A stretch of DNA of 64,000 nt from Buxus sempervirens (taxonomy: Eukaryota > Streptophyta > Magnoliopsida > Buxales > Buxaceae), in NCBI GenBank assembly GCA_947561395.2, contig OX387183.1, positions 42,452,901 to 42,516,900 on the forward strand, read 5' to 3'. The notes under the pieces were generated by a model. The model saw only the letters and a program-made list of their open reading frames with translations, had not been told where the DNA came from and made no database searches. The position numbers and the translations under genes are program-made. Shown one piece after another: positions 1-64,000 of this stretch. Position 1 is the stretch's first letter. Every line of letters begins with the position of its first letter.

Positions 1-378
1 TTAAACATTTCTATCACTTAAAACCTTATTTTCTCCAAATTAAGACGTGAAAACTCCTAATTACCCTTTTCCCACTTTTAGGCTTTTATTAATTTCTTTT
101 AATTTCTAACTTGTCAAAATAATTTGTTTTCTTCTATTTTCTAATTCTAATTATTATTTGATGATCTATTTACTAATTACCCTTTTCTAGAAATTACCAA
201 AATACCCTTTTATTCTTTTAGGCTAATTTCATTAAAATTCTTTCTTTATTTTCAACTTAGAACTTATTTGGATTAATTATCCTCTAAATCTTCACTTTTT
301 ATTTTAATTAGGACTTAACTCATATATTATTTTATTTATTATTTATTTATTTATTAGGTGAAAATTCGGGGTTTTACA
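1..378 (-). mobile_element. 5' end of an LTR, family C, cut by the window edge
   Basis: Read on the minus strand this begins TGTAAAACCCCGAATTTTC at 378 and matches the first part of the complete LTR at 29699-32505 nearly base for base, including the AATAAATAAATAAATAAT stretch and the later TAAAAGCCTAAAAGTGGG. Only the U3 end is visible and the rest lies left of the window. It sits inside the second exon of the antisense gene at 379-1403, so it inserted after that gene existed. The target duplication cannot be checked because the other end is missing. Confidence 0.85.
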
Positions 379-1403
379 TGATCATCCTGGAGAGTACCCA
401 AGAAAGTGAACCATCCCTGCTTGCCGCCTTGGATGTTAGGACACCCCCTATTGCTCATCAAAACAGGAACTTTCAATCTTGGAAAGAAACAGCGAGTTAT
501 CTCTTTAACCTGAATTAGGTGGTCAAGCAACCAAAGCTGCAAAAGGGGAGTATTTCAATTTATTTCAAAAGAAAAAAAAAGAAAAGAAAAGAAAAAAAAG
601 AAAAAAAAGGAAAAAAAAGAAAAAAAAAGAAGAGAAAAGAGAAGAAGAAGAAAAAAGAAAAAAAAGAAAAAGAAAAAAAATATAATATTTATTTATCGTT
701 TTACCTGTAGGATAGGGGCCCAGGCAAGGAAGCGTTTCTTCTTTCTGAAATAGCAGTCAGTCAGGGCCTGGTATATCTCTACCAAGATCATAGGGGCCAA
801 TCTCTCACGTTCCCTAAGCTGACAAATAACTGAGATAAGAGCCAAGTCAACCTGGTCGTCACCCCGTGGAAAAAGCAACTGGTTGACCACCATCAGAGTC
901 AAAGCATTAAACCTGGCATCCTTGTCCTCACTCCTTAGAAGTTTTTCAGTCAAAAAGGTCTTGGACAAGGTCAATAGTGTATCAGAATATACTAAGTCCT
1001 TCGTCCCTATACCCAAGAAGGTGGAGGCCTCCTTTTTGTAGCTAGGCTTTAGGGGCGGGTTCACAACTTTTTCAGAAAACCTTAGGCCAAGGATGGTTTC
1101 AATTTCTTCTATGGTAGGAGTCATCTCTTTGTCATCAAAACAGAAGAGATTCAGTTCAGGTACCCAGTGTCCAATCAAAGCTTCAATAATTTCCCACTTA
1201 AAGGGAATTTTAGGGATGTGTAGGATATGGCCTAAGTGGATGGAATCCCAGTGAATCTCCTGATCGAGGGTCATGGAGTTAACCCATCTATCATAGAAGG
1301 AATCCACAATATTGTACCTAGTGAGATTAGGAGGTTTTGATCTAACAGGTTGTTTTGCAGGAGGAGATTCATTGGCAGAAGAGAAAGGGGCGAGGGAAGC
1401 CAT
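379..1403 (-). pseudogene. DUF7745-like antisense gene of an Ogre/Tat element, interrupted
   Basis: Two exons can be read. Exon 1 runs from ATG at 1403 down to 705 (233 codons) and ends CAG before GTAAAA; exon 2 starts at 536 after TTTTGCAG and is open to 379, where LTR C cuts it. The junction is in phase. The protein includes EALIGHWVPELNLFCFDDKE followed by MTPTIEEIETILGL, the W-P / F-F / MTPTIEE pattern of the DUF7745 family found in plant Tat-type retrotransposons and related host genes; exon 2 continues WLLDHLIQ. Function is unknown. It runs opposite to the element whose 3' LTR starts at 6385, so it is an antisense extra gene. A CCGTA/TACGG dyad cluster lies 123 bp upstream of the ATG. 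A spliced host gene captured by the element is the alternative. Confidence 0.65.
566..680 (-). repeat. Long polypyrimidine tract in the intron of the DUF7745-like gene
   Basis: On the plus strand about 115 bases are almost only A and G. On the coding (minus) strand this is an uninterrupted C/T tract that lies inside the intron 537-704, close to its TTTTGCAG acceptor. Confidence 0.8.
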
Positions 1404-1886
1404 GGAAGCACCAAAGAAGCCAAGGAAAGCAGAAAATGGAAGGCTCAGGGAGTTTTCAAACTTTTAAAAATGTCACAGTGACGTTCCCCATGAGTTTATA
1501 TAGAAAATTCGAAAAGGCAGTAAAATCCGAAATTATAATACGAGCATGGCGTGCCCGTATAGAGAATATGGACACACTGTGACCGTAAAAAATTTACGGG
1601 CAGAGTGCGCCCATATTAACATTACGGGCACGGCTTGCTCGTATCATAAATACGGTTTCTTCGGAAAAATGCAAAAAAATGGGAAATTTCAATTTTAATG
1701 CTTTCCCAAGTTTCACCTGTCCCTGCTTAAACATGTATCATGCAATAGAAGCAAGATATAAAGAGGAAAAGAGCATAAATGAATAAAAAATGAATCAAAC
1801 TGCTTTTATATATATATATATATATATATGAAGGTGTACATAATTTTGTCAAAATACAAGTACATGAATGAATCCTAATCTAATGT
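1404..1886. other. Spacer between the two antisense genes with a dyad array and (TA)n
   Basis: No coding exon is seen. Five 19-bp dyads of the form CCGTA-N7-TACGG (some degenerate) start at 1526, 1554, 1582, 1610 and 1638, a period of exactly 28 bp. They lie directly upstream of the DUF7745-like gene and are probably part of its promoter. A (TA)n microsatellite sits near 1807-1829, and the 3' end of the PMD gene follows at 1887. Confidence 0.75.
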
Positions 1887-4800
1887 CTATATAGGTCCAC
1901 CCCTACGGCCTCGGCTATGTCCTCTGCCTCAACCTCGGCCTGAAGATCGCCGGCGCTCAAAAACATGCCGCACAATGTTACGGGCTGTACTACAGGTCAT
2001 CCTGCTCAAAACAGACTGAATATCATGCCACATATATAAAGGCACAAGGCCAGCAGTGGGATGATCAGGAGGAACGTACCCTGAAGTATCTACATATCCC
2101 ATAGACTCGGTATCAGAATCCGTAAAGACAGGCTCAGTCGCGGGATCGGCGGCAGCAGGAACAGAAGCCCCACCACAGCAGCATCCCTGGCCGACTCCAT
2201 ATCCATATCAGCAGACACATCAAGAGCGATCTCAGGTGCTGGAGCAAACTCTGGCACATCCTCAGCAGTAGGTGCTATATCGGCCTCGATCTCAGGATCT
2301 GCTGCAGGTGCCTCTACCGATCTAGGAGAAGTCACAAACTCCACCCGTGCCACAGAGAAAACCTCGCCACGAAGGTGCATAGGCACAGATGAAGCAGGTG
2401 AAGAAGGGCCGGCTGTGTCGTCCTGAAAATAAGAAAGGGAATTTTAGTCAAAACAGGATAAGCAGATATAAGAACAAGAATGGAAAGAGGTGAAAGAATT
2501 AACCTGGGTATGAGATGGACCTGCCTGGCCCTGTGCCCTGGCAACCTGTCCCCGGAGGTCTGAAATAGTAATATAGAGGGCGTCCCGCTCGGCAATAGCA
2601 GCATCTCGCTGGCGCTCTATATCAGCGTACCGAGACCGGATCTCTGCCAACTGAGCCTCCTGAAATAGAAGAGAAGGTGTCAGAAAATACCAAGTCAAAA
2701 AGAATATAAGAATGGAAGATCAAAAAGGGGAAGACATACCGTGGTATCATAGGCCCTAATCACTACCCCTCCTATCTCCGTGACTCCGCCATGGACAGGC
2801 ATGGGTGGCAGAGGCACCCAACTGAAGCTCGCCTGAACCATGCATCATAGTCACCCTCCTCCAATAATGTCTCTGCCTCTATCCAATCTAGGAAATGGGC
2901 AGGATCAACAGGCATAGGAGGAAAGGAGGGAGTAGTATCTGGAGGAATGGTAGGAATCCTAGGCTCTCCAACATGCAGATAAAAGAAGCACTCGCCACAG
3001 TACCAGATGCTGCCCATCTGACCAATAAAAAACTGGTATCATTGACGTCTCTGGTCAGGGGCAAAGGCATCATCTCTGGCCGCATGCAGGGCCAACACCT
3101 CATGAATATCCTCCATCCTGGGGATGAACAGCTGAAAAACAGAAAGGGATATTAGACATGTGATCCTGGAAAAGGAAAAAAAAGTAGAATTAAAGCAGCT
3201 TACCTCAGACCGATATAGCCTGTCCAGGTGGGCCCGGGCATACGTAGGACGACTCTTTTCAGAGTCGTGCTCCACATGACACCATCTACGAGCCATGGGA
3301 TATGTCTCCTCTAACATCGTAGAGGTAGGGCGGAAATAGGGTATATAAACCCTAGCAAAGAACTGCAGAAAGAAGAAAAAGGGTCAGAAGAATAGAAAAA
3401 GAGAAAAAGAGAAAGAAGGAGAAGAGAAATAAGTGTTTCACCTGCAGGAAGGGCCGAAAGAATCTGCACCCAACTCCAGCTCCTCGAGAGGTAGAGAGGC
3501 CGTTAACTGACTGGCGCAGACCAGCCAGAATGGTACCAAAAATGAGCGGGCCCCATGCATACCTCCTCGCTCGCTGCAAATCTCCCAATAAGCTCAAAAA
3601 ATGAGGACTGACAGAAGTCGTGTCCTCTGGGAAGAAGTAGGAGCCCATCATATACAGAAAAATGAATCGGAAGGCGAATGGAAAAGCGGGATGACCGGTC
3701 GCAAGCTGTCCAAGCTGCCTCCTCCGGAAAGTCTCTCTCAACCAAGTCAAAGACAATCTCGCTCTCCCTCTATCCCAAGCCTCTGGAGGCAGCACAATGT
3801 AGCCAAGATAAGAGGCGATCTCCTCGGCATCCGACATCACCATATCAGGAATAATATCACCGGTCATCCTAATCCTGGTGATAAGAGTGAAGTCGGACGG
3901 CCGGATCCCAATCTCGACATCTGGAAAGTGGAAACTCAGTGTCTCTGGAAAAAACCTCTCGAGTAGCACTGCAATAAGGGCCCGATCCAGGCGCACATCC
4001 GGAATGGTGATGAAGAGGCCAAAGCCATACAAGCCTAGCTCCCGGCGATAGACTGAACTGCAATCTCCGATAAATCTAATAAAGCTGGCCCAGCTTCCTT
4101 GATAATGAGACATGGGATACTCCAAAGGGATATCTGCCCTAATACACGCTGAGGGATGATTCCTCAAGCCATGCAAAAGATCAGTATCCCTAATCTGGGC
4201 AGCAACCTCCTCAGGGACCTCAACCCTGGTCTTAGCCTTATCTCTGCCACGGCCTCCTCTACGGTCCTCATCATGGCCTCCATCTCTGGCTCTGCTGCGG
4301 CGCCCTCTACGGCTCCTATCTCGGCCTGAAGCCTCAACTGTCGGCTAAGGAAACAATTGGAAGGGAGAAAGAATTAGGGCAATGCATTTTATTAAGGAAT
4401 GTGAAATTTCAGAAAGGTTAGAGTATACCTTTGGGGTCGCCTCACGGGAATCCCCAGAAGGGAGATCTGGGATATCAGAATCGGAATCCCTCTCAGCCCT
4501 CGAAGACGAGGCCACATCAGCATGATCCCGCCGAACCCTCGAGGAGGAGAGCTCATCTGCAGGATCCCTAGAAGATGAACGAATGCGGGCCATCTGCGGT
4601 TCAAATCAGGGAGATGTTTACATTATTCTTGTTACAATTTTCATAGCTTGATTTTTACTTTAACCAAGTTTAATTGATTTGCAAGAAAAAGAAAAAAAAT
4701 GGAAAATGGAAGAAAATACTTCAGGAGCTTCCAATCAAATTAGGAATTATCTGAAGAAGTTTATTTTTCTGTCTTGAGATATTTTATTTGTCCTTGCTTT

Positions 4801-5950
4801 AACTAAGAAAGTATATAAGAAGTGCAAGCTTCTTGTATGTTCTCTTTATATGACAAGAAAAAATGTGTATGGATTGTTTTATTTTTCTCCTTTATATTTT
4901 CTGAAGATACTTAATCAGTTGAGTTTATTTGGTTTTAGGATAGAAGCTCAAGCCTGCTTGTGTTGATACTAAGGTAATAGAAGAAATGTAAAGTCGGAAA
5001 TCTAATTGCCTCAAAGAAAGGACAATTGACTTCAATTGGAAGCTATTCACTCAAGGGCAAGGATTCCAAGCTCTCATATTTGCAGAAAAATCAGATATCA
5101 AGGGACAAGAATCCCAGTTTCTCAATCAAAGGAAATCAGCCATTGGTCAAAGCATCAGTTTATCAAGATACAAATCAAAGACTTGGGGAGTAGATAGGCA
5201 TGCTTGGAAATAGTGAACATGAAAACAGAAATTATACAATATTCAAGTTGATGGAATTGCATAGCAGAAGAATTATTTAACACATGCAAGAATAACAAAA
5301 CCATGCATTTTGCACAGCAGTTCCGGAGGAAGCATATCACATTCACAGAAATCAATCAGAAGCAGAAAAATGCAAAAAGTAAATTCAGATGGTCAAGCAT
5401 GAATAGAGAAATTATCATTTGGAGACAGAAGGTATGCCTGGTCACAGAGATGCAGATAAATTCCCGAAAGGTAAACATGGAATCAGGGATTATTCTCAAA
5501 CCATCAATAGTGAGCCAAATTCGTGCATGAGCCAGATTTGTCCAGTTATAGAGATGTTATCACTGTTTGGTTTACTAAAGGAGAGGTTCGGCCACTTACC
5601 TGTTTCGATCGAAATGGGAATTTTTGCAAGCAAAGTAGGAACCTTTTCTCCTCCAAGAGCTTCAAAGAGTATCCACAAACGGATGAGAAAGTTTGAAGCA
5701 CGATCACAGCCGCAACAGTGAGCAAGGTGCGAAGGAAGGAGAACCGTCACTGGCTGAAGAACTCGGAACTCGCCGGAGAATGTAAGAATTGCCGAAGAAG
5801 ACGCAGTCACCGCCGGAAGACAGGTGCGAGTCGTCGGAGATTGGAAGAAGAAGAGGGAGGACCGGAGAGAAGATTACGGTTGCAAAGAAGTTAGGGCAAA
5901 ATGCGAGCAAGAAGAGAAAGAAGTTCGCGGCCGCGGTTAAGTAAAACCCC
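1887..5950 (-). pseudogene. Plant mobile domain (PMD) gene, antisense in an Ogre/Tat element, with stops and frameshifts
   Basis: Six coding exons can be read: 4593-4429, 4344-3442, 3362-3204, 3131-2740, 2659-2504 and 2422-1887, all with GT-AG borders and all introns in phase 0. Exon 1 is Arg/Ser/Asp rich; exon 2 starts RG-rich, then has the PMD pattern (LDRALIAVLLERFFPETLSF ... DVEIGIRPSDF ... YMMGSYFFPED ... YAWGPLIFGT); exon 3 has ARRW; exon 5 is a short coiled coil; the tail is RG-rich. Damage: a TGA at 3041-3039, a lost base in a G run after codon DAW (exon 4), another in the G run at 2171-2168, and a TGA at 1931-1929 in the RG tail that a C-to-T change in CGA would explain. Adding back the exon 4 base restores phase with exon 5. 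PMD proteins (MAIN-like, PP7 long form) act in silencing and development and occur in transposons. The gene runs antisense to its host element. Confidence 0.8.
4594..5950 (-). promoter_or_regulatory. Leader exon and leader intron of the PMD gene
   Basis: On the minus strand a CT-rich, leader-like segment (about 5950 to 5600) ends in ACAG/GTAAGT, a consensus donor at 5600/5599. The first coding exon begins with ATG directly after the acceptor ACCGCAG at 4594. The leader ORF is not in phase with the ATG, so it is read as non-coding. The roughly 1 kb intron has no other feature I recognise. The transcript start is inferred; no clear TATA box is seen. Confidence 0.55.
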
Positions 5951-6369
5951 AAAATCCTTAAAATCAATACGAGCACCAGGCTTCCGTAAAAGTAATACGG
6001 TCAAATTCTCCCGTGTTTAAATTACAGGTATAACCTGTCTGTAATATCAATACGAGCAAAGCAGGAAATTGCATTTTTCAGGAGATTAATGTTTATATTA
6101 GTTGTAAGTTGCAAGGATTGCCACCTTACCCACTTTTGTTTAAAAATTTTGTCTCAAATCTCACTTCATAGCCACGAGTGCTCAGTGAGACCAGAGAGGA
6201 GGATTTGCCCCTTAAGCTTAGGGACTTTTCAGCAAATCTTCCACACAAATACTTTTTCCAAAATCATACATTTAATCCTTGCAAAATGCAATTAGTTAGA
6301 CAGAGATCTCAAAAAAGTGCAATTGGTGGGTCTTTTTGCTCTCTGCTTGTAATTGGTTCCAATTACCAT
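5951..6369. promoter_or_regulatory. Dyad array upstream of the PMD gene; 3' end of element internal region
   Basis: Four 19-bp dyads start at 5955, 5983, 6010 and 6038 (period 27-28 bp); the best is tccgtaaaagtaatacggt. They abut the start of the PMD leader exon. The rest (6060-6369) is non-coding and ends at the purine tract of the element. Confidence 0.65.
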
Positions 6370-6384
6370 CAAAGAGGGGGCAGT
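6370..6384 (+). other. Polypurine tract of the Ogre/Tat element
   Basis: CAAAGAGGGGGCAGT lies directly before the LTR start TGTAGACACC. This marks 6385 as a 3' LTR of a plus-strand element and the sequence to the left as its internal region. Confidence 0.85.
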
Positions 6385-6488
6385 TGTAGACACCCCAAAT
6401 TGCACTACAAAATGAGAAAATAATGAAAACATGTAATTGGGATTTAAAATAGGCTAAAAATGCATAAAAATCAATAATTTAAGCCTTG

Positions 6489-6562
6489 CCCGTATTGTCT
6501 TTACGGTCTGGCGCGCCCGGATTTTGTATACGGACACCACTTGCCCGTAATACATTTACGGG
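6489..6562 (+). promoter_or_regulatory. Dyad array in the LTR (three 19-bp units)
   Basis: Units start at 6489, 6516 and 6544. The third, cccgtaatacatttacggg, is a perfect 7-bp inverted repeat. The array is about 200 bp upstream of the TATA box. Confidence 0.75.
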
Positions 6563-6763
6563 CACATTAGATTTGTGCGAGTTTTATCCTTTCTCGATTT
6601 CTGAGCCTTATCTTCAGTCTAATATCTCTTTAAATGAGTGAATTATATCTTTTATTCGTTCGGATTATCCTTGTTGGCCATGGATGGGCATTATCCTTGT
6701 GTTTAATTCAATCTGAAACTCTATCTTGCCAAACCTTGGACCAACCATGCCCCTGGGTTTGCC

Positions 6764-6771
6764 TATAAATA
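6764..6771 (+). promoter_or_regulatory. TATA box of the Ogre LTR
   Basis: TATAAATA within GCCTATAAATAGAGGGC. The same context occurs at 36850, 46609 and 39241 in related LTRs. A donor-like CAG/GTAAGT follows about 100 nt downstream at 6868. Confidence 0.75.
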
Positions 6772-6934
6772 GAGGGCTTCTCCTTAAACAAAATGCCATG
6801 AAAATTTGAAGTCCAAGGAGCTCCAAGTGAAGAGAGGAATCCCTGCTGCTCTGCTTGCTCAATCCAGGTAAGTCCCTTTTCCCTTTTATTTTCTGTCTTC
6901 AATTCTAGAGATAATAGGATCTTCTCCATTGCTA

Positions 6935-7219
6935 TAGAATAAGGCCATCTTTTATTATGTATTCCTAAACTTGTCTTTAAGTACCTCAAGAGTCTCTCTA
7001 GCCGTAAAACGTGAAGAGAGAGCTAGGGGAAAAGAGAACAGGTGGATCCCTAGAATAGAACCTCATATATGTTTTTCTCCTTTTTTCTAGAATAAGGCCT
7101 CTGATTGTGTTTGTGTACCCAAACCTATCTCCAAGTACCTCAAGAATCCTCTCTAGCCGTAAAACGTGAAGAGAGAGCTAGGGGAAAAGAGAACAGGTGG
7201 ATCCGTAGGGTAGACCCCC
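6935..7219 (+). repeat. Tandem duplication of about 153 bp in the Ogre LTR
   Basis: TAGAATAAGG starts at 6935 and again at 7088. Both units contain AGCCGTAAAACGTGAAGAGA and GCTAGGGGAAAAG, with inverted CTAGC/GCTAG and CTCTCT/AGAGAG. The solo LTR at 36443 and the split LTR at 46202 have the same duplication, so it is ancestral to the family. Confidence 0.8.
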
Positions 7220-8154
7220 TGTAAGACACTGATTATTTTGTGGGGTTACCCATGGTTTATTCATTCTGTTAATATACATAAACTGTGTTTATCAGGTGTT
7301 TAGTGTGGTTTGAGGGCTTAGCCCATGCTCGTATGTACAGGCGTTATGTAGCCAATTTTTCAGAAAAATATTTATATTTATCGTACGATTTTTATTGTAT
7401 GGTGTCTACGTATTTATCAATTTAATTAAGATGTCGATGCCGCGAGCATGTGAGGTTTTGGTGGGCGAGCGCGCATCGGATAAGAGAAAAAAAAAAGATA
7501 TGCATCCAACGGCGTATTTCTCGTAGGGTAAAAATGGGTAAAATTTTCCGAAGGGGGAAAGTAGGGTTTGGGTTGTAGGGATACGCGTAAGTTACAGAGG
7601 AAATCTTCATTGGAGTTAGAGCTGTGGCGACTGCGGCGGAAATGGCGATTGGGGTTATTCTCAGGGAGAGAAAGAGTCTGAGGAACTACTAGAAGCTCTT
7701 TCGAGTGGGATTTAGGCGGGTTTTCTCTCTCCTGAGCAGCGAACAGTTCGACTAACATTTAGGCTACCATTTCGTCTTCGCGCATTCGGGATCGCGATCG
7801 GCCGACTTCGAGGACGACTACCATTCTGGGATTATCGCGCACACGAGTGAGTGGCATTGTTTTACCACCGAGGTTTTCGGATTTATTCGTATATGCATTG
7901 AATGAATATCATGGTATTGAATTGCATGAATGTTGGGGTTTTCTGGGAAACACAGTTACGAAGGGTTTTAGTTACGGAGGGTTTTCGTTTTGCACAGTGA
8001 AATTGGGGATAACTGGGAAGTCATTTAGATTAAATTCAAAATTGGTTTGGATGTATCCTGGGAATATTAGGGGGCCATATAAGTGGTCACAGACTGAAAA
8101 ATTACAGCCAGAGTTGGATTTCCGGCATTAACAGAGACCTGTAAATCGAACTGG

Positions 8155-8405
8155 GTTACCGCCTAGCTACCGCCTACCTAGCGCCCACCTAGGAGGTGAG
8201 CGCTAAGAAAAGCAGACCTGGCGCCTAGCTAGCGCCCATCTCGCGCCTAGCTGGCGCCTACCTCCAATCCTCGCGCTTATCTCGCGCTTTTCTCCCGCCT
8301 GTCTGGCGCTTAGCTAGCGCCTACTCATCCACGGGTGAGCGCAAGCTAAGATTTATCAAGGGGACCTACCGCCTACCTGGCGCCCACCTCGGGAAGTGAG
8401 CGCCC
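8155..8405 (+). repeat. GCGC-rich repeats in LTR F
   Basis: Many short copies of gcgcctagctagcgccca-like and tagcgcccacctaggaggtg motifs, partly self-complementary. GC content is well above the flanks. Confidence 0.7.
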
Positions 8406-8734
8406 AGTGGTTTTTCATACAGAATCCTAAATTTCGGAAGAGCCAAGGGTGCTCTGGACAATAGGGGTTCTTCAACCATTCAACCAACAAATAGAATTCG
8501 ACATTAGAGGCAGTAAATATTACTGGGAAGAACAATGTAGATAGGTACTAGTTTTAGTACAAGCTTATGAGGTAGGTGCGGAGAAATATTTCGAGGATGT
8601 TCGGAATGTTCACATATTAGTGCTTTATTCTAGTCCTCTTGAAAACATGCATTGCTTGGTACCTTATTTGGTTTATCGAACCCTGTTTGATGGAAAGTTT
8701 GAATGAGGTTGTAATTATTGTGCAGTTGATTACT

Positions 8735-8850
8735 TGTGTGAGTTTCTGTTCTGGTTGGAACACTTGTGTGAATTTCTGTTCTGGTTGGAACACTTGTGTG
8801 AGTTTCTGTTCTGGTTGGAACACTTGCGTGAGTTGATGTTCTGGTTGGAA
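8735..8850 (+). repeat. 30-bp direct repeats in LTR F
   Basis: About four copies of a 30-bp unit containing GAGTTTCTGTTCTGGTTGGA followed by ACACTTGTGT, adjacent and without spacers. Confidence 0.85.
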
Positions 8851-9009
8851 CCACGGGTGATGTGTACTAATGCAGAGTTTTAAGCAATTAATTATCGGTT
8901 TGGGTTTAGCTTCCCATGGATCCTTGTTTAAGCTTAGTAATGTGATGGTATGTGTTGGTTGGTGTAATTGCATGGCCACGTGTGTTGCCACGACCAGTGT
9001 AGAGCAGCC

Positions 9010-9125
9010 AGATACCCTGAGTAGGCCTGGTTGTCAGTGCCGATACCCGGAGTAGGCCGGCACTGGATGACGATACCCTGAGTAGGCCGTCATTTCAGAG
9101 TTTCCGATACCCTGAGTAGGCCGGG
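9010..9125 (+). repeat. GATACCCTGAGTAGGCC repeats in LTR F
   Basis: Four interspersed copies of GATACC(C)TGAGTAGGCC, each separated by a variable 15-25 bp segment that starts and ends with related bases, such as ccggcactgga. Confidence 0.75.
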
Positions 9126-9307
9126 AACTGTGTACATGGAGGTGTGGAGTGTCTACTTGGCGTGTAAATTAATCAATGTAACCATATGCATGGCATTGAC
9201 CCGGTTTGAGTTGTTATCGAAATTTACGCGGTTATTATCATTGGTTATTTGTTGAAGCATGTCTTATAACTGTGTTAACTATTTTATGCATGCATGTGTC
9301 ACTCGCT

Positions 9308-9350
9308 GGGATATTCGTATCTCATTCCCTCGTTGTTACTTGTTTTTCAG
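9308..9350 (+). promoter_or_regulatory. Tetraloop hairpin plus acceptor-like site in LTR F
   Basis: GGGATATTCGTATCTC (9308-9323) folds as a 6-bp stem with a UUCG loop (one G-U pair). It is followed by TGTTTTTCAG ending at 9350, 23 nt before the LTR end. Confidence 0.65.
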
Positions 9351-10328
9351 ATACTCGTGGTGAGGTGCCTACACCCCCATGTGCTCAAATCTGTGAGATG
9401 TGGCTGTTTTGAATATCCTGATCATATTTTAATGGTTTTTTTATGTTGAATCTGAATGAATCATATGAATGCATGATGTTTATAGCATGAAATCCTCTTT
9501 TTCTCGTAAAATTGAGATTTTCACAACTTTTGCACCTATAGCACTATTTTTGTGATTTTTGGGATATTAGACTAAGATCCTGGATCTATCATGATCAGTA
9601 TGATAGATCTAGATTCAGAAGCCTGAAAGTAATTTCTAGGGTTTCATGATGTGGTTTTTGAGTTGTTTTTCATGTTTGAGAGAAGACCCTACGGTCTAAG
9701 TTCTCCCCTTTTTTATGTTCTTCATCAACGTGGGTATTTTTTGTTTTGATTTTTTGATTTAATGTGAAATTTGGGCTATATCTATGTCCTGGACTGTTCA
9801 GGTTCAATTCTGCAATATTTCATAAAAATCATATTTTTTCTAGATTTCTAGAATTTAACTTGAAGCCAGATTTTTTGAAGTTTTCACTTTATTTTGGTTC
9901 TATTTGATTTTATCTCAATTTTGTTTTAATCATGAAATCCTAGGAATGGTATGATCATATTTGAAAGTTTTGGATCAATCAGGCTATTCGTATGAAAAAA
10001 AACCATACACTTTTGTCTTTTTGTGATTTTTCATGATTTTTGTAGCAAGCCCTTTTTCCTTTATTTTAACATGAACAATACCTGACAACCACCTTGTGTG
10101 GATGAATATGGGTGCTTAATACCTTCCCCTATTCATAACCTAATCCCCTTACCCATCTCTGGTTGTTTTTTTTAGAGGGTTATTTTTACCCTAAATTTGC
10201 CTTTTTGTGCTTATTTGATATTTTGGTGTCCATTCACATATAAATAGAATGGTGGCGACTCTGTGTTTTTAACCAATCCCGTGTGATGATGAGGAAGTCA
10301 TTGAATTGATTTTTTCCCATGTCTCACA

Positions 10329-11203
10329 AGTATTAAGCTTTAATACCCCATCAAGGGGTTTTATCCATCTTATAAATCTGGACTGTTTAGTAGATTGTCT
10401 TTGGGTAGAATTGGAGCAAATTTAGAGCTATTGAATTGACCCAATTACCATGGTTCCAAGAGGGTCTTGACACTGATAATTTAGAGCTATACATGTTAAA
10501 TTCATTTTAAGCTATCAAACTAAAATTTACAGTTTACATCATTTTACAAACACCGCAAAACTTCCTGGAATATTTTTTAAAAAACCGTTTAAAACAACGG
10601 ATTAATTCTCAATTTTCATAATCAGAACTCAAAGAACTTCGGAAGAACTAAACTGTATGGATTGATAACATCATATAGATATAATTACACCATTTAATGT
10701 ACTTTAAATCAAAGTAAATGATGACTTGCAGAATTCTTGCAACTTCTACAACTGTAACCAACCAATCGAATAGAAGAACAACTCAATCTAGAAGAAATAA
10801 GCAGCTTATTTCTCCTCTCTCCTCTCTCTCCTCTCCCCTTTCTCTTCTTCCTCTTCCTTCTTCTTCCCTCTTCTTCCCTTCTTTACACTTTTTCTCTCCT
10901 CTTGCTCTCTCTTCTTCTATTCGATTTCATGAACATTCATGAAACCGTCCCATAGAAATCAACTACCCAACCTAATAAAACCAACCCAAATTTAACCAAA
11001 ACAAACCACTTATTCAAATCTAACCAAACCAACTGAACCAACCCAAAATAAACTAAATTAAATCAAACTAATTAGAACAATTATTTTAGTAAACATACTT
11101 AAAATAAAATTAATGCAATAAATTTCTCAATAATTAATAGAAAATTCCTAATTATCTCAAATACATAAAAAAGCACAAAACTTCTAGGTTTTGGGATGTT
11201 ACA
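10329..11203 (-). mobile_element. Probable truncated LTR (family G) and flank
   Basis: On the minus strand the sequence starting at 11203 reads TGTAACATCCCAAAACCTAG, a typical Ty3 LTR start, followed by AT-rich sequence and a GA-rich leader-like tract (10800-10920). No matching target duplication was found at either end, and the inner boundary near 10474 is a guess. Bases 10329-10473 hold nothing I recognise. Confidence 0.4.
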
Positions 11204-11224
11204 AAATTTATTTATATATATGTG

Positions 11225-14200
11225 TACCATCATGGGATCATGGAAATCGCCTAGCTATCTCTTAAATACCACACAGGATTAAACAAAAGAGGAATCAACA
11301 CCATCCATGAGTCTTGGTGTTGATGGACACCAATATGTGCATAAAAGAACAAAATCGAGTTACAGTAGCTCTAATTTATGGTCTAGTCCAGAGATAGGGT
11401 AAGGGGGTTAAGTTATAAGCAGGGGAAATTGTTAGGCACTCCTACTCATCCATACAAGATGGTTGCCATATGCTTATCATGCTACAAGATTGCTTCCACA
11501 TAGAAATCATTAGAAAATAAACAAAAAGGAAGAAAACATATGTGTGATTCTCCACATGAGTGGTCCAATTAATTCTGAACTCTCTGTGTAGATACATCAC
11601 TCCCAAGACATCTTGCTCAATCCAAAAATGCAAGGTAAAAATCAAGGATAAAAGGATTAAAAAAATTTTGGAAAATTAATACAATAAAAAGCCATTAGAG
11701 CTATGCACACTCAATGGATCATAACTCAGTCATTTCAAATTCAAATTGAGTGAAACTAAAGCCATTTGAAAGCTTATCAGATGCATAAAGCTCAGTAAAC
11801 ATTTCATTTAAATCCGATTAAAAAACAAGAGAGTTATGCTCATTCAAATTTGTTGGTCTGTCACAATGACAGTGATGACCAGTCCTACTTCCCAAGCCTA
11901 TTCGTGGAATTTGGCTCTATATAAATCCATGAAAATTGGTATGAATGAAGTATGAAACACCATCTTTCGAATGACATGGGTCTCAACCCGTAGTTCATCC
12001 ATATGAAGTCTATGTGTGCTTGCAAACATAGCATCTCAGTCATAGATTAACCCTATTAACTGCTAATTAGCAGAATAAGGTCAATCAAGCACAAAAACCT
12101 CAATTAAGATTGAAAAATCATGAAACCACTTGGATTTGAAAATAGACTCATAAAGAAAGACTCAAAAATCAAAATCACTCAAATTGAAGTTAAAATGAGC
12201 CTTTGGTGCTCAATTAAAATGATAGGTACAACAAACTGTGTACATCTGACTTGTCAGCTTTTATCTAAAGGTGTGAGCAATTGGCTGGGAGAAAACTTAT
12301 GAAATTTCACAGGATTAAAATGTACTTCCTCAGTTTTCAACCACAACTAGTTTGATTCAAAAATTCCTTCAGAGGATCAAGAAATGAATGAAGCAATTTG
12401 AGGTAGAGGTTCTGCCTAGATTTGGAAAAGAAGAGTGAAACCAATTCAAAATCAGTTGATCTATGCAATTGGCTCATTAAATCAACTTAAAACATCTAAA
12501 AATTGAATAATAAAATCATAGAAACATCTTGGGTAGACATTTGGTTCAAACCTCTCATTATTTGGAGGGTGAGAACCAAGATAGGCCATATTCCTTTGAA
12601 AATTGTTTAGATCTCAGGAGATCTGGCCATAAGGCCTTATCCAAGAGAATAAAACCAACTAAAAAGTATCAAAAGAGTCTTGAGATCTTGATTTAAGGCT
12701 CAATATATTCTTAGATCTACCATATTTAGCATGGTAGATCTGCCTAGAATTAAAGAAAAAACGAAGTGTGTGTATGCTTGAACAAAGTGTGTAGAAATCC
12801 AACAATATGGAGAGATTCTAAATCAATTACTAAGGAGTAGCATAGATCCATAGAATTCTTCTCACTTTGAAGTATAAAAGCACATAACAACAATCAAATA
12901 CAAAAGATAAGCAAATCAAACATATAGTATATCAAATGGGTTCTAAACCTATGGATCCATCCCATAGCTTGTTTCCCCTAGCTCTCTCTTCACGTTTTAC
13001 GGCTCGAGAGGGGCTTAATGTACTTTAAACTATCATTTGGGGCTACAAACACAAGGATTCCTTATTCTACAGAAAGGTAGAAGGAGAGAGTACTGGAATT
13101 GAAAGAAAAGTAAAGAGAAAGGATAGAGAATTACCTTAAGTGTCTTGGAAGCTTGAGTAGAGAGTTGGGCAGAGTTTCCCTTCTTCTTTAAGAGCTCTAG
13201 AGCATCAAAATTCAAGCTCTATCCTAAATGAGAGACCCTCTATTTAAAGGTAAGAGGAGGAGCAAGAAAGTCTCAAGGGTAGATACAAAAATGTGTCTAG
13301 ATCCTTCTAATTCAAGCCTATTGCATGAATTGGGGGAAATTTGATCAATTTTGGACGTTAAATTTGGGGAATTTGAGCCTTCCAGAGAGGTTGCATGGTA
13401 AATAAGTGAAAGCTCGTGGGAATTTTCAAATTGAACAAATTTACTCATAACCAAAAATTCAGTTCGGCTACAAACAAAACCCTTTATAACCGAAATATAA
13501 TTTCAGTCATACATATAACACTTCATGACCGAAATTGAATTTCGATCATACATAAAACTCTTCATGATAGAAATTCAATTCCGGTCTTATATATATCACT
13601 CATGACCGAAATTGAAGTTCGGTTACACATTACATTTAGTTTGACTGAACTGAGTTTTTGGTTAAGGGCAGAAAAGACTGTTTGCACAGCTTCTGTATAG
13701 CCATGACCCTTATCTGCACAGACAATACTTATTACATGTAATATCATTTAAGTAAATGTCCTCATATTTTTTAATCTCCATTTACTTAAGATATTACATG
13801 TAAATAAGCAAACACCCCTCCCCTCATTTGAATCCATTAAAAATAGTTCCAGACCCAAATTCCAAATGAATAAAAAGTCAACTTTCCAATTCAAGGCTAA
13901 ATTCCGGTTTTTTAAGTCTGGTAAAAAAGTTCAACATGTTAATGCTAAGGTATTTGTCAAAAATTAAAGGCTCAAAAAATTCATTTATGCAATAACATTG
14001 CTAAAAACCTGATTACTGAGAAAATTATCTTGAAATCTTGTCTTAAAAAAATATTTCATTTTTTGGGTCAAAAGTCAACTGGAAAAATTTGACTTTGCAT
14101 AAAAGATTGAATTCAAGCATTTTCCTCTGTGGTTTTGGACTCAAATGGGTCAACAATCTCGAACCCAATGCTAAGAATTGAAAATTCCAATAAGATTTTT

Positions 14201-14249
14201 CTCTCCTTCAAGATTTAGAAAAAATCATGCAATTTTGGGGTACACTACA
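11225..14249 (-). mobile_element. Old LTR of Tat-like family D'
   Basis: On the minus strand it starts near 14249 with TGTAGTGTACCCCAAAATTG and ends near 11225. It contains a TTTAAATAGAGGG TATA-like site (about 13235), the AAAACGTGAAGAGAGAGCTA motif (about 12970-13000) and an end resembling LTR D. It is diverged and its ends are approximate. It contains no coding region. Confidence 0.6.
13450..13623 (-). repeat. Dyad array of the CCGAA type (39-bp period)
   Basis: Five 19-bp units start at 13450, 13489, 13528, 13567 and 13605. The best, accgaaattgaagttcggt and accgaaattgaatttcgat, are CCGAA-N7-TTCGG dyads. The linkers contain CATACATATAACACTTCATG. Confidence 0.8.
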
Positions 14250-15120
14250 ACAATTGGTAAGTTTTTTTCTTTTACATTATTTTTGTACTTTTGTAATCAA
14301 CTAAAAAACATAAGTTTATTGATATGTGATAATAAATTTATGGATTTATCTTCAAATAAATAATTTTATACACACACATATATGCTACAATCAATGTTAT
14401 ATTTGGGCTCACACCTTCTACAAGAAGGATTGTGCAACCATATTACAGTGGGGCCAGCATTATATTCTAAAAATAAATATTTTAAGAAATAAATTAATTA
14501 AGTGTTCTTTCCAAATTCAAGGGACCAATCAAGAGGGCTTTTTAAGGTAATAAATTATTTAGTTAATGATATTTAAACATTTGCATTTATAACAAAAAAT
14601 GAAAGAAATATGTAAAATTTGCAATTTTTTTTGGGCCAATAAGAAGAAAGCTTAAACTCTAATAATAATGTTTGGGTTTAATGAGTTTGGGTTAGGGCGA
14701 GCCAATAACGAGTTTGGGCTAATAAATTTTTGATTGGGGTAAGCCCAAATTCATCATAATCTGATGCAACCTGCCTTACTTACAACTTTACCACTAGTGC
14801 ACACAGCACCTTCCAAACAACACGACATTTTATAAAGGAACAATGCATCCTACAAAGCCATGGATAGCAAGCCCGAAATCAAATAATAATGTTTAGATTG
14901 GATTTGATTTAATTAGTTTGGGTTGGGGCAAGCCAATGACGAGTTTGGGCTAATAAATTTTTGATTGGGCTAAGCCTAAATTCATCATAAGTCAACCGAA
15001 CCAGCCCTACTTAGAGAGCTCTAACCCTAGTGCTCGTAGCACCTTCCAAGCAACACAACGTTTTATAAAGGAACAATGCAACCTACAAGTGCATGGGTAG
15101 CGTGACACATTTGTAGGGTT
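14250..15120. repeat. Non-coding DNA with a direct duplication of about 240 bp
   Basis: Bases 14250-14680 hold nothing recognised. The block starting GAGTTTGGGCTAATAAATTT at about 14709 recurs near 14940, and the copies share AGCACCTTCCAA and TTTTATAAAGGAACAATGCA. The copies differ at many positions. No coding region. Confidence 0.65.
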
Positions 15121-15600
15121 GGAAATTGGGGCGGGTTAAATGGGAACCCACCCTTCCCCATTTACCCCTATTGGCTAGGCTTCAATTAGTATTCCACAAA
15201 ACGGGTCATGGGCAGGTTCTAGTATAGGCCAACCTGCGCTGAACTTGACCTTAGTCTATTAAAATTTTATTTTTATATGTTTAAAATATTATTTTTGATA
15301 TAGATCATATATAAAAGTACATAAATAATGAATATATAATAAATATATTATTACTTCATATATTATATTAAAAAACACGTTATTTTTTATCATTTTTTAA
15401 TACAAACGGTTCACCGCAATTTGTCTCGTCACCAAACCAATAGTGGCGGGTTAGGATTTGGTATATGCTAGACCCTGTATTATGGGTTTACTAGGATTTG
15501 GTATGTGCTAGACCTTGGTATATGCTAGACCCTGTAGTATGGGTTTACTAGGATTTGGTATATGCTAGACCCTGTAGTATGGGTTTACCCACACCTGCCC
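15121..15600 (+). repeat. GGGGCGGGT-type sequence with a short tandem repeat
   Basis: After GGGGCGGGTTAAATGGGAAC and an AT-rich middle, three to four copies of GGATTTGGTATATGCTAGAC plus CCTGTAGTATGGGTTTAC occupy about 15450-15595. The family is not recognised and there are no clear terminal repeats. Confidence 0.5.
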
Positions 15601-15834
15601 CGTTGACAACCCTCCTGTTACTTTCACCTATATCCATTCTTGTTTCGTTCAACATGCAACGCCACAAACGTACTGTTAAATAGGTCGCCAGAGAATGGGT
15701 CTTGGAATTTCCACAGTGAAAGACAAATTAATAGGCTCTGGGAGGAATGGTCACAATGGCATGGGCCGTTTTTGTTAAAAAACACATAGTATGGATGGTT
15801 ACAGCTTTTTCCGCGGTTTTACGTGTAGCAATTA

Positions 15835-16200
15835 TGACTTGAAAGAGTCAAGATCACTGTTACCAAATTCAACCCAACTTCTCTCTCTCTTTACCTACAT
15901 CACCGTCTGCATATCTCTCTCTCTCTCATGACTTGAAAGAGTCAATATCACTGTTACCAAATTCAACCACAATTCTCTCTCTCTCTCTCTCTTACGTACA
16001 TCACCGTCTGCATCTCTCTCTCACACGTACATCGCCGTCTGCATCCCTTTCTCTTACGTACATCATCGTCTGCATCTCTCTCTCTCTCTTACGTACATCA
16101 GAGTCTGCATCTCTCTCTCTCTTACGTACATCAGCGTCTACATCTCTCTCTCTCATCAGCGTCTGCATCTCTCTCTCATAGGTAGTTACGTACATCTGCA
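15835..16200 (+). repeat. CT-rich minisatellite upstream of the PUP gene
   Basis: TTGAAAGAGTCA...ATCACTGTTACCAAATTCAA occurs twice (about 15838 and 15930). It is followed by about eight units of (CT)n plus TTACGTACATCACCGTCTGC with small changes, roughly 35 bp each. Small ORFs through it are low-complexity artefacts. The array ends about 380 bp before the PUP TATA box. Confidence 0.8.
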
Positions 16201-16577
16201 GTAGGTTTACATCAGATGAAATCCTATACAATCCTGTGAAATGGTACATATAAGGTTGTAGATAAAGGTTGCAGTGGATGTCAATTGGGTTTTTACATTC
16301 ATTGAATAATGATAAATTTGTCTATCCAAAATTTCTCTAAGCTTATACCAAGTATCTTCTTCAATAGAAAAAGGACAAAATAATTTTCTAAACCATAACT
16401 CGTTTTACGGCTACATTGACCGTTGAACAGCAAACTTCGTTTATTTGACATTATGAAACTCATGATATATATCCCGTGGACAATTTCAGTTCCATTTCGT
16501 TACGAAGTATTAAGATATTCAATATTGACTGCAACTACACGTTACACTTATTGGAAATAGATTGCACGCACAACCTC

Positions 16578-16585
16578 TATATAAA
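16578..16585 (+). promoter_or_regulatory. Likely TATA box of the PUP gene
   Basis: TATATAAA within CCTCTATATAAATC, about 150 bp upstream of the ATG at 16735. The implied 5' leader is about 120 nt. Bases 16201-16570 upstream show nothing else recognised. Confidence 0.6.
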
Positions 16586-16734
16586 TCAAACAGAACTTCC
16601 TGATGAAATAATCAATCCTTCTCCTTGTCCATCACCCCATAATGAGATAACAGAGTGAGAAAGGATTCCTCATTTTCTTCTTCAGCTTTTCTGCTTTTAT
16701 ACCTGGAGGTTTTTGTTCAAAGAAAAGAATAGCC

Positions 16735-17823
16735 ATGACTGTTGATAATACACTTGAGGAAGGTCTCCTTGGTTATGATGAATCTTGTAAGAGCAACTTC
16801 ACAGACGATGGAATTGGATCAAGATCATCCCGCCTTGCCAAATGGGCACTCATTCTTCTTAACTGCGCATTTATCACCATTGGTAACATGGCGCCATTGA
16901 TAACCAGAATCTACTACCTGCACGGGGGTAATCGGAAATGGTTGTGCAGTGGGTTACAAACTGTGGGATTTCCTCTACTGCTCGTCCCCATTGCAATCTT
17001 ATACATTCGAGATCGCATGTCAGGAGTCAGAAACGTTGCCTCACCAAAGCTAATGGCGTTCAGTGCTTTAATAGGACTCGTTACAGGCGCAATCGGCATT
17101 TCTTACTCTTATGGTTTGTTGCTTCTTCCTGTATCAACATCCACACTCATCATGTCCACCAACCTGGTTTTCACGGCTTTCTTCGCCAAGTTTATGGTGG
17201 GGCAGAAATTCACTCGCCTTTCAATTCTTGCAATTGTATTGATGACGATGGGTGCAGCCATGGTGGGGATAGGCAAGGAGGGTGCTTCCAATTCTGGCGT
17301 CTCTAATGGCACATATATGTTAGGATTCTTCCTGACGATCATAACCGCAGCATTAACTGGTTTTACATTACCGTGCAGCGAGTATGCCTTTGCTACGAGC
17401 ACGAAGACCAGTACTTACTCTGTGGTTTTGCAGTTTTTGGCTGGCAGTACTTTCGTTGGCACCATCGTATCCACTATTGGGATGCTTATAAGCAAGGATT
17501 TCCAGGCAATTCCGAGAGAAGCCAGTGAGTTCGGGTTGGGCACGACGATGTACTATTTGCTACTGGCTTCAGCTGCTATGGCCTGGCCAATGCTGATGCT
17601 GGGTAACTACGGACTGGTCTTCTGCACGTCATCTTTGTTTGCTGGAGTTTTTGGGGCTTTGATGGTTCCTCTCGCAGAGGTTGCTTCAATAATCATGTTC
17701 AATGAGCAATTCACGAGAGAGAAAAGCTACTCTTTCATTCTCTGCCTATTAGGCTTCACCTCTTACTTCTACGGAAGCTACAGGGAAAGCAAGCAGCAGA
17801 AGCAAGCGCACATTTTATCGTAG
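16735..17823 (+). CDS. Purine permease (PUP) family transporter
   Basis: A complete intron-free ORF of 362 aa, a normal length for this plant family. PUPs are about ten-helix proton-coupled importers of adenine, cytokinins, nucleobase-like alkaloids or vitamin B6 precursors, in the drug/metabolite transporter superfamily, usually at the plasma membrane. Family signatures: GFPLLLVPIAIL after a WLCSGLQT-like segment (about residues 74-88), SYSYGLLLLPVSTSTLIMST (about 122-141) followed by NLVFTAFFAKF and GQKFT, a GFTLPCSEY segment near 210, CTSSLFAGVFGALMVPLAEV near 302-321, and SYFYGSYRE close to the C-terminus. The N-terminus is a short soluble tail and the C-terminus is short. The start has a good context (AGCCATGAC). 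Substrate cannot be told from sequence. It is the only intact ordinary host gene seen; its neighbours are repeats. Confidence 0.93.
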   Translation: MTVDNTLEEGLLGYDESCKSNFTDDGIGSRSSRLAKWALILLNCAFITIGNMAPLITRIYYLHGGNRKWLCSGLQTVGFPLLLVPIAILYIRDRMSGVRNVASPKLMAFSALIGLVTGAIGISYSYGLLLLPVSTSTLIMSTNLVFTAFFAKFMVGQKFTRLSILAIVLMTMGAAMVGIGKEGASNSGVSNGTYMLGFFLTIITAALTGFTLPCSEYAFATSTKTSTYSVVLQFLAGSTFVGTIVSTIGMLISKDFQAIPREASEFGLGTTMYYLLLASAAMAWPMLMLGNYGLVFCTSSLFAGVFGALMVPLAEVASIIMFNEQFTREKSYSFILCLLGFTSYFYGSYRESKQQKQAHILS

Positions 17824-18194
17824 CATAAATCCAAAAAAATGGAACGGACCTGATTTTTTAATTAATTAATTTATTTATTTTATACTTTTCCCAACATGTA
17901 CAGTTGTATAATCAAGCCACCAGAAGTCTAATTTTTTTTTACTTGCTATTTAGACAAATTGTTCGCCTACTTGCAGGCTATTTATGTAAAATGATCTTTC
18001 CGCGTACAGTTTTTGATATAAAAACATTTGCCGACTTTTAAAATAGTCTGACCAAATCTACCTCTACTACTAAAGGAACTTGAGGTGTCCGGAGCCTCTG
18101 ACTGCAATTTTTTTTTATTTTAAAGCCTCGGACCTCGTCATGTGTATATTATAAAAAATAATGGATCTCCTCTTGATCCACAATCCAGTGTTTC
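17824..18194. other. 3' flank of the PUP gene
   Basis: AT-rich sequence with no ORF and no clear single polyadenylation signal. TTAATTAATTAATTTATTTA lies about 40 bp after the stop. Nothing else is recognised. Confidence 0.5.
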
Positions 18195-18420
18195 TATGAA
18201 ACCAGCGAATAGGATGTGTGGGCTCCACATTTCAAATGGGTCATCCATCCGCACGGTTTACGCTGGTAGCACTGGGTCTCGTTAAAAAACGAGTGGGCAT
18301 CGTCTACAGCGGGGGCTGTAGACAGCCCCTCACATGTATGGTGTGGGGCCCCCCAAATGAATGGTGGGGCCCACACCGAATGTGAGGGGCTGTCTACAGC
18401 CCCCGCTGTAGAGGATGTAT
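18195..18420. mobile_element. Foldback MITE-like element
   Basis: Bases 18304-18335 and 18380-18411 are perfect 32-bp inverted repeats (arms start CTACAGCGGGGGCTG). The 44-bp centre is itself nearly self-complementary (GGTGTGGGG ... CCCACACC). The whole can form one long hairpin. The sequence before it (18195-18300) is GC-rich and may belong to the same element. No target duplication was confirmed. Confidence 0.65.
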
Positions 18421-21084
18421 GCTCTTAAAAAACCACTTGAATGGTACGGAACACCAACAGAAATTATGCGATTTGTTTATCAGAAAGAAATGGCGTGTAC
18501 GGGACGTAATGGAAGAAGGAAAGGAGTTGGTGCCACCCTTATCCGGTGTCATTTGGTTGACGTCGTTGAACTTCCCCTTTCCTTCGTTGATGGCTCTTCA
18601 AGAGAGATGTTGCCGCTTCCGATATGATGGCTATTAACTATTTTCTCAAGAAAAAGAAAAAAGAAACACGTTTCTTGCATAAAAAACAAGACAAAACGCT
18701 AATTTTCTCCTGCTGTAAGTAGCATCTCTCTCAATGAGAAGGAGCCAATAGAAGTACTGTAACTCCATTGCGTTTAAAAGCTGATTTTCTCAAATTGGAA
18801 ACCCAACCAAATATTTAAAACCCAATCTAAACCAGCCTAACCCAAAATACACAATCGGTGTAATTTGGTTTCCGAATTTCACAAGCATTTCTTTACTTTA
18901 ATCAACTAGTGAAAAGCACGTGAACGATTTTGGATGCTAATATTACCTTAATAAAAAAAATTTATAGTGGAAAAGGTTAGTAAAAGAAATAAAAATAACT
19001 CCTATATGGATATATATTTTTAAAACTGCAAGAATAGATAAAACAAACAAATTCAATCATAGTAAAACTTGTAAGTAAAAAAATTACATAAGTCAAAAGG
19101 CTTATGATATTGATAATAGAGGCATCCATATCCTTTATAGGTGATGTGTTTTAGTTGTGATTTACACGCTGGATATAAATTACCTATGTGAGTGTAGAGA
19201 TGGAGCCATTTCTGTTGAGAATAGGACTAATTCTCTAGAGCGCTCACGAGACCAGCAGGCGTATGGCTGTATAGGCACCAACCCAATTAGAACTTGAAAG
19301 CATGTATTCTAAAGTGTGAACTACAGAGGTAGTTACTTCACATTAAACAGATCAGGTTTAAGAATTTATTCAACGAGTCTTTGTAAAACATGTTCTGTAA
19401 GTTCTAAGTGTCAATTCAAGTCCAAAAGACACCAGCATTAATGCATATTAGAATTTTAGTCACTCTATCAATTCTCATAAATTTTGGGTCTTATGGAGGG
19501 AATTGTTATGTTTTTGTGATTATAAGGGCTAAAAATTTTGTCTTTTTGTGTTTTGTCTTTTGTGGGAACAATAATCCCACATTGGAAGTTGATCAAAACT
19601 TCCTTGTGTTTATCAATATTAGTGTTTACTAAAAGGGTGCAACCCCAAAAATGAGATACACTATATTGTGGTTGTGTTTGGGGTGTTTTTAAATCGCACA
19701 CGCACCACTGTCCAATCGGTCAGGCGTAGCGAGGTGTGTGTGTGCAATTTAATTCCCACATCAATCTATATATTTTATTTTTATTTTTTATACTTCATTG
19801 GGTTGACCCATGGTTCACTATTTCATTACTGATTTTTCAGTTGGTTTTCCAAATTTTCTATTATTGTTTTAATCTCTTTAATAGTGACTATTTAACAACG
19901 GATTAATGAATCGTTTTATGATTGTGCGGAACAAACATAATGCACATTCAAGAATGTCACGATTCTTCGTTTTTACAAAAGGGGAAAGGGGTCTAGGGTT
20001 TCATAAGTTCACAAACTGAAACCCATCTTCTCTTCTTATCTTCCTCTTCGTTCACCTTCAATTAATACTACAATCAAGTGACACTGCTTCAAGGGTTCTC
20101 TTTTGCTCAGTAATACAGTGTGTTTTCTTGGTGAGGTTTGTGAGCATTGAATGTTGGAAGCAAAGGCATCGTAACCCATGCACTTAGGAATCATCCAATA
20201 GGGGGCGCTTAACGCTATAAGCACAAAGGCTTGGAATCCTTGCCTTGGTAATTCTATCCGATAAGTTTATTCTTCAATCTATTTATTTGTTTCGTTTTAG
20301 ATTTCTCGTTATCGTTTTCGTTTGCTTCAATCCTCCATCACCATCTGCTCATATTTGTTTAATTCATACATCTAATTTACCCCTGGTATGATTACTCCTT
20401 TTTCAGTGTCTTGTTCCTTTAATTTTCGTATATTAAATTACTATTATGTTTGCTTCAAATTTATGCTTTTGGTTGCAATTCACGTCTGTATGCATTGTCT
20501 ATATTTTGCTACTTCATATTTGATAAAGTTAATTAATCTGTTTTGTTATTCTCTCTTCTATTTTTTTTAATCAGTGTCCAAATCTGTTTAATTTTGTTCG
20601 GCCCTGTTAAGTTATATTCATGAATAAGTTCAGTTCTATCTTTATTCTGAAATTCAGGATCTGTTTAATTTAAGTCCTTCATTGTTCACTTTATTCATGA
20701 TTTGAGTTTCTTTGATCTGTTTTGAACATTTGCTTTCTAGTACTCATCGATCAACATGGCTTTGGTGTTGTCTATGGGTATTCACTGCTTACTTCTAACG
20801 AAGACTGAGAAGAACAGCTCCGAAAAGGAAATACTATTAGAAATAATTAAATCAAACTTCCTTGGTTACACACATTTTAGTGTTTTAAGTTTTAGTTGAA
20901 TTAGGATTTCTGGACTCCATTACGTGTGGTAGTTGTTATATTATAGTTTTAGTATTATCTTTAAAGTATTTTGTTTTAAGTAGAATTAGGACATCCTTTA
21001 GGATTCCAAAAGAAGTGGTCCACATGTGAGTCCTTATTCTATTAGGATTTGTTTTTTTTATTTTCTTATATATATAAGTAAAAG
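18421..21084. other. Unassigned, mostly non-coding DNA
   Basis: No ORF looks like a gene. Around 19560-19780 the segment GGGAACAATAATCCCACATT and its surroundings resemble a degenerate copia-type LTR, but no boundaries were found. Around 19985-20250 a segment with CTAGGGTTTC and CT-rich leader-like sequence ends near a possible donor (CTTG/GTAATT); it could be a leader exon of a lost gene or element. Both readings are weak. Confidence 0.3.
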
Positions 21085-21254
21085 CTTGCAGGAATTCAAG
21101 CCTTCCAGAGAGAGGTTGCATGGTAAATAAGTAAAAGCTCACGGCAATTTCCAAATTGAACAAATTCACTTATAACCTAAAACTTAGTTTGGCAACAAAC
21201 AAAACCCTTTATAACCAAAATATAATTTCGGTCATACATATAACACTTCATGAC
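21085..21254 (-). mobile_element. Fragment of a D'-type LTR, left of solo LTR A
   Basis: CCTTCCAGAGAGAGGTTGCA and the following sequence match 13370-13500 in the D' LTR. One dyad unit, accaaaatataatttcggt, starts at 21214. The fragment continues at 23603 after LTR A. Confidence 0.65.
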
Positions 21255-23602
21255 TGTAAAACCCCGAATTTTCCTTAAATAATAAATTAAATTAATAAAT
21301 AATATTGGTGAGAGTTATAATTGATAGAAATAATTTATTATTGTAGGGGATGATTTAATTAGTGGAGATCCAGAATTGGGCACAGATCTGACCATCCGAT
21401 CTTGAGATATCAAGGCATGTATTCTGATTGGATGTGTGTATGGAATTTGGTGTATATGAGATACATGGGATAAGTGAGTATAAGTATTAGTTTAATAACC
21501 TAAATCTATACTTAGTATTCTTGCTCGTATGGAATAGCCGCAAGCGACAAGCGACCGAAGGAGAAGAAGAAGAAGAGGAAGAAGAAAGCTTGGGTTTTTG
21601 GAGTTCTTCATCGTCCAGAGTGTTGCTGGGTGATAGAGAATCACTGTTAAGAGAAGAGAGGAAGAGGAACCTTCGTTTAAGAGGTAGGTGACACCGTTTG
21701 ACTTGGTTTTCGTATTTACATGTGATTAATCGACAAAAGCATGTTTTTATTATATGTAATGATGTATATATGTTGATAATCATGTATATATATATATATA
21801 TGTCAGAATTAGTTTAGACGAGAAAAATCATGATTTGGAACTGATTCTGATCGTTTTCGAACGACCGCCGACCTCGACTGTGCTCGGCGATTGTCGGCGA
21901 TCTTAGGTGCTCGTATTAAATTTCAGACCGCCGTAGACCACTTGAAGACGTATCGTCGGCGTTCGATTTTGAACTACCGCCGACCACAGACCGCCGGGGC
22001 GATCCTAGGCGCTCTGTTCAGATTTTGCAGATTTTTATAATTTTACACCCTGATTCAATTCCAAACTATTTTTAGACAATTTTAATGTTAAACAAGATGT
22101 TTTAAGACCAAATTACATTATCTAATTCCTTGTTTTACAGAAAAATAAATTAGGAAGGTATTTAGGACATTAGTTGCCAAACTTTGAAAGAAATGGAGAA
22201 ACCTAGTTTTTGGAAAACCTAACTTGTATTTAACTACTAGAACATCTTCTAAATGACACTATAACTTAGAAAACTGTGTATAGAGAATTTAGAACTCAGA
22301 TGACCAAATTTTGAAGTGATTGACAAATTTAACCTTTATATGCCGCTAGGCACCAACCCTTATAGAAATATTATATTTTAGGGAATTTTTGGAGTCTAGT
22401 GGGCATAGCTGGTTATGAATCCATAGTTGTAGCTAGATAGCTGAGGGATATGTCATTTGGATTGAGTTACTCCTATATGCGACGCGCTTCCTTTGCAAGT
22501 TAGTTTGTCTGGGAAGGTCCTATGTCTGGAGGGACACCCTGGTGAGCCGCTGGTGATTCCCTGTACATGTGGATAAGCGATCACCTCCATGTATTGATTC
22601 TGGTACTACATGCTGGTGGTACATGCCAACTCTGATGGGTACGTGTGCAATAAGTCAGTGACTACGGCTCTTGTCTAAGCTGCGCTGCATGGGACTTGAG
22701 TATCATTAGTAGCATTGCTCCTAAGTCGCACGGTGGTATAGCAATTGGTTGAGAATCATCTCAAAAGGTTTATCTATCTTTGTGAGTCCTATAATGACAC
22801 TGAAATCACAATACTTGATATTATTATTGAATACATGCTGGAGGCATGTGATTGGGATATTGATCGGATGTTACTGCTTAGTGCATCCTAGCAATGTGTG
22901 AATCATGTATCGATCTTGTTATTGGATTCTTATATTAAAACTTGCTGAAATTCATTTCTAGAACTGTTTATCAAACTGTTTTGTATTCATGAATGATATG
23001 AATGATTATACGAGCCTGATTAGTCGATATTGCTTAATCGTGCATGAACTGTTACTTTACTTATATGAACTGTTTAATCATGCATGTGTTACCTACTGGG
23101 ATATTCGTATCTCACCCTACTTTTATTTCATTTTTCAGCTGATACGCGAGAGGGGGATCTTAGTGATTTCCAGGGAGAGATAGCTGAGTATACACCGGAG
23201 GATTACTATTATCCGGATCTTGTTTGAGGTGGATGAATGTCATAGACTTAGCACTTATGATTAGATTATTATTATTCATTTGGATTTGATGTATTAGAGA
23301 GATGAGAGAGAGATAGTAACCAGTTTATTTTACCAGACTTGATATTACTGATTGATGGTCAAGCTAGATGCTTATTTGAGGATTTTAAACTACATTTCCG
23401 CACATACTTGTTTCCGCAACTCTGATAATATAATAACGTGAATGGATTTTAATTCTTTGGTCTGGTATATTATTGATGATATAATTGATATGGGCCAGTA
23501 ACACTTCGGATTTGGTTGTTGAACTAAGTTCGGGTTGTTACAGTAGCGAACCAGGTTCGGGTCGGGTGCCGGTTTGCACTTACCCGGGTTCGAGGCGTTA
23601 CA
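21255..23602 (+). mobile_element. Solo LTR, family A (2348 bp), TSD ATGAC
   Basis: It starts TGTAAAACCCCGAATTTTCC and ends GTTCGAGGCGTTACA, with ATGAC at 21250-21254 and 23603-23607. It contains a donor-like AAGAG/GTAGGTG (about 21683), a CG-rich block of CCGCCGACC and CGGCG motifs (21860-22015), a module shared with LTR C (about 22440-22790), a tetraloop hairpin (23098) and TTTTTCAG (23138). A second copy lies in reverse at 44281-46201. Confidence 0.9.
23098..23138 (+). promoter_or_regulatory. Tetraloop hairpin plus acceptor-like site in LTR A
   Basis: GGGATATTCGTATCTC (23098-23113), stem of 6 bp with loop UUCG, then CATTTTTCAG ending at 23138. Confidence 0.65.
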
Positions 23603-23726
23603 ATGACCGAAATTGAATTTCGGTCATACATAAAACACTTCATGATCAAAATTCTATTATGGTCATACATATAACACTTCATGACCAAAATTGAATTTCA
23701 GTTACATATGAAATTTAGTTTGACTG
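23603..23726 (-). mobile_element. Fragment of a D'-type LTR, right of solo LTR A
   Basis: It continues the fragment at 21085-21254. Dyad units start at 23606, 23645 and 23684 (39-bp period), the first being accgaaattgaatttcggt. LTR A inserted just before the first of these. Confidence 0.65.
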
Positions 23727-25402
23727 TGTGAGACATGGAAAATCACCTAGATGACTTCCTAATCATCTCATAGAAATTCATAAAATAAGGAGTTGACACT
23801 TGTGTGCATGCCGATCCACGGGCCGCATGTATCTGACTTAAGGCGCACGCGAGTGCATGCTTCTCTTTGAGGAAAATCGGGGTTTGGAGTCTCCATTGCT
23901 TGATGGGGTGCAGGCAAACACCTAGGTGCCTAAAGTTTGTCTATTAAGTGGTCTATGGCTTAAGATTCTAGCTAAGTTCTCGGTTACGGTTCAGGGAAGT
24001 TCGTAAACACCTCGGTCTACCCCGTTAGGTGACGGGTGCCACGGTTTTCCTGGTTTAAATTTGCAGAGTCAGTTTGGTTCACTCATCCAATCCTAATCCA
24101 ATATGCATTTTGCAAGATTAAGTTTGTGTGGGGACCACTTGAGTGGTGTAGGTCCCCCTTTTTATTTGATTTTTATCTTTTTATTTTGAAGGTGATCTGG
24201 GTCTGATATGTCGGTCCATTTGGAAGGCTCACAGGTATACCAATTTAGGCTTAAGGTAAGCCCAAGTCCCATTTGGGGGTTACATTGGATAACCCCTTTT
24301 GGTTTTGGTTTATTTGGTTTGGAAGTGATTTAAGGATATAAAACAATCTTGATTGGTTTAGATTTTTAAAGGAGGGTCCATTGGGCTTGGAGAAGGCCCA
24401 TGGACATATCCAAGTTGCTTGAGATCCATCCTTGAGATGGATCTAGGTTTGAGCAATACAGGTGCGGGCCTCGTTGGAAGGCCCACAAGGAATCACTATT
24501 GGGCCTTGGAGAGGCCCAAATCCCAAGAGAAGGCCTCTGATTACTCAGAGACCATATTGGATCAAGGTTAATTGATTGGGATTAATTTTAATCTTACTTA
24601 TCCCAAAAAATCAAAATTTTGAGGCTTCTGTGTGCTGCTCGTACATTGCATGCGGATTGGCTTGATCCGTATGACCCATACGGATGAGGCCAAACCGCCC
24701 TGTGTATACGGACAGGGCCCGAGAATCGTAAAAAATCCAATTTTCAAGGGGGTAGCAGGTACCCCTACCCCATGTAGGTCTGCAAACACCTGTAGGTCAC
24801 TGTGTTGACCCACAGTGGCTATTCAAATTCAAAATTTTAGCAAAATCCTTATTTTCTAAACTTTTTCAAAGGGGGAAAGGAGGGAGAAGGCTTGGGGCCT
24901 CTACCTCTCTTATTTTGAGTTTAAACTCAAGGAGCAAAACAGGGACCTTAAGTGTCCCTATTTTAGTGTCAAAGGTATCCTCCTTCCTTCATGGAGGGAA
25001 GAAAGGAGGTGGCCCGAATGGCCCATACCCTTTGTCTTTCAGCCACACCATACACATGCTCAATCCACATACAAGGTACAATACTAACAATGTAAAAGAA
25101 GGGGACATGGTATTCATGCTGAAAAGTTGCACAGGTGTGTGTGGTGTTCATGGTGACAATACTACTAAACAAGAAAATTAAGCATGCATGCTTGGAGGTA
25201 GTGAGTGACATGTACGTGTTACCATGGTGTGATTATAAGGGATAGTAAAAAAGAGTTTAAAAACAAGAATAAAACCTAAACATGCAACCCTACAACTTTA
25301 CACAACCCTATCTCATGATGGAAGAGCAACAAGAACATGCTAGAGATAACTTGAAAGCAAGTAAAGGAATGGGATTTGGGGATTAAGGGGCACATTAGAT
25401 TG
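23727..25402. other. Non-coding Tat-like sequence left of LTR D
   Basis: It starts TGTGAGACATGGAAAATCAC, which is the reverse of the LTR D end near 41050-41080. No ORF of note. A CCGTA-type dyad array lies at 24638-24712 (starts 24638, 24666, 24694; period 28). A purine-rich stretch GGGATTTGGGGATTAAGGGG ends 12 nt before LTR D and may be its polypurine tract, though it is not directly adjacent. Confidence 0.45.
24638..24712 (+). repeat. Dyad array (CCGTA type)
   Basis: Three 19-bp units at exactly 28-bp spacing. The middle one, tccgtatgacccatacgga, is a perfect 7-bp inverted repeat. Confidence 0.7.
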
Positions 25403-25516
25403 TGTAGAGACCCCAAATTGCACTACAATATGAGAGAGCAATAAAAATGAATTTTAAATGATTTGTTTGAGCTTTGACAAATGTTAAAAACTCAAAAATA
25501 TTCAAAAAAGGTATTG

Positions 25517-25596
25517 ACCGCACATATCATGCTGTTTTTGGTCATTTGGTTGCGACCGCAACCTATGTGCGGTTGCGACCGCACATGCAGTGCGGT
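25517..25596 (+). repeat. Dyads of the CCGCA type in LTR D
   Basis: Units start at 25517, 25555 and 25578; for example accgcaacctatgtgcggt and accgcacatgcagtgcggt. Bases 25565-25586 also form a 9-bp inverted repeat. Confidence 0.75.
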
Positions 25597-27520
25597 TGTG
25601 ATTCATGCTTCTCGCGTGCCCGCAAGTGGGCTGCCACGTGGCCATGGCCATTAGGCCACGTCTGTAAAACACCGAATTTTCCCAAATATTAAAATAAAAT
25701 AATAATTAATATTCTTGAGGATTATTATGGATGGAAATAATTTATTATTGTAGGTGATATTATAATTAGTGGAGATCAGGAGTTCGGAACAGATCGGACC
25801 ATCTAATCATGAGACATCACGGTAAGATTTATATTCGAATTCAAATGTGTTTTGATTGGGCGATGTGCATTGAGTTTGTTTTGTGTGCGTTGCGTGGGAT
25901 AGAAGGTATATATATAAGCTAAAATAACCTAATAGAATATGGAAGGTATTCTAATCGTATTCGTTCGTATCCCTTAGCCGTAAGGGAGAAAACGAACACT
26001 AATAACGTCTGTGGGAGACCAGAGAAGAAGGAGAAGAGAAGAGGAAGAAAAGGAAAGAGTTTTTGGTTGGATTCTTCATGCTTTGAAGTGTCTTCGCGTT
26101 GGTGTTATTGCTGGTTAGAGGAACACACGTTCAAGAGGTAGGGAGCACTGTTTTATCGAGCATTTTGTGTTCTCATATATGTTTAATCTCTATTGCATGT
26201 TTTAGTATTGTATATACATGTATTTAGCTTGATATCAATCATATAATTATGTTAGAATCATCTTGGACATGAAAAATCAGATTTTTAAACATTGTATGTT
26301 CATTTTTGGGAGAACGCCGACCTCTCTACGCTCGGCGCTCCCAAGCGCTCATTGAAAAATTGAGACCGCCCGAGACCGCTACCTGGCTTATCGTCAGCGC
26401 TCTAGTTTAAGCTACCACCGACCTTTGACCGCCCAAGCGATCCTGAGCAATCCTAGGCGCTCTAGCCAAAAAATATAATTTTGACAGTTTTTCATCCCCT
26501 TTTCTTCTCCAACCCTTTTCCAAATAACCTGAGCCTCCTACACAGCACCCTTGTTTACCTGAAAGACATTTAAGTAAATGTCCTGTGTATTTATTGCTCC
26601 ATGTACTTAAGTCTTTACATGTAAATAAGGTTTTACCTCCCATTTGGAGCCAATAAAAATACTCCCATGGCTTAATTCCCAACCAATAAAAAGTCAACTT
26701 TTCAGTTTATGCCTAAATTTCCAGTTTTCCCAATTTTTATCAAAAATTCCGTTTTGAGTTTGGTACCCAGATGAGTGATTTAAAAGCCCATAAAATTCTA
26801 GAAGATTTGTTTACCCCTAACTAGAATATAACCATAATTTGAGCCGAAAACTCCTCGTGGATTGATCTAGAAAAATTATATACCCAAAAGTCAACGTTTT
26901 TAACCAGACTTAGAATATTTTTGGGGTCCGAAACTTTTTGTTTCGGAATCGATTGATTCTTGGTATGGTGACCTTATTATGAATCCTCATCCAAAATGTA
27001 TTTTGAGAATTTTATGACATTCTTAGTCCCAAATCATTATAAAATAGGTTATTTGGATTTCCACCACTTGTAGCACTTTTCAAGATTATTCTTAAGGTGT
27101 CTCTGAAGGCCAATTATACTAAAAGGTTAATATTAGATATTTAACCACCTTGTTCTATGATTTAGTAAAATTTGGGGTTTAAAGAGGATCAAATTCACTT
27201 GAAATGATTACAAGGATTCTATATAGGTAATTTCCTTCTCAAAATATAATTGGACTGTGGACTAAATGCCATGATGGCTATAAGAGGTTCGTACTATCTG
27301 CGGATGAGATATGTGACCACCTTTAAACTTTAAATAACCTTTAAATTACCTTAATCGATCCCACCACTACCATTAACCACTGGAGTCTTCCATTATTAAG
27401 ATAATCCCATAATCAATATGAGTATACACTAATGAACTGGTTATGGAACAAGACTTTGGATTGCCGATTGAACATGAAAGAACTATGATTATAAACAATA
27501 TTGGAACGTGAATGATTTGT

Positions 27521-27862
27521 ACAATGGCTTGGTGGCCAGTTTTATTAATAACTTGCTTGGTGGCAGAGATGTATTATATATTACCTGCTTGGTAGCAGAG
27601 ATTATTACGTGCTTGGTGGCAGAGATTATAACCCGCTTGGTGGTGGAGACCCTAACCTGCTTGGTGGCAGAGATAACGCGCTTGGTGGCCTAGACCCTAA
27701 CCCGCTTGGTGGCGGAGACCCAACCTGCTAGGTGGCAGAGATAACCCGCTTGGTGGTGGAGACCCAACCTGCTTGGTGGCAGAGATAACCCGCTTGGTGG
27801 CGGAGACCCAACCTGCTTGGTGACAGAGATTATCCGCTTGGTGGCGGAGACATTACCTCTTG
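27521..27862 (+). repeat. Tandem array GCTTGGTGGC(A/G)GAGA in 5' LTR B
   Basis: About 13 units of 22-25 bp, alternating GGTGGCAGAGAT and GGTGGCGGAGAC forms. ORFs through it are repeat artefacts. Confidence 0.85.
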
Positions 27863-28611
27863 CGGGAGAGATTTATTACCTCCTGTGGGGCGGATGTATT
27901 TCCGATGGATTGCATCCTACAGGAGAGGTACCTCATGTGAGGGAGATGTGATTATGCATGATTGCATCCCATGTGGAGGATGGGTGTGTGAGTTACCACT
28001 GGAAGGTGAGGAAGCTATCTCTTACAGTAGAGGTAGATGCTAGGTGTTCACATCCTACGGTAGAGTTATGCTGTCTCCTGCAAAGTGTACCTATAGTCTT
28101 AGAGATGTGCATTCTCCTGCGAAGCTTGTGTGGATACTATGTGTTTGCGTCCTGCGGTAAAGATAGGCTACTACCTGAAGGTTGGCTTTTATTACTGATA
28201 TATTGATTGATTCTCAAATTGATGGATTGATTTGGACGTATTTGATAAGATTGTTAATTTAAAAGGAAATATTAAAATGTCATAATTGAATAGAATTGCT
28301 ATGATTTAATGAGAACTGTTGAAATGGAATATTTTGGAATCATGAATAAAATGTGGAACTGTTCTTGGGAAGAAACTAATTGAAATAAACCAGAAACCTT
28401 GGGAATGTGGATTATAATACATGGTCCTCTAAATTGAAATGAAATGTACATGATTAACTTCCTTTAATTTGAGCATCGATTCAATGTTTGTTATGTATCA
28501 TGATTATTCGTTTATCTTATTGACTGTAATTACTCGCCTATTTTACCGTGCATGAAACCAATGTTATTTTCTATATTTAAACTGCTTTTCCTTATGCATG
28601 TGTTACCTACT

Positions 28612-28654
28612 GAGATATTCGTATCTCACCCCTACTTTATATTCTATTTTTCAG
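28612..28654 (+). promoter_or_regulatory. Tetraloop hairpin plus acceptor-like site, 5' LTR B
   Basis: GAGATATTCGTATCTC, perfect 6-bp stem with UUCG loop, then TATTTTTCAG ending at 28654. Confidence 0.65.
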
Positions 28655-29002
28655 GTCATCTTGGAGAGGACGCCACGGGTTAGACCAATAGTGGGTTGAA
28701 GTCTAGAAATTCCATATGAAAAGAGTAGGATAATTTTATATAGTTGTATTTATTTTATTGGAATCATAATAGATGATTTGGTAGGATATTAAGAGTTAGT
28801 TAATTTCTAGTTGCCTTTCATTTGATAAATTGATGAAATAGGAAGATTTAGTTACAATGAATAATTTAAGCTTCCTAGCACTCTGATAAATCTGAGTTCT
28901 TTATTTCCTTATATTTGAACTGGTTGTTATGTACCACAAGTTAATGCCTTGATCCGAGTCAAAATGAGAAAAAAAATGACCCAGATTTGGGGCGTTACAA
29001 GG

Positions 29003-29014
29003 TGGTATTAGAGC
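29003..29014 (+). other. Primer-binding site (initiator Met tRNA type)
   Basis: TGGTATTAGAGC, three bases after the LTR. It differs from the usual TGGTATCAGAGC by one C-to-T change. Confidence 0.75.
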
Positions 29015-29698
29015 ATTTGGTTCATGCGCCCTAGGTTTTAGAGAACCTTAGGCGGGTCTTGGGGAGTGATACGCTAGATAGAACCCCTAGGAATATCATT
29101 AGGGAGAGTTCCTAAATGATTGTTTGTGGTATTTTGCAGATGACTAGTAGAGGACGGCGAGCACGAGCTGATATTCCTGATGAGAGGTTTGAGGCTAGAG
29201 AGCAGCAGTATAATGCCCCACCACCAGGTGGTGACATTTGGGCCATGATGGGCACCTTGGCAGATCTCCTTGCCAAGGAGAGGGAGGAGAGATTGAGTCA
29301 AAATGAGAATGGAGGTAGTAACAAACAAAGAGATGGAGATGCTCCAATACAGCATGATGAGATACGGTAGCACAAGACTTGGAGTAGTTTTGTAAGATGG
29401 ATCCTCCGATCTTTAGAGGATTGCTAGATCCTATGGAGGCAGAGCGTTGGATTATGAGGATAGAGTGGATATTCGAGGCTATGGATTGCCCAGATGATAG
29501 GAGAGTGAGATTGGCATCATTTCTTTTCGAAGGGGAGGCAGCTCATTGGTGGAGAGCTGTGAAGAGGTAGGACCCCTAGGCAGTTTGCATGTCATGGGAT
29601 AGTTTTGTTGATAGATTCTATGGGCAGTACTTCTCTGATGAGATTCACTTACAAAAGGAGCAAGAGTTTATGGATATATCTCAAGGGAAGCAGACAGT

Positions 29699-32505
29699 TG
29701 TAAAACCCCGAATTTTCACCTAATAAATAAATAAATAATAGATAAAAGAAAATATGAGTTAAGTGAAGATATAGAGGGTAAGTAATTCAAATAAGTCCTA
29801 AGTTGAAAATAAAGAAAGAATTTTAATGAAATTAGCCTAAAGGAATAAAAAGGGTATTTTGGTAATTTTCAGAAAAGGGTAATTAATAATTAGATCATAA
29901 AATAATAACTAGAATTGGAAAATAGAAGAAAATAAATTATTTTGACAAGTTAGAAATTAAAAGAAATTAATAAAAGCCTAAAAGTGGGAAAAAGGGTAAT
30001 TAGGAGATTTCACGTCTTAATTTGGAGAAAATAAGGTTTTAAGTGATAATAATGTGTAATTAAATATTTTGCACGAAAATAGGTTATAAATAGGAGTTTA
30101 GATAATAAGAAACTTAATTAGTATTGTTTAAGTAGAAAAATAGAAGGTGGAGAAAAAGTAGGAATTAAATTAGAAGGATTAGACTTTAACTAGACCATGG
30201 TTGGGTTAGCCCAAATTAAATTAGCCAATTAGGGTTTGTTTAGGATTTCTAAAGCCTAGTATAAAAAGGAAACTAAGGTTAGACAGGAGGGAAATTTCGT
30301 GGGTTTCTTATGGAGAGAAAAGATGGAGAGAAAGGAAGGAGGTTTCTAATGGAGATGTCTGACCAGCTACCATCAAAACGCGATCAGGGAAAAGCCGTAC
30401 GGTGGATCGCCTTCAAATTTGGAAGTTTTGTTCTTCACTGGTGGAACTACATTGTGTACGATGGAGATTTGGATTGGAAGAGTCTAGCTTGGCGCGTTTG
30501 GGAGCAAAAGTCAGGTCCAGAATTAGAAGGTGCAATAGAAGAAGGATTTAGCGTATAAGGCAAGTAGTAACCCTTGGAAAACGTGAGGAATTGCATGATT
30601 TTGATTTCTGTGATTTCATATGGTTAGCATGGATTAGACGGAACTGTATTTACATGGAATCAAGTTGCTTATATTTTCATGGTTTGTGTTCTTGATGGAG
30701 TTATCAAATTAATGAAGAAAGTTTAGTTGGATTATGTAAATAAAGGTAGGAGGGTATTTAATTCATAAAAATTACTTTAGAAGGCTCTAGGTAAGTTTCA
30801 GAAAGTTTGTAGATTTATTTAGACCAGGAAAACATAAAGCAAAAGCATAAGAATCCGAAATTGGAAAATCTGGAAAATTCTGTTTAAAAATTGCACGAGT
30901 GCCTAGGATCGCTCAGCCCTGTAGAGGTAGGCGCTCTAAGTAAAATTTGTAGATTTTGGGGATTTTGTAATTCGAATAAATACCCAATAATTCTTATGAT
31001 TAGTTAAGCATGTTAGCATCTTTATAAGGACCTAATTAAGCTATAAAAATTATAAAATTAATTTGGAAAGAATAAGCAATAAATTGAAGGTTATAATGAA
31101 AGGATTGTTTATAAAAGAGTCAAAGGGTATGGATATGGCTAGAAATAATACTAATGAAATTTATAGCTTATAAACATCTTTTAAATTTCATTCTAGGTCT
31201 GTAGAACATGCTGGAAAAATAAAATACAGAAAATTCAAATAGAAACTAGCTTAGGTGCTAAGGTAGGAAATTGGATTCTGATAAAAGGGATTAATAAAGA
31301 AAACTCTAAGTAAGATTGGATTTACTTTAATTTTTAGTTTTAAATAGGTATATTGGCTACTGGAATTACATAAACTCGGATTTTATCGGATTTATGATAC
31401 TTGAGTTTTATTTGAATATAATTGGAAGAATTGCATATGTTATTCTGAAAATGCCTATAGTTGGAATTGTTATGAATGAATCATGATTTTCACATGGAAT
31501 GGAATACTTGGGTATGGATTGGTATGTGGTTTTATCGTGGTTTGTGTCAGTGGGCTTAGCTGTATATGGATCCATAGTTTTGGCTGGTTAGCTAAGTGGT
31601 ATTTAGTTTGGATTGATTTACTCCTATATGCGAGCGCGCTTCCCTTTGCAAGTTAGTTTGCTCTAGGAGGGTCCTATGTCTGGAGGGACACCCCGGTGAG
31701 CCGCTGGTGATTCCCTGTACATGTGGATAAGCGACCACACTCCATGTATTGATTCTGGTGCTGCATGCTAGTGGTACGTCCAACTCTGCGGGGTTCGTGC
31801 GCAATAAGTCGGTGACTACGGCTCTTGCCTAAGCTGCGCTGCATGGGGCTTGAGTATCATTAAGTAGCACTGCCCCTAAGCCGCACGGTGGAACAGCATT
31901 TAGTCGAGTGTCATCTCAAATACTTATCAACTTTGTGAGTCCTGCAATGGCACGTGTTTTGTCACTTTTGTCGGTTTACCTCGTTAACATCAAGTTACTG
32001 GTATTTATACATGATCATATGTTTCATTGCCTTAATTGTAATTGCCATGAATGACTTGGATTTCTCGTCTTATCGTTGATTAATCGAATACCTCATGAAT
32101 ATTGCTTACATTGGACTGTTTCAAATTACATGCACCTGCTACTTGCTGAGATGTAAATCTCACTCCGTTTTCCCTTATTTTTCAGGTTGCTTGGAGAGAT
32201 CGCGAAGATGGAGTTTTAATTTGATGGGTAGAATTATAATTGGTATTAATGTCACACATTGATTAGTTAAACTTAATTGTAGATTGAATTGAATATATTG
32301 ATTAAAGAATTGTTTTTATTGGCCACCATAACTCTGATATAATTTATTAAAGTTTTAAAATTATTGTGAATCTTGGTTTGTATCTGACCCCAGCTTCGTG
32401 GTAACATCTCGAGTTTGGTTGTTGAATCGAACTTGGGTTGTTACAGTGGCAAACCGGGTTCGGGTTGGGTGCTGGTTTGCACTTACCCAGGTTCGGGGCG
32501 TTACA
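29699..32505 (+). mobile_element. Solo LTR, family C (2807 bp), TSD ACAGT
   Basis: It starts TGTAAAACCCCGAATTTTCA and ends GGTTCGGGGCGTTACA; ACAGT lies at 29694-29698 and 32506-32510. It contains TATAAAAA (30260), a short CG-rich block (30895-30950), the module shared with LTR A (31585-31945), a hairpin (32148) and TTTTTCAG (32185). It is inserted between codons of gag. Confidence 0.92.
32148..32185 (+). promoter_or_regulatory. Tetraloop hairpin (GUAA loop) plus acceptor-like site in LTR C
   Basis: GAGATGTAAATCTC (32148-32161): a 5-bp stem with a GUAA (GNRA-type) loop at the position where LTRs A, B and F have UUCG. TTATTTTTCAG ends at 32185. Confidence 0.65.
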
Positions 32506-33060
32506 ACAGTGTCTCAATATGCGGCACACTTTTCTGAGTTATCGAGGTTTGCGCCTCACGTGGTGCAGGATGAGAAAAGGAAGACTGAGCACTTTGAGAA
32601 GGGTCTGAGGCAGGATATTAGCAGTATGTTGACGGTTTTTGTCTACACGGAGTACAACAACATAGTTCGAAGAGCCACTAGAGCAGAAGGGGATATAAAT
32701 TCAAGAAATGAATTAGATTTGAGGAAATCATATCCAAACAGAATAAAGAATTCTCCATGTCCAGGATATGAGTTGAGGAAGTATTTGGATGGAAGGAAAA
32801 GGCATCGTAGTGATTTGGAAGGTCAAGGGGGAAGTGAGAATTATGGAGTATTACTGGAAGGAAATAAGGGTAGGAGGACTAATGGAAATTGTAGTGGATG
32901 TGGGCGTTTCATGTACCTGGTCCATGTTATGCATCGCCAGGAGGTTGTTTTAGGTGTGGAAAGTTTGACCATAAGGTTTCCGCATGCCCTCACCCAGCAA
33001 CTTACCAACAATTGTGGATTAGAAACCCTCAGCAGATGGGAGCTATGCATCAAGGCAGAG

Positions 33061-33742
33061 GAATCTAGAGGATATTGGGGGTATGTATTATATTTTCCTT
33101 ACACTGTATTATATTACATTATTGATTTGCATTATCTGGTTGTGATGATATTATATTTGATATTATGAGATAGTATGATTAACGTGTATGGTATTATAAT
33201 ATATTGTCGTTTGATGTTTGGTATGAGATGTGGAATGTATATAATATGATTACTTATATAGTAGTGAAATCAAATCGAGGAGAATTGGAAGATGCATGAA
33301 ATAGTAAATCCAAATTGGGAAGACCGGAGAAATTAGGATGCATGATGAGTTACTTGTGTTGAGTCATACCTAAAGTGATGTGAGGCATCTGGCCAATGCC
33401 AAACATTTACTCGGGTATTAAACTTGATGCAAGTAGGGTAGTGTAACTACAATATATATATACATATGTGTGTGAAAGATGTGTTGTTATGTATTATCTT
33501 AGATTTAAGTTAAGTTATAAGGGAGCCATGTGATTTTCTCGTCAACCTTCATATAGACGCGTATATATGTAAAGGATTGATGGTAGTGAAATTATGAAAC
33601 TCTCTTCTAAATTATTTTATGATTATAAATAGTTAGGTGTTTGATAGTAGTAAATATATAAGCATAGCAGAAGCGTAATGAATATAAGGAGATGAGGATG
33701 TTGAAATTTCGAGGTCGAAATTTATTTGTTAGGTGGGTAGGA
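33061..33742 (+). other. Non-coding internal tail and purine tract of the gag-only element
   Basis: AT-rich, no ORF, no trace of pol. It ends TTCGAGGTCGAAATTTATTT then GTTAGGTGGGTAGGA directly before the 3' LTR, the usual chromovirus purine-tract context. Confidence 0.7.
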
Positions 33743-35579
33743 TGTAAAACCCCGAATTTTCCCAAATATTAAAATAAAATAATAATTAATATTCTTGAGG
33801 ATTATTACGGATGGAAATAATTTATTATTGTAGGTGATATTATAATTAGTGGAGATCAAAAGTTTGGAGCAGATCGGACCATCTAATTGTGAGATATCGT
33901 GGTAAGATTTATATTCTAATTCAAATGTGTTTTGATTGGGCGATGTGCATTGAGTTTGTTGTGTGTGCATTGCTTGGGATAGAAGGTATATATATAAGCT
34001 AAAATAACCTAATAGAATACGGAAGGTATTCTAATCGTATTCGTTCGTATCCCTTAGCCGCAAGGGAGAAAACGAACACTAACAGCGTCTGTGGGAGACC
34101 AGAGAAGAAGGAGAAGAGAAGAGGAAGAAAAGGAAAGAGTTTTTGGTTGGATTCTTCATGCTTTGAAGCGTCTTCGCATTGGTGTTATTGTTGGTTAGAG
34201 GAACGCACGTTCAAGAGGTAGGGAGCACTGTTTTATCGAGCATTTTGTGTTTTCGTATATGTTTAATCTCTATTGCATGTTTTAGTGTTGTATATACATG
34301 TATTGAGCTTGATATCAATCATATAATTATGTTAGAATCATCTTGGACATGAAAAATCAGATTTTTAAACATTGTATGTTCATTTTTGGGATAACGCCAA
34401 CCTCTCTGCGCTCGGCGATCCTCGGCGCTCCCAAGCGCTCATTGAAAAATTGAGACCGCCCGAGACCGCTACTTGGCTTATCGTCAGCGCTCTAATTTAA
34501 GCTACCGCCAGGCAATCCTGAGCAATCCTAGGCACTCTAGCCAAAAAATATAATTTTGACAGTTTTTCATCCCCTTTTCTTCTCCAACCCTTTTCCAAAT
34601 AACCCGAGCCTCCTACACAGCACCCTTATTTACCTGAAAGACATTTAAGTAAATGTCCTATGTATTTATTGCTCCATTTACTTAAGTCTTTACATGTAAA
34701 TAAGGTTTTACCTCCCATTTGGAGCCAATAAAAATACTCCCAAGGCTCAATTCCCAACCAATAAAAAGTCAACTTTTCAGTTTATGCCTAAATTTCCAGT
34801 TTTCCCGATTTTTAATCAAAAATTCCGTTTTGAGTTTGGTACCCAGATGAGTGATTTAAAAGCCCATAAAATTCTAGAAGATTTGTTTACCCCTAACTAG
34901 AATATAACCATAATTTGAGGCGGAAACTCCTCGTGGATTGGTCTAGAAAAATTATATACCCAAAAGTCAACGTTTTTAACCAGACTTAGAATATTTTTGG
35001 GGTCCGAAACTTTTTGTTTCGGAATCGATTGATTCTTGGTATGGTGACCTTATTAGGAATCCTCATCCAAAATGTATTTTGAGAATTTTATGACATTCCT
35101 AGTCCCAAATCATTATAAAATAGGTTATTTGGATTTCCACCACTTGTAACACTTCTCTAAGATTGTTCTTAAGGTGTCTCTGAAGGCCAATTATACTAAA
35201 AGGTTAATATTAGATATTTAACTACCTTGTTCTATGATTTAGTACAATTTGGGGTTTAAAGAGGATCAAATTCACTTGAAATGATTACAAGGATTCTATA
35301 TAGGTAATTTTCTTCTCAAAATATAATTGGACTGTGGACTGAATGTCATGATGGCTATAAGAGGTTCGTACTATCTACGGATGAGATATGTAACCTTTAA
35401 ACTTTAAATTACCTTAATCGATCCCACCACTACCATTAACCACTGGAGTCTTCCATTATTAAGATATTCCCATAATCAATATGAGTACACACTAATGAAC
35501 TGGTTATGGAACAAGACTTTGGATTGCCGATTGAACATGAAAGAACTATGATTATAAATAATATTGGAAGGTGAATGAT

Positions 35580-35970
35580 TTGTATAATGGCTTCGTGGCC
35601 AGTTTTATTAATAAACTGCTTGGTAGCAGAGATGTATTGTATATTACCTGCTTGATAGCAGAGATTATTACTTGCTTGGTGGCAGAGATTATAACCCGCT
35701 TGGTGGCGGAGACCCTAACCTACTTGGTGGCAGAGATTACGCGCTTGGTGGCGGAGACCCTAACCCACTTGGTGGCGGAAACCCAACCTGCTTGGTGGCA
35801 AAGATTACCCGCTTGGTGGCGGAGACCCTAACCAGCTTGATGGCGGAGACCCAACCTACTAGGTGGCAGAGATAACCCGCTTGGTGGCGGAGATCAAACC
35901 TGCTTGGTGGCAGAGATAACCCTCTTGGTGGCAGAGATTACCCGCTTGGTGGCGGAGACATTACCTCCTG
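35580..35970 (+). repeat. Tandem array GCTTGGTGGC(A/G)GAGA in 3' LTR B
   Basis: Same unit as at 27521-27862 but with a longer array and a different order of variants. Confidence 0.85.
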
Positions 35971-36442
35971 CGGGAGAGATTTATTACCTCCTGTGGGGCA
36001 GATGTAATTCCGATGGATTGCATCCTACAGGAGAGGTACCTCATGTGGGGGAGATGTGATTATGCGTGATTGCATCCCATATGGAGGATGGGTGTGTGAG
36101 TTACCATTGGAAGGTGATGAAGCTATCTCCTACGGTAGAGGTAGATGCTAGGTGTTCACATCCTGCGGTAGAGTTATGCTGTCTCCTGCAGGGGTACCTG
36201 TAGTATTAGAGATGTGCATTCTCCTGCGGAGCTTGTGTGGATACTATGTGTTTGCGTCCTGCAGTAGAGATAGGCTATTACATGAAGGTTGGCTTTTTTT
36301 ACTGATATATTGATTGATTCTCAAATTGATTGATTTATTTGGACGTATTTGATATTATTGTTTATTTAAAAGAAAATATTTAAATGTCATAATTGAATAG
36401 AATTGCTATGATTTAATGAGAACTGTTAAAATGGAATATTAT

Positions 36443-38248
36443 TGTAGACACCCAAATTGCACTACAAAATGAGAAAATAATGAAAACATGTAATTGGGAT
36501 TTAAAACAGGCCAAAAATGCATGAAATTCAATAATTTAAGCCTTGCCCGTATTGTATCTACGGGCTGACCGTGCCCGAATTTTGTATACGGGCACACAGC
36601 GCCCGTAATGCATATACGGACACCACTTGCCCGCAATACATTTACGGGCGCATTAGATTTGTGCGAATTTTATCCTTTCTCGATTTCTGAGCTTTATCTT
36701 CAGTCTAATATCTCTTTAAATGAGCGAATTATATCTTTTATTCGTTCGGATTATCCTTGTTGGTCATGGATGGGCATTATCCTTGTGTTTAATTCAATCT
36801 GAAACTCTATCTTACAAAACCCTGGACCAACCATACCCCTGAGTTTGCCTATAAAAAGAGGGCTTTTCCTCAAGCAAAGGGCCACGAAAATTTGAAGTCC
36901 AAGAAGCTCCAAGAGAAGAGAGGAATCCCTGCTACTCTGCTTGCTCAATCCAGATAAGTCCCTTTTCCCCTTTTATTTTGTCTTCAATTCTAGAAATAAT
37001 AGGATATTCTCTATTGCTGTAGAATAAGGCCGTCTTTTATACTTGTCTTTTTGAACTTGTCTCTAAGTACCTCAAGAGTCTCTCTAGCCGTAAAACGTGA
37101 AGAGCGAGCTAGGGGAAAGGGGAACAGGTGGATCCCTAGAATAGAACCCCATAATCTGTTTTTCTCATTTTTTCTAGAATAAAGCCTTTGATTGTGTTTG
37201 TATCACCAAACCTATCTCCAAGTACCTCAAGAATCCTCTCTAGCTGTAAAACGTGAAGAGAGAGCTAGGCGAAAAGAGAACAGGTGGATCCGTAAGGTAG
37301 ACCCCCATGTGCTCTAATCTGTGAAATGTGGCTGTTTTGAATATCCTGATCATGTTTTAATGGTTTTTATGTTGAATCTAAATGAATCATGTGAATCTAT
37401 GATGTTTATAGCATGAGATCCCCACTTTTTTCTAAAATTTGGATTTTCACCACTTTTGCACCTACAGCACTGTTTTCCTGATTTTTGTGATATTAGGCTA
37501 AGATCCTAGATCTATCATGATCAATATGATAGATCTGGATTCAGAAGCCTGAAAGTAACTTCTAGGGTTTCATGAGATGGTTTTTGAGTCCTTTTTCACT
37601 TTTGAGAGAATACCCTACGGTATAAGTTCTCCCCTTTTGATGTTCTTCATCAACGTGGGTATTTTTGGTTTTGATTTCTTGATTTAATGTGAAATTTGGG
37701 CTATACCTGTATCCTGGACTATTCAGGTTCAATTCTGCAATATTTTATAAAAATCCTATTTTTCTAGATTTCCAGAATTTAACTTGAAGCCAGATTTTTG
37801 AAGTTTTCACTTTATTTTGGTTTTATTTGATTTTATCTCAATTTTGTTTTAATCATGAAACCCTAGGAATGGTATGATCATATTTGAAAGTTCTGGATCA
37901 ATCAGGCTATTCGTATGAAAAAACCATACACTTTTGTCTTTTTGTGATTTTTCATGATTTTTATAGCAAGCCCTTTTTCCTTTATTTTAACATGAACAAT
38001 ACCTGGTAACCATCTTGTGTGGATGAATAGGGGTGCCTAACACCTTCCCCTGTTCATAACCTAATCCCCTTACCCATCTCTGGTTGTTTTTTTAATAGGG
38101 TTATTTTTACCCTAAATTTGCCTTTTTGTGCTTATTTGATATTTTGGTGTCCATTCATACCTAAACAGAATGGTGGCGACTCTTTGTTTTTAACCAATCC
38201 CGCGTGATGATTAGGAAGTCATTGAATTGATTTTTCCCATGTCTCACA
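36443..38248 (+). mobile_element. Solo Ogre LTR (1806 bp), TSD ATTAT
   Basis: It starts TGTAGACACCC, ends GTCTCACA, with ATTAT at 36438-36442 and 38249-38253. It has four dyads at exact 28-bp spacing (36546, 36574, 36602, 36630), TATAAAAA at 36850 and the internal duplication. It rejoins LTR B cleanly when removed. Confidence 0.92.
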
Positions 38249-38529
38249 ATTATGGAATCATGAATAAAATGTGGAACTGTTGTTGGGAAGAAACTAATTG
38301 AAATAAATCAGAAACCACAGGAATGTGGATTATAATACATGGTCCTTTAAATTGAAATGAAATGTACATGATTAACTTCCTTTAATTCGAGCATTGATTC
38401 AATGTTTGTTTTGTATCGTTATTATTCGTTTATCTTATTGATTGTAATTACTCGCCTATTTTGCCGTGCATGAAACCACTGTTATTTTCTATATATAAAC
38501 TATTTTTCCTCATGCATGCGTTACCTACT

Positions 38530-38572
38530 GAGATATTCGTATCTCACCCCTACTTTATATTCTATTTTTCAG
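38530..38572 (+). promoter_or_regulatory. Tetraloop hairpin plus acceptor-like site, 3' LTR B
   Basis: GAGATATTCGTATCTC (38530-38545), then TATTTTTCAG ending at 38572, as in the 5' LTR. Confidence 0.65.
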
Positions 38573-41082
38573 GTCATCTTGGAGAGGACGCCACGAGTTA
38601 AACCAATAATGGGTTGAAGTCTAGAAATTCCATATGAAAAGATTAGGATAATTTTATATAGTTGTATTTATTTTATTGGAATCATAATAGATGATTTGGT
38701 AGGATATTAAGAGTTAGTTAATTTGTAGTTGCCTTTCATTTGATAAATTGATGAAATAGGAAGATTCAATTCCAATGAATAATTTAAGCTTCCTAGCACT
38801 CTGATAAATCTTAGTTCTTTATTTCCTTATATTTGAACTGATTGTAATGTACCACAAGTTAATTCCTTGATTCGAGTCAAAATGAGAAAAAAATGACCTG
38901 AATTCGGGGCGTTACAACATCGGCAGCAATCATTGGCGTGTAACTGACTTTTGACCCGCTGAATATACTGTTTCTGAGGATTTGTGTTGCAATCGTAGAT
39001 AGAGGGCGGTTTACTCTAAACCGCACTGTGTATGCGGTCGTTCTCATTTTGGTCCTTTGCGAAAAGGCTCGAGATCTTAGCCTTATTTACGCATATTACC
39101 TCTCTCTGGGAGACTTGATCTCCCTATTCTACCCTCCTAAACTTATAGAATTACATCAATTCATTCCTTTAATTTGAATTGGAGTAATCTAGAAGCATTT
39201 ATTGGCCTACCCTTGGGTTTTTTATACCCTTGGCTATGCCTATAAATAGAGGGGTCCTCCTCTTGCAAATGGCTGCTAATTTGAAGCTTGAAGGCTCTGG
39301 AAGAAGAAGTGAAGCTCTGCCGAATTGCTGTCTCAGCTCTCCCAAGCTACTAAGGTAAGACTACTTCCTTCTCTTCTTCATTTTCTTACATTTCAGCACT
39401 CTCTACTTCTACCTTTCTGTAGTTTAAGGCCCTTGTGTGTGCTTACAAACCCAAACCACTTCTAAAGTACTTAAGAATCCTTTCTAGCCATAAAACGTGA
39501 AGAGAGAGCTTGGGGAAAAGGAAGTTGGAATGGAACGTTAGGCTTGGAACCATCTTATGATAAAGCATTTGCATATTCTTGATCTTGTGTGTGGTAGTTG
39601 TTTTCTGGAATGATGTTATTGTGGATCTGGAGAAAACACTAGGACCTATGCTCTATAGCATTATGTCTTTGTTTTCTCCTAAAATTCTGATTTCCACCAT
39701 GAACACACACATCTCACTTGCTTTTGTCAAAGATAGGCTTAGATCTGGGATTCACCATGCTCAATATGGTAAATGGGAAATCAAGGGCCTTAGAGTGAAC
39801 TCTTAGGACTTCATGAGAGTATTCTAGTGATTTCAAGCCAGTTTAGTTGAATCCATTGCACATATGTATTGGTTTTTCTCATTTTGACTCAAGGTTTTCA
39901 AATCTGGACAGTATCTGTATCATGTCTTAGAACACTCATAACTTCATCATCCGGATGAATTTTTGAGTCATTCCAAAGACATGTGATAGATGGATGTGTC
40001 TAGTATGTGTCTGTAAAATTTCAACAATTTCTATGAAGCCATTTTTTGATACCATCTTATCAAAGTCGACAGGTCAGTAAAGATCACATTACTAAACTTG
40101 TCACTTTGATCGAGCACCATTTGCTCATTTTAACTCCGATTTAAGTGATTTTAATCTCTGTGTTTTCCTTGTTGAGTCTAGTTTCAAATCCAACTAGTTT
40201 CAAGAGCTTTTACTTTGATTTTTGTCTTGTGTGTTTGATTGACTCAGAGCTGCTTTAGAGTCAATATGTGATCCTCTAGACATGTTCGAGAGGTCACATA
40301 AGTCACATATGGATGGAGTTTTGTGTGAGGCATATTTCATTCGAAAGATGGCATAACATAATTCATTCATGCAAGTTTTTAAGGATTTATATGGAGCCAA
40401 TTTCCACGAATAGAGTTTCAAAGTTGGTTACTTGCCACTTTTGCAGATTTACAATAGTAGATTTTATTGAGTGTTTCTCCCTCGTTTTTAATCGGGTTGA
40501 TTTGAATTTTATACTGAGTGTTCTACTTCATATCAGCTTTCTAATGGCTTTGGTTTCGTTTGATGTGAGTTTAAATCGAAGGATTTAGGGTTGATCAAAG
40601 TTTCCAAGCTAATATAGTTTCATCTCTTTTGGATTTTTCTAGATTTGTTTAGATTTGATTTTATTCAATATTTACCTTGATTTTCACTTAATCATGAAGT
40701 CCTAGAAGTGATATATCTATAGAGAGAGTCTAGATTTTATTGGACTACTCATATGGAGGAATCACACATGTGTTTGTCATTTTTCAAGCCTTTTTGATTG
40801 TTTTGATTAGCAAGCACCTATTTGAGCATGAACATCATATGGCAACCATCTTGTACGGATGAGTGGGGGTGCCTAATACCTTCCCCTACTCATAACCTAA
40901 TCCCCTTTCCTGATCTCTGGACAAGACCACGAACTAGAGCTACTTTGACTCTATTTTTTGCATCTTTATGATCCCTTTGGTGTCCATTCACACCTTAAAT
41001 TGAATGGTGGCAACTCTAAACCTTTTTAAAACCCTGTGTGATGATGAGAAAGTCATCTAGGTGATTTTCCATGTCTCACAAC

Positions 41083-41098
41083 TGTGACTCCACTAGGG
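41083..41098 (+). other. Primer-binding-like site after LTR D
   Basis: TGTGACTCCACTAGGG two bases after the LTR end CTCACA, the same layout as at 58072 in the Ogre element. The primer tRNA was not identified. Confidence 0.6.
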
Positions 41099-41636
41099 AC
41101 TTATGGATTCAAGCCATGTTACTTGCATGTTCATGTTTGGTGTGAATTTTGAATGATTGCTTGTTGATTTTTCTTGTTTGTAATAAGCATATTGATGTGT
41201 TTTAAATTTGTTGTAGATGATTTGAAAGCCTTGAGGATAGGACATGCCATGCATGTGTTTATTTGTGTTTAGAACCATGTTTAGGAAATTTATCTTGACA
41301 AACCATGTTTAGGTATCTCGTTATCATGATAGCATGTTGGATTTGTATTGTAAATATCATGTGTTGATCATAAGCATAATGAGCATGAGGTCTGAATGTT
41401 TGATGGCTATTTCGAATAGTTAAAGCATGTTCACCATGATTGGTTGCCTTTTTGTATAACATGATAAAATGCTTACATGTTTGTATGATATTTTGTATAA
41501 ATGTATGGCCAGCATGAGAATGTTTAGGTGATTCAATTACCATGTTTACTTGTGTTTATTGGTTTCAAATATGATCTCTATATCATGCCTTGGTGAATGT
41601 GGTTGCTTATGCATGGCGATGAAAAAGAGTGGCAAG
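41099..41636 (+). other. Leader of the family D element
   Basis: Non-coding. It resembles the Ogre leader at 58091-58530, including the ATGCATGGC...GAAAAAGAGTGGCAAG segment just before the next insertion. Long tracts rich in CATG and TTT. Confidence 0.55.
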
Positions 41637-43614
41637 TGTAAGCACTCAAATTTTGGTCAAACAAAAAATGTGCTAAAAGACAGCAAAACAGCTCAAAACC
41701 CTAGCTAAAAAGTCAAACCCTAAGGGGGCAAAAGTTGACTTTTTGATCAAGCGCAAATCCACCGCAATAATTCTTCCCAATGATTAGGAAATTCCGACAT
41801 GATTCTAACACAACTAAGTTTGCTCAGATCGGGGTCCGGATGAAGAAGATATGAGCCGGTCAAATTTGAGGGGGAGCAGAAATTGACTTTCTGCTAAACC
41901 CCAGAATAGCTGCCCAAACTTGTCCCAGTGGACAGGTCATCCTAACACGATTTCAATGCAACTGAGTTTGCTCGAATCGAAGTCCTGGATAATAAGTTAT
42001 GAGCAAAACAAGAAACCCTAAAAACTGCCCATGTGGCAAAAACTGCAGAAAAAGGTGTCTAGGGGCAAATCCGTAAATAATCAGGACAATCAAAAATATC
42101 TGATGGCATATCTGTAATTATCTGGGGACAAATCTGTGAATATCAAGTTGATGTTAAAATAGCTCAGGGACTAATCTACAATTACCAAGAAAATCACCCC
42201 CACATGATTAATTCCCCATCACATCTTTCTATCCCTCTCTCTCCTCCATAACTCATCCCCCACATGCTTAATTCCCCACCACATCTTTTCCCTCTCTCTC
42301 TCTCCTTCATAAATTCTTGTTCCCCATGTGCATCCCCATGCATCATGCATGCAAACACCTCTCATTCTCTCTCTCCCTCATGAGTATCCATGCATGCATC
42401 ATGCATACACCTCTCTCTCTCTCTCTCTCTTGCCCCATGATCACCCATTCATGCATGCACCTCTCTCTCTCTCTCCCTCATTATTAGTGTTCCCCGTGTG
42501 CATCCCCTATGCATCATCCATGCATGCACCACCTCATGCATCCTTCTCTCTCTCTTTCTCTCTCCTCCAAACACCTTTTCCCCATGCATGCATCATATGC
42601 ATTTACCCATCACATACACCCCATTATAAAACCCCCATGGAGCCATACGTATGGGGAGGAAGCTCATTTTTTGGCTCACCCATTTTTCTTCTCCAAGATC
42701 TCTCCCCTCTCTTCCATCTCTCCCAAGCTTTCACCCTTCTTCTCAAGAGAAAAAGCCCTCCTTCCTCCTTCCTCCATGGTCTCCAAAGCCATTCAAACAC
42801 CATTCTAAACCTTCACTCTCCTTCCCTCCTCCATCCCCATCACCTGGAAACTTGAAGAAGGAAGAGAGCTTGCTGGTTGTGCTTGGCAAGGAGCTGCTCC
42901 AGCTCTTGTTTGTGCTTCAAAGGGGGTCCTCACACTCCATACAAGGGTTTAGAACCTAAGGTAATGTTCCTCATTACCATCTATTGCACATATATAAAAA
43001 TGAGCTCTTTATGAGCATGTGGTATGGTCTTCTTCTTCAACTTGGCATTATCTTCATTTCAAGCATGATTAGTGCTTTTTCTCTCCGTTTTCCACCTTTA
43101 TATTGAGCATGGGAAACTCCCATGGTAAGGGGAGGTTGCATGAACGGCTCCAAGGGAGGATGAGTTTCCATTAATGCATGTTTCTAATGGTCTTTAAGTC
43201 ATTATTTTGCCATGGATTGTTCATTCAAGAGGAAGGATTGTTCCCTCTTTGTATGCGTCTTTTGTACCCTACTTAAACCCCCCTCTCATTCTCTTCTTTA
43301 AACAGCCTTATCTATGTGATCGTATGTTGTTTTGGGGGTGAAGGTGGGGATAGGTTTGTTCGGTTTGTTTTAGATCGTATGTGTATTTTTGTTGGGTATG
43401 TATGTTTCCTAAGATCCTCATGGTAATGCCATCTATTTGCTTGTAAGTAGCATGCATTTTTTCCCTTTGAGTATGCTCACACACACACACTTCACTTTTC
43501 ATGCACATAGCTTGTAATGAGGCATACGTATTTGTCTTAGTTTAAAAGCATGCATATTATGGTTTGCTGATTTATTCATATTTGTCTTGCTTGTCTGTTG
43601 ATGTGCGGGGTATG
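41637..43614 (+). mobile_element. LTR-like unit E1
   Basis: It starts TGTAAGCACTCAAATTTTGG inside the D leader. It holds repeated GGATGAAGAAGATATGAGCC-like sequence, CT microsatellites (42225-42560), TATAAAA at 42625 and a leader-like CT-rich stretch ending near a donor-like CTAAG/GTAATG (42960). ORFs here are low-complexity artefacts. The 3' end and target duplication were not found. Confidence 0.5.
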
Positions 43615-44280
43615 TGTAAGCACCTCATTTTTGCACCCCCGGAAGAGCCGGAAATGCAAACCCTAGTTGAAAAGTCAAACCCTGAGGGGACAAAAAGTTG
43701 ACTTTTTGAACAAGTGATAATTGACCACCTTGCTTTATCTCAATGGATAGAGACTTCCGACACGGTTCCAACGCAACTGAGTTTGCTAGGATCGGAGTCC
43801 GGATGAAGGATCTATGAGCCGGTCAAACTTAAGGGGAGCCGAAAGTTGACTTTTCGTGAAACCCCAAATCAGGTGCTTAGCCTTATCCCATTAGATAGAG
43901 GACTCCGATATGGTTCTAACGCAATTGAGTTTGCCCAAATCGGAGTCCAGATGAAGAAGATATGAGCAGTTGAAGTTCCCGAGCAGCAAAGTCGGAAACT
44001 GCACACATGGAAAAAAAACTGCACACGTGGCAGCAAACGCAGCAGAATATATCGGGGGGCAATCTTTAAAAATAAAAAACTTGCTAAATATCTCAGGGAC
44101 TAAACCAAAATTCGCAGGGGGCAATCTGCAGATATCCAAAAGTGTCAAATCGGTTGAATCAGTCAAATCAGTCAAGTCGAGGGGCAAATCTGTAATTTTT
44201 CTATTTGAATCCTATCAAATATGTCGGATACACATGCTTTTATTCATATCCAACATATATTGCTGGATACAAGAGATTTG
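43615..44280 (+). mobile_element. LTR-like unit E2, start only
   Basis: It starts TGTAAGCACCTCATTTTTGC and is homologous to the first 600 bp of E1 (GTTGACTTTTTGAACAAG, CGGAGTCCGGATGAAG). It is cut at 44281 by the minus-strand LTR A; the rest should lie beyond the window. Confidence 0.5.
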
Positions 44281-46201
44281 TGTAACGCCCCGAACCCGAG
44301 TCAGTGCAAACCGGCACCCGACCCGAACCCGGTTCGCTACTGTAACAACCCGAATTTAGTTCAACAACCAAATCCGAGGTGTTACTGGCCCATATCAAAT
44401 ACATCATCAATAATATACCAGACCAAAGATTTAAAATCCATTCACTTTATTATACTATCAGAGTTGCGGAAACAAGTTTGTGCGGAAGTGTAGTTTAAAA
44501 TCCTCAAATAAGCATATAGTTTGATCATCAATCATTAATATCAAAGTCTGGTAAAATAACTGGTTACTATCTCTCTCTCTCTCATCTCTCTAATACATCA
44601 AATCCAAATGAATAATAATAATAATCTAATCAAAAATGATAAGTCTATGACATTCATCCACCTCAAACAAGATCCGGATAATAGTAATCCTCCGGTGTAT
44701 ACTCAGCTATCTCTCCCTGGAAATCACTAAGATCCCCCTCTCGTGTATCAGCTGAAAAATGAAATAAAAGTAGGGTGAGATACGAATATCCCAGTAGGTA
44801 ACACATGCATGATTAAACAGTTCATATAAGTAAAGTAATAATTCACGCACGATTAAGCAATATCGACTAATCAGGCTCGCATAATCATTCATGAATACAA
44901 AACAGTTTGATAAACAGTTATAGAAATGAATTTCAGCAAGTTTTAATATAAGAATCCAATAACAAGATCGATAACATGATTCACACATTGCTAGGATGCA
45001 CTAAGCAGTAACATCCGATCAATATCCCAATCACATGCCTTCAGCATGTATTCAATAATAATATCAAGTGTTGTGATTTCAGTGTCATTGTAGGACTCAC
45101 AAAGATAGATAAACCTTTTGAGATGATTCTCAACCAATTGCTATACTACCGTGCGACTTAGAAGCAATGCTACTAATGATACTCAAGTCCCATGTAGCGC
45201 AGCTTAGACAAGAGTCGTAGTCACTGACTTATTGCACACGTACCCATCAGAGTTGGCATGTACCACCAGCACGCAGCACCAGAATCAATACATGGAGATG
45301 GTCGCTTATCCACATGTACAGGGAATCACTAGCGGCTCACCGGGGTGTCCCTCCAGACATAGGACCTTCCCAGACAAACTAACTTGCAAAGGAAGCGCGT
45401 CGCATATAGGAGTAACTCAACCCAAATGACATATCCCTCAGCTATCTAGCTACAACTATGGATTCATAACCAGCTATGCCCACTAGACTCCAAAAATTCC
45501 CTAAAATATAATATTTCTATAAGGGTTGGTGCCTAGCGGCATATAAAGGTTAAATTTGTCAATCACTTCAAAATTCGGTCATCTGAGTTCTGAATTCTCT
45601 ATATATAGTTTTCTAAGTTATAGTGTCATTTAGAAGATGTTCTAGTAGTTAAATACAAGTTTGGTTTTCCAAAAACTAGGTTTCTCCATTTCTTTCAAAG
45701 TTTGGCAACTAATGTCCTAAATACCTTCCTAATTTGTTTTTCTGTAAAACAAGGAATTAGATAATGTATTTTGGTCTTAAAACATCTTGTTTAATCATTA
45801 AAATTGTCTAAAAATAGTTTGGAATTGAATCAGGGTGTAAAATTATGAAAATCTGCAAAATCTGAACAGAGCGCCTAGGATCGCTCAGGATCGCCCCGGC
45901 GGTCTGTGGTCGGCGGTAGTTCAAAATCGAACGCCTACGATACGTCTTAAAGCGGTCTACGACGGTCTGAAATTTAATACGAGCGCCTAAGATCGCCGAC
46001 GATCGCCGAGCACAGTTGAGGTCGGCGGTCGTTCAAAAACGATCAGAATCAGTTCCAAATCATGATTTTTCTCGTCTAAACTCATTTTAACATATATATA
46101 ATATGACTATCAACATATATACATCATTACATACAATAAAAACATGATTTTATCGATTAATCACATGTAAAGCCAAAACCAAGGCAAATGGTGTCACCTA
46201 C
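44281..46201 (-). mobile_element. LTR A on the minus strand, cut by the Ogre element
   Basis: On the plus strand it starts TGTAACGCCCCGAACCCG, the reverse of the LTR A end. It matches 23602 down to about 21684, where the Ogre element inserted. The missing ~430 bp should lie right of the window. The hairpin (44777-44792) and acceptor-like CATTTTTCAG (to 44752) are conserved on the minus strand. Confidence 0.85.
44752..44792 (-). promoter_or_regulatory. Tetraloop hairpin plus acceptor-like site, minus-strand LTR A
   Basis: On the minus strand GGGATATTCGTATCTC followed by TTTTTCAG, as at 23098-23138. Confidence 0.6.
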
Positions 46202-46305
46202 TGTAGACACCCCAAATTGCACTACAGAATGAGAAAGTAAGAAAAACATGTAATTAGAGCTTAAAACAGGTCAAAAATGCATAAAAATTGACTAAGCAGG
46301 CTTTG

Positions 46306-46407
46306 CCCTTATTTTATTCACGGGCCGGTCGCGCCCGAGATCGTTCTACGGTCAGGCGCGCCCGTAGTAACAATACGGTCACCATTGGACCGTAGTGCAT
46401 TTACGGT
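46306..46407 (+). promoter_or_regulatory. Dyad array in the Ogre 5' LTR
   Basis: Four 19-bp units start at 46306, 46334, 46361 and 46389. The last, accgtagtgcatttacggt, keeps its symmetry by paired changes relative to the cccgtaa/ttacggg form. Confidence 0.75.
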
Positions 46408-46608
46408 CACTAAAGACTCGTGCGAGTTTTATTCTTCTCTCGATTTTCGAGCTTTATCTTAAGTCCAATATATCTTTAAATGAGCGAATTACGTCTTTTA
46501 TTCGCTGAAGCCTCCTTGGTTGGCTATGGAGGGGCATTATCTTGTGTTTAACTTAAACTGAAACTCTATCTTGCCAAACCCTGGACCAACTATGCCCCTG
46601 TGCTTGCC

Positions 46609-46715
46609 TATAAATAAAGGTGAGATTCTCAAGCTAAGGGCCACGAAAATTTGAAGTCTAAGAAGCTCCAAGAGAAGAAGAGGAACCCCTGCTGCTTTTC
46701 TTGCTCAATCCAGGT
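46609..46715 (+). promoter_or_regulatory. TATA box and donor-like site of the Ogre 5' LTR
   Basis: TATAAATA at 46609-46616; CAATCCAG/GTAAGTCCC with GT at 46714. A matching acceptor-like TTTTGTATCCAG ends at 60342, upstream of gag. Confidence 0.6.
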
Positions 46716-46886
46716 AAGTCCCTTTTCCCTTTTATTTTCTGTCTTCAATTCTAGAAGTAATAGGATCATCTCTATTGCTGTAGAATAACGCCATCTTTTG
46801 TATCTAGTATTCCTAAACTTGTCTCTAAGTACCTCAAGAGTCTCTCTAGCCGTAAAACGTGAAGAGAGAGCTAGGGGAAAAGAGAA

Positions 46887-47920
46887 TGTAAGAGTAGAGG
46901 ACTACTCTTAAGGTCCACGATCTATAACAATTCAGAATTTAACAATTGCGGAAACAGTACACAAAGAATTATACGAGGAAACCTGGATCCAGATCCAGGA
47001 AAAACCTCGAGTCTATATGAGGCGACTAACCCTTCAAAATCCACTATTGAATGAGAAGACAATTACAAAGGAGAACATACTTAACCTTTACAATTTGACT
47101 CAATCAACAGCAATCCACAGTTCGAATCCACGAACTGCTATACAGCTTGAATCACCAAGCTGCAGAACACGATCAGTCCAGATCGCAAACAATCACTCTC
47201 CAGTGATCCACAGTTCGAATCCACGAACTGCAACACAGCTTGAATCCACAAGCTGCAGGACACGATCAATCCAGATCGCAGCAATCCTCTCAGAATCCAC
47301 TGAGACGATCCAATGCAGTAGGAATCCACCTACGCATCAATCAAGGTCGATCACCAGTCCAGGCGATCACACGATCGGATGAAGTTCTGAATTGAAGAAG
47401 AATCCTCTACCTTCAATTCCAGGTGATCTATCTCAGATCTCCCCCTCACTCAATCGCCGACTCTCTAAAGACGATTTGATCGAATCTCGAATCTCTCAAG
47501 ATCCGAATTCAAAAACGATCCAAAGAAAAATCAGAATTAAAAATTACAACTCGTCTATTTAAAGAATAAAACACACATCGCGTCGAGCGCTGGTAGCGTC
47601 GTGAAGCGATCGAAGTAGACGGCTGGTAGCGAACTCATGTCCCGCTCAGATTGAGTTGAGTCTGTTAAACGCGCGCTGCTAGCGAGCTGTTAGCGGGAGA
47701 GTACGCGGCAGGTGCACTATCCATGCTTTTGACACACGAAAATCCTTATGCGCTGCCAGCGGGGTGGCAGCGGCGTGGTAGCAGTGTGGTGGCACCAACT
47801 TCTTCTTCTTTACTGAAATTTCTGAATTTTCATTGTTTAATCTGCACATCTTGAAGCTTCATTAGAAACATAATTTGTCAATCATTTGCCATACCAGGAG
47901 TGTGAGTTTTCACACTTACA
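46887..47920 (-). mobile_element. 3' LTR of the SIRE-type element
   Basis: It is the 3' LTR because the purine tract adjoins it at 47921. It contains several GCTGGTAGCG, GCTGCTAGCG and GCTGTTAGCG variants (47590-47790). Confidence 0.92.
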
Positions 47921-47934
47921 ATCTCCCCCTTGGC
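47921..47934 (-). other. Polypurine tract of the SIRE-type element
   Basis: On the minus strand GCCAAGGGGGAGAT directly precedes the LTR. Near copies lie at 48169-48180 (TAAGGGGGAGAT) and 48403-48414 (AAAGGGGGAGAA, at the end of the extra ORF). Confidence 0.85.
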
Positions 47935-48392
47935 AAATGCCTGACAACAACCTTACATCAGATTTTAAAATCAACCTTAGTTAATGATGATATCCATTCA
48001 AGAAATTTAAAACTACACTGTTAACCAGAGACACAGTGATTTGGATTAATCCAGAGTTTCATTCATTTACAACCAGATATACAGATAACAAAATCATTTA
48101 CATTGTTCAAGAAAGACAGACAGCAAGAAAGAAGGACAAACAGACATTAAGAAAGAAAGACAGACATTATCTCCCCCTTACTTATCATTCCCTTATACAA
48201 AAAAAATTCAGGAGACAACACCCAGAACAGACCATAACAAAACAACCATCATATCCACAACAAGAATAACATCACCAAACATCAAGCAAACAACAGAATT
48301 CGAAACAACAGCAGCAGCAAGCAGCAGACAACAACCAGCACATCAGCATCAGCACCAACCCAGCCAAACCATCAGCAGAACCAGAGACTGCA
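47935..48392 (-). other. 3' untranslated part of the SIRE-type element
   Basis: Non-coding. Low-complexity AAGAAAGACAGACA and AGCAGCAGCAAGCAG tracts, plus extra purine-tract copies. Confidence 0.7.
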
Positions 48393-49712
48393 TCATCCAA
48401 ATTTCTCCCCCTTTCTGGATGGTGGTTTGGGTTCCCAAGACCTTGAGTAGTGCTTGTAGGCATCTTGGGATCTGGAGTGCAGCCAACAGAGCTTGTGATC
48501 CATCTCCAGCTGAGTCTTCCGAATGCATTCCAGAAAATGACCCGCTTCATTTTGCATACGTTGCTGAGCAGCAACGTCCCTTTGAACTTCTCCACAGGTG
48601 AAATCAACATCCTTCAGCAATTGCCCCAGCTTTTCTTGGGTTTCGGATTTGAACATGCTCATCATGAGCATGTGCGACCTAACCTCTGAAAAGAAAGCCT
48701 CCTGAGAAGCTTGCATCGAATTCAGTTTCTCTATGATGGCCACAGCATCAGGGCTGGACAGAGAGGACTGAGAAGAAGAGGGATCAGAGGACAGTACCCG
48801 AAAAGGACTTGCACGTTTACTGCGGGTCAGAGTGGATGAAGCAATGGGAGGACGGGGATGCATAATCAATTCAGTAGGATCAGGGAGGACCCCCTGATGA
48901 ACACACATGTACGAGATGAAAATTCCAAAAGGAAGAGCAGCAGTCTTGGATTTTAAATTCCGAGACTGAAGAATCTGATGAAAGATAATAGAAGGAATAC
49001 AAATACTTTCTCTGTGCCAGATGGCATGAAGAAGTCTTGCCCTATGGTGAGAGATCTCGGAGTGATGATCAGAAGGAACAAGAGAAGCACAGACAAACAA
49101 GTTCAAGATCCGGAGAAGATCTTGAAGAGAGCCATGAGGCAAATAGTTGGGCTTGTTCTTAATGGAAGAAGGAGCACCCTCAACTATTAGAGACGGAATA
49201 ATGGACTCCATAGGAGGATCAGAATGAGACTCAAGAAAGTTAAAGGAGGGAGAGTCAACAAGAGGTAGTTCAAGCAGAGAGGAAATAAGCTCTTTCGAGA
49301 AGTCGAAAGAAATTCCCCTGACATAGGCTTTGACAGAGCCTTGATTTGCAAGATGAAGTTGATGAAGATTAGAGTAAAATTCACGGACCAGGTTTGGATA
49401 AGCAAAACCCCCAAGCAATGCAAATTTTTTCCACCCATTTTCTGAAAACAATGAGTAGAAAGGGGTTTCAGAAAAAGAGTCAAGCTGGATGGCCCTTTCC
49501 AGAAGAAGAGGCCTGTGCTTGAAGAAGGTATTGAAATCAGATAAACCATTCCCCACAAATGGTTCAGAAGAATGAGAAGGGGAAGGAGGTCTCACTGGAG
49601 GAGACGGAACAACCGGAGAAGACCTCACATGAGGAGACTTCACAGGAGGAGACCTCACAAGAGGAGACGATGTTGAAGGAGAATCCGTTCTCGACTTTCT
49701 CTTGAGAGGCAT
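48393..49712 (-). CDS. Envelope-position ORF of the SIRE-type element
   Basis: An intact ORF downstream of gag-pol, 439 aa from the preferred start MPLKRKSRTD at 49712 (an upstream ATG at 49757 is also in frame). The N-terminus is a Pro/Ser-rich repeat (RSPPVKSPHVRSSPV...). The middle (LFSENGWKKFALLGGFAYPN, VREFYSNLH) resembles the 'putative plant transposon protein' domain common in plant elements. The C-terminal third is predicted coiled coil (AIIEKLNSMQASQEAFF...). I see no signal peptide or clear membrane anchor, so the usual label 'env-like' describes position rather than function. In soybean SIRE1 the equivalent ORF is reached by stop suppression; here a 1.1 kb spacer separates it from pol. 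Confidence 0.8.
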   Translation of the reverse strand: MPLKRKSRTDSPSTSSPLVRSPPVKSPHVRSSPVVPSPPVRPPSPSHSSEPFVGNGLSDFNTFFKHRPLLLERAIQLDSFSETPFYSLFSENGWKKFALLGGFAYPNLVREFYSNLHQLHLANQGSVKAYVRGISFDFSKELISSLLELPLVDSPSFNFLESHSDPPMESIIPSLIVEGAPSSIKNKPNYLPHGSLQDLLRILNLFVCASLVPSDHHSEISHHRARLLHAIWHRESICIPSIIFHQILQSRNLKSKTAALPFGIFISYMCVHQGVLPDPTELIMHPRPPIASSTLTRSKRASPFRVLSSDPSSSQSSLSSPDAVAIIEKLNSMQASQEAFFSEVRSHMLMMSMFKSETQEKLGQLLKDVDFTCGEVQRDVAAQQRMQNEAGHFLECIRKTQLEMDHKLCWLHSRSQDAYKHYSRSWEPKPPSRKGEKFG

Positions 49713-49757
49713 GGTAAAAGAAATGGAAGAGAAAGAGAAAACAGACAGACCAACCAA

Positions 49758-50889
49758 CTAAACGAGAAAGCCCTAAGTGCTGAAAAAACTACTAAACCCT
49801 AGCTTCGAATAAAGAGAGAAAACTACAGAACTAGGAAGCAGAAAAAATGGAGAAGCAGGACGAAGATGGTAAAAAAAATTACCTGAACAGTGGACAGGAA
49901 GGAAGAAGATGACAACGACAGTAGCACCGGGACATGACGCGAGAAGCGAGGGAAAAGCGAAGAGGGTGAAAATAACAGGGGTAAAAAGAATAGCTCACGT
50001 TCACCTATATATAGACAAACTCAAATACGCTGCCAGCGGGCAACTGGCGGCGTAGAAGGTGCACATGCACAAACAACAAAAACTACAGATTCAATGCATA
50101 AACTTATAAAAAAGGATTGAACAATTTTTCATGACATCCTCCTACTTCTAAACACGAAGCTGAGATTTTAGCTAAACCCAAAAATCATCCAGATAATCAA
50201 CTTATTCAATCTAAGAAGTACTTAGCACAAAACTGATCTTGAAGTACCTATCAGAGTTAATTCAGATGTGGTACATTTCATATCAAAGAGTAAAATTTCA
50301 TTTCTGGTTTCTCATACTATAAATTTTCTTCAAGATATTAAGAACATATGCATACTAATGAGTCAATGCTTGTGAGAAATGAGCAACATTTTTGACTTTT
50401 ACACTTCATACATATAGAAGACTATTTCAGTGTAAACAATCTTGAAAAGTATAGACATATCCCAACTTCATTTTGGTGGCTTTCGCACATCTGAGATAGG
50501 TAGCCTTTTCTGATCTCTTTTTCTTTTTAAAGAAGGCATTGACCCTTAAAAAACCTGAGTTTACAGTTCATTCCAAGAATATACCTTCTCTATCTTTTTC
50601 TTTTTGAGATTTACAGTGGCTTTCACTCTAATCTCTATGGCAACCATTTCCAAAACTTTTCTTTTCACAAAGGTGATAGCCTATAGATCCCAAGCTTTAC
50701 CACACAATAAGCTTCAATACGTACAGGTGTTTCAGACAAAGTTGCTGGTCAGAAATAAGACATTTCTGTCAATATGCATACACTCAATCTTCCTGAAAAC
50801 AGATCTTAGTAATAAGAACACACAAATTCATTTTAAACAGATATGTGAGACATTTTACATCAAAATTAACTCAAAACAGAACCTGATTT
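49758..50889 (-). promoter_or_regulatory. Spacer between pol and the extra ORF with a promoter-like segment
   Basis: On the minus strand CGCTGGCAGCG (about 50025-50035), a motif repeated in the LTR, lies just upstream of CTATATATAG (50005-50014), about 290 nt before the preferred ATG. A consensus-like donor CTGTTCAG/GTAATT follows near 49883. The rest (50060-50889) is AT-rich with nothing recognised. Confidence 0.5.
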
Positions 50890-53800
50890 TCAGTTTTGAG
50901 AGCATACTCCTAGGGATTTCCTAAGAGTTTCAAATCTGTTTTGATCTAAAGGTTTGGTAAAAATGTCAGCCAACTGTTTTTCAGTAGATATGTATTCAAT
51001 CATAACAGTTTTGTCTTCAATCAACTCTCTTATAAAGTGATGCCTGATATCTATATGTTTGGTCCTTGAGTGTTGAACAGGATTCTTAGAGATATTTATG
51101 GCACTTTGATTATCACAGAAGAGAATCATTTGATCTTGATCTATCCCATAATCTGATAACATTTGTTTCATCCAAATAAGTTGAGTACAACTGCTTCCTG
51201 CAGCAATATACTCAGCTTCAGCAGTACTCAGAGAAACACAGTTTTGTTTCTTGCTTAACCAGGCAATAAGATTATTTCCCATGTAAAAGCAACCACCAGA
51301 GGTGCTTTTTCTGTCATCCATACACCCAGCCCAATCAGCATCAGTGTATCCAGTTAGATGTGGATTTGTCTCTTTGGAAAACCAGATTCCCAGATCAATA
51401 GTCCCATTAACATATTTTATAATCCTTTTGACAGCATTCAGATGGGATTCTTTAGGATTAGCCTGATATCTAGCACATACTCCAACACTAAAACTTATAT
51501 CAGGTCTACTTGCTGTTAAGTATAGTAGACTCCCAATCATTCCCCTGTACAGGGTAGGGTCTACAACCTTTCCAGATTCATCTTTTCCAAGTCTTAAACT
51601 AGTACTCATAGGAGTCCTAGCATGTTTAGCATGAGTTAAGCTGAATCTCTTAACAAGATTTCTTGAATATTTTGCTTGAGAGAAAAAAATTCCTTGTTGA
51701 GATTGATAAATCTGAAGACCTAAGAAAAAATTCAGTTCACCCATCATACTCATTTCAAATTCACTTTTCATTAAATCAGCAAAGAGGTGAGCATGATTTT
51801 CAGAAGTGGACCCAAACACAATGTCATCAACATAGATTTGAGCAATCAAAATATGTTTGGACTCTCTTTGAATAAAGAGAGTTTTATCTACATTTCCTCT
51901 CATAAAACCAGATTCAAGTAAAAAGAAAGTAAGTCTCTCATACCAAGCTCTAGGAGCTTGTTTGAGTCCATACAAAGCTTTGTTCAGTTTATAGACATAT
52001 TTAGGATGATTTGTGTCCTCAAATCCTTTAGGTTGCTCTACATAGACCTCTTCACTCAGATATCCATTCAAAAATGCACTCTTAACATCCATTTGAAATA
52101 GTTTGAACTTCAAGTAACATGCAATAGACAGCAGTAATCTGATTGATTCTAACCTAGCTACAGGAGCAAAGGTTTCATCAAAATCTATTCCTTCTACTTG
52201 AGTATACCCCTGAGCAACAAGCCTAGCCTTATTTCTGGTTACTATCCCATTCTCATCAGATTTGTTTTTAAAAATCCACTTGGTTCCTATCACATTCAGA
52301 TTTGAGGGTCTTTCAACCAATTCCCAAACATTATTTCTAGTAAATTGATTCAGTTCTTCATGCATAGCATTCAACCAAGAATCATCTAACAATGCATCTT
52401 TATAAGATTTTGGCTCAAATTGAGAGAGATAAGAAGAAAATCTTACCTCATTATGTACCTGATGTCTTGTTCTTACACCATCTGAAATATTTCCAACAAT
52501 TTGCTCAGTTGGGTGGTCTTTGAGAGTTCTAGCCAGAGGAACCACTTCAATGCTTGAGGAAGCATCTCTGATTTCATCCTCTTCATCTACAGCCTGCATA
52601 AATTCACTGTCATTACTTTCATCATCTATTAGCACATTAATAGATTCCATTACAACTGATTTCTGCAAATTGAAAACTCTGTAAGCTCTACTAGAAGAAG
52701 AATATCCTAGAAAAATTCCTTCATCACTTCTAGAATCAAATTTTCCTAGATTTTCTCTGTCCCTTAAGATATAGCATTTACTTCCAAATACTCTGAAATA
52801 TTTCAAATTTGGCTGTTTTCCTTTCCAAAGTTCATAGGGAGTTTGTTTCCATCCAGATCTGATATAAACTCTGTTACTGATGTAACAGGCAGTGTTTATA
52901 GCTTCAGCCCAGAATTTTGTTGAAATTTTCTTGGCTATCATCATGGTTCTAGCCATTTCTTGTAAAACTCTGTTCTTCCTCTCCACAACTCCATTTTGTT
53001 GTGGGGTCTTAGGGGCAGAAAATTCATGTTTGATTCCATGTTCTTCACAGAAATTGGAAAACATTTGATTCTCAAATTCTGTCCCATGGTCAGATCTGAT
53101 TCTTACAATCTTTCCTATTTGCAAGTTCTTTTCAACTTGAATTTGGCAGCACAGATGTTTAAAACAATTGAAACATTCAGATTTTTCTCTTAGAAAGTCT
53201 ACCCAAGTATATCTGCTGTAGTCATCTACTGCAACAAATATATATTTCTTTCCTCCCAGACTTTCAGTCTTTGTAGGTCCCATTAAATCCATATGAATCA
53301 GTTCTAATGGTCTTGATGTTCCTACAATGTTGGTTTTCTTATGTATGGCTTTGATTTGCTTTCCTTGGTTGCAAGGACCACACATTCCTTCCTTTTTATT
53401 TTTCCCAAACTTGGGAATTCCTCTAACCAGCTCAGACTTAGAGATTTTTGACAAATCTCTGTAGTTAATGTGGCCAAGTCTTCTATGCCACAAATCAATT
53501 TCATTGCCTATGGAGGATTTTAAAGAGCACTCACTGTTTCCAATAATCCCATAGCAATTATCACTTGTTCTTTCACCTACAAGAACAGTCCTACCAGATT
53601 TATCCAGTATTTTGCACTCTTTTCTGGTAAAATTAACAAATAATCTGGAATCACATAATTGGCTAATACTGATAAGATTTGCCTTCAAACCAGATACAAA
53701 TAGAACATTTTTTAAGCAGACTCCATTTGGACCTGTAACAGTTCCTTTACCTTTAACTTGGGAAGTGCTTCCATCACCAAATGTAACACTTCCACCAAAA

Positions 53801-55854
53801 TATTCTTCAAAGGTACTGAACATAGCCTTACTACCACACATGTGTCTTGAACACCCACTGTCCAAGTACCACATGTTGACATCATGAGCTTTTAAAGCTA
53901 CATGAACCACATTAGCAACCAATGAATCTTTTCTTACCCAAATCTGTTTCTCAGAAGTCTTCTGAACAGTACCTTCATCAACTACTTGAGTTTTTGAAGG
54001 AAGTTTCTTGGACAAATTTGAGACTTCCTGATTTAATGTTTCAGTCAATTTTAACAGAGAGTCAAATCTGTTGTATAAGTCCAGGGACTGACTTTGATTT
54101 ACCTTTCTCTTATTTTCAAAATATCCATCAGGGAAACCATACAATGCATAACACTTTGGTCTTATATGACCCTTCTTATTGCAGTGATGGCATACAGGTA
54201 TAAATCTATTTTCAGAAAAATCAGAATTTCTAGACTTGCCAGCATTTCTAAACTGTACAGATTTAGATTTCTCAGAAGTTGAAGATTTACCTGTTGATCT
54301 TACTTCTCCAGCAGAGATTTTCTGTGAATATTCCTTGTTTTGATTACTTACTCTCATTCTTTTTCCAGCTGAATTTGAGCTTTCAGGAACTTCCTTTGAA
54401 GTTGATTCCTCAGTACTTTGAAGATTTTCTGCAGAAGAATTTGAAGCATTAGATTTACTTGAATTTGAAACTTTCTCAAATTCAATTACTTTACCTTGTA
54501 GTTCAGAAATCTGAGCTTCCTTTTCTTTTATTTTTTCAGTTTTTTCAATTAGAGAAGTTACCAGAGAATTTTCTTTAGCATGTTTTTCAAGTAACTTCTG
54601 GTTTATTGAATCTATTTCTGCAAGAGCTTTCTTATTCTCTGTTTCTGATTCCTTCAATTTTTTACTCAGTTTCTTGATTTTTTTCTGAGCTCTATTGAAT
54701 TCCTTATAGAGCTGATTGTATGCTTCTTGTAGTTCTTCTTCATCATCTGATAAAGCCTCTTTGTTATCTCCTGCAATTCCAGAAATTGAACTACCAGAGG
54801 AGGATGAGTAAAAAGAATTGAAAGCAGTAAAATTAGCAGACATATCCTCATCAGATTGTGAAGAATTATCAGTGTTACTGTCATCCCAAGTAACCTGATA
54901 ATTAGTCTTTTTCTTTTTATCTTTTGAGGGACAATCAGAGGCAACATGTCCAAATCCTCTACATTTGTAACATTGAACCTCATCATTCTGAGAAGATTTC
55001 TTCTCCTTTCTTGGATCAGACATTTTCTTATCAGATCTCCTATTAGATCTGTCCATGGATGATGAAGAATTGAATTGTTTCTTTTTAAACATTTTCTTAA
55101 ATTTTTTGGCTAAGAGAACAAGTTCATCCATATCAACATCAGAATTATCTGATTCTACAGTATTTACAGATTTTACAGAATTTAGAGCTATTCCTTTATT
55201 TCTTTTTGGAATAATCAGATCTAGCTCATAAGTCTGTAAAGATCCTACCAGATCTTCAATTCTCATATTATCTACATCTTTTGCCTCTTGTATAGCAGTT
55301 ACTTTAGGTCTGAATCTTTCAGGCAAAGATCTTAAGATTTTTCTAATCACCTTTGATGTAGTAATCTTTTCTCCAAGATTAAAACTAGAATTAACAATAT
55401 CTGAGAGTTTAGCATAAAACTCATCAAAAGACTCATCATCTTTCATATACAAAGTTTCGAAAGATGTAGTAAGTCTCTGAAGTCTGGACAGCTTGACAGC
55501 TGAGGTTCCTTCATGAGTGACCTCTAGGATGTCCCAAGCTTCCTTAGCGACTTCACATGAGGAAATTCTCCTGAATTCCTCAACACTAACAGCACAAAAT
55601 AAGGCATTCATTGCCTTGTTATTCCATCCACATTGATCAGATTCAGTTTTAGTCCACTGATCATGAGGTTTGGAAATCACAACACCTACATCTGTTGTGA
55701 TCACAGGTGGATGATAACCATTACAAACCGAGAGCCAGACACGCTCATCGATTGACTTCAGATAAGCTCTCATTCTAGCTTTCCAGTAAGAATAATTGTT
55801 ACCTTCAAATAAAGGAGGTCTAGAGGCAGATCCTCCTTCTTTTCCAAAATCCAT
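50890..55854 (-). CDS. Gag-pol polyprotein of a SIRE-type Ty1/copia element
   Basis: An intact 1654-aa ORF. In order: copia gag N-terminus ([16 protein letters not shown]), zinc knuckle [14 protein letters not shown] (about 294), a long coiled coil (about 370-460), a second knuckle [14 protein letters not shown] (about 553), protease [13 protein letters not shown] (about 660), pre-integrase HRRLGH (about 790), integrase with HMDLMGP and VVERKNR (about 855-956), reverse transcriptase with [12 protein letters not shown] and YVDDIVFG (about 1178-1400, active-site DD near 1340), and RNase H ([17 protein letters not shown]; about 1508-1650). All catalytic motifs are present. The start is the first ATG, only 47 nt after the primer site. 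Two knuckles around a coiled coil plus a downstream ORF point to the SIRE/Maximus lineage. Probably still able to move. Confidence 0.96.
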
Positions 55855-55901
55855 GCTATAGATCTAGATCACACTATGTATAGCAATTCAAAGTGAATAG
55901 T

Positions 55902-55912
55902 CTCTGATACCA
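55902..55912 (-). other. Primer-binding site of the SIRE-type element
   Basis: On the minus strand TGGTATCAGAG lies two bases inside the LTR, the usual initiator-Met tRNA site. Confidence 0.9.
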
Positions 55913-55914
55913 CT

Positions 55915-56948
55915 TGTAAGAGTAGAGGACTACTCTTAAGGTCCACGATCTATAACAATTCAGAATTTAACAATTGCGGAAACAGTACACAAAGAATTAT
56001 ACGAGGAAACCTGGATCCAGATCCAGGAAAAACCTCGAGTCTATATGAGGCGACTAACCCTTCAAAATCCACTATTGAATGAGAAGACAATTACAAAGGA
56101 GAACATACTTAACCTTTACAATTTGACTCAATCAACAGCAATCCACAGTTCGAATCCACGAACTGCTATACAGCTTGAATCACCAAGCTGCAGAACACGA
56201 TCAGTCCAGATCGCAAACAATCACTCTCCAGTGATCCACAGTTCGAATCCACGAACTGCAACACAGCTTGAATCCACAAGCTGCAGGACACGATCAATCC
56301 AGATCGCAGCAATCCTCTCAGAATCCACTGAGACGATCCAATGCATTAGGAATCCACCTACGCATCAATCAAGGTCGATCACCAGTCCAGGCGATCACAC
56401 GATCGGATGAAGTTCTGAATTGAAGAAGAATCCTCTACCTTCAATTCCAGGTGATCTATCTCAGATCTCCCCCTCACTCAATCGCCGACTCTCTAAAGAC
56501 GATTTGATCGAATCTCGAATCTCTCAAGATCCGAATTCAAAAACGATCCAAAGAAAAATCAGAATTAAAAATTACAACTCGTCTATTTAAAGAATAAAAC
56601 ACACATCGCGTCGAGCGCTGGTAGCGTCGTGAAGCGATCGAAGTAGACGGCTGGTAGCGAACTCATGTCCCGCTCAGATTGAGTTGAGTCTGTTAAACGC
56701 GCGCTGCTAGCGAGCTGTTAGCGGGAGAGTACGCGGCAGGTGCACTATCCATGCTTTTGACACACGAAAATCCTTATGCGCTGCCAGCGGGGTGGCAGCG
56801 GCGTGGTAGCAGTGTGGTGGCACCAACTTCTTCTTCTTTACTGAAATTTCTGAATTTTCATTGTTTAATCTGCACATCTTGAAGCTTCATTAGAAACATA
56901 ATTTGTCAATCATTTGCCATACCAGGAGTGTGAGTTTTCACACTTACA
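55915..56948 (-). mobile_element. 5' LTR of the SIRE-type element
   Basis: Next to the primer site. A TATA-like TTTAAATAG on the minus strand (56583-56591) would start transcription toward gag. The 121-aa ORF in both LTRs is on the opposite strand and is not taken as a gene. Confidence 0.92.
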
Positions 56949-58071
56949 GAGAACATGTGGATCCCTAGAATAGAACCCCATATCTGTTTTTCTCCTTTTT
57001 TTTAGAATAAAGCCTCTGATTGTGTTTGTATACCTAAACCTATCTCCAAGTACCTCAAGAGTCTCTCTAGCCGTAAAACGTGAAGAGAGAGCTAGGGGAA
57101 AAGAGAACAGGTGGATCCGTAGGGTAGACCCCCATGTGCTCAAATCTGTGAGATGTGGCTGCTTTGAATATCTTGATCATGTTTTAATTGCTTTTTATGA
57201 TGAATTTGAATGAATAAGATGAGTCTATGATGTTTATAGCATGAGATCCCCACTTTTTTATAAAATTTGGATTTTTCACATATTTACACCTACAGCACTG
57301 TTTTCGTGATTTTTGTGGTTTTAGGCTAAGATCTTGGATTTATCATGATCAATATGGTAGATCTGAATCCAATAGTCTGAAAATAAATTCTATGGTTTCA
57401 TGAGATGGTTTTTAAATCCTTTGTCATTATTGAGAGAAGACCCTACGGTCTCAGTTCTCCCCTTTTGATGTTTTTATCAATGTGGGTATTTTTGGTTTTG
57501 CTTTTCAGATTTAATGTGAAATTTGAGCTTTATCTATGTCCTGGATGATTCAAGTTCAATTTTGAAATATTTTATAAAAATCATATTTTTCTAGATTTCT
57601 AGAATTTAACTTGAAGCCAGATTTTTAGATTTTTCACTTTAAATTGATTTTATCTCTACTTTATTTTGATCATGAAACCCTAGGAATTGTATGATCATAT
57701 TTGAAAGGTCTGGATCAATCAGACTATTCATATGAAAAAACCATATATTTTTGTCTTTTTGTGATTTTTCCTGATTTTTATAGCAAGCCTTTTCCTTTAA
57801 TTTAACATGAACAATACCTGGCAACCACCTTGTGTGGATGAATAGGGGTGCCTAACACCTTCCCCTGTTCATAACATAATCCCCTTACCCATCTCTGGTT
57901 GTTTTTTTTAGGAGGGTTATTTTTACCCTAAAATTGCCTTTTGTGCTTATTTAATATTTTGGTGTCCATTCACACCTAAATTGAATGGTGGCGACTCTTT
58001 GTTTAATTTAATCCCGCGTGATGATAGAGGAAGTCAATTGGATTTTCTGATTTTTTCCCATGTCTCACAAC

Positions 58072-58090
58072 TGGCGACTCTGCAGGGGAG
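58072..58090 (+). other. Primer-binding-like site of the Ogre element
   Basis: TGGCGACTCTGCAGGGGAG, two bases after the LTR end CTCACA. The primer tRNA was not identified. Confidence 0.7.
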
Positions 58091-59585
58091 TCAAGGATTT
58101 GAGCCTTTTGGTGTTTTAGTTCATGTTTTTGATATTTTTGGATTTGCTTGCTATTTTGTGTTCTTAAGCATGTTGGGTATGTTTTAAATCTGAATTATTG
58201 CTTAAGAATTCATGGGGGTAGAAACATGTTTAATTTTGATTTATAGGATTGTTTCTACAAACATGCGTAGGGGAGGTTCGTTTTGCTGAACCATGTTTAT
58301 TTCTTGCTATATTTTTATGATAGCTTGTTTTAATTTTCAGCATGATCTCCATGATGCGTTTTTGGGTGTATAACATGATCATATGTTTGTATGATTAGAT
58401 GATTTTTTTTATGAGCATGTTTTAGGTGCTATAGGATTGGTTGTGTATTTGTTTACTTTAAATATGCTTTCATATTATGCCTTGGTTTGTTTATGCATGG
58501 CTACGAAAAGAGTGGCAAGGGTTTGGGACGTTGTGAATGCACCCTATTTTTACAATGCACTGTGCACATTTTATTTTTTTACACAGCCTACCCTTAACCT
58601 ATAGGAAGTTGAACCCGAATGTGTGTAGCTTGGCGCAACGAGGTCGATACTTCGGAAAGCGAAAGTGAAAACATTCACCTTAGAACTTTGAGCTAATGAT
58701 ATGATGATAACGTGGATCTGGGATTCTGGTCATCACTAGGCTTGAGTGCTAAGTTGCCATTAAGCCAAAACCCAAAACCACTACGCTTGAAGGTGGAGTT
58801 ACACGTTTTTGGCTAAAGTACACAATTACGTGGGGATATGGGCTTGTAATTGTGGGAAGGCCGTGTGCATGGCATACAAACCAGGGCATAATGAGGATGC
58901 CATGTTGAAGGTAAACAAGGTAACAAGGTAATCTTATTGTTTTGCATTATTTTCATGTCATAGGGGTGTCATGGTGCCCATTGGTTTGGGATAAAATTGG
59001 TCCCAAAATATGCATGTTTCCAAAATTGGTGCAGCCCATAGGAAGAGTTTCTAACTCTGTTTAGAATCAATCCTGTCCAATGTTTGTACAAGAGGCAATA
59101 AAAGGGTACCAAAGTATGAGTATCGTGTCAATTTGGAGGGTACGTGTGCCCTCCTAAGCATGTGTTTTGCAAATAGGTCAAGGTCCACTTTGGGACAGTT
59201 TAGAAGCTCTGCAATGGGTGAACCGTATGTTTGGATGAGCAATCAAAGTGATCAAACCATGTAAAAACTGAAAAAACATAAAATAGCTCCATAAAACCGC
59301 ATTTAGTACACGGGCTGGGCTCGCCCGTATTGGTTATACGGGCTAAGCTCGCCCGTGTTGGTCATACGGTCACGGCTTGCTCGTAATATGAACACGGGCA
59401 TGCCGGACCGTGGTGAATATACGGTTTTCTCGGAGGATTTAACTTTAATCAGTTTTGCCCACTAAAATCTTCCTTTAACCTTTAAATAATGATAAAGGGA
59501 AACAAGTTTGAATAAAATGCTTCAAAAAAAAAAAACAACAAAAAAAAAAAAAACAAAATAATTGAATAAAAAAAATGTGAGAGAA
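58091..59585 (+). other. Ogre leader with a dyad array
   Basis: Non-coding; no ORF1 upstream of gag. Five dyads start at 59296, 59324, 59352, 59380 and 59407 (best: cccgtattggttatacggg). An A-rich tract with C interruptions lies at 59525-59575. Confidence 0.7.
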
Positions 59586-60165
59586 AGGTTCCTTGGGCTT
59601 CTGAAAGCCTTTGAATTTCAGACTTTTTCAAAACTCCTGGACCTCTGAAAGCCTTTGAATTTCAGATTTTTCAAAAATCCTTAGGCCTCTGAAAGCCTTT
59701 GAATTTCAGACTTTTTCTCAAAAACTCCTTCGGCCTCTGAAAGCCTTTGAATTTCAGACTTTTTCTCAAAAACTCCTTGGGCCTTTGAAAGCCTTTGAAT
59801 TTCAGACTTTTTCTCAAAAACTCCTTGGGCCTCTGAAAGCCTTTGAATTTCAGATCTTTGGGCCTCTGAAAGCCTTTGAATATCAGACCTTTTTCTTTTG
59901 GGCCTCTGAAAGCCTTTGAATTTCAGACCTTTTTCTTTTGGGCCTCTGAAAGCCTTTGAATTCCAGATCTTTGGGCCTCTGAAAGCCTTTGAATTTCAGA
60001 CCTTTTTTTTTTGGGCCTCTGAAAGCCTTTGAATTTCAGACCTTGCCTTTGAATTTCAGACTTTTTCTCAAAATATCCCTGGGCCTCTGAAAGCCTTTGA
60101 ATTTCAGACCTTTTTCAAAAACCCCCCCGTGTCTCTGAAAGCCTTTGAATTTCAGATCTTTCTCT
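59586..60165 (+). repeat. Minisatellite upstream of gag
   Basis: About 13 copies of a unit with core CTCTGAAAGCCTTTGAATTT then CAGA, followed by a variable CTTTTTC-type linker; period 35-50 bp. The core holds an inverted repeat TCTGAAA/TTTCAGA. Ogre/Tat elements are known to carry such arrays in untranslated regions. Confidence 0.88.
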
Positions 60166-60305
60166 CTTTTTTGGGACTTGTTGGAAGCCCTAGAATATTC
60201 CAACAATTCAATTCTAAAAAAAAAAAAATAGCAAATAAAGAAAAAATCCAAACTCTATTCACCCAGCTTGCACATAGGCATTCCTAGGCATGTGAATGAG
60301 ATTAA

Positions 60306-63300
60306 TTGGGCACTGATATTTTTTCTTTTATTTTGTATCCAGGTACTAATACACTTGCAATCATAGCTCCTGTAACCAGATCAAGAGCTCGCGCCATGAA
60401 TCCTATTGAAGACGAAGTTGATGCTCCTCATCCAGATGTTGTCCTACTCCAAGAACAAGTAGCAGGATTAGCCCGAATGCTAGAGAACGTATTGTACGTA
60501 CAGGCCCAACAAGTGCAGGCCCAACAAATGCGGGCCCAGAACCAAGCATCCACTTCCAACCCTGCACCACCACCCCAAATCAATATTACACCTCCAGTGC
60601 AACCAACTCCTGAACCCGTCTATGAACCCACCCCTGAACCTATACTGATCAGGGATGAGACATTTGAGTCAAACAAGGCTAAGGAAAAGGAAAGGATAAG
60701 GGAAGACGTTGAAAGAAAGTTCCTGCAGAAATTGGAAATGATCCAAGATGAACTTAGAGAAGTAAAAGGGGTGAGCAACTTCAGGGGCACCAACTTTGAG
60801 GACTTATGCCTATACCCCAACGTTAACCTGCCGGCTAAGTTCAAGTGCCCAGACCTAGACAAGTATGATGGCACTGGCTGCCCCATGAGCCATCTGAAGT
60901 TGTACTGTGGTGCCTTATGCCAGTTTGGTCGAGATGAGGGTGTTCTGATTCAGCTCTTCCAAAGGAGCCTGACTGGAACCGCATTAATGTGGTTCGCTAC
61001 TCTAGACCATAGAAAGATTAGAAGATGGAAGGACCTAGCAGATGCCTTCCTAGCTCAGTACCGGTTCAATTCAGAGATCGTGCCAGATAGGTACGACGTA
61101 ATGAGAATGAGCAAGGGAAGGGACGAATCTGTGAGACAGCATGCCAAGAGATGGAGGGAGACTGCCTCTCAGGTCAGGCCACCTATGCTAGAACAGGAGA
61201 TGATTTCCACCTTCATCAGTACATTGGGTCAACCATTCTATAGCCACCTGGTGGGTCAGACCACCATTAATTTTGTGGCTTTGGTACAAGTAGCCGACCG
61301 AATCGAAGACGGAATCAGGTCGGGTAAAATAATTGACCACTCTGCTATGGTCAGTCAGCAAGACCCCAATGTGAAGAAAGGAAGCGGGATGAAGAAGAAT
61401 GGAAACAAGAAAGAAGCGGAGGTGAACATGGAACAGCCACCATCTGGCCTTAACAAGCCCATACAAATCAACATACCCGCTCACTTTCCTACTCCATCTG
61501 CTCCATCCACCCAGGTCCCCATGAGGGTTAATGTTCGAGCAGCACCTTCAGACTAGAAAAGGGTTTTTACTAAAGAGGAAAAGGATGCTTATTTTGCAAC
61601 AAGGAGAAATAGGGTTTACACCCCTATTCCAATGACTCCTCAGTTGCTGCCCACCTTATTGCAAGCAGGGTATATCACCTTAAGAGAACCCAATCCGAAT
61701 GCACCTAAAGGGAGAAATTTTGACCCCTCCACCACTTGTGATTATCACATGGATGCACCTGGGCACCCTACTGACAAGTGCTGGCCTTGGAAACATGCCA
61801 TTCAGGATTTACTGGACCAGAATACCCTGTCTTTCAATACAGGGGCTCCCAATCCTCCTAGAACAGATATTGGACAGAACCCTCTGCCCCAGCATCATGG
61901 GGCAGGTCCATCTAATGTTATAGGTGTCGTCTTTTCTGATAAAATAACCTTTGATCCATCCCAGTTAATTGCTCAAATATGGAGAACGGTCAAGGTTTAT
62001 TTTAACAGAATAAACAAAGAAAAAGAAATAAATGTAATTTCAAAGGGGAATGATAGTGCTGCAAAGAACATTAGCTCATCTCTGGACCGGGTCTTGTCCC
62101 TCATGGCCCAAATGAACATTGCAAAACCACCATTGGTCATCAATTGCAGTCCATCCACCTTTACTTCACCCATTCAGTCAAAACCACCATTGGCCATAAA
62201 CTGTGACCCTCTTAATGCATCAGTCACTTCTGTGACCCCTCAACCAAAACAACTCCCACCATTGGTCATTGATATCCCTCTCACTCAAATTTCATCATCC
62301 AAGTCTAAACTTCCTCCCTTGGTGAAAAATGTCCCCAAGCCTTCCTACTCTGAATCGGTTGTACCATGGAACTACAGTGAAGCTTTTACCACTACATGCC
62401 CTGCAGCTAAAAGCAAGGAAGAAGTGAACCTCATGATGAGGTCAGGAAAAAGTGTAGGGGTGGAAGGAAAACAAAAGGAAACAGAGAAGGAGAAGGAAAA
62501 AGAAAAAAATAAAGGAAAGGCCAAGATAGGGGATGATGCCCCTCAGGTAACTAACAGTGAGGCTGCTGAACTCATCAAGATCATAAAAAAGAGTGAATTC
62601 AATGTTGTTGAGTAGTTAAATAAAGTCCTTGCCCAGATCTCAATTCTGGGATTATTATTGAATTCTGAAAAACATAGGGAATCTCTGTTAAAGGTACTTC
62701 AGGGGGCCCATGTGCCTAAAAATATTGAACCAAACCAACTAGGCCGGATGGTTGGTCAAATTTTATCCCACAATGTGATAACTTTTTCTGAGACTGAAAT
62801 CAGTCCAGCAGGGTACCATCATGTTGATCCTTTGCACATAGCTGTGCTCAGTAAGGGTTGCATGATAGCCCGGGTTTTAATTGATAATGGGTCGGCTCTC
62901 AATGTCTGCCCATTGATAACCTTTGTTAAGCTCAATTTGGAGCAAAACAAAATAAAACAAAATGGAAGAATCATAAGAGCATTTGACAGCTCTAAAACAC
63001 ACTCCCGAGGGGAGGTTGAACTGCCGATCACAATTGGACCGTATATTTTCAACATCACATTTGAAGTGATGGATATACCTGCAGCCTTCAACCTACTCCT
63101 AGGAAGGCCGTGGATTCATACGGCTAGGGCTATACCATCTACCCTCCACCAAAGAGTCAAATATATCAGAGGGCAAAAGGTGATTACTGTCCTAGCCGAA
63201 AATTTGGTGCCTCCCATGTGGTCCCCTGATGTACCCTGTATAAACATGGAAATGACTACTGATAAGATGTCATTTCACTCTTTCCAATTTGAAACTGTTA

Positions 63301-64000
63301 ATTTCATACCTGGGGGGTATCAGGAAAAAGAAGGAAAATTGACCTGTGCTGAGAAAATGGTCAAGAATGTGCTGGAAAAGTACAACTTTCACCCTGGAAA
63401 AGGTCTGGGGGTTAACCTGCAAGGAAGGATAGAACCGATAAAGGTTAAGAAGATGGTTCATAGAGCAGGATTGGGGTCCAAGCCAAGGAAATGGAGAAGT
63501 CAGAAGGAAATAGAAGACATAAAATTCCCGCACATCAGGGAAACTTTTCCTAAGCTTTCTCACATGATTCAGCTGTCTCCTCCTGAGGATCAGTCCAAAC
63601 CCCCATACTACAATGTCAACCCATTCCAGAAACCCAAGTCCTCAACCGTGCAACCATATGTTCCACCTTCACCTCCACAAGCATTAGGTGGGCCTGGGCC
63701 ACAGGCAGAACAGGAGCAGGATTTTTCTGAGGACGTGGGAGCATTCTTTGCCATGACAGAAGGCAACCAAGAAGAAGTAGCAGAGGAGTTACCTTTTATT
63801 GATTGAGATGCAGTAGAAGTCCCATCTGGGACAAGCCCTACAGAAGAAGCAGGCGATGCAACTCACCCAGTATTGGTGATTTCAGATGCAGACCCTGAGC
63901 TTGAGGAGCAGGCTTGTATCCCTGCCCCAGATTCTTTTATTTTGAACAATTGGGAGGAAACTCCCCTTACTTTTGAAGCCGCGTTTGTTTGGCAAACATA
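60306..64000 (+). pseudogene. Gag-protease of the Ogre element, one frame with three stops
   Basis: The same reading frame is open from 60306 to the window edge except for TAG 61554, TAG 62613 and TGA 63804. The likely ATG is 60396 (MNPIEDEVDAP). Domains: gag (FKCPDLDKYDGTGCPMSHLK to VADRIEDGIRSGKI, about 60840-61330), a knuckle-like CDYHMDAPGHPTDKC (about 61737), retropepsin DNGSALNVCP (D at 62884), LLLGRPWIH (about 63088), and a G-patch-like HPGKGLGVNLQGRIEPIK (about 63393), which is typical of Ogre. Sequence after each stop continues the family pattern (after 62615: LNKVLAQISIL...HRESLLKVL). The TAGs fit CAG decay. In Ogre, protease and RT are separated by an intron, so the last stop could be natural. 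Pol lies beyond the window. Confidence 0.85.

Follow-up and report, generated by a model that had tools for sequence, protein, structure and literature searches.

The locus studied here, a window of 64,000 nucleotides of plant DNA from Buxus sempervirens, raises the question of why one short dyad, CCGNA-N7-TNCGG, recurs in phased clusters beside the LTRs, the gag leader and the antisense genes of its Tat/Ogre-like retrotransposons, and of what kind of factor would read it. The initial annotation of this sequence had listed seven such clusters, and all of them were found in place.

Dyad arrays in the window

The features on which the analysis is based are the following (coordinates, strand, description).

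693..1403, minus strand, first exon of antisense gene 1, DUF7745 / plant mobile domain (Pfam)
1497..1502, minus strand, TATA box of antisense gene 1, recognised by sequence, between array and ATG
1526..1656, unstranded, array of five dyads of CCGTA type in 28-bp steps, upstream of antisense gene 1
3352..4176, minus strand, plant-mobile-domain (PMD) exon of antisense gene 2 (Pfam)
5955..6056, unstranded, array of four dyads in steps of 28, 27 and 28 bp, given to antisense gene 2 by position
6385..10333, plus strand, family-A LTR (3' LTR of the left element), with an insertion inside at about 7222-9369
6489..6562, unstranded, U3 array of three dyads, 202 bp before the TATA box at 6764
13450..13662, unstranded, family-C array CCGAA-N7-TTCGG with units every 39 bp, located in a minus-strand LTR upstream of its TATA-like box
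21215..21231, unstranded, family-C dyad in an LTR fragment, first half
23607..23701, unstranded, family-C dyads in an LTR fragment, second half
24638..24712, unstranded, cluster of three dyads some 700 bp to the 5' side of the family-B LTR, the T and C types being mixed among the arms
25403..25654, plus strand, first part of the family-B LTR, cut by another LTR element
25517..25596, unstranded, family-B array CCGCA-N7-TGCGG in steps of 38 and 23 bp
about 25655-38917, the other LTR element that cuts the family-B LTR
36443..38248, plus strand, solo family-A LTR with an apparent 5-bp target duplication
36546..36648, unstranded, U3 array of four dyads, 202 bp before the TATA box at 36850
39020..39038, unstranded, family-B dyad in the LTR continuation (about 38917-41081), TATA box at 39241
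46202..58070, plus strand, 5' LTR of the right family-A element, divided in two by a young copia element at 46887-56948
46306..46407, unstranded, U3 array of four dyads, 202 bp before the TATA box at 46609
59296..59425, unstranded, array of five dyads in the gag leader
60306..61556, plus strand, gag (Pfam Retrotrans_gag)

Both parts of the split family-B LTR are also present in a homologue (L089).

Chance or base composition as the source of the dyads was rejected by shuffled sequence, by the reversed pattern and by a 6-bp centre. The window holds 18 exact matches to CCGNA-N7-TNCGG against a mean of 0.15 expected from 60 dinucleotide shuffles, and 36 sites with at most one mismatch against 5.8 expected, a number reached by none of 100 shuffles; at the two-mismatch level the excess is small (135 sites against 95 expected). 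The phasing and spacing had been judged hard to obtain by chance, and indeed 15 pairs of sites with at most one mismatch are spaced 27-29 bp, compared with none in the shuffles. Thirty-three of the 36 sites fall within 4.0% of the window, at Tat/Ogre-like LTR and promoter positions, these compartments having been defined after the sites were seen. We also rejected the idea that the dyads are common to all element types, since the 31,150 bp of the copia element, another LTR element, another repeat and a purine-permease region contain no exact site, the copia element included, and a single one with at most one mismatch. Some members of the annotated clusters are dyads only with two mismatches, as are three of the four units at 5955-6056, and the constant 7-bp centre that had been described is constant in length, its sequence being variable.

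Beyond those clusters, two more LTR families carry other arms: ACCGCA/TGCGGT in family B (25518-25595 and 39021) and ACCGAA/TTCGGT in family C (13451-13661, 21215 and 23607-23701, in steps of 39 bp). Perfect dyads that repeat, whatever their sequence, were also sought in the window and in 20 samples; the matches listed are mostly of family D, with some of A and B, and the rest comprise minisatellites, isolated pairs in small number and one inverted repeat of 90 bp near 18300. The same search on one mononucleotide shuffle per source returned nothing. No double-dyad pattern was found in the viral contigs searched.

Placement of the arrays in other copies

In families A and D, arrays occupy four places per element: the U3, the gag leader, and the regions upstream of two antisense plant-mobile-domain genes. 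The initial annotation had proposed one shared control element for sense and antisense promoters, and had taken an absence of clusters from the antisense promoters of other copies as telling against it. The proposal is well supported by the recurrence of the arrays in the same places across copies, and most of those promoters carry them. For antisense gene 1, a first look gave 5706 candidates genome-wide, 150 of which were scored; the array is present in 18 of 20 other promoter copies, with 4-5 dyads in a register of 140/168/196/224/252 bp from the ATG, and in the other two it is missing or down to one unit. All 15 of the other gag leaders fetched hold 4-5 dyads, and 18 of 20 family-D gene-2 copies have the array; these gene-1, leader and gene-2 copies were located without use of the dyads. 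The gene-2-side array also occurs in 6 of 6 copies known as family-A 3' LTRs, in stretches taken by distance from LTRs found with a dyad-containing query. For the U3 copies the query itself contained the dyads, so the presence of the U3 array is not independent. Five full-length family-D elements, picked by eye among the first 100 sites listed, show clusters at 0, +3.7, about +15, +19.5-19.8 (three of the five) and +20.1-20.7 kb.

With regard to promoters, the array of gene 1 lies directly upstream of the TATA box in both families A and D, and the annotated position upstream of the LTR TATA box was confirmed in the three family-A LTRs of the window, where the array ends at the same 202 bp from it. 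The leader and gene-2-side arrays examined are not accompanied by a clear TATA box. Clusters had also been placed just upstream of both antisense genes, which is correct for gene 1; the array at 5955-6056 lies about 1.8 kb upstream of the gene-2 PMD exon, and its assignment to gene 2 is inferred from position. From the gene-2-side array to the LTR, families A and F are 84% identical over 316 bp, despite their differing dyads.

Centre length and family signatures

Counts over the 676.5 Mb assembly, with the reversed pattern as control, gave 17,113 and 17,061 matches to CCGTA-N7-TACGGGC compared with 27 and 26, whereas a 6-bp centre remained near background (21 and 26 matches, control 16 and 21). 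In samples taken at even intervals along two contigs (200 kb in all), which also cover a centre of 8, dyads with matched CCGxA arms numbered 17 with a centre of 7, two with a centre of 3, and none with centres of 4-6 or 8-15. The frame CCG...CGG with its 7-bp centre is common to four Tat/Ogre-like LTR families, which differ in a symmetric fourth base: T, C, A or G. The signatures of the other families are likewise abundant genome-wide: 5763 matches against 5 in the control for family B, 2240 against 81 for C, 28,399 against 5 for D, and 1003 against 1 for F. The core CCG-N11-CGG is found in families A, B, C and F, and the family-D dyads additionally contain CGG-N9-CCG with the fixed geometry unchanged.

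We are inclined to read the dyads, from their sequence and placement, as predicted binding sites in control arrays, whose reader would be symmetric, most economically encoded by the element itself, and specific for a family signature. Rather unlikely, but the most serious of the alternatives, is a host family of transcription factors that bind CCG-N11-CGG-like palindromes and were recruited by the elements, the variants having drifted among host paralogues. This would explain why CCGTA dyads are not confined to family A but occur also in LTRs that do not resemble it (L003, L011), and the CGG-CCG boxes of Sirevirus LTRs were compared with host factor sites by the authors who described them, in the section concerned (PMC2829016). 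However, a single host factor has no need of several signatures in one genome, families A and D each keep to a main arm type that is mirrored on the two sides at every position examined, and hybrid B/C dyads are rare (40 and 31 against 12 and 6 in the control), a scarcity that separate lineages can explain with no need of selection.

Conservation and substitution pattern

The comparison of arms with their surroundings across copies, as recommended by the initial annotation, gave a divided answer. In each of the three sets, conservation is higher in the arms than in the centres and linkers belonging to them, but the arms exceed the flanks only slightly when pooled (0.940 against 0.919 outside CpG) and not at all in the U3 (0.928 against 0.934), with pairwise identities of arms and flanks about equal in the leader (0.914 and 0.910) and in the U3 (0.878 and 0.889).

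A role in silencing, with the arrays as palindromes that nucleate small RNAs or methylation, or as anti-silencing targets devoid of promoter function, we regard as improbable. Tandem short motifs in non-coding regions are indeed what VANC proteins target, as the account of those motifs describes (PMC5735166), and every arm contains a CpG, CCG/CGG offering both CG and CHG sites. Against it, the promoter-like register and the proximity of TATA boxes fit transcription control, and the pooled excess of CpGs kept in arms (424/485, flanks 220/306) stems from the gene-1 promoter, while in the leader it is the flank CpGs that are kept slightly more.

Still less probable are hairpins in the genomic RNA, acting in its packaging, export or stability. 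All four positions would fall in sense-transcribed RNA, and between families the arms co-vary as stem pairs do. Within family A, nevertheless, 127 distinct units show 119 one-sided changes and only 9 two-sided ones, and one-sided transitions have no wobble bias (46 compatible, 51 incompatible). The innermost pair has both sides changed in 7 units against 1.9 expected, six of the seven being the identical change in one gene-1 promoter unit, and the other four pairs have no such excess. In the U3, all four bases occur at the fourth left position (T34/A6/G7/C4), whereas the partner of that position is A in 49 of 51. The hairpin reading is thus disfavoured by the wobble test, in spite of the excess at one pair, and family-A substitutions fit DNA half-sites better. 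As for non-functional minisatellites, palindromic by accident and spread via slippage and retrotransposition, we give them hardly any credit: units are indeed duplicated and swapped (numbering 3 or 4, with centres exchanged) and U3 arms fail to surpass their flanks, but arms agree across units where centres and linkers differ, centre length is fixed across families, and the arrays are found again and again at the same four non-coding places.

Antisense proteins and element lineage

The carriers of families A and D have gypsy-type gag and RT / RNase H / integrase ORFs. In a family-D element (L016) the LTR starts at 164 on the minus strand, pol occupies 7873-9921 on the same strand, and two PMD ORFs lie on the plus strand (2270-3250 and 5110-6030), so that the antisense ORFs are found between pol and the 3' LTR, as in the Tat/Ogre lineage. 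Its pol ORF matches RT_RNaseH and, separately, RVT_3/RNase_H (Pfam), that is, a second RNase H, a mark of this lineage. In Pfam, PMD and DUF7745 are the domains matched by the antisense exons, neither of which has a match there to a recognised DNA-binding domain; TRP28 (PF04195), a trait of the Retand subgroup, is absent from the matches (E <= 0.01) of the exons scanned. Sequence searches found no relatives of the antisense proteins among solved structures and, in protein collections, one weak match for gene 2 and none for gene 1. For the gene-2 PMD exon, compared between one family-A and one family-D copy, identity falls to 53.5% over 256 residues, lower than for any other protein compared between these two families (60-79%).

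A predicted reader of the arrays

Under our preferred reading of the dyads as protein-binding sites, a two-fold symmetric protein would contact CCG on either side of a 7-bp spacer (the CCG-N11-CGG core), and the bases adjoining CCG would be read as the family signature. A two-fold symmetric DNA-binding protein had already been guessed at in the initial annotation, and the strict centre length and DNA-like substitutions fit such predicted binding. As arrays stand at the U3, at the leader and before the two antisense genes, sense and antisense output would be set jointly by one protein; the arrays presumably activate rather than repress. Parsimony would favour the element itself as the origin of this reader, and a reader that is element-encoded and diverges by family is plausible; site versions that differ between families are as expected if each family reads its own to control itself. 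The first candidate would be the faster-changing plant-mobile-domain protein of antisense gene 2, and the second that of gene 1, in a self-recognising circuit where each family reads its own dyad. Tentatively, we can thus envisage that an antisense-encoded PMD protein may bind family-specific arrays in its own promoter and beside the partner antisense gene, and also those in the leader and the sense U3, proteins and sites having co-diverged so that several families within one genome would be blind to each other.

Comparison with known systems

By analogy, the closest precedents appear to be the palindromic boxes of Sireviruses and the target arrays of VANC. The RM boxes of Sireviruses (Bousios et al. 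2010) are described, in the sections devoted to them, as palindromes with a C/G core, present in many copies and element-specific in sequence, whose clusters lie both ahead of the TATA box in the LTR and ahead of env (PMC2829016). The dyads likewise cluster upstream of the LTR TATA box and before extra internal genes, a sense env there and two antisense genes here. Sireviruses, however, are Ty1/copia elements, whereas the carriers in families A and D are of gypsy type, and their CGG-CCG core mostly has little or no centre, in contrast to CCG-N11-CGG with its fixed 7-bp centre. A Citrus Sirevirus box, AATCCGGCTWRCCGGATT in Table 3 of the same paper (PMC2829016), has arms that read as family-D-like, but its centre is 4. 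In VANDAL (MULE) elements, the reader of the anti-silencing target arrays is proven to be element-encoded, as reported in the part of the study that deals with VANC (Hosaka et al. 2017, PMC5735166). Those arrays resemble the dyads in being tandem short motifs of non-coding regions, family-specific and quick to diverge; they differ in the motif, YAGTATTAY, which is non-palindromic and kept in one orientation, in the carrier, a DNA transposon instead of an LTR retrotransposon, and in the reader, VANC not being known as a PMD/DUF7745 protein.

Concerning the antisense genes, the Tat group offers the TRP28 ORFs of Retand and gene23 of maize Grande, the latter with its own promoter, in the passages that treat them (PMC11963269, PMC7264820). 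They too lie between pol and the 3' LTR and were proposed as regulators. The Retand domain is TRP28, in contrast to PMD/DUF7745 here, and those same passages mention no dyad array, whereas arrays are present in the elements studied here.

Significance

Antisense genes are common in the Tat group, and a regulatory role has been called likely for them, with no target named in the passages concerned (PMC11963269, PMC7264820). The arrays provide a candidate target site with built-in specificity controls, namely five arm types in one genome. If their reader is element-encoded, this would be family-specific self-control in LTR retrotransposons, parallel to that of VANC in DNA transposons, and would help to explain the spread of tens of thousands of sites through one plant genome. 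Were the self-recognition circuit true, an LTR retrotransposon would possess a system like that of retroviral Tat and like VANC.

Dyads in a nest of LTR elements

Dyads of the form CCGNA-N7-TNCGG, with two mirror-image arms around a 7-bp centre, occur as 18 exact copies in the window against 0.15 in shuffled sequence, and the sites with at most one mismatch form 15 pairs lying 27-29 bp apart, compared with 0 in the shuffles. These 64 kb of a 676.5 Mb plant assembly are a nest of LTR elements, mapped by self-comparison and LTR starts; family names were coined in this analysis.

Main features of the window
6385-10333, family-A Tat/Ogre-like LTR, holding an insert
36443-38248, solo family-A LTR
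46202-58070, family-A LTR, split by a young copia element
25403-25654 and about 38917-41081, family-B LTR, cut by another LTR element
about 13.7-11.2 kb, minus strand, family-C LTR, ends approximate
21091-21258 and 23603-23740, family-C LTR fragment
693-1403, antisense, gene 1 (DUF7745/PMD, plant mobile domain), left of the first LTR
3352-4176, antisense, PMD exon of gene 2, left of the first LTR

Allowing up to one mismatch gives 36 sites, 33 of which fall within 4.0% of the window, either inside Tat/Ogre-like LTRs or next to the antisense genes, compartments that were defined after the sites were seen; 31,150 bp of other sequence, in four stretches, held no exact dyad and one with a mismatch.

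The family-B LTR, whose dyad region hosts the insertion of the other LTR element, appears to be flanked by internal sequence at either end, with a primer-site-like stretch following 41081 and a purine tract preceding 25403, as if from unequal recombination. The copia element (46887-56948) has LTRs 99.9% identical and an extra ORF after pol (48393-49757, minus strand) matching Transposase_32 (PF20167). A permease at 16735 shows about 50% identity to proteins of Macleaya, Papaver, Magnolia, Coptis and Aristolochia.

Geometry and arm types

Genome-wide, CCGTA-N7-TACGGGC was found 17,113 and 17,061 times against 27 and 26 for the backwards pattern, counts in which a fully symmetric unit is scored on both strands and all families with that arm are pooled. 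With a centre of 6, the same pattern gave 21 and 26 versus 16 and 21 in the control. In 20 samples of 10 kb taken at even intervals, 11 from contig C1 and 9 from C3, matched-arm CCGxA dyads numbered 17 at centre 7, two at centre 3 and none at 4-6 and 8-15, versus three unmatched-arm dyads at centre 7 and up to five at other centres. The 7-bp centre is therefore nearly absolute, as judged genome-wide for centre 6 and in the samples only for centre 8.

The fourth base of the arm is T, C, A and G in families A, B, C and D, respectively, and its partner in the opposite arm matches. Family D, a further LTR family met in the samples, carries TATCCGG-N9-CCGGATA at 39-bp steps, its dyad being mostly CCGG[A/T]-N7-[A/T]CCGG. 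Genome-wide counts against reversed patterns were 5763 vs 5 for family B, 2240 vs 81 for C, 28,399 vs 5 for D and 1003 vs 1 for F (TCCGCA/TGCGGA, from locus L024). Hybrid B/C dyads were scarce (40 and 31 vs 12 and 6 in the control), which shows separate lineages with symmetric arms, a scarcity that does not by itself prove selection. CCGTA dyads also occur in LTR-like promoters unlike family A (L011:2925-3135; L001-L008), many with self-complementary centres (CTTCAAG, TTTGAAA).

Array steps are 28 bp in family A and 39 bp in D and C (window, L013, L016). The 11-bp difference is about one helical turn, which leaves adjacent dyads at almost equal rotation (240 and 257 degrees, taking 10.5 bp per turn). 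Family B also uses 23- and 38-bp steps, the former breaking this fit.

Placement in other copies

Placement was tested in copies retrieved without using the dyads, except for the family-A U3, whose query includes the array, the family-A gene-2 side, fetched by distance from LTRs of that same query, and the full-length family-D elements, taken from a list of dyad sites. In gene-1 promoters (20 copies, about every seventh match of the genome search), 18 of 20 carry 4-5 dyads with up to two mismatches, in register, their distances to the ATG being 140, 168, 196, 224 and 252 bp to within a base or two; L054 has one dyad and L063 none. At up to one mismatch, a sequence has on average 3.48 dyads, with the window counted in, compared with 0.06 after mononucleotide shuffling. 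The leader query stops 37 bp before the first dyad, and all 15 copies fetched from 39 other matches listed have 4-5 dyads at 28-bp steps with up to three mismatches of 10, a threshold at which three dyads were reached in 9 of 300 shuffles. Three or four units (up to three mismatches) are present in 22 of 23 family-A U3 regions, three from the window and 20 fetched of 39 other matches, the exception (L037) having two and a damaged third.

On the gene-2 side, four dyads at 28, 27 and 28 bp were found in all six family-A copies with an internal 3' end before the LTR. Among eight family-A LTRs of unknown flank, the array is present in three and absent in five, as would be expected of 5' or solo LTRs. 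One or two dyads lie at the expected distance from gene 2 in 18 of 20 family-D copies. Five full-length family-D elements, chosen from the first 100 sites listed, have U3 dyads at 0 and +20.1-20.7 kb, leader dyads at +3.7-3.9 kb and the gene-1 promoter at +14.9-15.6 kb, with gene-2-side dyads at +19.5-19.8 kb in three of the five by exact sites.

A TATA box follows the gene-1 array directly, about 23 bp further on in family A (minus strand, window 1502) and about 13 bp further on in family D (at about 5086 of L016). A TATA box lies 202 bp downstream of the array end in the three family-A LTRs of the window, and about 17 bp downstream in the LTR of L011, unlike family A. Inspection of the gene-2-side and leader arrays revealed no evident TATA. 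The start sites that go with these TATA boxes are predictions from sequence.

Conservation of arms and surroundings

With leader, gene-1 promoter (19 sequences, two copies without a full array dropped) and U3 pooled, agreement with the majority at non-CpG columns was highest in arms (0.940), followed by flanks (0.919), linkers (0.868) and centres (0.842). CpGs were retained at 424/485 in arms vs 220/306 in flanks, a gap owed mostly to the gene-1 promoter (163/187 vs 58/114), with 143/160 vs 30/32 in the leader and 118/138 vs 132/160 in U3. By these figures, the arms exceed their own centres everywhere and the flanks only partly.

The contrast between dyads and surroundings is stronger between families than within them. 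Leader sequences of A and D are 81% identical over about 460-490 bp, and A and F share 84% identity over 316 bp of the stretch that separates the gene-2-side array from the LTR, yet in both cases the dyad type has switched. Because the F element yielded no PMD exon, its gene-2-side array is matched by position alone.

DNA site or RNA stem

Across 127 distinct family-A units, one-sided transitions were 46 wobble-compatible vs 51 incompatible in the sense RNA, with 22 one-sided transversions and nine both-sided changes, six of the latter being an identical A-T to G-C replacement in a single unit of the gene-1 promoter. Both-sided changes reached 7 vs 1.9 expected at the innermost arm pair, where that replacement lies, and did not exceed expectation at the other four in these units. 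The substitution pattern is mainly that expected from CpG decay in double-stranded sites, not from stem conservation.

In the gene-1 promoter unit 196 bp from the ATG (window about 1582-1600), both arms have changed to CCGTG-N7-CACGG in many copies, and other copies show one-sided intermediates. A second dyad minisatellite in the family-A leader (59590-60165) has 10 exact CTGAAA-GCCTTTGAA-TTTCAG units with an invariant centre, and the family-D leader (L013:5245-6196) has 12 TTGATTGG...CCAATCAA units; these are possibly RNA hairpins.

Known parallels and a candidate reader

A literature search for these dyads in Tat/Ogre elements found no description among the titles and abstract starts listed, a coverage with subscription papers mostly outside it. 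The nearest cis parallel is the RM boxes of Sireviruses, palindromes upstream of the TATA and before env whose reader is unknown (PMC2829016), VANC arrays are the closest system whose reader is proven (PMC5735166; also PMC10398659, PMC13317346), and for the genes the closest parallel is the antisense ORFs carried by Retand and Grande (PMC11963269; PMC7264820).

No internal stop was found in 104 of 150 scored gene-1 matches and 107 of 123 gene-2 matches, and the family-D gene-2 exon starts with an RG-rich stretch. At the amino-acid level, A and D are 79% identical in gene 1 and 73-74% in the G-patch ORF, falling to 67% in gag, 60% in ORF2 and 53.5% in gene 2 (a single gene-2 sequence per family), which makes gene 2 the fastest-changing of the proteins compared. 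A protein shifting its target would show such fast change, and gene 2 is thus a candidate, and only that, for the two-fold symmetric protein proposed to bind the dyads.
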